From NCBI GenBank assembly GCA_030789695.1, contig CM061132.1, forward strand, positions 31,768,418-31,832,417: a stretch of 64,000 nt of DNA. The letters are read 5' to 3'. Position 1 is the first letter of the stretch; every line of letters starts with the position of its first letter. The stretch is from Scilla litardierei (lineage: Eukaryota; Streptophyta; Magnoliopsida; Asparagales; Asparagaceae). Positions 1-64,000 of this stretch are shown here, piece after piece. The position numbers and the translations under genes are program-made. The notes under the pieces were generated by a model. It saw only the letters and a list, made by a program, of their open reading frames with translations. It had not been told where the DNA came from and ran no database searches.

Positions 1-1126
1 CCTTTCTCATAAAATAAACATTTGAAGAAATTTTTCATGGACTTACATTCGTTGTAGTTGAACCCACCTTCAATGATTGTTTTTGAATGATCAATCAATC
101 AAATAACCCAACCAAAACTATACATATTAAAAAACATAAACATAATCATAAAAAAGTTAATAACTAATTAGGATATTAACAACAGTAACAAATCATTGTC
201 TGACATATTAGATTATTAGTAACAGTAACAAAAAAGCTAGGCTTCTAACAAACATGGAGATAGGGTAACAACTGATGGAAATTGATGGCATGAAAACTAA
301 TATTTGAGTTGGGTGCTAATTGCAGAGTGGTGCGGGGACATGAAGGACAATGGTGTGGGGCTAACCATGGGCTTGGTGTGGCTATGGATCACCCACATGT
401 AAATCTGGGTCAGGGACCGGATATAGTGTATAAAATATTATTCATTTATAGTATAAACAAGAGGCATGAACGCATTTGGAAATTGATAGTTTTAACTATT
501 AAAAATAAAAACATCTGATCATGATCAAGTAAATCAAAATTTCAAAAAAATGAAGGGTTTTGATACAAATGACTTAAAGTTTCAAATAAGTGTTAATTAA
601 GACATGTAGATCAAAATGGAACGGATCATCTAGATAAGTAATATCGTTACTTCACACGTTATCCAGCTACCTACAATGTTATTATAGATCATGCCTTTTT
701 TCTTCTTTCTTCTTTTCTATTTTTAAAACAAAAGGGATAGTGGTGGTGGACCTGCTTTGTATAAAAGGAAATGCATTTTACATCAGTTGAAATATTATAT
801 CACCAACTAAAAAGATGTGATCTTGAGATCAAATTCAAATTTTTTTCCCGAAAGAAACCTAGAAGGCATAAAAACATAAAAACATAAAGCAAATGACCCA
901 AAACGTACTAGGCCAAGATAGACAATCACCTTCAACTTAATCAAGGATGATCAACTCAAAACCCATTTGATTATACTTGTGATTTCAAAAGGAAGGAAAA
1001 AACAATGTTTAGCACATTGATTGAAATACTACAACCCTACTTAAAAATCAACCGAAAGTGCTTTTGATTTAGGAAAAAAAGAACAATTGCATGCATTAAC
1101 AATGAGCGATAAACTGGAATGCTAAC
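1..1126. repeat. Backbone segment S, copy 1, left part
   Basis: AT-rich non-coding DNA with no gene that I can support. It is a copy of sequence found again at 42018-42311 plus 46531-47198 and at 50147-50504 plus 60477-60592, with small substitutions. Its last five bases (1122-1126, CTAAC) are the left target-site duplication of element A. The sequence around 280-463 is the undisturbed version of the site where element C sits in copy 2, and 1011-1015 (AGCAC) is the empty version of the site used by element B in copy 3. Confidence 0.85.
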
Positions 1127-2026
1127 TGAATTTCAGTACGCAGTAAAGAATATAACGAACAACAGTAAAGGCACACAAAACACAATGACACACAAGACTT
1201 GGTAACGCAGTTCGGTGCGCACACCTACATCTGCGGGGCCACGCCCAGAAAAATAGAATACTTCACTATAAAGATCGGAGAATACAAATTCTACAATTCA
1301 CGATTTTATAAGGAAGAACACACTCATCCTTAAAACAAACCGTGAGGGGATGATCGCAATCAACCCCGTGAAGTATTCTTGGCAAGCTCCCCTTGCCTGC
1401 AAGCTCCCCTTGCACCACCGACTTGATCAACTCCCTTGATCCTGCGTGCGCAGCCGTCGGCCTCCCTCCCGGAGAATCTCCTTGAACTTTTTCGATACAA
1501 GCGTCAGGATAGCCGCCAAGCGCTGCTAGCCCTAAAAGGCCAAAGCCCCGCAATCTTCGATTCAATCTCCCTACCGGCAATCGAACCAAGTTTCGATTCT
1601 ATCAACAGCAAAAACCGCAACGTCTTCAACAAGAAAGAGATCCCGAAGGATCCGTAAGTGGAAGTTGCCAGAGTATTGATTTGCCGAAAATCTCTCTCCA
1701 ACCGTTTCGCAATATGGTAACAAGAGATTATACCCAATCAACTCTAAAACAGTTAATAAGCACCATAAGGGCCAGATGAGCAAGATAGAAAATAACAGAA
1801 TACGCGAACGCCAGTTGCGCATCCTATTGAGCAGCCAATTGATGCAAGTAGACATATTCTGTTGAACATCCTAGTACAACAACCTGTTCAACAAAATGTC
1901 CAACATTCTCTTCTTCATACGGCAGTGGCCCAGATGTAATGAGCCATACATCAACCTATCCAACATTCTCCAGTGCCACATATGACAAGCCCGTATACAA
2001 GAATAACCACAGGATAAATCCTAACA
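1127..2026 (-). repeat. 3' LTR of element A
   Basis: 900 bp, reading TGTTAGG...ATTCA on the minus strand. It matches 10057-10956 over its full length with about ten substitutions. It contains several copies of the TGTTGAACA-type motif that recurs through the family. The short minus-strand open frames inside it are not genes. Confidence 0.95.
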
Positions 2027-2236
2027 ATCTCCCCTTTTGTCATTTGGTGGCACAACATACGGTATGATAGAAGAAGAGGGCAATTGTTAAACTTTCAAAC
2101 CCTTGGAGACACATTGCATCAACAGTAGACATCCAACACAATGACATCCAACAAAACGTTCAACAAAATGTTCAACAAAACGTTCAACAGATAAGAGAGA
2201 GAACAAATCATACCGCATAACTGCTTCTCCCCTTTT
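2027..2236 (-). other. Twin polypurine tracts of element A
   Basis: On the minus strand the purine tract AAAAGGGGAGAT directly abuts the LTR (plus positions 2027-2038). A second near-identical tract lies at 2226-2236. Plus-strand DNA synthesis would prime here. Between them, 2103-2190 holds CAAC motifs spaced mostly 12 bp apart, matching the GTTG array of element B. Confidence 0.8.
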
Positions 2237-2257
2237 GCGCCACAAAGGACAAATACT

Positions 2258-4792
2258 TCAGAGATCCGCAGAGGGACCACTCCGTAGAGAGGACAGCTTG
2301 CTTTGCAGCAACTCCTTGTGGCGATTCAGAAGTACTCGCTGGCTGTCGAGAACCAGAAGTTGATCATCAATATTCTGAAGAGCAGTCTCGAGAAACTGAA
2401 TATCAACCACACTCGCTGAGGAAGTAGTGGCATCAGTAGCAGGACAGGGTGGAGGAGACTGAGATGCTGGAGGCACATTGACAGAAGGTTCATCATTAGG
2501 AGGTGGAGAGGATGTTGAAGTAACACCATGAAGAGAGGGTAACAAGTCAGAGATATCATCCATTTTTCCAGCCACAGACTTTGCCGTATACAAAATACTA
2601 TCACAAGATGAAGGAAGGTCAGACAAGGACAGGGGCACCCTTTGTGCCAGGAGCATCATAGATATAAGAGCTCCATGAGGTAAAGAAGTCCCGGAGGTGG
2701 ATAACTCAGCAAACGACAAGATAGAATCAAAGATAATCCTGCCCAAATTGAAGGCCTGAGAGGTTCCTGCAGAGAACAACAACCTGCACATGTCTCGAGT
2801 AACCACAGAAACATTTGAAGTAGGGAGCCAGTTCCTTGTGGCAATCCTGTAGAGAATAAAGTACTTGGCCGTAAGAGCAGATGAAGGAAAGACAGATGAT
2901 TTCTTAGGCCACTTCTGAAGCTTCTCCGCAGTCACAACTCGAATCAGTCTATCAAACTCCACTCCTGTAGACTCTCCGTAAGCAGGAGCAGATTGAGGAC
3001 ATTTCCATTCCAGTAATTTGTTCAGAGTGGAAGGAGAGAAAGTAATAATCTTGCCCCGAACATAATTTCTGCAATGCCAACGGGAGGAGCCATCTCCAGC
3101 AGTTTTGGATAAATTACAGTAAAATTCCCTGACTAACACAGGATAGTAGGAACTGAAACAGGTGGCAGCATGATACAATCCGAGATTCTTCAATATAGTA
3201 GCTATCTGGGTCTTGTCAAAAGAGGCTATGTTCAGAATCTTTTCAGGAAGTAACGATCTCTCTGAGTAAGATGCCCATCGGTTCTTGCGAGCTTTGTCGA
3301 AGAAAATTCTGCTAAAGGCATCCGAAGAAGTAAATGACGGAGAACGAGAAGAACCTGAAGCTGAGATTTTAGACCTCTTGGAAGGAGAAGCCTCAGTATT
3401 ACAGGAAGGAGCAGGGCGCTTCTTAGAGCACGATCGAGCCTTGCGCATAAAGGAGGACAGGGGAGGTTCTGTTGGACCAGAGGCCTCAGGTGGTGCACCC
3501 TGTGTTGCAACATTTTGTGCAACAATATGTTCAACACTTGCTTCATTGAATGAATCAGGCTCGATCTCTGTTTCAACATTAAGCCCCTCATTGTCAATAC
3601 CAACCGCACAAGTGCCTTGACTCATAGTACATTTTTCTACAATCACTTCATCATTTACCTCACCACCAGCTGAGCCACATCCAGACACAACATCAGTAGT
3701 GACCTTATCAGAAACAAATTGCATCTCACCAACACCAGTTTCACAAGAAGGGTTGGAGAGATCCTGAAGGATTTCAGAAGATCCTAAATCCATAGGAGTG
3801 AGATCAGGTTCTTCAGAGACGTTTAGAGACTGAACCTTATGGGACATATCATCAGCAAGTGGCATGACTTCCACTGTGTCCTTCAGAGAAGAATCCTCAG
3901 TACTTACAACATTTTCATGATCACCCATTACAGAATCTTTTCCAGGCTCAGAAACAACATGAGATGAGGAACTAGGCACATTCTGAGTACACTCATTCAC
4001 ACCACTGTTAAGATCATTGATCATGTTCTGAGAACCTTCATCCACACACGTGGGTGATGCAGAGACAGGTATCTCTTCCTGACATGGAACATCAGACATT
4101 TTCTCATCACTTAGATCACCTTTCACCACATCTTCCTTGGTTACCTGCACATCATTCTGCACAATAGGTATCTCAGAAGGAATATTAGACGAAGACGCCC
4201 CTGTAGTCCCCCTTGACCTAGGAAATTCAGCGAACAGTGGAGAGTCTTCAGAATCAGAGATGTCTATCACTTCAACTTCAGAGATTTTGACAAAAGATGT
4301 CGGATTCCAGGTTCGAATGACAACTTTTCTATCTCAAGGTACTTTCACACTCATAACCTTCCCCAAAATTTTCTTACGCATGAGACCTTTAAAATGAATA
4401 TGAGATACATCCACTGAAGAGAGATCCAATTCCTTTCCTGTTCTCCGCAAATACCAGAACCAGTCTTGAATAGTTACCGGATCAGGATAAATTTCATCGT
4501 CATCATACACTTCATCTTCCTCGGATTTTTGGGGAAGGGGAATTTCAAGAATTGGGGAAAAGTTTACCAACTCTAAATTTGAGACTCTAGAAGGATGCAT
4601 GTCACCAAACATGGAAGAGGAGAGTGAGGGAGAGGAATTACCACTGGAGGATCTTTGCACATGACGGGAAAACACTCCTTTTCGTTTGACAGAAGAAGAC
4701 GAGGAAGGCGGAGCACTTTTCCGAGCGGATGTCGTTCGTCGAGAAGACCGACGAGGGGGCATCGAAGACTCTTCCGACTGATCTCTTGCCAT
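2258..4792 (-). pseudogene. Element A env-like / Transposase_32-type ORF, one nonsense codon
   Basis: A single reading frame runs from the ATG at 4790-4792 to the stop at 2258, interrupted only by TGA at 4334-4336. Element B has CGA (Arg) there, so one C-to-T change explains the break. The N-terminus is Ser/Arg-rich, the middle is acidic and Ser-rich, and a basic patch rich in Lys/Arg precedes a conserved domain of about 240 residues. That domain resembles the 'putative plant transposon protein' family (PF20167, Transposase_32), recognised from the VREFYCNL, VRGK and LPTSNVSVVTRD-like blocks. The C-terminus is a predicted coiled coil. No function is known. In Sireviruses a frame in this position is called env-like, but I see no clear envelope hallmarks here. 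The upstream ATG at 4822 is open but not conserved in context. Confidence 0.8.
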
Positions 4793-5039
4793 TGTAGAAT
4801 AAATGGAAGAAGCTTCAACCAAGCCGATTTCAAGAACCCTAGTGGGCGGTTAGAAGAATCTTGAAGAAAATTTGAGTTGCGGGAAAATGCGAAAATGCGC
4901 CTTGGGAACATAAAAAATCAGAGGGTAATAAATATCGGGTAAGGATATAAGAGAAAAACAACCCAACAACAGAGATCGGTAGACCCTCATAATGTTGCAA
5001 CTTGATGTTGCAACAAAATTCTCAACACAGGAAGCAACA

Positions 5040-8000
5040 TTAGATACGACACAGCCCTAGAGCTTGCCGCAATTCCTCAAATCTGGCAGAATCAAGAGGC
5101 TTTGTAAAAATGTCTGCTAGTTGATTAGCTGTAGCAACATACTCCATGACTAGGGACTTCTTCTCAACCAGCTCTCTAATAAAGTGATGTCGGATGTCGA
5201 TGTGTTTCGTTCTGGAATGCTGGACAGGATTCTTGGAGATATTTATAGCACTCTGGTTGTCGCATAAAATAGTCATAACTCCTTGTTCCAGTCCATAGTC
5301 TATCAACATTTGCTTCAACCATAGCAATTGTGTACAACAACTTCCTGCAGCAATATACTCAGCCTCTGCTGTAGATAACGATATGGAGTTCTGTTTTTTA
5401 CTATACCATGACACCAGATTGTTCCCCACATAAAAACATCCTCCGGTGGTGCTTTTTCGATCATCTGTATTTCCTGCCCAGTCAGCATCACTATATCCTG
5501 AGACAAGAGTATTCATATCCTTTGTATACCATATACCATAGTCTGCTGTTCCGCTGATATACCTGATAATCCTCTTTACGGCAATAATATGAGATTCCTT
5601 AGGTCTTGCTTGGTAACGAGCACAGACTCCAACACTGAAGCTGATATCCGGTCGGCTAGCTGTTAAATATAACAGGCTACCTATCATGCTTCTGTAAAGA
5701 GTAACTTCAACATCTCTTCCTCCTTCATCCTTAGAGATTTTTTCAGATGTACTCATGGGAGTCCTAACATGTCTAGCACTTTCTAAACCAAATCTCTTGA
5801 CAAGATTCCTGGCATACTTGCTCTGCGAGATGAATAGACCATCTGGACACTGTTTAACTTGGAGCCCAAGAAATACATTCAACTCACCTACCATGCTCAT
5901 TTCAAACTCCCTTTGCATGAGATTAATAAACTCATGCACAAGTTGTTGTGATGTTGAACCGAAAACTATGTCGTCAACATAGATCTGGGCAATCATCACA
6001 CTTAATCTTGTCCTTTGAACAAATAAGGTCTTATCAGCTCCTCCTCTTTCGTATCCCTTCTCGAGAAGATATGTGGTCAATCTTTCATACCAGGCCCTTG
6101 GAGCTTGTTTCAGCCCATACAACGCCTTCTTCAGCTTATACACATGATTTGGAAGAAACGGATCAGCAAAGCCTTTGGGTTGTTCAACATACACTTCTTC
6201 ATTCAACAACCCGTTCAGAAAGGCACTTTTCACGTCCATTTGGTGCAGTTTGAAATTTAAACTACAGGCAACCGCAAGTAATAGTCTAATAGATTCCAAC
6301 CGAGCTACAGGAGCGAATGTCTCATCGAAGTCAATGCCTTCCACTTGGGTATACCCTTGAGCAACAAGCCGGGCTTTATTTCGGGTAACGTTTCCTTTCT
6401 CATCTGTCTTGTTTTTGAATATCCATTTTGTCCCGATGACATTTGTTCCTCTTGGTCTTTCCACAAGACTCCAGACGTCATTTCGTTGGAATTGGTTTAG
6501 TTCCTCTTGTATAGCTGAGACCCAAAAGTCATCACCAATTGCTTCCTTCACATTTTTGGGTTCGATAGTAGAAAGAAAACAAGCATACCCAGCCAGATCT
6601 CTGTAATTAACACGACTGGTGCCTCTGGTGCGACGACTGTCGTGAACGTCACCAATGATTAGCTCTGGCGGATGGTCTCGTATAATCTTTGTAACTCCCT
6701 CAGCATCTTGAGCATTTTCAGCTTCTTCTTGAATCGACTCCATGGTGGCAGTATCCTGTGTTGCAACAATTTGTTCAACATTGTTCTGTTTGGTCTTGTT
6801 TGTTGCAACATCACTTTCAACACGAACATCATCCTCATTGCTGTCTTCTTGAACTCCTTTATCACCAGTTAGAATAGATTCTCCCTGATCAAAATCATCA
6901 ACCACAACGTTAATGGACTCCATCATGACATCAGTTCGTTCATTCAACACACGGAAAGCACGACTCCTTATAGAATACCCCAAGAAAATTCCTTTGTCAC
7001 TCTTGGTGTCGAACTTCCGTCTTGGTGTCCGATCTTGCAGGATGTAGCACTTGCTTCCAAAAATATGAAAGTAGGAGACATCAGGCTTTCGACCTTTCCA
7101 AATTTCATATGGAGTTTTCTCAGTCTGTGGTCGAAGATAAACTCTGTTGATGGTGTAGCATGCAGTATTAATCGCTTCAGCCCACCACTTAACATTCACT
7201 TTTCGGGCGTTCAGCATAACTCGAGCCATTTCCTGAAGTGTTCGATTCTTCCTTTCAACAACTCCGTTTTGCTGAGGAGTCTTAGGGGCCGAGAATTCAT
7301 GTCCTATACCTTGTGCCTCACAAAATTCAGAGAATGAGTGATTCTCAAACTCTTTTCCGTGATCACTTCGAATCCGAATGACTTTCCCTATGTTGTCTCC
7401 TCTTTCAACTTGAAGACGAGTACACAGTTTTTTGAAAGCATCGAAAGTATCTGATTTCTCCTTCAGAAAATCCACCCAGGTGAACCGTGAAAAATCATCA
7501 ACACAAACAAAGATGTATTTCTTACCTCCGACACTTGTTTCTGAAGTGGGTCCAATCAGATCCATATGTAGTAGCTCCAGAGTTTTTGACGTTGTGATAT
7601 TTTGAATTTGTTTGTGACTAACTTTCTTCTGCTTACCCAGTTGGCAGGCTTCGCACACTCCTTCTTTCTTCTTGATTAAAGTAGGCATTCCACGGACAGC
7701 TCTTGCTTTGGAGATTTTCATTAAGATCTTGAAATTTACATGTCCTAACTTCTGATGCCACTGTTCAGAAGTATCTGTGGTGATACTCAGACATCTGTCA
7801 GGTTCTTGCAACAGGTAGCAGTTGTCACTAGATCTTTTTCCAGATAGAATGCACACTTCATCACCATTAAACACAAGACATTCATTTTTGTTGAATCGAA
7901 CCAGCAGGCCTTGATCGCACAACTGACTTATACTAATGAGATTAGCCTTTAAATTTTCAACATGCATCACATCTTTCAATTTCAAAGTTTCTGTCATATT

Positions 8001-8558
8001 CAGATTTCCTTTTCCAATAACTCTGCTTCTCTGTCCATCCCCAAAGGTGACATGACCTTTATTCCCAGCAGTGTACTCAGATAGAAGACCCTTGTTCCCT
8101 GTCATGTGCCGAGAGCACCCACTGTCAAAATACCACTGATTTTCTGCAAAGGTAGCCAAAGATGTGTACGCAACCATACTGAACAGTTCTGACTTCTTAA
8201 TCCATTTCATGCTTTTTCGTTGTTGCGGATGAATAACATTTCTTCCTTCACTCACATGCTTCATGCGCCTGAAATAACTCCAATCATTGTGTCCTATTTG
8301 TTTGCAGTAACTGCATATAGGCTGCCTAAAAGTAGTACCTTTTCTGTTCTTTCCTCTTGACTTGGCCTCATCATGTGAACTCCTTTTCACATGTTCCTTA
8401 GCATTGAGACTACTCCTAGTCTTGAGTGTGTGTAGATGACTTCCTCTGTTGTAACCAACTCCTGTTCGATCTCCAGCCACTTTTCCCATGTTGAGGATGT
8501 CATCAAGTTTGGTTTTTCCAGAGTTCCATCTGTTAACAGTGCTTTCTGCCTTCTCAGC
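5040..8558 (-). pseudogene. pol: Element A pol (protease-integrase-RT-RNase H) frame
   Basis: Open from about 8558 to the stop at 5040, in the frame that follows the gag frameshift. Seen in order: a second CCHC-like knuckle (CSYCKQIGH...), protease [10 protein letters not shown], a GAG-pre-integrase HxxxxxH...CxxC block, the integrase core with D, D and E residues ([25 protein letters not shown]), RT with [11 protein letters not shown] and YVDD, and RNase H with SDADWAG, STAEAEY and LCDNQSA. All catalytic residues are present. Against element B the knuckle has lost its last Cys (Tyr here). It would normally be made as one polyprotein with gag; here it is separated from gag by a 1-nt deletion near 8560, so it needs frameshifting or is not made. 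Confidence 0.9.
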
Positions 8559-9976
8559 TTTAGTAAAGCTTTCTTCATATTTCTCTCACAGTTTCGGAGG
8601 CTTGTTTCAGTCTTCAGTAGTTTGACTTGAGTTGCATTCTTCTCACTTCTCAACTTAGAGCATTCATCTTTCAGTTTCTTGTTGACTTCACAGATTTCCA
8701 TCCATTTGTAGAACATAGTTTGATAGGCTGTGCGGATTTCCTCATCATCAATATCTTCTTCACTTCCAACTTCTGATTCAACTTCATTGTCAGAAATAGC
8801 ATCATATGTTGCAGCACTTCGTACAACATGTTCTCCCTTGTGCTTGGATGTTGCAGCACATGTTGCAACATTATGTTCAACATGACTGAAGGACTTGCTT
8901 TCAAATTTGTCATTTAGAATAGCTGTGAAAGCAACATAATTACTAGTTATGTCTTCATCTTCCACACTACCTCCAGAGTCTTCATCGCTCCAGGTGCTGG
9001 CGAGGGATTTCCCTTTTAGCTTCTTAAGGGTGTTTGCACATTCTGCCTGTATATGTCTGAACCCTTCACATTCTCTACAATGTATTCCCTTTCCTTTGTT
9101 TTTAGACTCATACCTTTGTATAGGACGGCCAGCATTCTTTTCACCAGCAGGAGGTCCTGACCGCACCTTTTTATTAGTGGCTTTGAAATTCTGACCTTTG
9201 TTGCTAATCTTTCTCATCATCTTGCTAAAGTTTTTGGTGAGAAGAGCGATATCATCTTCGAGTTCTGACTCATTATCAGATTTTGACAGTTCACTGGCTT
9301 CGATCTTCAAGGCAACACCCTTCTCCTTTTTGTTTTGTTTGAGATTCATCTCATAGGTCTGTAGGGACCCCATGAGTTCGTCCAACCTCATGGTCGATGT
9401 GTTCCTTACTTCCTCTATTGCAGCAATCTTTGCTGAAAATTTATCTGGCAGGGACCTCAGGGTTTTTTCAACAAGTTTCTTTTGTGAATACTTCTTACCC
9501 AGTTGGAATGCCTGATTAGCAATATCTCTCAATCTTCCATTGAACTCAGCAACTGTCTCGTTTTCATTCATCCTCAGATTTTCAAACTGACTGGCGAGCA
9601 TTTGCAATTTTGAGGCCTTAACAGTGCTGGTTCCTTCATGCACGTTTTGAAGAATGTCCCAAGCTTCTTTAGCATGCTCACAAGTTGATATAAGCTTGAA
9701 CTGCTCTTCATCAACAGCAGTAAAGATGGCGTTAACCGCCTTAGAGTTTCCTAAGGCAGCACGTTCCTCATCAGAACTCCAGTCTCTCACAGGTTTGAGG
9801 CATTCCTTGCCTTCTTTGTTGACTTCACCCGGAGGGTTCCATCCTTCAACTGTAGCAACCCAAGCCTTTTCATCCAAGGATTTGATAAAAGCTCGCATAC
9901 GGGACTTCCAATAGGTGTAGTTCGATCCAGTGAGCAAGGGGGGACGAGTAACCGAAGCACCTTCTTTTGTGTTCAT
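8559..9976 (-). pseudogene. gag: Element A gag (UBN2-type) with frameshift
   Basis: Starts at the conserved ATG 9974-9976 ([13 protein letters not shown]); an upstream in-frame ATG at 10009 is not conserved with element B. The N-terminal part is the UBN2/DUF4219-type Copia gag ([28 protein letters not shown]), followed by one zinc knuckle CRECEGFRHIQAEC and an acidic linker with the recurring HNVAT peptide. Compared with element B one base is missing near 8558-8566. The frame then runs into out-of-frame sequence and stops at 8387 instead of continuing into protease. Gag forms the virus-like particle in the cytoplasm. Confidence 0.88.
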
Positions 9977-10042
9977 GATCAGCGTACTGACACACAGGAT
10001 CACACCCACTTTGAAAGAAATTCAAAGTATTATGGATGACCT

Positions 10043-10054
10043 GCTCTGATACCA
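10043..10054 (-). other. Primer-binding site of element A
   Basis: On the minus strand TGGTATCAGAGC begins two bases inside the 5' LTR end. It is complementary to the 3' end of plant initiator tRNA-Met, the usual Copia/Sirevirus primer. Confidence 0.92.
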
Positions 10055-10056
10055 AT

Positions 10057-10956
10057 TGAATTTCAGTACGCAGTAAAGAATATAACGAACAACAGTAAAG
10101 GCACACAAAACGCAAGGACACACAAGACTTGGTAGCGCAGTTCGGTGCGCACACCTACATCTGCGGGGCCACGCCCAGAAAAATAGAATACTTCACTATA
10201 AAGATCGGAGAATACAAATTCTACAATTCACGATTTTATAAGGAAGAACACACTCATCCTTAAAACAAACCGTGAGGGGATGATCGCAATCAACCCCGTG
10301 AAGTATTCTTGGCAAGCTCCCCTTGCCTGCAAGCTCCCCTTGTACCGCCGACTTGATCAGCTCCCTTGATCCTGCGTGCGCAGCCGTCGGCCTCCCTCCC
10401 GGAGAATCTCCTTGAACTTTTTCGATACAAGCGTCAGGATAGCCGCCAAGCGCTGCTAGCCCTAAAAGGCCAAAGCCCCGCAATCTTCGATTCAATCTCC
10501 CTACCGGCAATCGAACCTAGTTTCGATTCTATCAACAGCAAAAACCGCAACGTCTTCAACAAGAAAGAGATCCCGAAGGATCCGTAAGTGGAAGTTGCCA
10601 GAGTATTGATTTGCCGAAAATCTCTCTCCAACCGTTTCGCAATATGGTAACAAGAGATTATACCCAATCAACTCTAAAACAGTTAATAAGCACCAGAAGG
10701 GCCAGATGAGCAAGATAGAAAATAACAGAATACGCGAACGCCAGTTGCGCATCCTATTGAGCAGCCAATTGATGCAAGTAGACATATTCTGTTGAACATC
10801 CTGGTACAACAACCTGTTCAACAAAATGTCCAACATTCTCTTCTTCATACGGCAGTGGCCCAGATGTAATGAGCCATACATCAACCTATCCAACATTCTC
10901 CAGTGCCACATATGACAAGCCCGCATACAAGAATAACCACAGGATAAATCCTAACA
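10057..10956 (-). repeat. 5' LTR of element A
   Basis: 900 bp, full-length partner of 1127-2026. It is followed at 10957-10961 by the target duplication CTAAC. It would supply the promoter of the element. Confidence 0.95.
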
Positions 10957-11760
10957 CTAACAAAACTAAAAGAAGCCAACCTATACCAATTCAACACAAT
11001 AATTTACAAATTCAACAAACTACAAATTCGTTTAACATCAAACACAATTGCCATCTATTTGAAAAAAAATGGCATTCACAAATAACCAGGATAATGTAGA
11101 TCGACTATAGAAAAGTTCAAATCACCACCAAGTTGCTCAATAGTTGCTCAAAAATGCAAAAAATAGATCTTGTAGAAGCAAACATCGTCGAAAATCGTGA
11201 TGTGTGAAGAGACGGAGCAAGGTATGAGATTGATGAAGATAGGAGGCAATGAGGGAGATCAATGCCGATTGAAAAGATGAGAATCAGAGGAGGATCAATA
11301 GTTTAAGAGCGAGTGAACAAGCGAGTGACAATGAGATTGGAGAACACCATGATGTAGGAGATCAATGAAGATTGGAATGAGAATGATCAGAGAAAGATAG
11401 AGAATGCGCGGGCAAGAGATTGGAGTGAGCAAGCGAGAGATCGAAGGAGGATTGAGCAAGTGAGGAGGGAGATCTACAACGATCAAACGGAGGAGGATCG
11501 GGGAGGTTCGGGATCGAGCGATCGAGAAGTCGAGACACCGCTCACGATCTTTTGTATCCATTTTCCTTAGGCCTATTGATAGAAAATAATAGAGAGAAGT
11601 TTTATTTATGTATTTTATTTCACTTTCCCCCTCGTTTTTTTCTTTTTGCTTTTCTTTCCAACTAGGAAAGCAATTTCCCCATCTGTTTTCTTTCTCTTTC
11701 TTTGCTTTTCTCACCAACCAAACATGGCCTAAAAGGAAAAAATAAAAATAAAACCTTTAT
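10957..11760. repeat. Backbone segment S, copy 1, right part
   Basis: Continues the S segment past element A. It is similar to 47194-47909 and 60588-61298. At 11666-11670 (GAAAG) it continues uninterrupted, whereas copies 2 and 3 carry the LTR of element D/D' at this point, so this is the empty site for D. The 140-codon minus frame here is low-complexity and not conserved in the other copies. Confidence 0.8.
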
Positions 11761-13475
11761 CTCTTTCAATCGCCGTCTTACCCTTCCTCCTAAATCATCG
11801 CAAGTGCGGAAGTGCCCAAAGACCAAGTTTTAGATAAAGATGGCATGGGTGTTTAGATTGCATCGAAGCACAAATAGCCAACCTTTGCCAAAAGAACTAT
11901 ATGTCTAGATTGGTAGGATAAGGTTAAACCTTTTTAGCAAGTGAAAATAAGGTAGGAAGAAGAAATTTGAAGCATACTTGGGGAGAATATTTATGTATGG
12001 AAGGATTGAATGCATCTCAAGAAGGAGGAGGAGAAAACGAATGAATTCCTCACTCAAGTAGTCAAATCATTCTTTATCTTGGTATAAAGTTCTTCAGGTC
12101 CCGGACTTGTCCTCGACAGCATTCTTTACCAATTAAGTTCCAGTTCACGTGCTTCATGATAAATAACGAGTAGGCTTTGCTCGGACATCAGATCATGGTT
12201 ATCACTGTTGAAGGAGAATAAGTTGATTACTATTTTGATACATGATCCAGATATCTTCAGTAATTTGCGAAATTATGGGAAAATAAGTTTTCTAAATAAA
12301 AAGCGAACACGTTGAAGGAATATATACACACATATAACCAGTTGGCCTCGACGCTTCGGAACCTTGGAAATTTCAACTCCTTCCTTGTTGATAACACAAG
12401 CTGCAAGCACATTACAGTTCAGTTCACTTCCCTGCCAATTTTTTCTCATTCTGTGCTAATCTCATCATTTTCCTTCTCGAGAATGTCATATTTATCTGAA
12501 CATGTAAAAGTGATGGTTTTAGCGATCTTTATTCTTTTGCTAGTAGGCGAATAATCCATATACCAATAGCTTGGAGCGTCAGAGCTCCTCCCATGATGTA
12601 GAATCCTGAAAAGACACTTCATCTAATTCATCGGTACACATCACTCTTTTAACGAGGCATTTGGGAGTGTAATCCCACATGAGACAAGCATCCTCAATTC
12701 AACCATAGCTCAGCAGCTGCATCTTTCCTCATCATCAAAAATTAACCGAGGAAAAATGGAGTCACCCCATACTAAAAAGGACAACTGTGAAGAGTTATGC
12801 ACGGCAAGAATGCAACTATATAAACCCTTCCAGGGAGGGTACTAATTGGATGACCAATAGAATCATAATACAACGCATCATCAGTTACAACCCATCTCCA
12901 GCAACAAGTTGAGAACCATTCTTTAATTAGAAAATCAGTCTGCATAGTTACAACCCATAAATCTATTTATCCAAGATGACATATTTGCATTTTACCAACA
13001 ACGGAAGCAAATGTTAAACTGATATCATCTCACTAACCAAACTCCAGATGGCACGATGCTTGAATTGTACAAATTCTATTTCTGTGTGAAAAACATCATA
13101 TGAGTAGAACCTTCACTAACTACTAATGCTGAAAGAAACATTACTGTCAAATGTCAACTGGGTTATGAAACATTAGCTCGTAAGAAACCCCATCAGAATC
13201 ATTAAGAATTGAGCACTAAACAGACATTGCCGTACAAAGTTAACTGGATCTCATCCTATAGAAAATTAGAGATGCTCGTAGTTGTAGCCATAGTTTAAAA
13301 CAAAATATAAAACAGTGAAAGAAATGCAACGATACGAACAGAAAAGATTCAGAGAACGAACATTGCTCAATTCCACGAGAAATCTGTCAAGTGCTTCAAG
13401 GCCCTTCGAGGGGAGATGATAAAAGAACAAGCTAGAACAGGAAACGATGCAGAATAAACCCAGGAAATTATCGGC
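11761..13475. other. Low-copy spacer, no gene recognised
   Basis: Roughly 1.7 kb of AT-rich DNA without a repeat partner in the window. Short open frames (for example 12312-12554) show no recognisable family. A good TATA-like string lies at about 12811-12818, but no transcript unit could be attached to it. Confidence 0.5.
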
Positions 13476-13483
13476 AAAAAAAA
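13476..13483 (-). terminator. Pol III T-run of the U6 gene
   Basis: Eight T residues on the minus strand directly after the GGTCCAAA end of the U6 sequence, the normal RNA polymerase III stop signal. Confidence 0.92.
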
Positions 13484-13529
13484 TTTGGACCATTTCTCGA
13501 TTTGTGCGTGTCATCCTTGCGCAGGGGCC

Positions 13530-13561
<32 letters not shown>

Positions 13562-13581
13562 TCAGATGTCCCCGAAGGGAC
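13480..13581 (-). ncRNA. U6: U6 spliceosomal snRNA gene
   Basis: The minus strand reads the U6 sequence end to end: 5' stem-loop GTCCCTTCGGGGACAT, the ACAGAG box (ATACAGAGAAGATTAGC), the U4/U6 pairing and internal stem-loop region, and the 3' end GGTCCAAATTTT. About 102 nt, the usual length. By eye I see one difference from the plant consensus as I remember it, a C-to-T change near nucleotide 18 (ATCTGATA rather than ATCCGATA). U6 RNA is the catalytic core RNA of the spliceosome in the nucleus. The upstream promoter elements are intact and correctly spaced, so this looks like an expressible gene rather than a retroposed copy. It is the one clear host gene in the window. Confidence 0.97.
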
Positions 13582-13601
13582 GGTCGTCTCTGCTGCGCTT
13601 G

Positions 13602-13610
13602 TTTATATCA
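13602..13610 (-). promoter_or_regulatory. U6 TATA box
   Basis: The minus strand reads TGATATAAA about 21-30 bp upstream of the U6 start, the standard plant snRNA position. Confidence 0.88.
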
Positions 13611-13635
13611 AGGCGGTTGGTTCATTTCTAGCAGC

Positions 13636-13646
13636 CGATGTGGGAC
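13636..13646 (-). promoter_or_regulatory. U6 upstream sequence element (USE)
   Basis: The minus strand reads GTCCCACATCG, an exact match to the plant snRNA USE consensus RTCCCACATCG. It lies about 25 bp upstream of the TATA box, the spacing that selects RNA polymerase III rather than II. Confidence 0.93.
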
Positions 13647-13981
13647 TATAATCCCTGCTTGGGTCTCCTGCGACGGCCGAATGGAAAGTCTCGTTCCTGG
13701 ACAGGATTTGACGCGCACTTGATCCCATTTCTACGAACCCGTCATGTGTCCACGCCCTATAAATTTTAATCAACGTTGTAGGATCGAAGTTGGGCTAATT
13801 ACAGAAAACGTACAGAAGCACTCTCAATTGACAGTTTTTTTGTTTTAGAACATGTAAACCCAACCTCTTTTGACAGTTTTGTTTGGACGACAAAATGATG
13901 ATTAAAAAAATAGAATCCAACATTTGTTGAAGATTTCACTGATTAACCAACTGTCCCAAGCACCAACTTCGGAAAAAAACA

Positions 13982-14180
13982 TCAATGGAAACCATTAAAG
14001 TAGCAGCCTGAAGGACCACCATTCGGCATCACTCGAGGACCTTAAGCTCCGTATCGAGGGGTGATGATCATGCTGTTGCTGTTCTCATATCCCGGATGAA
14101 CACCATTGATGTTCACCTTAGGGTACCCATTTGCTAAGACCCTTGTACAAGCACTGAGCGTCGCCTTTCATGCGATAGAC
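13982..14180 (-). pseudogene. Short-chain dehydrogenase/reductase (SDR) gene fragment
   Basis: On the minus strand one frame reads KATLSACTRVLANGYPKVNI, then NGVHPGY, and ends with MPNGGPSGCYFNG. This is the C-terminal pattern of plant SDRs of the neomenthol-dehydrogenase / salutaridine-reductase / carbonyl-reductase type (SKAALNAYTRxLA...VNCVxPGxV...GGPxGxYF). There is a stop just before the first Lys and another in the middle of the segment, and no upstream Rossmann motif was found. It is a broken exon-sized remnant. The family assignment rests on the ordered blocks; the exact substrate class cannot be given. Confidence 0.65.
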
Positions 14181-15639
14181 GACTGCACAACTTCGGAATA
14201 TCTGGCGTAATCCTAAGACTTCAAAGCAACCGGGGATCAAGTCTCACATGGCATGCATTTAAGATGGTCATTGAGCTACCGACGATGAAGTCCCACATGG
14301 CGTCCATAATAAAAGTAGATTGAGAGAGAACGCTTTTTTGCATGAGCCCCGGTTCCAGCTTGTAGGAAAATGGCACTCAACCCATCGGGGGTACTTCCCT
14401 CAAGTCTCACTACTGTGGAGCTGATCTTTGCTATATGGAAGCGATTTTTAAGATGAACCATGCGGCAAGCGGGCCAACTTGTTGTAACAACAGAGGAACT
14501 TGGACGTAGAATGTAATCGGAAATATAGACAACAAGTCTACAATGAATATTGGACGCAATATTATAGACATCACGGTAAAACTAAAGGCAAGTACACAAA
14601 TGACCAGCATGGTCGGAAGGAACCGAAATGTTAGAAATGCGCAGCCACCGATACTTATTTAGGTGAATATGGCATGGGTTCTCTTAATGATTTGCATCGA
14701 TTTATATTGTTAATCATTCCAAATAAATTGAATGTATGAGTGTTAGCGTAAGTCAAACCTAGGCGGATGCCAAGGCATATGCGGCCCTCTTGGCTGCCCG
14801 CTCAGGACATGGATTTCTGTCCAGAAATGCCTAGCATGCTAGGCACCTGCTCAGGCAAGCCTAGGCACCTGCTCAAAGCGGGCCAACCGCGTTAATATTT
14901 TTAGAGGATGTTTAAAAGCCCATCTGCACTAAGGATATGTTTGGTTTGAGAGAAATTAAGAGAAATAAAAATGAAATAGAAAGAGAAAGAAATGGAAAAA
15001 AAAATCAATTTCTATTTTACGTTTGGTTATTGAAGAACACGGCAACGAAAGGTAAAAAGAATATGATGAAGAAATCAATTTCTTTTGTTTCGTTGATTTT
15101 TTTTTGCATTCACTAAAAAGCTTGTTAGAACGCTCACGCATGGACCGTACCTAGCTGGGATCATACCCGTGCTGTCCCAGCTGGGGAGCGTGGGAAATGC
15201 TGTTGAACAACAGACCATTGGCGGTTGATTGATGAAAATGAAAAGACCAATTAGAGAGAAAGTATGACTTTAATTATAATTCATATTTGAAACGATCTAG
15301 ATTTGGTGTCCAATTGAATGTAATAAATGAGTAATAATATAAAATTTGGACTTTTATTCTTTTATTCTTTTTGTCGAGGAAATTTTTTTAAAAATTAACT
15401 TATATGACTTGACGAATGACATTTTCAAACACGCGTAATACTTGAAATTAGTAGTGAAAATATACGTCATGAATATTATCAAAACATAACAATTCCAACA
15501 ATCCCTCATTAAGATATCCAAGATAACTCAACCAAACATAAGTTGTGATAACAAACAAGAAATATTCATAAACAATAAAACTAGACTAATGAAGATCTAA
15601 AAACGATCCTTGAGATCATTGACCACATCATATGAAAAA
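14181..15639. other. Spacer with imperfect short repeats, no gene recognised
   Basis: Holds two near-identical strings around 14241-14255 and 14287-14301 (AAGTCYCACATGGC) and a cluster of CCTAGGC/GCTAGGC/CTGCTCAGG repeats at 14755-14885 that resembles decayed non-autonomous transposon DNA. An AT-rich stretch (14935-15120) with a TGTTTGGTTTG-type start could be a MITE edge. None can be assigned firmly. Confidence 0.4.
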
Positions 15640-15644
15640 GTAGT

Positions 15645-16773
15645 TGTTGCAGGGTAAAACCCGCGTAAAATAAATTAGTATTATGGGGAACCAAGGGCAC
15701 GGTGGTTATGTTGATGACGGGATTACGGTAGGCTATTCAACAGGTGATTAGTGGGGTGATGAGGCTAAACCCGTTGCGAAGGCAGACCACGGTATCGAAT
15801 CCGGAAGGATGTAGTAGAAGGGCCGAACTGCCTGGAGCAGGGACGAGCATGACCGATGGTGACGAGCTAACCTGCGCAATGAGCAACTCGTCAGAAAGGC
15901 CGGGTTGGGGTCCAACCCTTAGCCTCTCCGATGCCCAAGTCAGTAATAGGACTTAAAGCGGGGGCTAGGCACGCGGGTCGGACTGAGGGTGAGTCGACCG
16001 CACGTGACGAGCTATAAATGGTGGAAGAACAAAGATATGGGAGACCTTTGCTCTTGTGTGTGAGTAATAAGATTTAGAGTGAATTAGCCAACCTCTTTCC
16101 CGTTGGAGGCGAAGGGGTATTTATACCTGGTGGAGGCGGTTAGGTGGGGCTGACCTGGCATGCTGACTTGGCGTTCCGAGTTGGCTTGGTTGTCAGCGGA
16201 AGCTTTAGACGAGGATGTCAGGATCAAGGGTGTCAGCCACACTTTTGTTAGACGGCGCAACGGCCAGGGGCGCTTTTGTCTGGGTGTCAGGGCCGAAAGC
16301 ATTAAGTGTCAGGGGGCACAGTGGCGAGGGGGTGCTTTGTCAGATGGTCGTGCGGCGATAGTGTCAGTAGTGTCCTTGTACTAGGTGGTTTGTCGTGTCC
16401 GATGTGCCAAAGAACCGTAGGAGCACCTCCTAGGGGCGGAGCCAGCGACGGGCTACCGGGCCGGCCTGGATTCAGGATGTGCGGTCCGGACGTACACTTT
16501 GTGTGCTGTTCCTGGCGAACCGGGGGAGAACGGGTGCGCGTCCCGCCGTGATCGTGGTGGAGAGCGCCCCTATCAACGGCTGAGGTGGAGCACGCCCTTC
16601 CCCCAGTCGTGTCGATCCCCAGGATCGACAGGCGCTCTGCAGGCCTTGGAAGTTCGGGCGAGGAGCGCCCTGTCGCTGGGTCGGCTGCCCTTCAGGAGGG
16701 TGGGATGAGCCGGCGGGGTATTTCGGTGGTTTGGGATGGAAGGTCGGACTATCACGATCTTCAGGTCGTAACA
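15645..16773 (-). repeat. 3' LTR of E1 (left outer LTR of the compound element)
   Basis: 1129 bp; reads TGTTACGACC...GCAACA on the minus strand. The internal purine tract CCGGGGGCAAA adjoins it at about 16774-16785 (minus strand). About 6% diverged from 32978-34106 by eye in the part compared. Contains many GTGTCAG-type short repeats around 16180-16380. Confidence 0.93.
16118..16125 (-). promoter_or_regulatory. LTR TATA box (E1, 3' copy)
   Basis: TATAAATA on the minus strand, conserved at the matching place in the other two LTRs (33452-33459 and 37437-37444). It is the likely core promoter of the element. Confidence 0.7.
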
Positions 16774-17256
16774 TTTGCCCCCGGCATTTGAGCTCGAGGT
16801 GGAAGCCCGGCTTAGCTCGGATGACGTATCACTTCCCCTACCTTGAACCGACAATTCAGATTTCGATCCGCGCTCGGGAGAGGCGGCGCAGGTCTCAGAA
16901 TTCCCGCCATGTTGGCCATTATTGAGATTTGAAAGAGCAAGGGGAAATCGAAGCGCCTCCATTATTGAACTCGCGACGCGTGGATGAGGTGACTTTCGTG
17001 CCAGTCGAGGCGTCAGGGATGCTCCGATGGACGTCGCGTGGTGGCATGTCGACGGTTGAGATGGCATGTTGCCTTCTTTAAGTATGGGGAGATGGAGATT
17101 AGAGGACACTTTCTTCCGATTTCAACTCTTCCTCGCGCTTTCCGGCTTTCATTCAACGCTCGCTGACGTTGTCGCTGTTGCCATCGTCGGAGATCCGCTT
17201 TCGATCGTCCTCTCAGCTCGACCGCTCTGCTAGGTAATCCCTATATCCTTTATTCG

Positions 17257-19253
17257 ATGGCCTCTCATTCTGACTTCGGAGGGGGTAGTAGCGTGGCGAC
17301 GGAGGAGTCAATGGAAGAGGAGAGGTGGGGGGTGCAGAGGCCTCGGAGTAGGGGGTTGTGGCGCACCGACGTGCCGAGGGAGATAGAGGCCGTTAGATGT
17401 AGGTCGTATCGGATCAACATTAGGGAGATTCGAGTGCGGTTCGTGCGTCCGCCCTGGGAAGTGCGGGTCCCTGGACCAGAGGAAAGGGTGTGTTCGCCTG
17501 GGGATAATGAAGTTGGGGTCTACGCCCGGTCCTTCGAGTTGGGACTTCGCTTCCCGATCCACCCTTATCTCCTCCACATGTTGAATTTCCTAGAGCTGTC
17601 GATCTTTGCCCTGGCGCCCATCTCCTGGGGCTTGCTAGTGGGGTTTGTCGTCCTGTGCCTCGCCAGCTCCCTGAATCCGTCCCTGGCGCTGTTTCAGCAC
17701 TTCTTCGTAGTTCGAAAGAGGGGGATGTACCACTGCGTCTATGCGAGGAGGGGACATGAGATCGTCGTCCGGGTGCCCGCCGATGTTGGTAGGTGGACCG
17801 AGGATTTTGTCTTTGTTATGATGCCGGTCAACGTGGTGATGTTATCAAACTGGGGATCGCTGAATCCTCGAGTGAATGCGAGGGTGAAGCTAGCCAGTGA
17901 GGATCTGGTGAAGGCGCAGATTTTGGCGGAGCTGCCCGAGGCGCACCGCAGGCTGGCGAGCTTGACGCATGACAACAGGCTCGCCCATGATTTTTGGTCC
18001 CAAGGTGGTTTGAATTTGGCGAGCCTTTATGTAGGCTTACCCTGATCTTTCTCTCCTTCGCAGGAGAAGACGCCATGCATTCGCCGGAGGAGGGGTCGAG
18101 GGCCGTCGAAGTGCCGGTTGGGGAGAGCGCCGATCCTCGTGATAAGGGTAAGAAAGCAATGGGCGAGGAGGGGCCGGTAAAGGAGGTGTCCCGGAAACGG
18201 AGTGCTGATGTCCAGGGTGAGGAGGAGGCAAATCGAACGCGAAGGACGTCCGAATCTTGCCCCTCTTCCGGTCAAGCTGGTGAGGGCCTCCCCGAGGGTT
18301 CACCCATTCGGGGAGTGGTCCTCCCGGTTCCTACGCGGGTACCCGAGGCGGGGAAGCCTTGCAAGGCACCCCCGGTCCAAAAGTGGCCTTACAGAATCCC
18401 CCTGTGCGAGATGGGAAGGGCGACGAACCCGAGCTACGAGAATGCTCTCATCCGCTTTAAGCGGACAAAGGCGGAGGTCGAGGCGCTTCCAAACGACAGT
18501 CTTTACCCGCAGACCTATCGGATGGGCCGTGATGAGTCGATATTTGAGGATGCCGGGGTGGAGGTGCGTCTAGTGGAGTATTGCCTGCTGTCGCGGGATT
18601 GCAAGTCCCTGATCCACGTGGGGGGCGGAGCGGCTATGCGGTTCCATCGTGTGGCACGTCATGCAGGTAGGCCGAATTCCTCGTCTCGCCTCCCAAGTTT
18701 TCTTTGCTTGTGTCTGAATGAGTGGGGTCTTTTTGTAGATGGTCACGGTAATGGCGACAATGCGGCACCGAACTCTGGTGGCTGCCACAAAGGCGGCACT
18801 CGACAAGGTAAGGGTCGACCTTAGTGAAGTCGGAGAGAAGCTGCGGGAGAAGGAGGAGCTGGTGCGGGTCATGGTGGCCTATGAGGTTGAGAAGGGGTGG
18901 GTCGCGTACTTTGATGCGACGAAGGCTAGGCTCGAGCGTCAGCTTCTGGAGGAGGCACACAAGCAGGCCAATATCCTGGCGAGGCATGCCGACGAGATGT
19001 CTACAAGCAACGGGTAATCGAGCTGCAGGTGGGACAGATAGCCGACCTGAAGAAGACCATTGAGGCGGAGAGGAGGGAGAAGGGTATCCTGAAGCAGCAA
19101 CTGGAGGAGAGATGGGGGGTTGAGCACGACGTGATCGAAGCCGCTATCCACCGTTACCATGACGAGCATGTCGTTCCGCTGCTGCAAGAGGCAAGGGAGG
19201 CGGGAGTTCGTCAGGTGGCGAGGGAAATGGGGGCTCGGCCGGCGGAGAGGTGA
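17257..19253 (+). pseudogene. Antisense gene I of E1 (Transposase_28-like plus coiled coil), spliced
   Basis: Runs opposite to gag-pol. Exon 1 (17257-18004) encodes a Ser/Glu-rich leader, then a domain (FELGLRFPIHPYLLHMLNF...GFVVLCLA...LFQHFFVVRKR) resembling PF04195, 'putative gypsy type transposon'. A 59-nt intron (18005-18063, GT...TTCGCAG) joins two different frames in phase 1. Exon 2 (18064-18666) has a basic/acidic linker and the block MGRDESIFEDAGVEVRL. A second intron is likely at 18667-18738 (GTAGG...TTTTTGTAG). Exon 3 starts at 18739 and is a long coiled coil. Against the E2 copy there is one extra G near 18621-18626 and one missing base near 19000, so the frame is broken. An AATAAA signal follows at 19370-19375. 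Function unknown; such antisense ORFs are known in Tat elements. Confidence 0.75.
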
Positions 19254-20137
19254 CGGCGCTGAGGACTTAGAGTAGGGGAACTTTGTCTCTTTTTGTACGG
19301 CCGGCCGGGGGCTGGGCCCGATGTAATGTTGTATTCTCGGCGGGCTCCGTGAATAGCCTCACCATTTAAAATAAATGAAATGGATTGGTTCTGTTTTAGT
19401 TTCCTTTCTTACTTATTGGGTGTGTAGACTGTTTGATTGTGAGGGTATAAATTCCCCCAACGTCCCTCTGTCGACGACTGCTGAGTGGTGGGGAGAGGGA
19501 GGTTGAGACATAGTACGTTTGGCAAGGGTATGAGGGTGAGCTCGGGGTGACCCGGTGGGTCCGTCGGGTCGAGGCGAGTTGAGGCGTTCTGCCCGGTCCG
19601 GTTGAGGATGGTTGGTGCCGCAGTCCGACCTCGACTGTGTGCTGCTCAGTCTCCTGGGCTGTATTAGTGGTGGCATGGCCCTTCTTGGGATTGAGTAAAG
19701 GAGGATATTTGGCGTAATTATTTCGCATCGAAAGAAGGCAGAGATCAAAGCGTCTCGGTGTCCGTTGCATGAGCCGAGGTGTCCGTTGCACGAATCGAGG
19801 CGATCTTTTCGAATCGACGGCGCCTGGAAATCGAAGCGGTTCGGCCATTCCTCAGGTGACTCATGGCGGATGCGACAGCCGCTGTCAGTCGAGGCGTCAC
19901 ACCGCACGGATCGAAGCGTCAGGAAGCACGGATCCTCGATGTGTGGCGGGATTTATACGGTCGCGATCATTCAGGGCGTCTTATAAAGTGCTCTAGGTGG
20001 GAACGAGTGAAGATTTCTCCCTTTTGAAATTCTCTTAAGAGCTTGCGATCACCAGAGATTGTAAGGTCCTTGCCGAAGTTGCCGTCGGAGATCCGTCCGT
20101 CATCTTAGCGTCGTCGTCGAAGCCGTCGACATCGTAA
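19254..20137 (+). other. Spacer between antisense genes I and II
   Basis: Contains the 3' flank and AATAAA (19370-19375) of gene I. The segment ending near 19445 is the point at which the inverted E2 copy begins (34107). A TATA-like TTATAAAG at 19981-19988 lies about 150-180 bp before the start of gene II and may be its promoter. Confidence 0.5.
19981..19988 (+). promoter_or_regulatory. Possible TATA box of antisense gene II
   Basis: TTATAAAG, well placed upstream of ATG 20138/20162. No other promoter evidence was found. Confidence 0.35.
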
Positions 20138-20161
20138 ATGTATTTCATCTCTTTCTTCTTG

Positions 20162-22400
20162 ATGTCTTCGTCAACCTCTTCTATCCATTTGCCGGAGTCG
20201 AGGGAGGTAGAGGAAGAGGGGTCAGGCGCGGCTACGGTGCATAGCACTGGGGAGACGGAAAGTCGGAGCCGGAACGTGGGCGGGGAGCCATCGGTGAGCT
20301 CGCCCACAGCGGCCCCAAGGGACCTAAAGAAGGGGAAAGGGCACGTAGCTAGGGCCTCAAAGACCACTACTCCGGCCGCTGTGACCGTGGCGGAGGCTGG
20401 AGAGGTGCCCGATGAGATCACGGGTGTGAAGTCGGTGCTGAGGAAGTCCCTCTCGGAAATCTTGAACTTCCTGGAGTTACCACTGTTTCGCCTGATGCCG
20501 AATTCCATCAGCGTGATCGTCGGCTTTTTGGTGCTGTGCGCGAGCAACCAAGTCTGTCCGTCCCTGTCCCCATTCCGGTATTTCTTTGCGGTGAAGAGAC
20601 AGAGGTCCTATTATTACCTGTCCTCGAAGAGTAGTCATCCTCTCATCAGAGGCCTGCCGGAGAAGATCAAAGGTTGGAGCAGACAGTATGTGTTCGTCTC
20701 CGTGCTCGCGGATGTGGTGATGAGATCGAACTGGGGGGAGCTAAATCCCGAGGTGAAGGAGGGGATTGAGCTGAGTGACGAGGAGGAAGATGTGGCCCGG
20801 TCTCTGATGGAAATCCCGAAAGAGGGCCGGGAATTTGGAATGCTTGCCAAGCCCGACATGATAGTGCGGCACATTTGGCCCGAAGGTAATACGAACTTTG
20901 TGGTTGCTGCCTCTAAAGTGCTCACTCTAAGCTTTCCCTCTTCTGCAGGCCGCACCATGAGTATTTCGCTCAAGGAGATGAAGAGGCGAGCTGCGGAGCA
21001 GGCGACACAGAAGGTGAAGAGGGCAGACCCGAAGAGGCCGTGCGAGGAGGCCGGAGGGGAGGGTTCAAGGAAGGGGAAGGCGTCCTCGAAGAGGACGAGG
21101 TTGCCCGCGACATCGTCCGTTGCCGATCCTCGGAGGGAGAGGGGTGCCAGTCGGCTCGGGGAAGGGACTGTTCAAGGAACCGTCGCCCCGGTCATCTATC
21201 TTGAGTCCAGGGGTGAGGGGCGGACAGAGCCAGGGGTGGGCGCCCCCGAAGCCCGTCCGCCGAGCCTGAGGGTACCCCCCACCGCTGAGAGGGTCATAGC
21301 ACAAGATCACCCCGAGTGCTTTGGCGGGTCGGGCTCTGGGCCCATGTCGTCGGGTTGGGAGGGCTGGCCTTACGACTGCCCTCGGTTTGTTTTGGAGAAG
21401 CAGGCCCACCCCAGCTGCGAGGCCTCGCTCATCCACTTCAAGGCCAAAAAGGCCGAGGTCGAGGGTTATCCGGAGGAAGCCCTTCATCGGATATTCTTTC
21501 CCATGGGGGCCGACGAGTCCGTCTTTGAAGACGGTGGGGTGGCAGCAAGGTTGGCGGAGAACTGCCTGCTGCCCCGTAATAGGGAGGCCCTCGTCGGTGT
21601 AGGTCATGAGGGTCTGTGCGGGGCCGCACTGTGGCACGACATCCAGGTAGGTGGCACGGGCCGAGTTAAATAATCCCGATGTTTTGTTAAGGAATGTGTT
21701 ACGATGTAGACCTCCAGGTTCTGCCCGGTCTGACAAGCTTTTGTTCTACCGTGCGGGCCATTGTCATGATGGTCATCGCCAAGGGCCACACGCCTGCCAT
21801 CAACAAGGCAGAGGGCACTGTCGTCTGAATGGCGAGCGAGCTTGCCGCGCTCCGCAAGAGTGCCGAGGAGCAGTTGGCAGAAGAGAAGGGTAAGCGCGAC
21901 TCGTTGGAGTCGGAGGTCATGCACCTGAAGGCGCTCCCGACGGAGTATGAGACGAAGGCCACCTCTGCGCCCGACCGGGTGAGGGAGCTGGAGGGCGCGC
22001 TTGAACGGGGGGAGGCACGTGTGGATGACCTGGAGGCCCAGGCGAAGACCGGGAGAGAAGAGTTGACCCTGAAGACCGAGGAGTTTCGGTCGTATCAGGA
22101 GTCGACCGTCATCCCGCCCTCACGGACGTGACGTATGATGGCATGGTGAAAGGTCAGGCCATGGGCTGGGAGGCCTGCCTGAGCCGGGTGAAGGAAAGGG
22201 TGGCCAACCTCTGCCCTCTGATTGAGGTTGACTTTGACGCGCTAGTGGCCTCGGAGGGGAGGAAGAAGCGGGGGACGACGAGGACGTGGTCGTCGATGAA
22301 GCGACCGTTGACAATGAGGCCGACCCCTCAGAGGTTGACGGGAGGGACGTCGCACTAAGCGGCGGTGCCTTAGGTGGCATTGGCCCACAAGAGAAGTTTT
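20162..22400 (+). pseudogene. Antisense gene II of E1, diverged paralogue of gene I
   Basis: Open from 20138 to 21673; the start may be the second ATG at 20162 (MSSSTSSIHL). After a Ser/Thr-rich leader it aligns to gene I: ILNFLELPLFRLMPNS, GFLVLCAS, YFFAVKRQR, NWGELNPEVK, then MGADESVFEDGGVAARL. The first intron is at the same place as in gene I (20886-20948) but is 63 nt, so read-through stays open. The second donor follows CACGACATCCAG at 21646; no clean acceptor was found. The downstream coiled-coil part (21830-22128) is separated by TGA at 21826-21828, and the acidic tail (22130-22400) is frame-shifted. It lacks the FELGLRFPIHPY block of gene I. Function unknown. Confidence 0.68.
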
Positions 22401-22524
22401 GTCTAGCCCTTCTTCCCCTCTTTTTTTGTTTAGAAGGAACGGTAGGGCTGGCCCGAGGGAGACCTCGTTTTGTTAGGTCGGCCCCTGCTACTATTGTAAA
22501 GTTCGGACTACATACATATTGAAG

Positions 22525-24225
22525 TTTCTGTTATTTTGTTATCTCTTGCATGGTGTATCACCGAGTTGTATCTGTGGGACAAGGGGGAGTGCGCAGCTCG
22601 GCCCTTGCCCTTTTTAACGAGGGTGAGCATGTAGCTCAGACTTTTCTCTTCATCATCTTAGGTGGCATAGTTTCGTGAGCTCGCCCCGCAGTTTGACGGG
22701 GATCGTTCCCAAGTTAGAGCACGCCTAGATAATGCTTAGGAATTCGCTTGGAATAGCCTTTTTCATTAACTTTTACAAGAATTTAACAAAAATGACAGAG
22801 GTTGGTTAAATGTGTAACTTCGGAGTTCTGATGGGATCCGGTGAGTAATCCAATCTGTGGGCGGGCTGGGAAGCTGTTTCACTTTATTGTAAACTGCATC
22901 AAGATGTGCGGGCTCCTGTCTGCAGGGCGGCCCTCCTTCTCTTCCATTGCTCGTCGCATTTCTCTTCACCTTCCCTATGCTGAATGGTTGTGAGGTTTCA
23001 TTGCAGAATCCGCGGCTCGGAGGGGGACCCTGGGAGTGGGGGAGAACGAGGTGGCAGTGGCGCGCTGCCTCTCCTTTCACCTCCTCGACCATGAAGGGTT
23101 GCATGGTCTCTCCTGGGAATCCTTGACTCGAAGGGAAACCCAGGAAGAGGTGGAGAACGAGGCGACAAAGGTGGAGCCGGGAGCCTCGGCGGCGTGGCCT
23201 CTATGGGAAGAAAGAGGAACGGGAGGCGGGCCGTTAGGAGGTGGGCCGGTGGAAGCTGGAATGCCCCGTGGGGCATTTGCCTTCTCCGCCGGTGGGGATC
23301 GGGGTGGAGCGGATGCTGGTAGGGAGGAGCGACCCGCCGCAGGTCTTCTTGTTCCCCTGTCGTGAGTTGTCTAGGAGAAGTCGAGGAGTGGAAGGCGGGG
23401 CTCTCCTCGTGTAAGAGGAATAGCCCATCGGCGATCCGTATGTAAGAGGAATAGCCCATCGAAGGGGCAAGCCGTTGGGAGGCGGGCCCGCGGAGGCTGG
23501 TATGTCCAGGCGGAGGCTGGTATGCCCAGTGGGGCGATCTGGCAGGGCTCCCCCGTCCCTTGGGCTCGCGACCCGGAGCGCCAGCACCCGTCGGGCACCG
23601 GAAGAGGGGAATGGTCGGACATAGGTGCTCCAATTCCCTTGGCGTAAGTTGTCCAAGGTAATCAAGGAGTGACCGGCGGGCCTTCCCAGGTGTAAGAGGA
23701 ATAGCCCACCGGTGATAGCCACGTGGAAGCTATTGGCAATCGGGGAGGTGGGGTCCATTGATGGCTGGGGGCCTACCCGGATGTTCCGGGCAGGGGTACC
23801 TCGCACCCTTTCATCCTTCATGGAGGGGATTGAGACTGACTTGCCCTCATATTTTCTTTCTCCTTTGCTCCTTCGGGGGGGAGAGGAGTATTTATAGAGG
23901 GATTTTGCTAACGGTTTTCAGGAAGTTAATGCGATGAGCTGGCATCATTAATAGGTTCCTCAGAGTCATGTCCTTTGAAACCGCTTTTGCCAGGTGGCTT
24001 CAGATGCGATTCGTCAGTCCTTGCCTCTCGGGGGATGTGCCGTCATTAATGGTGTGCTTCCTGAGTGTCCTTTCATTTTGAAGAGTCGCATCAGGGGAAT
24101 GCTTTATCGGGACTCTGTATTGACTGTAGGTTCTTGGCCTGCACGTGGCCCACCCTGGTTCACGTGCCTTAGTCCATTTCCCTAGATTCGGGTATTCGAG
24201 GTTCACGGGTCTGTTTGGGAAGACG
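22525..24225. other. GC-rich spacer of E1 with small direct repeats
   Basis: No coding frame is supported. The string GTAAGAGGAATAGCCCA occurs three times (about 23411, 23442 and 23692), and GGCGGAGGCTGGTATG occurs twice near 23510. The long minus-strand frames here are compositional. Confidence 0.5.
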
Positions 24226-26850
24226 ATTAGCGAGTGGCTCAGTCCGACCCATTCTCCAGTTGGGGAGGGGAGGTCGGATCCTGCCCCGGAGGCTTGACTT
24301 GAGGGGGGAGCGAGTGTGTAACTCGGTCCATGCCCTTCTTCGGTTTGGGTGGCAAGGACGGATCCTGCCGCAGGGTCTTTGAGGGGGGAGAGCGAGCGCA
24401 TAGCCCAGCCCGTGACTTTCTCCGGTTTGGGTGGCGAGATTTGGTCCTACCCCAGAGTCTTTGAGGGGGGAGCAGGCACGTAGCCCGGCCCTTGCCCCTC
24501 CCCGGTTTGGGTGGCGAGGATTGGTCCTGCCCCAGAGTCTTGAGGGGGGGAGGGAGCGCGTAGCCTTGCCCGTGCCCTTCTTCGGTTTGGGTGGTGAGGA
24601 TTGGTCCTGCCCCGGAGTCTTGAGGGGCGGAGCGAGCGCGTAGCCTGGCCCGTGCCCTTCTCTGGTTTGGGTGGCGAGGATTGGTCCTGCCCTAGAGTCT
24701 TGAGGGGGGAGCAAGCACGTAGCCCGGCCCGTGCCCTTCTCCGGTTTGGGTGGCGAGGATTGGTCCTGCCCCGGAGTCTTGAGGGGGGAGCGAGCGCGTA
24801 ACCTGGCCCGTGCCCTTCTCCGGTTTAGGTAGCGAGGATTGGTCCTGCTGCGGAGTCTTGAGGGGGGGAGCGAGCGCGTAGCCCGGCCCATGCCCTTCTC
24901 TGGTTTGGGTGGCGAGGATTGGTCCTGCCGTGGAGTCTTGAGGGGGGAGCGAGCACGTAGCCCGGCCCGTGCCCTTCTTCGGTTTGGGTAACGAGGATTG
25001 GTCCTACCCCGGAGTCTTCAGGGGGGAGCGAGCGTGTAGCCCAGCCCGTGCCCTTCTCTGGTTTGGGTGGCGAGGATTGGTCCTGCCCCAGAGTCTTGAG
25101 GGGGGGAGCGAGCGCGTAGCCTGGCCCGTGCCCTTCTTCAGTTTGGGTGGCGAGGATTGGTCCTGTCCCGGAGTCTTGAGGGGGAGAGCGAGCGCGTAGC
25201 CTGGCCCGTGCCCTTCTCTGGTTTGGGTGGCGAGGATTGGTCCGGCCCCGGAGTCTTGAGGGGGGAGCGAGCGCGTAGCCCGGCCCGTGCCCTTCTCCGG
25301 TTTGGGTGGCGAGGATTGGTCCTGCCCCAGAGTCTTGGGGGATGCGAGCGCGTAGCCCGGCCCGTGCCCTTCTCCGGTTTGGGTGGCGAGGATTGGTCCT
25401 GCACCAGAGTCTTGAGGGGGTAGCGAGCGCGTAGCACGGCCCATGCCCTTCTCTGGTTTGGGTGGCGAGGATTGGTCCTGCCCCAGAGTCTTGAGGGGGG
25501 GAGCGAGCGCGTAGCCCGACCCGTGCCCTTCTCCGGTTTGGGTGGCGAGGATTGGTCCTGCCCCAGAGTCTGGAGGGGGGAGCGAGAGCATAGCGCAGAC
25601 AGTGCCCTACTTCGGTTTGGGTGGCGAGGATTGGTCCTGCCCCGGAGTCTTGAGGGGGGAGCGAGCGCGTAGCCCGGCCAGTGCCCTTCTTCGGTTTGGG
25701 TGGAGAGGATTGGTCCTGCACCGGAGTCTTGAGGGGGGGAGCGAGTGCGTAGCCCGGCCCGTGCCCTTCTCCGATTTTGGTGGCGAGGATTGGTCCTGCC
25801 CCGGAGTCTTCAGGGGGGAGGAAGCGCGTAGCCCAGCCCGTGCCCTTCTTCGGTTTAGGTGGCGAGGATTGGTCCTGCCCCGAAGTCTTTAGGGGGAGCG
25901 AGCGCGTAGCCCGGCCCGTGTCCTTCTCCGGTTTTGGTGGCGAGGATTGGTCCTGCCCCGGAGTCTTGAAGGGGGGAGCGAGCGCGTAGCCCGGCCCGTG
26001 CCCTTCTCTGGTTTGGGTGGAGAGGATTGGACCTGCCCCGGAGTCTTGGGGGGAGCGAGCACGTAGCCCGGCCCGTGCCCTTCTCCAGTTTGGGTGGCGA
26101 GGATTGATCATGCCCCATATTCTTGACGGGGGAGCGAGCACGTAGCCTGGCCCGTGCCCTTCTCCGGTTTGGGTGGCGAGGATTGGTCCTGCCCCGGAGT
26201 CTTGAGGGGGAAGCGAGCGCGTAGCCCGGCCCGTGTCCTTCTCCGGTTTGGGTGGCGAGGATTGGTCCTGCACCGGAGTGTTGATGGGGGGAGGTAGCGC
26301 GTAGCCCGGCCCGTGCCCTTCTCCGGTTTGGGTGGCGAGGATTGGTCCTGCCTCGGAGTCTTGAGGGGGGGAGTGAGCGTGTAGCCCGGCCTGTGCCCTT
26401 CTTCGGTTTGGGTGGCGAGGATTGGTCTGGCCCCAGAGTCTTGAGGGGGGAGCGAGCGCGTAGCCCGGCCAGTGCCCTTCTCCGGTTTGTGTGGCGAGGA
26501 TTGGTCCTGCCCCGGAGTCTTGAGGGGGGAGCGAGCGCGTAGCCCGGCCCGTGCCCTTCTCCGGTTTAGGTGGCGAGGATTGGTCCTGCCCCGGAGTCTT
26601 GGGGGGGAGCGAGCACGTAGCCTGGCCCGTGCCCTTCTCCAGCTTGGGTGGCGAGGATTGGTCCTGTCCCGGAGTCTTGAGGGGGGGGGGGGAGCGAGCG
26701 CGTGGCTCGGCCCGTGCCCTTCTCCGGTTTGGGTGGCGAGGATGGGTCCTGCCCCGGACTCTTGTGCGGGGGGAGCGAGCGTGTAGCTCGGCCCGTGCCC
26801 TTCTCCGGTTTGGGTGGCGAGGATTGGTCCTGCCCCGGAGTCTATTGCGT
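24226..26850. repeat. 79-bp minisatellite, about 33 units
   Basis: Head-to-tail array of a GC-rich unit of mostly 78-80 bp. Each unit carries GGTTTGGGTGGCGAGGATTG, then TCCTGCCCCGGAGTCTTGAG, a G-run of 5-10, GAGCGAGCGCGTAGC, and CCGGCCCGTGCCCTTCTC. I count 33 units, the outermost being the most diverged. It begins about 80 bp past the pol stop of E1. Because the unit is not a multiple of three and has few stops, long frames run through it in several frames of both strands (for example 24825-26273 minus, 482 codons); these are not genes. Amplified tandem repeats in this position are known for the Retand family. Confidence 0.93.
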
Positions 26851-26928
26851 TTAAACTGAAATTCTCAAGTGGAGACAGCAAGGTTTGGAAACACGAAGAA
26901 AAGAAAGTATTTCATTAAAGACTCATAA

Positions 26929-28392
26929 TTATTGATAATATTTCAGGAGATGTTCCGCATTCCATGGGTGGGCCAGTTCGCTCCCCTCCAAGGTCGCCAA
27001 GATGTAGGTGGCCGGCCCGACTATGTCGATGATCTCGTAGGGCCCCTCCCATTTGGCCTCCAGCTTCCCTCGACGAGCAGTCTCGAGCTTGAAGGTGGTG
27101 TCTCTAAGGGCCAAGTCGCCAATTCTGAAGGTCTGCTTCTTCACCCGGGAGTTGTAGTGCCGGGCCATCCTTTGGCTCTACCGGACAAGGTTCGTCAGGG
27201 CCCGGTCTCTCACTTCATCGACGAGCTCGAGGATGAGGGCGAGGCCCTCTGCGTTGATGCCTTCGTCGAAGTACCGTAGCCGGAGTGTCTCCTCTCCAAT
27301 CTCCACAGGGCGACCGCTTCCGATCCGAACGCCAACTTGAACGGGTCTCTCCGGTCGAGGCTTTGTGGGTGGTACGATATGACCAAAGAATGCCTGGTAG
27401 CTCGTCCACCCATGCTCCCAGGGCGGCATCGACTTTCTTCTTCAGGGGGCCCAATATGCATTTGTTTGCTGCCTCCGCCATCCCATTGCATTATGGGTGG
27501 GCCACGGAGGCAAAATGAAGCTTGATTCCCCAGCCCGAGCATAAATATCGAAAGCCTTCGCGGTCAAACTGCCGCCCATTGTCTGTCACTATCGAGCGGG
27601 GAATCCCGAAGTGACTGATCACAGACTTCCAAATAAAGCCATTCATGTCCGTCCATGGGATGCGAGCGAGAGGTTCGGCCTCGATCCATTTGGTGAAGTA
27701 GTCCACCGCGACGACCAGGTATTTCCTCCTTCCGGAGGCCTTTGGAAAGGGTCCGAGGATGTCGAGCCCCCAGTTGGCAAAAGGGATCGGGCTCAAGATA
27801 GGGACAGGTGGGCCGGAGGCGCCGCCGTGTGTCTATCAAACTTCTGGCATGCCCCGCACCTCTTGACATAACGGGCCGTGTCATGGATCATTGTCGGCCA
27901 ATAGTATCACTGGCGCACTATCTTGTGGGCGATAGTACGCCCGCCATGGTGGTTCCCGTAGAAGCCCTCCTGCACTTCTCGGATGACCTGTTCTGCTTGC
28001 TCCGGCACCAGGCACTTCAGGTAAGGCAGGATGTCAAACCTGGCGTGGCGTCGGCGGTATAGCACTCCGTCGAAGAGCACGAACGACAGTGCCCACCTCT
28101 CTATCTTCTTGGCTTGCTGCCGCTCCTCGGGCAGGGCCACCGTCTCCAAGTACTTCACTATTGGGGTCATCCACGTCGTCGTCGGGCCGACACACATTAG
28201 TTCTTCTTCCTCAATGGTAGGCGCCAGCAGACTTTCGATGTAGATGGCCTTTCCGATCTCGGTCGCGGAGGAGGAGGCCAGCTTCGACAGGGCGTCAGCC
28301 CCAAGGTTGTGGGAGCAAGGTAAATGCTGGACCTCCGCTCTCTTGAATTTCTGGAGCTCGGCCTGGATGCGCTTGAGGTAGCATTTCATCAT
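26929..28392 (-). pseudogene. pol: E1 integrase region, broken
   Basis: The minus strand shows the tail of the second RNase H (HLPCSHNLGADALSKLAS), then the integrase zinc site (GNHHGGRTIAHKIVRQ followed by YYWPTM and a CxxC further on), the catalytic core with D (FANWGLDILGPF), D (VTDNGRQF) and E (MAEAANK), and a C-terminal part ending HLLKYYQ at 26929. In-frame stops sit at 27907-27909 (TGA) and 27491-27493 (TAA), with a frameshift near 27350-27400. Integrase would insert the cDNA into the host chromosome; this copy cannot make it in one piece. Confidence 0.85.
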
Positions 28393-28422
28393 CTCTTTTC
28401 GGGCCTCGAAGCTCCCTTGGAC

Positions 28423-30134
28423 CTATTGGACGATGATCCGCGAGTCACTAAGCAGTAGCACGTTCGTCGCCCCCATCGCTCTACAAAGCGTCAGCCCATT
28501 GACCACGGCCACATACTCCATGATGTTGTTGGTTGCCGGGAAGTTGAAGCGGAGGGCGTACTCCAACAGGCATCCGTCGGGGGTTTGGATGACGATACCT
28601 GCCCCTGTCTCGGACCCTGTCACCGAGCCATCGATGTGAATGGTCCACAATCTGCCCGCTTCTCCCTGGGCGGGCTCCGAGGGTCCAGCCACCCCCATTG
28701 CATGTGGGGATGCAGCCGCTGGTGGTGCGTCTGGTAGGTTCTCTGGGGGGGTCTTCAATAGTGTGCTCCACCACGAAGTCTGCCAGCGCCTGGCCCTTGA
28801 TCGCTGTCCGGGCCTTGTTTGTTATGTCGACCTCGCTGAGCTCGACACTCCATTTGAGCATCATGCCTGACCGCTCTAACCTCTTCAGGTTCTTCTCGAG
28901 GGGCAGGTTGGTGTGGACGGCGATGGGATGAGCCTGGAAGTACGACCGGAGCTTCCTCGCCGTTGTGATCAGACAGTAGGCGGCCTTCTCGATGCAGTTG
29001 TAGCGAGTCTCCGCCTATCGAAGAATCCAGCTTGCATAGTATACTGGCTGATGCACGCCCTTCTCCTCTTTGATTAAGACGGAGCTGACGGCTTCTTCAT
29101 TGGTCGCCAGGTACAACCCTAGCTGTTCTCCTACCTCCGGCTTGGCGAGCAGCGACGGGCTCTGCAGGTACGTCCTCAGCTCCGCAAAAGCTCGAACGCA
29201 TTCGTCGTCCTACGAGATCACTTTCTTGTTGATCTTTGCTTTGCCGAAGGCCATGTGTAGGACTCTGAAGAAGGGGAGCGACCTCTCCGTGGACTTCGAC
29301 AAGAATCTCCCCAAAGCCACGATCCGGCCGTTCAGCCGCTGCAAGTCCCGGATGGTCCATGGTTCAGCCATATTGACGAGGGCTGACACCTTTTCAGGGT
29401 TCGCCTCAATCCCTCACTTCGCTATCATGAAGCCAAGGAATTTCCCCCGACTACATGCCGAAGACGCGGTTCGCCGGGTTCAGCCTCAGGCCATACTGGC
29501 GCACCTTCTGGAACGTCTCCTGCAAGTCGGCGAGGAGGTCCGGGGCTCTGTTTCTCTTCACCAGCATGTCGTCGATGTAGACCTCCAGGTTTCGCCCGAC
29601 CTACGAGCTGAATATCTTGTCCACCATCCGCTGGTAGGTCGCCCTGTCGTTCTTCAGTCCGAAGGGCATCTTCGTGTAACAGAAGGTGCCGCTATCGGTG
29701 ATGAAGGACGTTTTCTCCTCGTCCTCCTTTGCCATCGGGATCTGGTTGTAGCCCGAGAAGGCATCCATGAAGCTCAACAACTCGTAACCGGACGCCTGGT
29801 CGACCAAGTGGTCGATCCTTGGGAAGGGGAAGCTGTCCTTCAGACACACCTTGTTAAGATCCGTGAAGTCGACGCACATGCGCCACTTCCCATTGGCCTT
29901 CTTCACCACGACGACATTGGCGAGCCAATCCAGATAGTCCACTGGCATGATGAACTTGGCTTGGAGAAGCCGCTCAACTTCTTCATCGGCTGCCCTCTTC
30001 TTCTCTCCCCCGGCACTCCTTTTTTTCTGCCGGACTGGTCGAGATCCCGGGTCCGCATTCAAATTGTGGGAGATTACCGTTGCGTCGACCCCTGGCATGT
30101 CCGCGGTTGACCAGGAAAATATGTCGACGTTGTC
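28423..30134 (-). pseudogene. pol: E1 reverse transcriptase with two RNase H domains, broken
   Basis: RT motifs: KANGKWRMCVDFTDLNK, FMDAFSGYNQI, MPFGLKNDRATYQRMV and the catalytic YIDD (29568-29579). RT thumb and connection follow (MAEPWTIRDLQRLNGR). The native RNase H block (GLYLATNEEAVSSVLI, about 29000-29130) is followed by a second RNase H of archaeal type (WTIHIDGSVTGSETGAGIVI, about 28575-28645). The dual RNase H is typical of Tat elements. Stops include TAG at 29601-29603, TAG at 29451-29453 and TGA replacing Arg in the AKRGIEAN block; there is a 1-nt shift near 29455. Confidence 0.87.
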
Positions 30135-31247
30135 TCAGAGGAGGCTGATGAGGGCTGCCCTCAGAGAAACCGGGAGCTTCGTGCCGATGGAGACAGTCTT
30201 GCCCTCCTCCGCGGCCATGGACACCTCTTCGACCTCTTCAGCGGGAGTTGGCTGTTGGTCACAGAAGTCCTCCCTTTCATCAAGGAGGTCGACCGATACG
30301 GCCTGCTCCGGACCCTTATGCTTGGTCGACCCCACGTAGCAGTTCCTGGACAGCTTCTGGCTCCCCCTCACCAACCCCACCCCGAGTGGAGTTTGGAATT
30401 TCACCATCTGGTGGAGCAGGCTGGGGAGCGCTTCAATGGCCGTCATGTATGGTCGTCCTATGATCCCGTTGTAAGCCGACACGATGTCGACGACAACGAA
30501 TTGTGTCATGAGAGTGACGACTTTCAGTTCCTCTCCAAGTGACACCGGCAAGGTGATCACTCCCACAATGGGAACCGAGTGGCCAGTGAAGCCGACGATG
30601 GGCCCCATGCAAGGCCTCAGGTCTGCCTGCTTCAGCCCCATCTTCTCGACTGTCGACATAAACAGGATGTGGCAAGAGGTTCCAGTATCGATCAGGAGCC
30701 GGCTGATGATGGTCGTCCCGATCTGAGCCTCGATGACAATGGCATCGTCATGCAGAAGCTCGACTCCTTCTAGGTCTTTGTCAATGAAGGTAATGGGGGG
30801 TCGAGCCACTCTCCATCGCTTCACCTCGCTGCTGAGGCCCGCCGCCATCACTTGCCGGGCGTATGCCTTCTTGCTTGACAACGACGCTCCCCCGGAGGAT
30901 GGCCCCACGTATATCACTTCTATGTGCATGACCGGCCTGGGGGGGTGTGGCTCCTCTCGCCCGTTGTCTGGTGGTGTGTCCGGCCTCCATGCGCCTCGCG
31001 GGGCCCTCTCCTCCTGGAACATTCTCCTGCCCTCCACGAAGCCCCCAAGGTGACCCGCCTGTATCAGGCGCTCGATCTCTCTCTTGAGGGTGAAGCAATC
31101 GTCGGTATCATGACCATGGTCCTGGTGATACCGACAATACTTCCGGACGTCTCTCCTCGCAGGGTCCGACTTCATTTCCCTGGGCGGGTCCGGCAGTAGT
31201 CCGGCCCTGGTCGCCGCGGTCAACACCTCTATCATGGGGGCATTGAG
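30135..31247 (-). pseudogene. E1 gag C-terminus and protease
   Basis: In the same frame as gag upstream and RT downstream, separated by TAG at 31248-31250 and TGA at 30135-30137. It shows the Tat-type zinc-like block YCRYHQDHGHDTDDC with LKREIERLI, and the aspartic protease active site LLIDTGTSCHILF (DTG at 30681-30689), with a later IIGRPYM block. The protease would cut the gag-pol polyprotein inside the particle. Confidence 0.85.
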
Positions 31248-31250
31248 CTA

Positions 31251-32942
31251 CGTGTACTGGGCCCGAAGGGGTCCCTCCAGCCTCGGGATTGCTCGGGCGG
31301 GCTCCCGGGTGGGGGCGAATTCTCGCACTGGGCCCGGGCGATCTTGCAGACGACGCCCCCCTGGGTCGCGTCTTGGCTGAGTCGGCTGGTCGCGGTCCCT
31401 GGGCCCGTTTTCTTGCCTCGGCCTGGGATAAGACCGAGGCTCGCCCTGGGGCAATTTCACCGGGGCGACTGGTTTCTTCCCACCGAGAGTCTTCTCGCTC
31501 AGCGCATATCTCTCCGCCTGAGCGATTAGCGTGTCGTAGTCGGCGGGCGGGTCCCGGAGCAAGGATTTGTGAAGGCTCCGATTTCGCAGTCCCGTCTTGA
31601 AGGCTAGCATGAGCACTTCATCGTCGCAGGCCACCACTACCCGCCTTTCATCTTGAAAGCGGTGCAGGTACTTCCCAGTCGTCTCTCCTTCTCCTTGGAC
31701 TATCGTGCTGAGGTAGTCCAAAGTCTTCTTTTTTGTGCGCCTGTCCCGAAACTCCTGGCAGAACTTGTGGGATAATTCGCCGAAGCTCCCGATGGATCTC
31801 GCCGGCAAGCTGTAGAACCACTCCAGCGCCGTGTCCCGCAGGCTCTGCGAGAAAAGCCGGCGCAGGAACGCGGCATCCACATCCTGTGCATCCATCGCCC
31901 CTCTGTATTGTTGCACGCGCGAGAGGGGGTCGCCCTTTCTGTTGTACGTGGCCAGGTGGGGTGCCTTGAACCTCGCAGGCCTTGGGGCCGAGGTTATCCA
32001 TCACGCAAGCGGCGTGGCCTCCTCAGGGTAAGCGGGGCGCTCCGGTGCGCGCCCTCTCCGCCACTCCGGGGTTTGGCTCCGGTCCCGCCTCAGCTGTCGA
32101 CGGTCATTATGCCCCGGGGAGGGACGAAGTGGTTGCCGGAGAGGACTCCTTCTGCGCGGAGGGGATCCGGTGGGTGACGGACTACGGGCGGTCCAGTATC
32201 GCCGGCCCAAAGCCGTTGCCTCCGGGATCTCCCTCCGCTCCCGATTCTCCCTCAGGAGCCTCTCGCGCTCTGCGATGAGGAATCAGAGTTGTTGACGAAT
32301 GGCTTCCTCGTCGAGGCGGTCCAGGGAGAGACGCCGACGGGGGGGACTCTGCCCCCGAGGTGGGGACCTGGCAAACGAAGGGCTGCGCTCGTTCATGTGT
32401 CTTCAGCCCGCCGTCGACACCTCCGAGATCTCCCGGTTCTCCTCATTCTCCCACCGGAGCCTTTCGCGCTCCGCGATAATGAAGCGGAGCTGGCGACATG
32501 CGGCCTCTTCATCGAGGAGGGATCGACGAGCGGCCTCGGCCGCTTCGTCTAGATTCCTCTGTGCAGCAGTTGCCTCCTCCTGGCGCCTTCGCAGCCGCGC
32601 GACCTTCGTCTCTTCCTCCAAGAGCCTTTGCTGGGCCGCTATCTCCTCGGCGAGCCCTTTGTCCCCTACTTCTTCGTCGAATTGAGGCTGAAGGTTTCGC
32701 CTCACGTTTGAGGGCTCAGAGGGGCCGGGAGGCGCTTCGGTCTGGGCCGCTGTGAGACCCGCCATCATCTTGGCGAAAGCTTCGAAGCTCTGCTGTACCG
32801 CCCGGGCCGAGGCCTGGACTGTCTCGGCCTCCACCTCGGGAGGTGGGTTAGTCACTGGAGTCATTGGATGAGAATGCGATTCTTGGTCAGCGGGATCCTT
32901 GCCGTGGTCAGGATTTCGGTTGATTGGTATGGGATCTGACAT
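31251..32942 (-). pseudogene. gag: E1 gag, three nonsense codons
   Basis: Starts at ATG 32942 (MSDPIPINRNPDHGK) shortly inside the primer site. One frame continues to 31248 with TGA at 32403-32405, 32283-32285 and 32001-32003. The N-terminal part is a charged coiled coil containing a duplicated block (DEEAACRQLRFIIAERERL and DEEAIRQQL...FLIAERERL). The retrotransposon-gag core follows (FKAPHLATYNRKGDPLSRV, ALEWFYSLPARSIGSFGEL, KKKTLDYLSTIVQGEGET). It would be the capsid precursor. All three stops are TGA where CGA/CGG Arg is likely, pointing to C-to-T decay. Confidence 0.85.
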
Positions 32943-32957
32943 GGGTGTGACCCTTCG

Positions 32958-32975
32958 TTCCCACAGACGGTGCCA
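32958..32975 (-). other. Primer-binding site of E1
   Basis: The minus strand reads TGGCACCGTCTGTGGGAA two bases inside the LTR end. This is the primer-site type I associate with Tat-lineage Gypsy elements; the exact tRNA was not checked. Confidence 0.75.
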
Positions 32976-32977
32976 AT

Positions 32978-34106
32978 TGTTGCGGGGGTAAAACCCGCGT
33001 ACAATGAATTTGTATTATGGGGAACCAAGGGCACGGTGGTTATGTTGATGACGGGATTACGGTAGGCTTTTCAATAGGTGATTAGTGAGGTGATGAGGCT
33101 AAACCTGTTGCAAAGGTAGACCACGGTGTCGAATCCGGAAGGATGTAGTAGAAGGGCTGAACTGCCTGGTGCAGGGACGAGCACGACCGATGGTGACGAG
33201 CTAACATGTGCAAGGAGCAACTCGTCAGAAAGGCCGGGTTGGGGTCCAACCCTTAGCCTCTCCGATGCCTAAGTCAGTAATAGGACTTAAAGCGGGGGCT
33301 AGGCATGCGGGTCGGACTGAGGGTGAGTCGATCGCACGTGACGAGCTGTGAAAGGTGGAAGAACAACGATATGGGAGACCTTTGCTCTTGTGTGTGAGTA
33401 ATAAGATTTAGAGTGAATTAGCCAACCTCTTCCCCGTTGGAGGCGAAGGGGTATTTATACCTAGTGGAGGCGGTTAGGTGAGGCTGACCTGGCATGCTGA
33501 CTTGGCGTACTGAGCTGGCTCGACTGTCAGCGGAAGCTTCGGACGATGATGTCAGGATCAAGGGTGTCAGCCACGCATTTGTCAGATGGCGCAACAGCCA
33601 GGGGCGCTTTTGTCAGGGTGTCAGGGCCGAAAGCATTAAGTGTCAAGGGGCGCAGTGGCCAGGGAGTGCTTTGTCAGATGGTCGGGCGGCGATAGTATCA
33701 GTAGCGTCCTTGTACTAGGTTGTTTGTCGTGTCCGATGTGCCAAAGAACCATCGGAGCGCCTTTTAGGGGCGGGGCCAGCGACAGGCTACCGGGCCTGCC
33801 TGGATTCAGGATGTGCGGTCCGGACGTACACTTTGTGCGCTATTCCTGGCGAACCGGGGGAGAACGGGTGTGCGTCTCGTCGTGATCGTGGTGGAGAGTG
33901 CCCATATCAACGGCCGAGGCAGAGCGCGCCCTTTCCCCAGTCGTGTCAGTCCCCAGGATCGACAGGCGCCCTGCAGGCCTCGGAAGTTCGGGCGAGGAGC
34001 GACTTGTCGCTGGGTCAGCTGCCCTTCAGGGGGTGGGACGAGCCGGCGGGGTATTTCGGTGGTTTAGGATGGAAGGTCTGACTATCACGATCTTCAGGTC
34101 GTAACA
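32978..34106 (-). repeat. 5' LTR of E1 (middle LTR)
   Basis: 1129 bp, same length as the 3' LTR, with a TATAAATA promoter motif at 33452-33459 (minus). Its U3 end at 34106 is not followed by a target duplication but directly by E2 internal sequence. Confidence 0.93.
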
Positions 34107-34314
34107 ATTAATTATACCCTCACAATCAAACAGTCTACACACCCAATAAGTAAGAAAGGAAACTAAAACAGAACCAATCCATTTCATTTATTTTAAACGG
34201 TGAGGCTATTCACGGAGCCCACCGAGAATACAACATTACATCGGGCCCAGCCCCCGGCAGGCCGTACAAAAAGAGACAAAGTTCCCCTACTCTAAGTCCT
34301 CAGCGTCGACGCCT

Positions 34315-36306
34315 CTCCACCGGCCGAGCCCCCATTTCCCTCGCCACCTGGCAAACTCCCGCCTCCCTCACCTCTTGCAGCAGTGGAACGACATGCTCAT
34401 CATGATAACGGGGGATAGCGGCTTTGATCAAGTCGTGCTCAACCCCCATCTCTCCTCCAGCTGCTGCTTCAGGATACCCTTCTCCCTCCTATCCGCCTCG
34501 ATGGTCTTCTTCAGGTTGGCTATCTGCCCCACCTGCAGCTCGATTACCCATTGCTTGCTAGCCATCTCATCGGCATGCCTCGCCAGGATATCGGACTGCT
34601 TGCGCCCCTCCTCCAGAAGCTGACGCTCGAGCCTAGCCTTCGTCGCATTAAAGTACGCGACCTACCCCTTCTCAACCTCATAGGCTACCGTGACCCGCAT
34701 CAGCTCCTCCTCCTTCTCCCGCAGCTTCTCTTCGACTTAGCTAAGGTCGACCCTCACCTTGTCGAGTGCCGCCTTTGTGGCAGCCACCGGAGTTCGGCGT
34801 CGCAGGGTCGCCATTGCCGTGACCATCTACAAAAAGACCCCACTCAGTCAGACACAAGCAAAGAAAACTTGGGAGGCGAGACAAGGAATTTGGCCTACCT
34901 GCATGACGTGCCACACGGCGGTACCGCACAGCCGCTCCGCTCCCACGCGGTTCAGGGACTCGCGATCCTGCAGCAGCAGATAATACTCCGCTAGACGCGC
35001 CGCCACCCCGGTACCCTCAAATATCGACTCATCACGGCCTATCCGATAGGTCGGCAGGTAAAGACTGTCGTTTGGAAGCTCCTCGACCTCCGCCTTTGTC
35101 CGCTTAAAGCGGATGAGAGCGTTCTCGCAGCACGGGTTCGTCGCCCTTCCCATCTCGCACAGGGGGATTCCGTAAGGCCACTTCTAGACCGGGGGTGCCT
35201 TGCAAGGCTTTCCTGCCTCGGGTACCCGCGTAGGAACCAGGAGGACCACTCCCCGAATGGGTGAACCCTCGGGGAGGTCCTCGCCAGCTTGACCGGAAGA
35301 GGCGCCAGATTTAGACGTCCTTTGCCTTCGGTTTGCCTCCTCCTCGCCCGGGACATCGGCACTCTGTTTTTGAGACACCTCCTTTATAGGCCCCTCCTCG
35401 CCCATCGATTTCTTACCCTTATCACGAGGATTGGAGCTCTCCCCAACCGGCACTTCGGCGGCCCTCGACCCCTCCTTGGACGAATGCATGGCGTCTTCTC
35501 CTACGAAGGAGAGAAAGATCATGGTAATCCTACATAAAGGATCACCAAATTCAAACCACCATGGGACCAAAAATCCTGGACGAGCCGGTTGTCCTGCATC
35601 AAGCTCGCCAACCTGTGGTACGCCTCGGGCAGCTCCGCCAAAATCTGCGTCTTCACCAGATCCTCACCATCTACCTTCACCATCTCATTCACTCAAGGAT
35701 TCAGCGCTCCCCAGATTGATATCAGCACCACGTCGACCGGCATCATAACAAAGACGAAATCCTTCGTCCACCTACTAACATCGGCGGGCACCCTAACGAC
35801 GAGCTCCCGTCCCCTCCTCGCACAGACACAAGGGTACATACCCCTCTTTCGAACTACAAAGAAGTGCTGAAACAGCACCAGGGACGGACTCAGGGAGATG
35901 GCGAGGCACAGGACGACAAACCCCACTAGCAAGCCCCAGGAGCTGGGCGCCAGGGCAAAGATCGGCAGCTCTAGGAAATTCAATATGTGGAGGAGATAAG
36001 GGTGGATTGGGAAGCGAAGCCCCAACTCGAAGGACCGGGCGTAGACCCCAAATTCATTATCCCCAGGCAAACACACCCTTTCCTCGGGTCCAAGGACCCG
36101 CACTTCCCAGGGCGGACGCACGAACCGCACTCAAATCTCCCTAATGTTGATCCCATTCGACCTACATCTAACGGCCTCTATCTCCCTCGGCATGTCGGTG
36201 CGCCACGTCCCCCTTCTCCGAGGCCTCTGTACCCCCAACCTCTCCTCTTCCATTGACTCCTCCATCGCCACGCTCTACCCCCTCCGAAGTCAGAATGAGA
36301 GGCCAT
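34315..36306 (-). pseudogene. Antisense gene I copy in E2, decayed
   Basis: Same exon order as 17257-19253 on the opposite strand: start ATG at 36304-36306, the Transposase_28-like block (FELGLRFPIHPYLLHILNF), the SIFEGTGVAARLAEY block and a coiled coil ending near 34315. Exon 2 ends WHVMQ before GTAGG, which shows the true phase of the second intron. Lesions: a 1-nt loss soon after the start, TGA for CGA before VRFVRPPWEV, TGA for CGA at 35693-35695, TAG at 35184-35186. Useful as the reference that exposes the frameshifts of gene I in E1. Confidence 0.75.
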
Positions 36307-36788
36307 CGATTAAAGGATATATGGATTACCTAGCAGAGCGGTCGAGCTGAGAGGAAGATCGGAAGCGGATCTTCGACGATGGCAACAGCGACCACGTCAG
36401 CGAGCATTGAATGAAAGCCAGAACGCGAGGAAGAGTTAAAATCGGAAGAAAGTGTTCCCTAATCTCCCTCTCCCCATACTTAAAGAAGGCAACAGGCCAT
36501 CTCGACCGTCGACACGCCACCACGCGGCGTCCATCGGAGCATCCCTGACGCTTCGACTGGCACAAAAGTCACCTCATCCACGCGTCGCGAGTTCAATAGT
36601 AGATGCACTTCGATTTCCCCCTTGCACTTTCAAATCGCAATAATGGCCAACATGGCGGGAATTCCGAGACCTGCGTCGCCTCTCTCGAGCGCGGATCGAA
36701 ATCCGAATCGCCGGTTTAAGGTAGGGTAAGTGATATGTTATCCGAGCCGAGCTGGGCTTCCACCTCGAGCTCAAATGTCGGGGGCAAT

Positions 36789-37916
36789 TGTTACGACCTG
36801 AAGATCGTGATAGTCCGACCTTCCATCCCAAACCACCGAAATACCCCGCTGGCTCGTCCCACCCTCCTGAAGGGTAGCCGACCCAGCGACAGGGTGCTAC
36901 TCGCCCGAACTTCCGAGGCCTGCAGGGCGCCTGTCGATCCTGGGGACCGACACAACTGGGGGAAGGGCACGCTCCGCCTTGGCCGTTGATAGGGGCACTC
37001 TCCACCACGATCACAGTGGGACGCGCACCTGTTCTCCCCCGGTTCGCCAGGAAAAGCGCACAAAGTGTACGTCCGGACCGCACATCCTGAATCCAGGCCG
37101 GCCCGGTAGCCCATCGCTGGCCCTGCCCCTAGGAGGCGCTCCGACGGTTCTTTGGCACATCGGACACGACAAACAACCTAGTACAAGGATGCTACTGGCA
37201 CTATCGCCGCCCGACCATCTGACAAAGCACCCCCTGGCCGCTGCGCCCCCTGACACTTAATGCTTTCGGCCCTGACACCCTGACAAAAACGCCCCTGGCT
37301 GTTGCGCCGTCTGACAAAAGCGTGGCTGACACCCTTGATCTTGACATCCTCGTCCGAAGCTTCCATTGACAGCCGGGCCAGCTTAGCACACCAAGTCAGC
37401 ATGCCAGGTCAACCCCACCTAACCGCCTCCACCAGGTATAAATACCCCTTCGCCTCCAACGGGGAAGATGTTGTCTAATTCGCTCTAAATCTTATTACTC
37501 ACACATAAGAGCAAAGGTCTCACATATCTTTGTTCTTCCACCATTCATAGCTCGTCACGTGCAGTCGACTCACCCTCATTCCGACCCGCATACCTAGCCC
37601 CCGCTTTAAGTCCTATTACTAACTTAGGCATCAGAGAGGCTAAGGGTTGGACCCCAACCCGGCCTTTCTGAGGAGTTGCTCCTTGCACAGGTTAGCTCGT
37701 CACCATCGGTCGTGCTCGTCCCAGCTCCAGGCAGTTCGACCCTTCTACAACATCCTTCCGGATTCGATACCGTGGTCTGCCTTCGCAACGGGTTTAGCCT
37801 CATCACCCCACTAATCACCTGTTGAATAGCCTACCGTAATCCCGTCATCAACATAACCACCGTGCCCTTGGTTCCCCATAATACAAATTCATTGTAGCGG
37901 GTTTCACCCCGCAACA
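36789..37916 (+). repeat. 3' LTR of E2 (right outer LTR)
   Basis: 1128 bp, plus orientation TGTTACGACC...GCAACA, preceded by the purine tract GTCGGGGGCAAT and followed by GTAGT (37917-37921). TATAAATA lies at 37437-37444. Confidence 0.93.
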
Positions 37917-37921
37917 GTAGT

Positions 37922-39194
37922 GACGACATGTGCTGGTGTTCTCACAACAAGCCTATCCCTCTGCCTTCTATATCTTCCTCAAAAGGAAATCCTCAACCCA
38001 TCCGGAAAGCTACACATACTCTAATCGCACATGTATCCTCCTCACGATCTTGCTACCAGAAAGTATATATTTTTGTCGAATAAACTCGAACCGAAATAGT
38101 ACCTAATAACAAGAAACATAAAATCATAATATATGCCTTGATGTCATACATCCACCTCTTCTCAAGCTCAAGCTCCGTCTTCAAAGATGCCTATGGAAGA
38201 TGATATTGAAATGTGTGTCAGCTTATAGGTTCAACTTCAATTTCAAGTTTTAGAAATGTTAATTTTTCCAAACACCACTGCCTACCTTTGAGATGCTGTG
38301 CATGGGTGGAACAAGAAAAAAATTTCTAAAAATATCAAAGCAATCGAAGGTAGACACACCGTCTCAAGAATGACAATCCTGACAGGTCATGTGATTAGGA
38401 GATCATTGAATTCTATCTCAAGACCACAAAACAAACAGACCATGTCAAGAAAGATACTTAATTATGACAATAAAAATCATGGTTGGAAAAGGCCACAAGC
38501 ATCCTAATGCAGCATAGGATACATATACTATGAAAATCATGTAATGCATAATAATAATTTGAAAATAATGACATATCATGCAGTTTATTGCCTCCGCCCT
38601 TTGTTTCTGTTGTAGCCAGTAGTTGACAGGTATCGCTCTCTTAACGCTTAGTAGGTAAGAATGAAAGTTAGCTTGCTGATACAGGCTTCCTTTGATCTGA
38701 TGTAAGAGTCTGAATCTTTATAACGCATATTATTTGATGTGCAACTAATAACAACCCATGGATTACAAATAAAGGAATGCCTTGTTTGTGGTTTTCTCTG
38801 ATATTGCATCCTTTACACAAACTAAAACTATTTACTTAACTCATTTCAAATAAAAGTTGAACCAGTAACCAAAGACAGTTTGAAATGTGTGTGTATAGTT
38901 CTGACATTCTTTTTCCATTACAACCTCAACCACAAAAACTGCAAATTAGCAAAGTTGTGTGAGTGATCATACATAATATCATCATACATCTTTAACGATG
39001 TCCAAACATCAGGACATGATGAACGAGAAAGGAGGTATGCCAATATTTCAAAAGTATACGTCGACTAATATGGAAAGAAAGGCAAGAAGTATACAAAACA
39101 AGAAAAACAAACAACAAAAGAGCAATTATAGCTCCTCCTAAGTTTCAAGAATGTTTTTTTGGTCTGTGAGTTATCTGGTATGTGAAGTCTCAAA
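37922..39194. other. AT-rich spacer, no gene recognised
   Basis: Single-copy within the window. Only short frames (for example 38298-38507) without a recognisable family; nothing functional is supported. Confidence 0.5.
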
Positions 39195-40286
39195 TATTCA
39201 TACATATCATTGTTTCATTCAAAAAATGATGCATATCATAAAGTTATCTCACAATAATTGAAGTTACATTCTTGAAATTTGAGTTTTAATGAAGCACCCT
39301 TTGATGCAATAACATGATAATTAGATAGAAGATAAAATCATTAAGTTCCTAGTAAATTTGGAGAAACAAATCATGATTCAGACCAAATGACTACCATTCA
39401 GAGACTAGTTTCCAGTTTCAAGATATCAGCACTCTGTAAGTTAGGTCAGTGCAAACGACAAATCGATGAAAACCCTTAACCTCCTAAAGTACTTTGTAAA
39501 ATTTGTGTGCTCCGAAACAAGTCCATTGGGCAAGCAAGATGGCTGATATAGTTGGAAGCTGCGATAAAAGTTGACGTGATTGCACAAATGGAGCTTATCC
39601 CAGTGACAGATTTACTTGAACATGGAAACAAATTATTGGAATACTGCAGATATTGTAGTTATTAGAATTAGGTTGAGTTCTCGACATTTTTGGTATAAAT
39701 GATCATTAACAAAAGCTTAAGTGAAACTGCAATTGTCGAGTATATATAAATATAATTGGTTTGAAAGCTTCAACAATTGATTAAAACCTAATGAAATATT
39801 TGATTATAAAATTCAGGTTTAAAAGAAACTTAATGTTGTTAATGCTAAAGTCTTGCTCACAATGTTGATCGATATGTCAGATCTACTTGGATTATCCTAC
39901 AAACACTAATGGAGTTAGCACATTTAAAAGACAAAATAGTCAAAATTTGTCAATTTAGATGTCTATGAAACGTCATCACATTTACACAATTAAAATTTAT
40001 GATTAACACCATTTCCTTGAATTATCATGGGGCTTAAAATTTATTGCCACTTGAAATTGTTTGAGTGTGGCAAGTGTTGCCTTCTGTAGTGAAGTTTTGT
40101 TTAATGAACCTAACAAAGAAGCATCTACTCTTCAATACAGACGGAAAAGTGTGTGCTCCATTTTTTGACGCAACGTGAATAATGACTAGATGAAGATGCA
40201 CAGTCTAAATTAATACACATGACCTGTGTACATGTGCTTAACCGTTGCAATTGTTAACAAAAATAGTCACAACTATTTGAAACAAC
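39195..40286. repeat. Segment X, first copy (start of tandem duplication unit 1)
   Basis: AT-rich non-coding DNA repeated at 49051-50146 with a low percentage of differences. Its left edge (TATTCA) is the point where the second unit was joined. No gene seen. Confidence 0.88.
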
Positions 40287-40849
40287 ATGTCCTTCAAAAA
40301 AGGCACGAAAGGGAACTATGCATAATCCATTAATAGTTTAACCACATTTTCCAAGATACAAATCAAGCATGATGATCATGATCAGGAACGAGAGGAAACT
40401 ATTCATAATTTTGTAACAAAAATCATAGCCAAGACATTGATATTGGGGGGGGACAGGTAAAGAAACATATTACTTTATGGAATCAATTTCACGATTGTGA
40501 GAAGACCATCCAAGCTTTAGATCTAGTCATCTTTTCCTCTTAGAGACTGGCAATCCAATAAATGTTATTTCTCGAACTGTATCCCCACAACGATAATCAC
40601 AAGCTAGAAGGTGTGCATCTTCATCTAGTCCTTCAATTTTTGACACCTCATCAAATGGCTCTTCCTCGGTGTACACACGGGGAGCACAATTTAAAATGAC
40701 AGACGCAACTAAATCCATTCCATTTTAAGTATCTAAAACTCCTCGCTCATGCTGGACATGGCTACATGCTTCATCTTGTTTGCAATTTTAGATCACGTAA
40801 ACGTAACTTAAGATCATGTCTCTTATGAATCAAATGTGCAACAACAAAG
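40287..40849. other. Spacer next to the MYB/SANT-like fragment
   Basis: Absent from the second duplication unit because of a deletion there. A 63-codon minus frame (40527-40718) is unassigned and could be a further exon or chance. Confidence 0.35.
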
Positions 40850-41474
40850 TCACCCTGACCTCATGTTCCATTTCCTTGTCACATTCTTGGTTTCTAGCAA
40901 TTGAATTTGAATCCCCCTTATCGTTTCTAAACGGATACATTTTTCTTTAATGGTCTCAGCATCTTTTTGAATGGCTCTATCATTTTCATATAAAAAAATC
41001 TGTAGCATATTTTCAAAACTAGGTGTAGGCTTATGTTGATATGCAATCCTTTCAGGATGTGCCTAACAAATAATAATAATAAATCATAACTAATATTTGA
41101 GAAATTATAGATATTATCTTTTTTTGGGTAAGTAGAAATTATAGATATTATCATTGATTCAAAAACATAAATATCATAAAAATTAACTAACTTACATATA
41201 TATTGCCTTTCCAAACTTTTGACTCAGCATCCATCATACTAGTGACTCTATCAAACGAAAAGCCACAACCATAAATTTTGACACTTGAAATGCAGCCAAT
41301 TCTTTTTAAAAGAGTTTTCAATTGTTTTTTCATATTTTCAATCGTAAACCTTACTCCACACTTAACAAACAACTCCGAACACGCAACTTGATAAGCAAGT
41401 TTTGTAAAACTCCTGTCAGTTTTGTTTCTTTTATGCATTTGTACAATTACTTCATCTGTCACACACTTATCCAT
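40850..41474 (-). pseudogene. MYB/SANT-like domain gene fragment with one intron
   Basis: Exon 1 (41196-41474, minus) reads RSFTKLAYQVACSELFVKCG, then TIENMKKQLKTLLKRIG, CGFSFDRVTSMMDAESKVWK, the pattern of the plant Myb/SANT-like domain (PF12776) found in L10-interacting-MYB-like and Harbinger-associated proteins. Exon 1 ends NIY at a canonical donor GTAAGT; after a 133-nt intron the acceptor TTGTTAG leads to AHPERIAYQHKPTPSFENM, completing the usual 'YxKAHPE' motif in frame. The frame stops at 40850. About 163 residues, shorter than the family, with no clear N-terminal start, so probably a relict. Such proteins bind DNA and, in Harbinger transposons, help import the transposase. Confidence 0.65.
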
Positions 41475-42017
41475 GTCCGTTGAATATTTTATGTTTTTTT
41501 GTAGAACTTGAGCAAGTCTTTGAATTTATTTCAACTACCTATGATTCAAATAGGAAAACAATAAGAAACCAAGAGATAGAGAACATAAAACACAGTAATA
41601 AACTTAAGATTAGGGGGGGTAGTATTTCCATTGACGCCTTAATCTTAATATAATGCAGTTCAGCTTGTATTGTGTAATAATGTAGTTGAGAGTAATCAGG
41701 CTCATCAATAATTTGAACACAACTAAAAGTTACCAGACATTGCATCCAAGGGGGCACTATCACCAAATCTATGTCCTGTCAAAACACATGCATTAACAAG
41801 TCCATTGAAACTAGGGGAAATATTTCATAGAAAGAACAAAATTTTCTTCTACTTATCTTCCACGTGTCTTCTTCATTTACCTAGGAACAGAGGGGAAAAC
41901 CCATCCACTTATCTCAACAATCCTTCTTCAAATAAATATCCAATTCAAACTACATTTAATACAATCATCCATACTATCAAAAAGTAACTTAAATTACAAT
42001 AGTTGAATAATATGAGT
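41475..42017. other. AT-rich spacer upstream of S copy 2
   Basis: No gene seen. It could hold the 5' part of the MYB/SANT-like fragment, but no further exon was recognised. Confidence 0.4.
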
Positions 42018-42311
42018 TTCTTTCTCATAAAATAAACAGTTGAAGAAATTTTTCTTGGACTTACATTCGGTGCAGTTGAACCCACCATCAGTGATTTTTT
42101 TTGAATGATCAATCAATCAAATAACCCAACCAAAACTATACATATTAAAAAACATAAACATAAACATAAAAAAGTTAATCCTAACTTATTAGGTTATTAA
42201 CAACAGAAACAAATTTGTCTGACATATTAGATTATTAGTAACAGTAATAAAAAAGCTAGGCTTCTAACAATCATGGAGATAGGGTAACAGCTGATGGAAA
42301 TTGATGACAAT
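42018..42311. repeat. Backbone segment S, copy 2, left part
   Basis: Aligns to positions 3 to about 290 of the window with few differences, up to the edge of element C. Confidence 0.85.
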
Positions 42312-43868
42312 TGTGATTTTCAGTACGTAGGAATAATCAAATAAACACAAAGATTAAAAACAAGTACCTATCAGAGACACTCAAGACTTGGTAACGCAGT
42401 TTGGTACGCACACCTACATCTGCGGGGCCACGCTCAGAAAATCAGAATACTCCACTAAAATAATCAATGAGTAAAATCACTAATTATCGCGATTTTATTA
42501 GGAGGAACAACCTCCCCCTCAATACAAACCGTGATGGGTGGTCTCTACCAACCCATGGAGTATTCTCGGCAAGCTCCCCTTGCCAGCAAGCTCCCCTTGC
42601 ACAACCGACTAGATCAACTCCCTTGATCCTACGTGCGTAGCCGTCGGCCTCCTCCCGGAGTTCTTCAAAAACTTTCGTAAAAGCCGTCCCTTTGTCGCAA
42701 AACCGCACGCACCTCTATCTACCCCGCTCCCCCTCAATCACAGAGTTGTTAAGGTAGTTCGCTCGACAGATCTCGTGCAGATCGGCAGCCCACAATTTCT
42801 GGAACTACTTCGGGCAAGTAGTTCCACATATCTCCAAGGATCAGATCAATAAAATATTGCGGGCAAGAATATCTCTAACCGATACAACAATAAAACCAAG
42901 AGATTGCAACTTCCAAATGTATCTTCAACAGAATATACCAGAATACCTAAAAGAGATAACATGTGATCTGAAGTAATCCACCTTTGATAACCGCTGAAGT
43001 CCGCCAACCGATTCCAGCCTTCTGACACAGCATGTTGTACATAATGTTGTATAATAACATTCAACATAATATACAACATGGCCAATAAATAGGATCTTTC
43101 ATACCTCGGTTGTGGATTGATACTTTCATTCACCTTCGTCAGCAAATCTTATGCATACCTGCATTCAACCGAATATCTGGAGAAGATCTAAACAATAATG
43201 CAAGATCTGAAAGCATTCATATATAGAATCTTCAACTGCACATATCTTCAACCGCACAACCATTCAGATATGAACCCATTCAGATCTTGTAACCACTATT
43301 TATAAGTAAATAACTTCCTCTTTAATGCAGAATATCCGCCAATATTTCTAGGATCACTTCGGGTAAGAAATCTCATATTCAAGGAACCACCGAATCTAAT
43401 CGGTTAAAATGATTAAAGAAAATCTCATGTGGATATTTTGCCCATAGAATAAGGATCTATTTCAGGTAAATAAAACCAATAAATCTCAGCAAATATTTTC
43501 TCCCATCAATTTAGGAACTAACCAGATTCCCAAATATTCTCAACAAACTTCCATCAATTAAGGAACTAATTCGGGTAAGGAGGAGTATAAAAATCTCACC
43601 AATATCTGAAATCAATCAAATCAGGAACCTCCGATATTCTAGGCTACAAATCAAATCTGAGATCACCACGACAGATTTGTAGACCAAAGCAGCGTTTCTA
43701 TATATGAACAATTATTCCAGATCCCGAATGTTGAACATAATGTCGTTCAACATAATGTTCAACATTTTGCTCAAACTGCTCAAAAACAATCCAGATTCCA
43801 CAAACTGAGCTCTCCAGATATAGTGCCACTAATGCCAACAAATATCAGCAGAAATTCAGCCCTAACAA
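42312..43868 (-). repeat. 3' LTR of element C
   Basis: About 1557 bp, TGTTAGGGCTG...TCACA on the minus strand. Its U5 side resembles the LTRs of A and B (CTGCGGGGCCACG block) and U3 carries clustered TGTTGTACA/TGTTGAACA motifs (43025-43080, 43730-43765). Confidence 0.85.
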
Positions 43869-44055
43869 TCTCCCCCTTTGGCATTATGTGGCACAAACCA
43901 AAGCAAGCGTCAAATTATTCTAGAGCACACAATCTCCCCCTTTGAGCCACAATAATCCAAAACACATTCTCCCCCTTACTAGAGCAACCCGAGCAGTGAT
44001 CACCTCAAAAAATACAGCCAAATTATTCAGAAAAGACACCACATTCTCCCCCTTT
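43869..44055 (-). other. Array of four polypurine tracts in element C
   Basis: On the minus strand the tract AAAGGGGGAGA (or close variants) occurs at about 43869-43880, 43932-43944, 43966-43978 and 44043-44055. Multiple polypurine tracts are a known Sirevirus trait. Confidence 0.75.
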
Positions 44056-44177
44056 CAGCTAGCCTCACAACTCCAAAAGAAAATTCAGAAAAACTCAACC
44101 AAGGCACATCCAGAGGCTCCTCTATCTCTCTTAATAGCAAATAAAATCTCAGGCACATCGGAATAAGAGAAAGAACA

Positions 44178-44559
44178 CTATACCTCACATCTGACAGTAG
44201 GGTGACGAATGAAATGATGTCCAGGGTAGAAGTCGAGTTCTGAGGGGCCGAAAAGTAGTTGGAGAATTGAAAACATCGACGGTGTTGACAGAGGGTACAT
44301 GTGAAGATCCAATGGCACCGGTGGAGGAAGAGCAGTGAGCAGAGCAGCGAGATAGCACTCTGATAATTCTGGAGGAAGATTCATGAGACTTTGGTGTAGG
44401 TTGCTCACAGTGATTGTCGAGGGGAGATGTCGAGTCTGGTGTCATAACATCTGCAGCAACATTGTTCTGTGTTGTATCTAATGTTACAACATTAGTCACA
44501 ACATGAAGTGCTTTCTCTGAAGCTGTAGTGTTCTTGCTGTATAATTCAGACTTTCTGAC
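44178..44559 (-). pseudogene. Element C env-like or linker remnant
   Basis: Directly after the gag stop the frame continues KSELYS as in element B just before protease, then jumps to a Thr/Ser-rich stretch (VVTNVVTLDTTQNNVAADV) like the low-complexity part of the downstream frame. I infer that pol was deleted here; the exact breakpoints are not resolved. Confidence 0.4.
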
Positions 44560-46263
44560 CTATTGCTTCTTCATCTTCATATCAGGGTGTCTAACATTTC
44601 TTCCTTCTGACCAATGTCGCCTGCGACTGAAGCAGTTTCTCTCGGTATGGCCTATGAACTTGCAGTAAGCACATGCAGGACGACCACCTTTTACACATCT
44701 AGTCTGCTGCTTCTTCTGATCATGCCCCTTGTGTTGACCTATTCTTTCAAGTTCTTTGGTAACTTCACTTCTTCTTTCAGCAGACAGATTATTGAAGGCT
44801 CCTCTATTGTATCCCACTCCGGTGCGATCTCCTGAAATCTTACCCATGTTTAAGATATCATCCAGCTTTGCTTTTCCAGAATTCCACTTCTCCAATGTGC
44901 ATTCAGCTTTCTCTGCCCTGAGAAGAACATTTCTGAAGTTTCTTTCCAATTCTCTACAAGTTTCCTCAACTTTCAGACATTTGATTTTGACCTCCTCTTT
45001 CTCTTTCTTCAGTCTTTCATTCTCTTCCTTCAGGACTTTGTTGATATTGCAGATTTGCATCCACTTCTCAAACATCATCTGATATGCTTTTCGAATATCA
45101 TCGTCATGAACTTCCTCATCGCTATCAACTTCAGACTCAGATTCAGTGCAGGATGTTGTACTAAATGTTGCAACATTCTGTCTGACATTAGCTAGTTTGT
45201 TGCCAGATGTTGTTTCTGATGTTGCAATATCTGATCCAACATGACTATGAGTGTCACTATCAGATTGTCCTTCCCGTATGGTTGTAAACGCAACATAGTT
45301 TCTGGTTGTCTCTTCATCTGCAGCACTACCTTCAGATTCTTCGTCACTCCAGGTGCTTGATAAAGATTTCTCTTTCTGCTTCTTGAGGGTATTGGCACAT
45401 TCGGCTTGTATGTGACCAAAACCCTCACATTCTCTGCACTGTATCCCTTTGCCTTTGTTCTTGCCTGCAGAGGGAAGATTTGCACGTGCCGCATTGTTGC
45501 CAGATCTGAAGTTTTGACCCTTGTTGCATATCTCTTTCATCATTCTACTGAAATTCTTGGTCAGCAAGGCAATGTCATCATCTAACTCAGACTCATTTTC
45601 AATCCATTTGTCCCTCTGATTCTGCTTCAGGTTCATTTCATAGGTTTGAAGAGATCCCACGAGTTCATACAGTCTCATGGTAGACGTATTTCTGGCCTCC
45701 TCAATGGCTGCAACTTTGGCTGAGAATTTGTCTGGAAGAGATCTCAAGGTTTTCTCAACCAACTTCTTTTGAGAATATTTCTTCCCAAGCTGGAAGGCCT
45801 GATTGGCTATATCTCTCAACCTCCCATTGAATTCGGCAACAGTCTCGTTGTCATACATCCTTAGATTTTCAAACTGAGAAGCTAGCATCTGGAGTTTGGA
45901 AGCTTTTACGGTACTTGTTCCTTCATGAACATTCTGGAGAATATCCCATGATTCTTTGGCATACTCACATGTGGAGATCAGCTTGAAATGCTCTTCATCA
46001 ACAGCCGAAAAAATAGCATTAGTTGCTTTAGAATTGCACAAGGCCGCATGTTCTTCAATCCGACTCCAGTCTCTTGCCGGCTTGAGGAGTTCTTTGCCAT
46101 CTTTGTCAATTTCGATCGGCGGTGTCCATCCTTCAATGACAGCGATCCAGGCCTTCTCATTAATGGACTTAATGAATACACGCATCCGAGACTTCCAGTA
46201 AGTGTAGTTTGTACCAGTTAGTAATGGAGGACGAACAACAGAAGCACCTTCTCGTGTAGCCAT
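44560..46263 (-). CDS. gag: Element C gag (567 codons)
   Basis: Begins MATREGASVVRPPLLTG, parallel to gag of A and B, and is open to a TAG at 44560-44562. UBN2-type gag blocks are complete ([28 protein letters not shown]). Two CCHC knuckles are intact: [14 protein letters not shown] and CAYCKFIGHTERNC. It ends where its relatives continue into protease, so it yields gag only. If expressed it could form particles or interfere with those of relatives; that is inference. About 75-80% similar to B gag by eye, so a separate subfamily. Confidence 0.82.
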   Translation of the reverse strand: MATREGASVVRPPLLTGTNYTYWKSRMRVFIKSINEKAWIAVIEGWTPPIEIDKDGKELLKPARDWSRIEEHAALCNSKATNAIFSAVDEEHFKLISTCEYAKESWDILQNVHEGTSTVKASKLQMLASQFENLRMYDNETVAEFNGRLRDIANQAFQLGKKYSQKKLVEKTLRSLPDKFSAKVAAIEEARNTSTMRLYELVGSLQTYEMNLKQNQRDKWIENESELDDDIALLTKNFSRMMKEICNKGQNFRSGNNAARANLPSAGKNKGKGIQCRECEGFGHIQAECANTLKKQKEKSLSSTWSDEESEGSAADEETTRNYVAFTTIREGQSDSDTHSHVGSDIATSETTSGNKLANVRQNVATFSTTSCTESESEVDSDEEVHDDDIRKAYQMMFEKWMQICNINKVLKEENERLKKEKEEVKIKCLKVEETCRELERNFRNVLLRAEKAECTLEKWNSGKAKLDDILNMGKISGDRTGVGYNRGAFNNLSAERRSEVTKELERIGQHKGHDQKKQQTRCVKGGRPACAYCKFIGHTERNCFSRRRHWSEGRNVRHPDMKMKKQ

Positions 46264-46338
46264 GATTCAAGTACTGAAATCCAAGATCACACCTTCTTTG
46301 ATAACAAAGTTACACAGGTGACCTTCTCTAATACCAAT

Positions 46339-46530
46339 TGTGATTTTCAGTACGTAATAATGAAATAAACACAAAGATTAAAAACAAGAACCAATCAGAG
46401 ACACTCAAAACTTGGTAACGCAGTTCGGTGCGCACACCTACATCTGCGGGGCCACGCCCAGAAAATTAGAATACTCCACTAAAATAATCAATGAGTACAA
46501 TCACAAATTATCGCGATTCTATTAGGAGGA
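46339..46530 (-). repeat. Truncated 5' LTR of element C
   Basis: Matches the first 190 bp of 42312-43868 with roughly 8-10% differences. It is preceded inside by a mutated primer site (TGGTATTAGAGA on the minus strand, 46322-46338 region). Confidence 0.82.
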
Positions 46531-47909
46531 ACAAGAGGCTTGAATGTATTTGGGAATTAATAGTTTTAACTATTAAAAATAAACCCATCTGATCATGATC
46601 AAGTAAATCAAAATTTCAAAAAATGAAAGGGTTTGATACAAATGACTTAAAGTTTCAAATAAGTGTCAATTAAGACATGTAGATCAAAATGGAAGAGATC
46701 ATCTAGATAAGTAATATCGTTACTTCACACGTTATACAGCTGCCTACAATGTTATTATAGATCATGCCTTTTTTCTTCTTTCTTCTTTTCTATTTTTAAA
46801 AGAAAAGGGATAGTGGTGGTGGACCTGCTTCGTATAAAAGGAAATGCATTTTACATCCGTTAAAATATTATATCACCTACTAAAAAGATGTGATCTTGAG
46901 ATCAAATTCAAATTTTTTTTCCCGAAAGAAACCTAGAAGGCATAAAAACATAAAAGCATAAAGCAAATGACACAAAACGTACAAGGCCAAGATAGACAAT
47001 CCCCTTCAACTTAATCAAGGATGATCAACTCAAAAACCATTTGATTATACGTAGGATTTCAAAAGGCAGGAAAAAAAATGTTTAGCACATTGATTGAAAT
47101 ACTACAAACCTAATTAAAAATCATCCGAAAGTGCTTTTGACTTGAGAAAAACGAACAATTGCAGGCATTAACAATGAGCGATAAACTGGAACGCTAACAA
47201 AACTAAAAGAAAGCCAACCTATACCAATTCAACATAATAATTTACAAATTCAACAAACTACAAATTCGTTTAACATCAAACACAATTGCCATCTATTTGA
47301 AAAAAAATGGCATTCACAAATAACCAGGATAATGTAGATCGACTATAGCAAAGTTCAAATCACCACCAAGTTACTCAATAGTTGCTCAAAAATGCAAAAA
47401 ATAGATCTAGCAGAAGCATACCTTGTAGAAAATCGTGATGTGTGAAGAGACGGAGCAAGGTAGGAGATTGATGAAGATATGAGGCAATGAGGGAGATCAA
47501 TGCCGATTGAAAAGATGTGAATCAGAGGAGGATCAATAGTTCAAGAGCGAGTGGACACACGAGTGATAATGAGATTGGAGAACACCATGATGTAGGAGAT
47601 TAATGAAGATTGGAATGAGAATGATCAGAGAAAGATAGAGAATTCGCGAGCAAGAGATTGGAGTGAGCAAGCGAGAGATCGAAGCAGGATTGAGCAAGTG
47701 AGGAGGTAGATCTACAACAATCAGAAGGAGGAGGATCGGGGAGGTTTGGGATCGAGCGATCGAGAAGTCGAGACACTACTCACGATCTTTTGTATACATT
47801 TTCCTTGGGCCTATTGAGAGAAAATAATAGAGAGAAGTTTTGTTTATTTATTTTCCCTTCACTCTCCCCCTTGTTTTTTTCTTTTTTCTTTTCTTTCCAA
47901 CTAGGAAAG
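46531..47909. repeat. Backbone segment S, copy 2, right part
   Basis: Non-coding. Contains the empty sites for element B (AGCAC, 47084-47088) and for element A (CTAAC, 47194-47198), both uninterrupted. Ends at GAAAG, where D' begins. Confidence 0.88.
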
Positions 47910-49021
47910 TGTTATGAATGAGGGAGGCCTTTGGCCTCCCCTCATCTTTATCCCCCCATTACTCCCCATTATCCCTACTAATGGGGACCTTTGGTATCCC
48001 AAGGCCTTTGGGCTTCTATGATTTTAATAAATAGAGAACCATGGTTTTGTGCCATGGTTACTCACTTTTCCTAATTATTCAACCCGTTATCGGCACGTTT
48101 ATCTCTACTTCTAGAGCGTCTCCTAAACATCCCCTAAAATCTCCCTTACCGCGTTAATGAATCTATTGTTGCAGCGATCCGTTGCGGCAAAACTTTTGCG
48201 ACATCGATCTCCGGAGCAGGGATTATTTTATCTACGGATTAATTTTTTCTTCCCTAGATCAACGATCTAGAGGTATAATTTCTTATCCCGTAGATACATA
48301 ATATTCAAAAACTCTATACATTTTTGCTCAAAATCTAGAACATACTACAGCTTCTCTTAGATTTTGGCGTTTTATTATTGTTATCATAATATAACAACTT
48401 AAAAAAATTAAAAACTCCTCATCTCCCCCCCGAAGGGGGCCTGCCCCTCTGCCCGTCGCCCCCCGGACGGGGGCCCCTTCGCGCCGCCCCCCTGACGGGG
48501 CCCCTATCGTGCCGCCCCCCAGACGGGGGAGGGGGCACTGTCGCACCGCCCCCCTGACCAGGGGCCCCTGTCGCGCTGCCCCCCGGACGGGGGCCCCTCT
48601 GCCTGCCGTGCCCCCCCGGAGGGGGGCCCCTCTGGCCGTCGCTCCCCCCAGACGGCGGGGGAGGGGGGGTTCCTCTTTCCACTGCCCCGGACGGGTGCGA
48701 TCCTCTGTTGGCCGTCGCCCCCTCTGACGGGGGGATCCTCTATGTCACCGGCATCGCCGGCCGTTTTTCGTAGATGGGGGAGGGGACAAGATATGTAAGA
48801 TGAAGGGTTGGGGGATTTTTCAATGCCTTTACAAGAACCCTAAACTTTTTTTAGGGTTAGTGTACATTTAAGGTTGTTTTACTCCTATTGGGCATTTTAT
48901 TTTTAATTTTAAAACACAATTACAGCCCATGGGCCTGCAGCCCAAAACTGAATTATCAATAAATTATTTTGGCTGTTTTTGGGCCTGCAGCCCACTCATA
49001 ATCCTAAATATACTTAAACTG
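47910..49021 (+). mobile_element. Element D': 5' LTR and leader of a short-LTR Copia element, truncated
   Basis: LTR of 175 bp (47910-48084, TGTTATGAAT start; terminal CA mutated to CC), with AATAAATAGAGAACC as promoter-like sequence. A long leader follows with a GC-rich repeat block at 48420-48740. Sequence stops at 49021, the junction of the tandem duplication. The matching intact 5' half is at 61299-62476. Confidence 0.82.
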
Positions 49022-49056
49022 TTGTGCCATGGTTACTCACTTTTCCTAATTATTCA
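49022..49056. repeat. 35-bp templated filler at the duplication junction
   Basis: Identical to 48047-48081 (start TTGTGCCATGGTTACTCAC, end TATTCA), and placed between D' leader and segment X. Its last six bases are also the first six bases of X. Confidence 0.9.
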
Positions 49057-50146
49057 TACATATCATTGTTTCATTCAAAAAAAAATGATGCATATCATAA
49101 TGTTATCTCGCAATAATTGAAGTTACATTCTTGAAATTTGAGTTTTAATGAAGCACCCTTTGATGCAATAACATGATAATTAGATAGAAGATAAAATCGT
49201 TAAGTTCCATAGTAATTTTGGAGAAACAAATCATGATGCAGACCAAATGACTACCATTCAGAGACTAAATTCCAGTTTCAAGATATCAGCGTGTTGTAAG
49301 TTAGGTCAGTGCAAACGACAAATCGATGAAAACCATTAACCTCCTAAAATACTTTGTAAAATTTGTGTGCTCCGAAACAAGTCCATTGAGCAAGCAAGAT
49401 GGCTGATATAGTTGGAAGCTGCGATAAAAGTTGACGTGATTGCATAAATGGAGCTTATCCCAGTGACAGATTAACTTGAACATGGAAACAAATTATTGGA
49501 ATACTGCAGATATTGTAGTTATTAGAATTAGGTTGAGTTCTCGACATTTTTGGTATAAATGATCATTAACAAAAGCTTAAGTGAAACTCCAATTGTCGAG
49601 TATATATAAATATAATTGGTTTGAAATCATCAGCAATTGATTAAAACCTAATGAAATATTTGATTATAAAATTCAGGTTTAAAATAAACTAAATGGTGTT
49701 AATGCTAAAGTCTTGCTCACAATGTTGATCGATATGTCAGATCTACTTGGATTATCCTACAAACACTAATGGAGTTAGCACATTTAAAATATAAAATAGG
49801 CAAAATTTGTCAGTTTAGATGTCTATGAAAAGTCATCACATTTACACAATTAAAATTTATGGTTAACACCATTTCCCTGAATTATCATAGGGCTTAAAAT
49901 TTATTGCCACTTGAAATTGTTTGAGTGTGGCAAGTGTTGCCTTCTGTAGTGAAGTTTTGTTTAATGACCCTAACAAAGAAGCATCTACTCTTGAATACAG
50001 ACGGAATAGTGTGCGCTCCATTTTTTGACGCAACGTGAATAATGACTGGATGAAGATGCACCGTCTAAATTAATACACATGACCTATGTACATGTGCTTA
50101 ACCGTTGCAATTGTTAACAGAAATAGTCACAACAATTTGAAACAAC
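49051..50146. repeat. Segment X, second copy
   Basis: Repeats 39195-40286 and then passes directly into S (GTTATCCAGC, equivalent of 46731), so about 6.4 kb present in unit 1 is missing here. Confidence 0.9.
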
Positions 50147-50504
50147 GTTATCCAGCCGCCTACAATGTTATTATAGATCATGCCTTTTTTCTTCTTTCTT
50201 CTTTTCTATTTTTAAAAGAAAAGGGATGGTGGTGGTGGACCTGCTTTGTATAAAAGGAAATGCATTTTACATCCGTTAAAATATTATATCACCAACTAAA
50301 AAGATGTGATCTTGAGATCAAATTCAATTTTTTTCCCCGAAAGAAACCTAGAAGGCATAAAAACATAAAAGCATAAAGCGAATGACCCAAAACGTACTAG
50401 GCCAAGATAGACAATCCCCTTCAACTTAATCAAGGATGATCAACTAAAAAAACCCATTTGATTATACTTAGTATTTCAAAAGGAAGGAAAAAAATGTTTA
50501 GCAC
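50147..50504. repeat. Backbone segment S, copy 3, left part
   Basis: Equivalent of 46731-47088. Ends with AGCAC (50500-50504), the left target duplication of element B. Confidence 0.88.
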
Positions 50505-51412
50505 TGTTAGGATTTGTTCTATGATCATTCTAGTATGTGTCTTGTCATATGTGGCACTGGAGAATGTTGGATAGGTTGATATCCATGCCATATGTAGAAG
50601 AGAATGTTGGACAGTTTGTTGAACAGATTGTTGGACCAGGATGTTCAACAAAATATGCTTACTTGCATATCTGGTTGCCGTGGTGCTTAATAGGATGCGT
50701 AACTGGAGCCAGCGTATTCCGCTTTTTCAATCTTGCTGTTTATGCGCTTATGGTGGTTATAAAATGATCTATTGTTGATTGTGCGTTATCTCTTGCGAAT
50801 CGGTTGAAGAGAGATTTTCGGCAAATCAATACTCTTACCGCTGCCTCGTTCGGATCTAGTGGGATCTCGTAACCGCCGCTTTAGGATCTCTCGGGATCTC
50901 CTTCTTGTTGAAGATGGTACAGTTGTTGCTGAAGATGGAGCCGAATCTAGGTTTGATTGCCTGCGTGGAAATTGAACCAAAGATGGCAGGGGCGTTCCCT
51001 TTTAAGCGCTGGGTTGATTGGCGGCTAGGGTTGACGCTTGAGTTTAAGAAGTTAAAGGATATTCTCCGGGAGGGAGGCCGACGGCTGCGACACGCAGGAT
51101 CAAGGGAGTTGATCGAGTCGGTGGTGCAAGGGGAGCTTGCAGGCAAGGGGAGCTTGCCAAGAATACTTCACGGGGTTGATCGCGATCATCCCCTCACGGT
51201 TTGTTCTTTAAGGATGAGAGTGTTCTTCCTTATTAAAGCGTGAATTGTAGAATTTGTATTCTCCAAACTTTTTAGTGAAGTATTCAATTTTCTGGGCGTG
51301 GCCCCGCAGATGTAGGTGTGCGCACCGAACTGCGAAACCAATTCTTGTGTGTCCTTGCATGGTGCATGCTTTTACGCTGTTTGCTATATTCTTTACTGCG
51401 TACTGAATTTCA
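50505..51412 (+). repeat. 5' LTR of element B
   Basis: 908 bp, TGTTAGGATT...ATTTCA. All open frames inside it recur unchanged in the 3' LTR. Confidence 0.97.
50758..50764 (+). promoter_or_regulatory. LTR TATA box of element B
   Basis: TATAAAA 254 bp into the LTR; repeated at 59822-59828. Likely start of genomic RNA shortly downstream. Confidence 0.7.
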
Positions 51413-51414
51413 AT

Positions 51415-51426
51415 TGGTATCAGAGC
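51415..51426 (+). other. Primer-binding site of element B
   Basis: TGGTATCAGAGC, complementary to the 3' end of initiator tRNA-Met, two bases after the LTR. Confidence 0.95.
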
Positions 51427-51492
51427 CTGTCATCTACAATACTTTGACCCTCTTTCAAAGTGGATGTGATCCTGTAGGTCAGTACGCTGATC

Positions 51493-54400
51493 ATGAACAC
51501 AAAAGAAGGAGCTTCGGTTACTCGTCCCCCTTTGCTTACTGGATCGAACTACACCTATTGGAAGTCTCGTATGCGAGCTTTTATCAAGTCCTTGGATGAA
51601 AAAGCTTGGGTTGCTACAGTTGAAGGATGGAATCCTCCGGTTGAAGTCAACAAAGAAGGTAAGGAGAGTTTCAAACCTGTTAGAGACTGGAATTCTGATG
51701 AAGAACGTGCTGCCTTAGGAAACTCAAAGGCGGTTAACGCCATCTTTACTGCCGTTGATGAAGAGCAATTCAAGCTTATCTCAACCTGTGAGCATGCTAA
51801 AGAAGCTTGGGACATTCTTCAAAATGTGCATGAAGGAACCAGCACTGTTAAGGCCTCAAAATTACAGATGCTCGCCAGCCAGTTTGAAAATCTAAGGATG
51901 AACGAAAATGAGACGGTAGCAGAGTTCAATGGAAGATTGAGAGATATTGCTAACCAGGCATTTCAACTGGGTAAGAAGTATTCACAAAAGAAGCTTGTTG
52001 AAAAAACTCTGAGGTCCCTGCCAGATAAATTTTCAGCAAAGATTGCAGCTATAGAGGAGGTAAGGAACACTTCGACCATGAGATTGGACGAACTCATGGG
52101 ATCCTTACAGACCTATGAGATGAATCTCAAACAAAACAAAAAGGAGAAGGGTGTTGCCTTGAAGATTGAAGCCAGTGAACCATCAAAATCTGATGATGAG
52201 ACAGAACTCGAAGATGATATCGCGCTTCTCACCAAAAACTTTAGCAGGATGATGAGAAAGATCAGCAATAAAGGTCAGAATTTTAAAGCTACCAATAAAA
52301 AGGTGCGGACAGGACCTCCTGCAGGTGAAAGGAATGCTGGTCGTCCTATACAAAGGTATGAGTCTAAAAACAAAGGAAAGGGAATACAGTGTAGAGAATG
52401 TGAAGGTTTCGGACATATACAGGCAGAGTGTGCAAACACTCTAAAGAAGCTAAAAGGGAAATCTCTTGCCAGTACTTGGAGCGATGAAGACTCTGGAGAT
52501 AGCAAGGAAGATGAAGACATAACCAGTAATTATGTGGCGTTCACAGCCATTCTGAATGACAAATCTGAAGGCAAGATCGCCAGCCTTGTTGAACATAATG
52601 TTGCAACATGTAATGCTACAACGAAGCACAAGGGAGAACATGTTGTACAAAATGTTACAACAAACAAAGCTGATTCTGACAGTGAAGCTGAATCAGAAGT
52701 CGGGAGTGAAGAAGATATTGATGATGAGGAAATCCGCGTAGCCTATCAAACTATGTTCTACAAATGGATGGAAATTTGTGAAACCAACAAGAAACTGAAA
52801 GATGAATGCTCTAAGTTGAGGAGTGAGAAGACTACATATCAAATCAAACTTCTGAAGACTGAAGCAAGTCTCCAGATCTGTGAGAGAGACATGAAGAGAG
52901 CCATAATGAGAGCTGAGAAGGCTGAAAGCACTGTTAACAGATGGAACTCTGGGAAAACCAAACTCAATGACATCCTCAACATGGGAAAAGTCGCTGGAGA
53001 TCGAACTGGAGTTGGGTACAACAGAGGAAGCAATTTTCACACACCCAAGACTAGGAGTAGTCTTAATGCTAAGGAACATGTTAAATGGAATCCACATGAT
53101 GAGGTCAAGCCACGAGGAAAGAACAGAAGAGGTACTACTCCTAGACATCTTATATGCAGTTACTGTAAACAAATAGGACATAATGATTGGAGGTGTTTCA
53201 AGCGCATGAAGCATGAGAGTGAAGGAAGAAATATTGTTCATCCTCAGCAACAGACAAGCATGAAATGGATTAAGAAGTCGGAACTTGTCAGTATAGTTGC
53301 ATACACCTCTTTAGCTACCTTTGCAGAAAATCAGTGGTACTTTGACAGTGGGTGCTCTCGGCACATGACAGGGAACAAGGGACTTCTGTCTGAGTACATT
53401 GCTGGAAATAAAGGTCATGTCACCTTTGGGGATGGACAGAGAAGCAAAGTTATTGGAAAAGGTAATCTCAATATGACAGAAACTCTAAAATTGAAAGATG
53501 TGATGCATGTTGAAAACCTAAAGGCTAATCTTATCAGTATAAGTCAGCTGTGTGATCAAGGGATGCTGGTTCGGTTCAACAAAAATGAATGTCTTGTGTT
53601 TAACAGTGATAAAGTATGTATTCTTTCTGGAAAAAGATCCAGTGACAACTGCTACCTATTGCAAGAACCTGACAGATGTCTGAGTATCACCACTGATGCT
53701 TCTGAACAATGGCATCAGAAATTAGGCCATGTTAACTTCAAGACCTTAATGAAAATCTCCAAAGCAAGAGCTGTCCGAGGAATGCCTACGTTAATCAAGA
53801 AGAAGGAAGGAGTGTGCGAAGCTTGCCAACTGGGGAAACAGAAGAAGATTAGTCACAAACAAATTCAGAGTATCTCAACATCAAAAACCTTGGAGCTATT
53901 GCATATGGATCTGATTGGACCCACTTCAGAAACAAGTGTCGGAGGTAAGAAGTACATTTTTGTTTGCGTTGATGATTTTTCACGCTTCACCTGGGTGGAT
54001 TTCCTGAAGGAAAAATCAGACACTTTTATTGCTTTCAAAAACCTGTGTACTCGTCTTCAAGTAGAAAGAGGAGACAACATAGGGAAAGTCATTCGAATCC
54101 GTAGTGATCACGGAAAAGAGTTTGAGAATCACTCATTCTCTGAATTCTGTGAGGCACAAGGTATAGGACATGAATTCTCGGCTCCTAAGACTCCTCAGCA
54201 AAACGGGGTTGTCGAAAGGAAGAATCGTACTCTTCAGGAAATGGCTCGTGTTATGCTGAATGCTCGAAAAGTGAATACTAAGTGGTGGGCTGAAGCAATT
54301 AATACTGCTTGTTACACCATCAACAGGGTTTATCTTCGACCACTGACTGAGAAAACTCCATATGAAATATGGAAAGGTCGAAAGCCTGATGTCTCCTACT

Positions 54401-56430
54401 TTCATATTTTTGGAAGCAAGTGCTACATCCTGCAAGATCGAACACCAAGACGGAAATTCGACACCAAGAGTGACAAAGGAATTTTCTTGGGGTATTCTAC
54501 ACGGAGTCGTGCGTTCCGAGTGTTGAATGAACGAACAGATGTCATGATGGAATCCATTAACGTTGTGGTGGATGATTTTGATCAGGGAGAATCTATTCTG
54601 ACCGGTGAGAAAGGAGTTCAAGAAGACATAAATGAAGATGATGTTCGTGTTGAAAGTGATGTTGCAACAAACAAGACCAAACAGAATCATGTTGAACAAA
54701 TTGTTGCAACACAGGATACTACCAACATGGAGTCAACCCAAGTAGAAGCTGAAAATGCTCAAGACGCTGAGGGAATTACAAAGATCATACGAGATCATCC
54801 GCCAGATCTAATCATTGGCGACGTTCACGACAGTCGTCGCACCAGAGGTATTAGTCGTGTTAATTACAGAGATCTGGCTGGGTATGCTTGTTTTCTTTCT
54901 ACTATCGAACCCAAAAATGTGAAGGAAGCAATTGGTGATGATTTCTGGGTCTCGGCTATGCAAGAGGAACTAAACCAATTCCAACGAAATGACGTTTGGA
55001 GTCTTGTGGAGAGACCAAAAGGAACTAATGTCATCGGGACAAAGTGGATATTCAAAAATAAGACAGATGAGAAGGGAAATGTCACCCGGAATAAAGCCCG
55101 GCTTGTTGCTCAAGGGTACACCCAAGTGGAAGGCATTGACTTCGATGAGACATTTGCCCCTGTAGCACGGTTGGAATCTGTTAGACTGTTACTTGCGGTT
55201 GCCTGTAGCTTAAACTTCAAACTGCATCAAATGGACGTGAAAAGTGCCTTTCTAAACGGGTTGTTGAATGAAGAAGTGTATGTTGAACAACCCAAAGGCT
55301 TTGCTGATCCGTTTTTTCCGAATCATGTGTACAAACTGAAGAAGGCATTGTATGGCCTGAAGCAAGCTCCAAGGGCCTGGTATGAGAGATTGACCACGTA
55401 TCTTCTCAAAAAGGGATATGAAAGAGGAGGAGCTGATAAGACCTTATTTGTTCAAAGGACAAGATCAAGTGTGATGATTGCCCAGATCTATGTTGACGAC
55501 ATAGTCTTCGGCTCAACATCACAACAACTTGTGCATGAGTTTATTAATCTCATGCAAAGGGAGTTTGAAATGAGCATGGTAGGTGAGTTGAATATATTTC
55601 TTGGGCTCCAAGTTAAACAGTGTCAGGATGGTCTATTCATCTCGCAGAGCAAGTATGCTAGAAATCTTGTCAAGAGATTTGGTTTAGAAAGTGCCAGACA
55701 TGTTAGGACTCCTATGAGCTCATCTGAAAAACTCTCTAAGGATGAAGGAGGAAGAGATGTTGAAGTTACTCTTTACAGAAGCATGATAGGTAGCCTGTTA
55801 TATCTAACAGCTAGCCGACCGGATATCAGCTTTAGTGTTGGAGTCTGTGCACGTTATCAAGCAAGCCCTAAGGAATCTCATATTGTTGCCGTAAAAAGGA
55901 TTATCAGGTATATCAGCGGAACTGCAGACTATGGTATATGGTATACAAAGGATACGAATACTCTTGTCTCAGGATATAGTGATGCTGACTGGGCAGGAAA
56001 TACAGATGATCGGAAAAGCACCACCGGAGGGTGTTTTTATGTGGGGAACAATCTGGTGTCATGGTATAGTAAAAAACAGAACTCCATATCGTTATCTACA
56101 GCAGAGGCCGAGTATATTGCTGCAGGAAGTTGTTGTACACAGTTGCTTTGGTTAAAGCAAATGTTGATAGACTATGGTCTGGAACAAGGAGTCATGACTA
56201 TTTTATGCGACAATCAGAGTGCTATAAATATCTCCAAGAATCCTGTTCAGCATTCTAGAACGAAACACATTGACATCCGACATCACTTTATTAGAGAGCT
56301 GGTTGAGAAGAAATCCCTGGTTATGGAGTATGTTGCTACAGCTAATCAACTAGCAGACATTTTTACAAAGCCTCTTGATTCAGCCAGATTTGAGGAATTG
56401 CGGCAAGCCCTAGGGCTGTGTCGTATCTAA
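51493..56430 (+). CDS. gag-pol: Element B gag-pol polyprotein (1645 aa)
   Basis: One uninterrupted frame. UBN2-type gag from residue 1; knuckle 1 [14 protein letters not shown] (C300, C303, H308, C313); acidic linker and coiled coil; knuckle 2 [14 protein letters not shown] (C555, C558, H563, C568); protease [10 protein letters not shown] (D618); integrase HHCC-like block (H741/H746, C775/C778); integrase core D806, D872, E908 with 35 residues between the last two; RT D1248 and YVDD 1333-1336; RNase H D1497/D1499, E1538/E1540, D1573; end near [11 protein letters not shown]. The start is the first ATG after the primer site and is conserved in A. It makes capsid, cuts itself, copies the RNA in particles and integrates the cDNA. 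It ends 16 bp before the next open frame, in a different frame. No lesion seen. Confidence 0.97.
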
Positions 56431-56689
56431 TGTTGCTTCCGGTGTTGTGCGTTTTGTTGCAACAGTTTGTTGCAACACTATGAGGGTCTGTCAATCTCTG
56501 CTGACGGGTCGGTTGTTGGGCTCTTTTATTTTATTACCCGTTATTATTACCCTCTACCTCGTTTCATTCCCAAGGCGCATTTTTTGTTTTGATTTTTCCT
56601 CAACTCAAATCTTTCTCCAAGATTCTCCTTCAACCGCTTCTAGGGTTCTTGAAATTGACTTGGTTGAAGCTTCACCCAGTTTGTCTACC

Positions 56690-59191
56690 ATGACTAGAAA
56701 TCCATCGGGAGAATCATCTCTGCCTCCTCGTCGGTCTTCTCGACGAACTTCCGCTCGGAAAAGTGCTCCGCCATCCTCGTCCTCTTCTGTTAAACGAAAA
56801 GGGGTGTTTCCTCGTCCTGTGCAAAGAACCTCCAGTGGTAAACCCTCTCCATCTTTCTCTTCTTCCTCGTTTGAGGGCATGCATCCTTCCAAAGTCTCGA
56901 ATTTTGAGTTGGTAAACTTTTCCCCAATTCTTGAATTCCCCCTTCCCAATATTCCCGAGGATGATGATGTGTATGATGATGATGAATGTTTTCCTGATCC
57001 GGTTACTATCCAAGACTGGTTTTGGTATTTGAGAAGAACAGGAAAAGAATTGGATCTCTCTGATGTGGATGTATCTCATATTCATTTTAAAGGTCTGATG
57101 CGTAAGAAGATTTTGGGAAAAGTTATGAGCGTGAGAGTTCCTCGAGATAGAAAAGTTGTCATTCGCACCTGGAATCCTACATCCTTTGTTAAAATCTCTG
57201 AAATTGATGTGATAGACATCTCTGATTCTGAAGATTCCCCTGTGTTTGCTGATTTGCCTAAGCCGAGAGGGACTTCAGGAGCGTCATCGGCTAATATGTT
57301 CTCTGAGAACTCTTTTGTGCAAAGTAATGAAAAGATGAACACGGATGTTGGAATGGAAGCTGATGTTGATGCTGATACTGTGCCTACTATTCCATCTCAG
57401 GAAGAGGTCCCTGTCCCTCTGTCTCCCAGATGTGAAGATGATGTGATCGCTCAAAATATAGCCAAAGCCAATAAGTTTGATTCAAATGAAGGTGCTCAGC
57501 CTGTAACTTCTGTCTTCTCCCAGCAAGTGACTGAGTCTGAAGGAGAACCCAAGGATGATGTCTGTGTCCAAGGAGCATGCCTTGACCACTCTTCTGTGGG
57601 TCAAACTGTGACGAGTGGAGTTGCGGAGTCTGCCGGTGTTGGTTCTGAAAATAGGCAGTCTCCCAAAGATGCTGTGGGGTTGGTTCCTGGTCCTATGAAT
57701 CTAGACATTTCAGGAGAACCACTGTCTGGCCAAGATGTGGATCTTCCGTCAGTGCTGCCAGACACTGATGCTGTGCAAGTTGGTCAAGATGATGATGTTG
57801 TTGCAGCTGAGACTCTAACAGGTTCAGCTGATCGTTGTGGTGTGACTCAAGGCCCTTCTGTTGCTGATGGTGACTTTTCTGGGTCAATTACTGATGCTAT
57901 TCCCCGTATGGAGGATGTTGATGAAGATTTGGTTGCACAAAATGTTGCAACAAATCCTTCGACATGTGATTTACCTGGTGAAAATGATCCTCCTCTGTCC
58001 TCTTATATGCGCAAGAGTAGATCTGCGTCCAAGAAGCGCCCTATTCCTCCACCATCCAGAAGTGCTGAGTCCTCTCCTTCCAAGCGACCTAAGCTGTCAG
58101 CTTCTGCTCCTTGTCGCCCTCCCTCGTTTACATCTTCTGATGCTCTGAGCAAAACTTTTTTTGACAAATCACGTAAGAACAGATGGCCAGCTTACTCCGA
58201 GAAACCCCTTATTTCTGAAAAAATCCTCAATCTACCGTCCTTTGACAAGACTCAGTTGGAATCTATTCTGAAAGATCTTGGTCTTATTCATGCTGCCACA
58301 TGCTTCAGCGTCTATTATCCTACCTTGGTGCGAGAGTTTTACTGTAATCTCTCCAAATCTGCTAGTGATGGATCCTCTCGTTGGAATTTCAGAAACTATG
58401 TCCGAGGAAAGATTGTCACATTCTCTCCTGCATCTCTGAACAAATTGTTAGAATGGAAATGTTCTCAATCTGTTCCTGCGTTTGGTGACACCTCTGGAGT
58501 GAGTTTTGATCGTCTGATTGAAGTCGTGACTGCTGGAAAGTTGTCACGCTGGCCTACTAAGTCTTCTGTGTTTCCCTCGTCAGCACTCACTGCAAAGTAT
58601 TTTATTCTATTCAGAGTTGCTACTCGAAACTGGTTGCCCACCTCCAATGTTTCAGTAGTCACTAGGGACATGTGCAAACTATTGTTCTCTGCTGGCACGT
58701 CTCAGGTGTTCAATTTGGGAAGAATCATCTTCGATTCTATAGTATCTTTTGCTGAACTCTCTTCCTCCGGGGCCTCTTTACCCCATGGAGCTCTCATCTC
58801 CATGTTGCTTTTGGCTCAAAAGGTGCCCTTGTCTCCTTCGGATCTTCCCTCTTCATGTGACAGCATCTCATATACAGTTAAGTCGGTGGCTGGTAAACTC
58901 AATGATATCTCTGAGGTGGTGCCTTCTTTCCCTGATAGTCTGTCTCCACCTCCAAATGCTGAACCTTCTGGCTCCGTGCCTCCTGCATCTCAGTCTCCTC
59001 CACTCGGGTCTGCTAATGCTACTACTTCCTCCGCAAGTACGGTTGACATTCAGTTCCTCGAGACTGCCCTTCAGAATATTGAGGATCAAATTCTGGTTCT
59101 TGAAAGCCAGCGAGTTCTTCTGAATCGTCACAAGGAGCTATTGCAGAGCAAGCTGTCTTCTCTCCGGGGTGGTCCCTCCGAGGGTCTCTGA
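56690..59191 (+). CDS. Element B second ORF: env-like position, Transposase_32-type domain (833 aa)
   Basis: Open from an upstream ATG at 56447 (914 codons), but the ATG at 56690 (MTRNPSGESS) is the one conserved with element A, where sequence further upstream is interrupted. Ser/Arg-rich N-terminus; a structured block PVTIQDWFWYLRRTGKELDL; a long acidic Ser-rich middle; Lys/Arg patches that look like nuclear signals (about 447-470, including PSKRPKL); a conserved domain at about 490-735 (LVREFYCNLSKSASDGSSRW, VRGKIVTFSP, NWLPTSNVSVVTRDM, FNLGRIIFDSI) matching PF20167 as I know it; a C-terminal coiled coil (785-830). The 914-codon version would add a hydrophobic segment (LLGSFILLPVIITLYLV). 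No envelope hallmarks otherwise. Function unknown; nuclear or DNA-associated role is inference. Confidence 0.85.
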   Translation: MTRNPSGESSLPPRRSSRRTSARKSAPPSSSSSVKRKGVFPRPVQRTSSGKPSPSFSSSSFEGMHPSKVSNFELVNFSPILEFPLPNIPEDDDVYDDDECFPDPVTIQDWFWYLRRTGKELDLSDVDVSHIHFKGLMRKKILGKVMSVRVPRDRKVVIRTWNPTSFVKISEIDVIDISDSEDSPVFADLPKPRGTSGASSANMFSENSFVQSNEKMNTDVGMEADVDADTVPTIPSQEEVPVPLSPRCEDDVIAQNIAKANKFDSNEGAQPVTSVFSQQVTESEGEPKDDVCVQGACLDHSSVGQTVTSGVAESAGVGSENRQSPKDAVGLVPGPMNLDISGEPLSGQDVDLPSVLPDTDAVQVGQDDDVVAAETLTGSADRCGVTQGPSVADGDFSGSITDAIPRMEDVDEDLVAQNVATNPSTCDLPGENDPPLSSYMRKSRSASKKRPIPPPSRSAESSPSKRPKLSASAPCRPPSFTSSDALSKTFFDKSRKNRWPAYSEKPLISEKILNLPSFDKTQLESILKDLGLIHAATCFSVYYPTLVREFYCNLSKSASDGSSRWNFRNYVRGKIVTFSPASLNKLLEWKCSQSVPAFGDTSGVSFDRLIEVVTAGKLSRWPTKSSVFPSSALTAKYFILFRVATRNWLPTSNVSVVTRDMCKLLFSAGTSQVFNLGRIIFDSIVSFAELSSSGASLPHGALISMLLLAQKVPLSPSDLPSSCDSISYTVKSVAGKLNDISEVVPSFPDSLSPPPNAEPSGSVPPASQSPPLGSANATTSSASTVDIQFLETALQNIEDQILVLESQRVLLNRHKELLQSKLSSLRGGPSEGL

Positions 59192-59213
59192 AGTATTTGT
59201 CCGTTGGTGGCCC

Positions 59214-59224
59214 AAAAGGGGAGA
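59214..59224 (+). other. Distal polypurine tract of element B
   Basis: AAAAGGGGAGA, just after the stop of the second ORF; a duplicate of the tract next to the LTR. Confidence 0.75.
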
Positions 59225-59274
59225 ATTTATGTGGTATGGTATGTTATCTCTCTCTCTCTCTGATATTTTGCTGG

Positions 59275-59465
59275 GTGGTGGTTTGTTGGAAGTTTTGTTG
59301 GATACTATGTTGCAAGTTTTGTTGGACATAGTTGGATATTATGTTGGAAGTCTATGCTGGAAGATATTATGTAGGAAGTCTCTATGCTGAAAGTCTTGTT
59401 GGACCTCGTTGGTCGTTTTGTTGAACATATTGTTGGATGTCGTTGTGCTGCTGTGCTGGGTGTTG
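59275..59465 (+). repeat. Degenerate 12-bp-phased GTTG array
   Basis: GTTG recurs about every 12 (sometimes 10) bases, as in GTTGGAAGTTTT then GTTGGATACTAT then GTTGCAAGTTTT. Non-coding, between the two polypurine tracts. Counterpart in A at 2103-2190 on the other strand. Confidence 0.75.
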
Positions 59466-59556
59466 AGCGTCTATTGATTAAATGTGTCTACTGGAGTTTG
59501 AAAAGTTATCAATGACCTTCTCTTCTATCATACCTTATGTTGTGCCACCAATTGAC

Positions 59557-59568
59557 AAAAGGGGAGAT
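59557..59568 (+). other. Proximal polypurine tract of element B
   Basis: AAAAGGGGAGAT directly before the 3' LTR, the usual primer for plus-strand DNA synthesis. Confidence 0.92.
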
Positions 59569-60476
59569 TGTTAGGATTTGTTCTATGATCATTCTAGTAT
59601 GTGTCTTGTCATATGTGGCACTGGAGAATGTTGGATAGGTTGATATCCATGCCATATGTAGAAGAGAATGTTGGACAGTTTGTTGAACAGATTGTTGGAC
59701 CAGGATGTTCAACAAAATATGCTTACTTGCATATCTGGTTGCCGTGGTGCTTAATAGGATGCGTAACTGGAGCCAGCGTATTCCGCTTTTTCAATCTTGC
59801 TGTTTATGCGCTTATGGTGGTTATAAAATGATCTATTGTTGATTGTGCGTTATCTCTTGCGAATCGGTTGAAGAGAGATTTTCGGCAAATCAATACTCTT
59901 ACCGCTGCCTCGTTCGGATCTAGTGGGATCTCGTAACCGCCGCTTTAGGATCTCTCGGGATCTCCTTCTTGTTGAAGATGGTACAGTTGTTGCTGAAGAT
60001 GGAGCCGAATCTAGGTTTGATTGCCTGCGTGGAAATTGAACCAAAGATGGCAGGGGCGTTCCCTTTTAAGCGCTGGGTTGATTGGCGGCTAGGGTTGACG
60101 CTTGAGTTTAAGAAGTTAAAGGATATTCTCCGGGAGGGAGGCCGACGGCTGCGACACGCAGGATCAAGGGAGTTGATCGAGTCGGTGGTGCAAGGGGAGC
60201 TTGCAGGCAAGGGGAGCTTGCCAAGAATACTTCACGGGGTTGATCGCGATCATCCCCTCACGGTTTGTTCTTTAAGGATGAGAGTGTTCTTCCTTATTAA
60301 AGCGTGAATTGTAGAATTTGTATTCTCCAAACTTTTTAGTGAAGTATTCAATTTTCTGGGCGTGGCCCCGCAGATGTAGGTGTGCGCACCGAACTGCGAA
60401 ACCAATTCTTGTGTGTCCTTGCATGGTGCATGCTTTTACGCTGTTTGCTATATTCTTTACTGCGTACTGAATTTCA
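59569..60476 (+). repeat. 3' LTR of element B
   Basis: 908 bp, no difference from 50505-51412 found by eye; followed by AGCAC at 60477-60481. Confidence 0.97.
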
Positions 60477-61298
60477 AGCACATTGATTGAAAATACTACA
60501 AACCTACTTAAAATCAACCGAAAGTGCTTTTGAATTAGGAAGAAAAGAACAATTGCAGGCATTAACAATGAGCGATAAACTGGAATGCTAACAAAACTAA
60601 AAGAAGCCAACCTATACCAATTCAACATAATAATTTACAAATTCAACAAACTACAAATTCGTTTAACATCAAACACAATTGCCATCTATTTGAAAAAATG
60701 GCATTCACAAATAACCAGGATAATGTAGATCGACTATAGCAAAGTTCAAATCACCACCAAGTTACTCAATAGTTGGTCAAAAATGCAAAAAATAGATCTA
60801 GCAGAAGCATACCTCGTAGAAAATCGTGATGTGTGAAGAGACGGAGCAAGGTAGGAGATTTATGAAGATAGGAGGCAATGAGGGAGATCAATGCCGATTG
60901 AAAAGATGAGAATCGGAGGAGGATCAATAGTTCAAGAGCGAGTGGACAAGCAAGTGATAATGAGATTGGAGAACACCATGATGTAGGAGATTAATGAAAA
61001 TTGGAATGAGAATGATCAGAGAAAGATAGAGAATTTGCGAGCAAGAGATTGGAGTGAGCAAGCGAGAGATCGAAGGAGGATTGAGCAAGTGCGGAGGGAG
61101 ATCTACAACGATCAGAAGGAGGGGGATCGGGGAGGTTCGAGATCGAGCGATCGAGAAGTCGAGACACTACTCACGATCTTTTGTATACATTTTCCTTGGG
61201 CCTATTGAGAGAAAATAATAGAGAGAAGTTTTGTTTATTTATTTTCCCTTCACTCTCCCCCTTGTTTTTTTCTTTTTGCTTCTTTCCAACTAGGAAAG
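60477..61298. repeat. Backbone segment S, copy 3, right part
   Basis: Equivalent of 47084-47909. Contains the empty site for element A (CTAAC, 60588-60592). Ends at GAAAG before element D. Confidence 0.88.
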
Positions 61299-61473
61299 TG
61301 TTATGAATAAGGGTGGCCTTTGGCCTCCCCTCATCTTTATCCCCTCATTACTCCCCATTATCCATACTAATGGGGACCTTTGGTATCCCAAGGCCTTTGG
61401 GCTTCTATGATTTTAATAAATAGAGAACCATGGTTTTGTGCCATGGTTACTCACTTTTCCTAATTATTCAACA
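61299..61473 (+). repeat. 5' LTR of element D
   Basis: 175 bp with TAATAAATAGAGAACC as promoter-like sequence near 61415-61430. The partner 3' LTR is outside the window. Confidence 0.8.
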
Positions 61474-61819
61474 CGTTATCAGTACGTTTGTCTCTACTTC
61501 TAGAGCTTCTCCTAAACATCCCCTAAAATCTCCCTTACCGCGCTAAGCAATCTATTATTGCAGCGATCTGTTGCGGCAAAACTTTTGCGCCATCGATCTC
61601 CGGAGCAGGGATTATTTTATCTACGGATTACATTTTTTCTTTCTTAGATCAACGATCTAGAGGTATAATTTCTTATCCCGTAGATACATAATATTCAAAA
61701 ACTCTATACATTTTTGCTCAAAATCTAGAACATACTACAGCTTCTCTTAGATTTTGGCATTTTGTTATTATTATCATAATATAACAACTTTAAAAAAAAT
61801 TAAAAACTCTTCATCTCTC

Positions 61820-62215
61820 CCCCGAAAGGGGCCTGCCCCTCTGCCCGCCGCCCCCCGGACGAGGGGCCCCTGTCGCCCCCCCGATGGGGGGGGAGGGGGC
61901 CCTGTCGTGCTGCCCCCCCTGACGGGGGGGCCTGTCGCGCCGCCCCCCGGATGGGGGGGGTCCTGTAGTGCCGCCCCCCTTGACGGGGCCCCTGTCGCGC
62001 CGCCCCCCGGGCGGGTGTCCCTCTGCTTGCCGTGCCCCCCCCCGTCCGGGGGGGGGGGGGGGCGATGGTGTCGCCCCCTGGACGAGGGGCCCCTCTGGCC
62101 ACCGCTCCCCCCGGACGGGGGGCTCCTCTTGCCGCTGCCCCCCCCGGACGGGGGGATCCTTTGTTGGCCGTCACCCCCCAGACGGGGGGATCCTCTATGG
62201 CGCTGGCATCGTCGA
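61820..62215 (+). repeat. GC-rich palindromic repeat block in the leader of D
   Basis: Imperfect direct repeats of about 30-40 bp, each carrying CCCCCCGGACGGGGG-type inverted repeats separated by CCTGTCGCGCCG-like strings; related block at 48420-48740. The open frames on both strands here are compositional. The first and last units are the best preserved. Confidence 0.8.
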
Positions 62216-63158
62216 CCGTTTTTCGTAGATGGGGGAGGGGGACAAGATCTGTAAGATGAGGGGTTGTGGGCTTTTTCACTCCTTTTATACGAACCCTAAA
62301 CTTTGTTGTATGGTTAGTGTACATTTAAGGTTGTTTTACTCCTATTGGGCATTTTATTTTTAATTTTAAAACACAATTACAGCCCATGGGTTTGCAGCCC
62401 AAAACTGAATTATCAATAAATTATTTTGGCTGTTTTTGGGCCTGCAGCCCACTCATAATCCCAAATATATTTAAACTTTAATTTAGAACTGATTTTTATA
62501 TCGGTCTTTTTTCTACTAAAATTCCTTATTATTAACAGAAAAATCCAGAAAATTCTGGAAAATTCCTAAAAAAATTGGATTTATTTTTTGTCCTTCACGA
62601 TTTAAAAATTACAAAGACCCTGAGACCGCTCTGTCTTTAGTTACCTAACCTAAAGATGAATGACGTTTCCCCGTGGTCCAAGTAATTTTTAAACCGTAAT
62701 TTATTTTGCCATATATGTTGTAAATGTATCTTTTGCCTGCGTAATTGCGTCAATTGAGTTATATTGCTTGTAGCACTTATTAACTACGTGGATGTTTAAT
62801 AAGACAAAATGTTTTTTTTTGGAATCGGCCAGTATTGATATCCTATTATTAATTTCCTTATCTTTGTATTTTTCTTTTATGAGAGAAATTGTAGTGAGGG
62901 TTTTATGTATATATGCCAAAGATCGGTGTTACTACCTATGAAGACGGAGTTGAAACTTGCACATATCTGGGACCCCAATGGGTTTCCAATTTGTATTTTT
63001 CTTTATTTCTGCTTTATGGACTGTAATACGGACTTTGGACATTGTATGTTTTGGGTATCTGGCCGATCCCCGCAATTTTTCTTATTTATTTCTTTAAAAT
63101 GAGCATGATTTTAAATCACTTATTATTAATTCATGCATATTTAATTGCATAGATATAA

Positions 63159-64000
63159 ATGGAAAAATTGGATAGCGTCGATTTCGAAGTACTTGACGTG
63201 ACAGGAAAGAACTATCTTAGCTGACGAGTGGACCTGAAGTTCCACTTGCGTTCTATGGCCCTCCTTCACTCAATTTTGGCCACCGTAGCGACCGTGACAA
63301 CTGCTAAAAATGTCCCAGAAGCGGCACCGCCATCTAGCAGTTCTCCTATAGTAGTCTCCAACATGGATAAGGCGAAAGCCATTATTTATATCAGGAGACA
63401 CATAGATCGGACCTTAAAGGCTGAATACTTAACGGTAGAAGACCCTCTTGAGTTGTGGACAGCACTTGAAGCACGTTATAGGCATCAAATAGATGTCATA
63501 CTGCCATGTGCAAGTTATGAGTGGGAAAACCTCCGCCTTCAGGACTATAAGTCCGTTGCTGAGTACAACTCAGCACTTCATAATATCACCTCATGACTGC
63601 AGTTGTGTGGTGAAGAAGTCTCGGAGCACCGCATGTTGGAAAAGACATTTACCTCGTTCCACGAGAAAGATGCCATCCTCATGCAACAGTACCGTGAACG
63701 CAACTTCACAAAGTTCTCTGATTTGCTATTTTTCCTCCTTAGGGCAGAGCAGAATATAGATGCATTACTGGCCACTCATAATCTGCGCCCAGTTGGTGCT
63801 GCCTGAAGCCCACCATGTTTCTCACCAGAAGTGGAAAAACAAGAAGAAGGCTAGACAGAACAAAGGAAAAGCTGCAATGAAGCAAGCAAGATCACCACCC
63901 CAGAACAATAATAACCAGAGGAAGAAAACTACACATGGAAGCGTAAGAACAATGCTCCAGTGTCAATTCCTAGGAAGAACTGTGAGGATAAATGCCATAG
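63159..64000 (+). pseudogene. gag: Element D gag (UBN2-type), broken
   Basis: ATG 63159 starts MEKLDSVDFEVLDVTGKNYL, then TGA at 63222-63224 where Trp is expected. The same frame continues (VVSNMDKAKAIIYIRRHID, LTVEDPLELWTALEARY, LRLQDYKSVAEYNSALHNI), has TGA at 63594-63596, and goes on to MLEKTFTSFHEKDAILMQQY. A frameshift near 63803 moves into a Lys/Gln/Asn-rich stretch, and another near 63910 leads toward a zinc knuckle (NCEDKCH) at the window end. It is dead as a coding frame. Confidence 0.85.

Follow-up and report, generated by a model that had tools for sequence, protein, structure and literature searches.

Head-to-head joining of two Gypsy cDNAs may underlie a retrotransposon insertion with two U5 ends in Scilla litardierei

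How can a retrotransposon insertion present the same LTR terminus, U5, at both of its outer boundaries? The question is raised by an insertion of about 22 kb (positions 15640 to 37921) in the window, a stretch of 64,000 nucleotides from contig CM061132.1 of Scilla litardierei. Here a complete Gypsy element, E1 (15645 to 34106, minus strand), and the 3' portion of a second copy, E2 (34107 to 37916, plus strand), lie head to head and directly adjoin each other. The minus orientation of E1 is given by its primer-binding site and its 3' polypurine tract (PPT). The former adjoins the middle LTR (the E1 5' LTR, 32978 to 34106, minus strand) and starts 2 bases leftward of it; the end of the latter (16774 to 16782, minus strand, with GGGGGCAAA preceding the LTR) adjoins the left LTR (the E1 3' LTR, 15645 to 16773, minus strand), whose U5 end faces outward. 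At 34106/34107, the middle LTR abuts E2 with its U3 end, without a spacer. E2 consists of the trinucleotide ATT (34107 to 34109, plus strand), an inner segment (34110 to 36788, plus strand) that extends from the 3' edge of an internal polypurine tract to the 3' PPT (36780 to 36788), and a 3' LTR (36789 to 37916, plus strand), again with its U5 end outward. The LTRs are 1128 to 1129 bp long, and all three have the termini TGTTAC...GCAACA. Positions 34112 to 36788 are an inverted copy of the 3' part of E1, with 209 differences over 2672 sites. Because kilobase-scale repeats underlie it and the joined flanks find full-length matches elsewhere (see below), this anatomy is beyond chance. Coordinates and orientations bear out the preliminary description of the locus, which had recognized three LTRs, a head-on arrangement, U5 outer ends, and GTAGT on both sides (15640 to 15644 and 37917 to 37921).

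When the two flanks were fused with one GTAGT, 29 matches were found in the genome, 10 of which span all 174 bases. Among the best 7 of these 10 full-length matches, the empty paralogous site reads GTAGT in six cases and GTGGT in one. Because the empty paralogues hold one target copy, the compound behaves as a single insertion. Another U5-U5-ended compound, of the kind that the preliminary description had proposed to look for, lies at 150.59 Mb on C3. It is flanked by a duplicated GACAC, and its empty-site comparison gave continuous matches at 40 of the 40 scored places. The target duplication, the empty sites, the star-like relationship of the LTRs (see below), and this second U5-U5 case with its own target duplication all agree with the earlier suggestion that a joint molecule was inserted once, through two U5 ends.

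Pairwise, the three LTRs of the compound differ at 81 of 1128, 78 of 1126, and 80 of 1127 positions (about 7%; the LTR edges in this count are off by 1 to 3 bases). The K2P distance is 0.0735 for the outer pair and 0.0754 and 0.0763 for the remaining pairs, and the three LTRs carry 38, 40, and 38 private changes. Thus, the similar divergence that had been estimated by eye holds, while its value is about 7% rather than 6%. In the LTR tree, for which five extra loci were tried and two were left out since both of their LTR ends were not located, the three window LTRs form one clade without inner resolution; the alignment and tree called for at the outset therefore yield a star with near-equal distances. 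Between the internal parts of E1 and E2, the K2P distance is 0.083, at most about 1 standard error from the LTR values. Rearranged complexes are said to form the majority in plants (PMC1950507), which would favor an origin after integration, by nested insertion with deletion or inversion or by recombination of neighboring elements. However, the single target duplication, the clean empty sites, and the fact that a second locus is joined at this tract too (see below) lead us to reject nested insertion with deletion or inversion, which the preliminary description had already judged a poor fit, and together with the equal divergence of the three LTRs they make any such rearrangement extremely improbable.

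An independent joint of the same type exists on contig C2334, in another subfamily that shows 80 to 83% identity to the window locus. Its LTRs are 91.7% alike and are sisters at 100/100 in the LTR tree. The right flank of this locus is a diverged repeat, and the left edge lies beyond the contig end; a search for that edge found an LTR end preceded by a near match to ATTCC at 373 places (the listing covers 100 of them). In both loci the joint reads GTAACA-ATT-(A)ATTATACCC, so ATT intervenes between CA and the native sequence in two of two PPT-type joints. The complementary AAT, found between the 3' PPT and the LTR, precedes the LTR in 20 of 21 sampled 3' PPTs. The 3' PPT of E1 itself has AAA rather than AAT, and the E1 U3 end therefore fits ATT only with a later mutation or an origin from another copy. 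An assembly artefact might be suspected in a family with at least 7061 U5 ends, the more so as the joint is known here from the assembly alone, yet the joint corresponds base for base to the cDNA ends that would be expected, a second instance lies on a different contig and in another subfamily, and the outer flanks fit the paralogous empty sites. We consider such an artefact very unlikely.

The start of E2 coincides with an internal polypurine tract, GGGGGCAA/TTATACCC, which resembles the 3' PPT. In E1 (19452 to 19460, minus strand; position counted from the alignment), this tract has decayed to TTGGGGGAA, whereas most sampled copies have GTTGGGGGCAA. Of 48 copies sampled, 46 have the tract at one fixed internal position, in some cases in decayed form, and the other two are the joints themselves; five odd matches in this survey looked like chance on inspection. 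The internal tract is predicted to prime plus-strand synthesis, the indirect pointer being that two joints begin at it. There are counterpoints to a joint made at a primed tract: the tract is no more highly conserved than its flanks (29 and 19 copies compared), a similar G tract, GGGGGAAATT, occurs at 29448 within E1, the joint of the compound on C3 lies elsewhere and not at a PPT, and, assuming that the tracts are cut after GGGGGCA, the joints require 2 and 1 extra bases.

Three ways of making the joint before integration can be weighed against these sequences. The preliminary description had proposed an autointegration-like attack by the U3 end of one cDNA on a second cDNA. With the internal tract taken into account, integrase would use the trimmed U3 end of E1 to attack the E2 cDNA at or near a plus-strand discontinuity at the tract, the product being inserted through its two U5 ends. 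This scenario involves the same partners and outer ends as the explanation favored below. However, it would place CA on native sequence, and this signature of autointegration, a trimmed CA directly on the target sequence, is absent in both PPT-type joints. The ATT kept after CA, with AAT in nearly all sampled 3' PPTs, is left unaccounted for, and the upstream part of E2 would have to be lost as well. This part of the earlier proposal is thus not sustained, and we regard integrase attack as quite unlikely. In yeast, self-damage of cDNA is known from cDNA circles, and in Ty1 it is reportedly autointegration-like and linked to the central flap. The involvement of an internal plus-strand start is a point of likeness with the window locus, where such a start is predicted; the window locus differs in being chromosomal and in having untrimmed U3 bases at the joint.

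Alternatively, as in the second option of the preliminary description, template switching, reverse transcriptase may have come to the U3 end of the E1 minus strand and jumped from there onto the terminus of an E2 minus strand whose synthesis had halted at the internal G tract, with the plus strand then completing a two-U5 molecule. Such a jump would yield the observed joint to about 1 base, and template switching is an accepted origin of three-LTR complexes (PMC1950507). A jump guided by microhomology at the shared CAATT predicts GTAACAATTATACCC, however, which is seen in neither locus, and a switch of that kind was rejected; an unguided end-to-end jump could still apply. On balance, an origin by template jump appears unlikely, although it stays in contention.

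In our view, the compound probably originated through the joining of the untrimmed U3 end of one cDNA with a plus-strand end at the internal tract of another, followed by insertion of the product by integrase via two U5 ends. The plus strand of a second cDNA would have been primed at the internal tract, giving a joinable end, and E2 would be a partial cDNA spanning the internal tract to its own U5 end. The untrimmed U3 end of an E1-type cDNA may have been end-joined to this tract-primed end, with integrase playing no part in the joint itself, and integrase would then have accepted the two U5 ends of the joint molecule. End-joining is preferred over integrase attack because of the position of CA. 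This reading is favored by the second locus on C2334, which repeats both the architecture and the joint, and by the ATT at both joints. The broader proposition, that the Retand-type internal tract works and yields a defined joinable cDNA end and that head-to-head joining at U3 is a recurrent route to two-U5 dimers that are cleanly inserted, seems to us evenly balanced.

An exact-pattern search for PPT-type joints found 2, against at least 7061 U5 ends in the element family; a backward-read control gave 1 and 1. A 200-base probe across the joint recovered both joints, and probes of 261, 76, and 77 bases each matched their source locus only; for each of these four probes, 40 of 516 to 1319 candidates were scored. 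Because three probes missed the other known joint and 40 candidates were scored per probe, more old joints may well exist. No U3-U3 joint was found by an exact 20-base pattern with a gap of 0 to 14 bases, a stringent search that excludes close copies only.

Three-LTR complexes formed by template switching are known from Triticeae, rice, and maize (Sabot and Schulman 2007, PMC1950507). Like them, the window compound has three LTRs, two bodies, and one 5-bp target duplication and is attributed to a joint molecule formed before integration. Unlike them, it is arranged head to head with a partial second body, instead of having complete bodies in line around a shared middle LTR, and it has U5 at both outer ends and its joint at a predicted internal PPT. 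Highly similar outer LTRs are a further trait of such complexes, to be set beside the K2P distances of 0.0735 for the outer pair and 0.0754 and 0.0763 for the other pairs here. The available part of a study of plant tandem LTR-retrotransposons (PMC11899658) likewise describes multi-LTR insertions with one target duplication; LTRs and bodies alternate in line in the structures given there, and none is head to head. An extra PPT upstream of the 3' PPT, as in the window element, occurs in Sireviruses, Athila4, and Calypso, and its role in plus-strand synthesis is termed unclear there (PMC2829016). Compared with these extra PPTs, the tract described here has two chromosomal joints that mark its edge as a likely cDNA end. 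Junctions of HIV-1 2-LTR circles (PMC5618025), where cDNA ends have likewise been joined, also retain untrimmed U3 bases and remnants of the PPT, but they connect U5 to U3 of one cDNA, whereas the window compound probably connects the U3 end of one cDNA to the internal tract of another and was then integrated. Among the literature matches listed, at the level of titles and abstract openings, neither a head-to-head U5-U5 insertion nor an internal-PPT joint is described.

If this origin is true, two chromosomal fossils place the internal second-strand start of a plant Gypsy element to within about 1 base, and the joint offers a simple search signature for long-read plant genomes. It would also mean that natural integration can do without the pairing of one U3 and one U5 end, since clean 5-bp duplications flank two loci at which both outer ends are U5. 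Since LTR finders expect direct repeats, head-to-head compounds may be overlooked or split. Being long inverted repeats, they could be relevant to genome structure and hairpin transcripts.

The coding content of E1 suggests where the element belongs. Remnants of gag-pol (28481 to 32000, minus strand) comprise gag (31248 to 32000), RT (29601 to 30134), and RNase H (28481 to 29014); a protease match falls below the cut-off, and no integrase domain match was present among the 8 of 36 frames scanned. Between pol and the 3' LTR, antisense frames (17167 to 18824, plus strand, with a Transposase_28 [PF04195] profile match in the frame at 17167 to 18045; and 20138 to 21673, plus strand, with a second such match) show the Retand trait of an antisense Transposase_28 (TRP28) region, two frames being above the PF04195 cut-off. 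According to PMC11963269, a Transposase_28 frame exists in 97% of Retand clusters. The LTR length in the window lies inside the Retand range of 315 to 1194 bp given there, and the E1 internal region of 16.2 kb lies outside the 7.4 to 12.9 kb given for selected clusters, which is a size range and not a defining limit. Judged by these features, E1 appears to be a Retand-like Gypsy element. It also contains tandem repeats with a unit of about 79 bp (24219 to 26841).

The window corresponds to C3:31768418-31832417 in the 3.68-Gb assembly, and its compound insertion is bounded by the target duplication GTAGT (15640-15644 and 37917-37921). From left to right, the compound begins with a minus-strand 3' LTR (15645-16773), which has a polypurine tract (PPT) on the inner side. 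An internal region of 16.2 kb separates it from a minus-strand 5' LTR (32978-34106), to the left of which lie AT and a primer-binding site. Directly abutting this 5' LTR is a plus-strand inner segment (34107-36788), an inverted copy of the 3' part of the first element, and the compound ends with a plus-strand 3' LTR (36789-37916) just preceded by its own PPT. The order and strands of these LTRs, PPTs, and the primer-binding site therefore define a full-length minus-strand element, E1 (15645-34106), and the plus-strand 3' end of a second copy, E2 (34107-37916). Both outer ends are U5 termini of 3' LTRs. The LTR, PPT, primer-binding-site, and GTAGT positions confirm the coordinates of the preliminary description.

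Among the 8 of 36 frames scanned, minus-strand matches were obtained to gag, RT, and RNase H, together with a protease match below the cut-off; no integrase match was seen. Transposase_28 occurs in two antisense frames of E1. The domains, the antisense frames, and a tandem array would fit the Retand lineage (PMC11963269), although the E1 internal region is longer than the range given there. A putative copia-like element lies at 51478-59191 of the window; its open frame of 1650 aa (51478-56430) precedes a second long one of 925 aa (56414-59191), and a related copy, broken in part, is found at 2258-10021 on the minus strand.

The three LTRs of the compound differ pairwise at 81/1128, 78/1126, and 80/1127 sites (K2P 0.0763, 0.0735, and 0.0754); the changes private to one LTR number 38, 40, and 38. 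A tree that also includes seven other LTRs from the genome places them in a single clade (96/93), as three nearly equal tips. Outside the LTRs, E1 and E2 differ at 209/2672 sites of their inner parts; by our own arithmetic, their K2P of 0.083 is a little higher than the LTR values yet within about 1 standard error. When the window flanks were joined with a single GTAGT (174 bases) and used as query, 29 matches were obtained, 10 of which span all 174 bases (7 at 88-94% and 3 at 78-80% identity). The 7 best carry a single GTAGT (6 sites) or GTGGT (1 site), itself ungapped, with small gaps a few bases to the right. Thus, the window compound is a clean insertion, apparently made in one event and at one date. 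At least five further copies of the insertion-site sequence (89-94% identity) lie within about 0.2 Mb around the window (C3:31756554-31962708), and more are found near C3:142-143 Mb and on C13.

With a 200-base probe across the joint between E1 and E2 (34106/34107), 2 of 40 scored places span the joint, namely, the window and contig C2334; the matches at the other 38 begin only at base 63-66 (37 places) or base 58 (one place) of the probe. In the family, the sequence ahead of the first bases of E2 is GTTGGGGGCAA followed by TTATACCC, an internal tract similar to the 3' PPT, which has GCCGGGGGCAAT before the LTR. The motif that follows the tract gave 53 distinct matches in the fetched loci, 5 of them apparently due to chance. 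A G tract, intact or decayed, precedes the motif in 46 matches and is absent in 2, namely, the window and C2334 joints. E2 therefore begins at the 3' edge of the internal tract, the point at which plus-strand DNA would be initiated should the tract act as a primer. A chance fit is unlikely: for two joints of the same architecture, both within 3 bases of the tract in about 16.2 kb, our post hoc arithmetic gives a probability near 2e-7. Conservation of the tract above its flanks was not seen among 29 and 19 copies, in which GGGGGCAAT is intact in 16/29 and 12/19, respectively. E1 also has a similar G tract at 29448. Sireviruses, Athila4, and Calypso are described as having additional PPTs, whose role is termed unclear (PMC2829016). 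The internal tract sits between the two antisense Transposase_28 frames (17167-18824 and 20138-21673), which are alike by eye and look like a duplicated module, and it may derive from that duplication.

Contig C2334 (28,209 bases) begins within tandem repeats of a minus-strand element and continues with a minus-strand 5' LTR (9689-10820), the same kind of joint, and a plus-oriented counterpart of E2 that starts from the same point, lacks about 1.1 kb, and carries an insertion of about 2.8 kb relative to E2. A plus-strand 3' LTR (14999-16129) follows, with ATTCC directly after it. The left edge of this compound, beyond the contig end, was looked for in the assembly and not found. C2334 and the window share 80-83% identity across LTRs and pol, whereas the two C2334 LTRs are 91.7% identical to each other and are sisters at 100/100. 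Because the LTR tree groups by locus and not by place within the compound, the two joints are separate events, unless gene conversion erased their history. The joint type has 2 exact matches in the genome, compared with at least 7061 U5 ends. It is thus rare, and the count is a lower bound, since three of four joint probes missed the other known joint.

The window joint reads CGTAACA-ATT-AATTATACCC and the C2334 joint TGTAACA-ATT-ATTATACCC; in both, ATT follows the CA of the LTR and precedes 10 or 9 bases native to the tract edge. Of the 21 sampled 3' PPTs, which had passed a G-tract filter, 20 have AAT before the TG of the LTR, the sole exception being that of E1 (AAA). The ATT is the complement of this AAT, the part that integrase would trim. 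An untrimmed U3 end and an end starting at GGGGGC/AATT (window) or GGGGGCA/ATT (C2334) would yield both joints with zero added bases. The two-base AT at the U5/PBS side may suggest that both tracts are cut after GGGGGCA instead, in which case the joints would require 2 and 1 added bases. HIV-1 2-LTR circles contain untrimmed ends and PPT remnants (PMC5618025).

Anatomy, duplication and empty sites, tract position, and ATT are direct observations, and from this point we infer plus-strand priming at the tract, end-joining, and pairing of two U5 ends. The E1 cDNA would have kept its U3 end untrimmed, and E2 would be a partial cDNA running from the internal tract, as predicted for priming there, to its U5 end; the two would have been joined at the E1 U3 end and the tract edge, and the joint molecule would have integrated through both U5 ends. 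The preliminary description instead had the U3 end of one cDNA attack the other, or the two joined by template switching. Such an attack has a lower likelihood: with a trimmed U3 end, CA would lie on native sequence, whereas ATT intervenes in both joints. A template jump of reverse transcriptase at the two ends is possible. Ty1 autointegration reportedly occurs via the central flap.

Three-LTR complexes within one duplication are already known, but they are in line (PMC1950507), as are the multi-LTR structures of PMC11899658, whereas the window compound is head to head. Among the matches listed in the literature searched, with partial coverage of subscription journals, neither a U5-U5 insertion of head-to-head type nor a joint located at an internal PPT was seen.

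Two U5 outer ends also occur elsewhere in the genome: an inverted second LTR match beside one LTR match led to a third compound, at C3:150586900-150595487, with GACAC on both sides. Its leftmost part is a U5 piece of about 320 bases; then come pol-gag, a minus-strand 5' LTR from which about 29 bases of U3 are missing, and a plus-strand U5 piece of about 184 bases. The U5 pieces differ at 18/319, 8/184, and 8/184 sites. Its joined flanks match continuously at 40/40 scored places (91-94%; match extents only, best 40 of 2586 candidates), which suggests that this compound was likewise inserted cleanly into a repeat. In our reading, its joint, between the shortened 5' LTR and the inverted 184-base U5 piece, is not at a PPT and shows a few shared bases. 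It thus seems that two U5 ends can be used together irrespective of the joint, joining at the PPT being one way of making such a molecule. Integrase can use two U5 ends in vitro.

Six matches of the LTR U3 end, some consecutive, are spaced about 310-345 bases apart at C3:138083025-138089672, possibly a tandem array derived from the LTR of this family. Behind a PPT at about 13.3 kb on contig C2099, the LTR start occurs twice, about 22 bases apart, perhaps because one LTR was inserted into another near its start.
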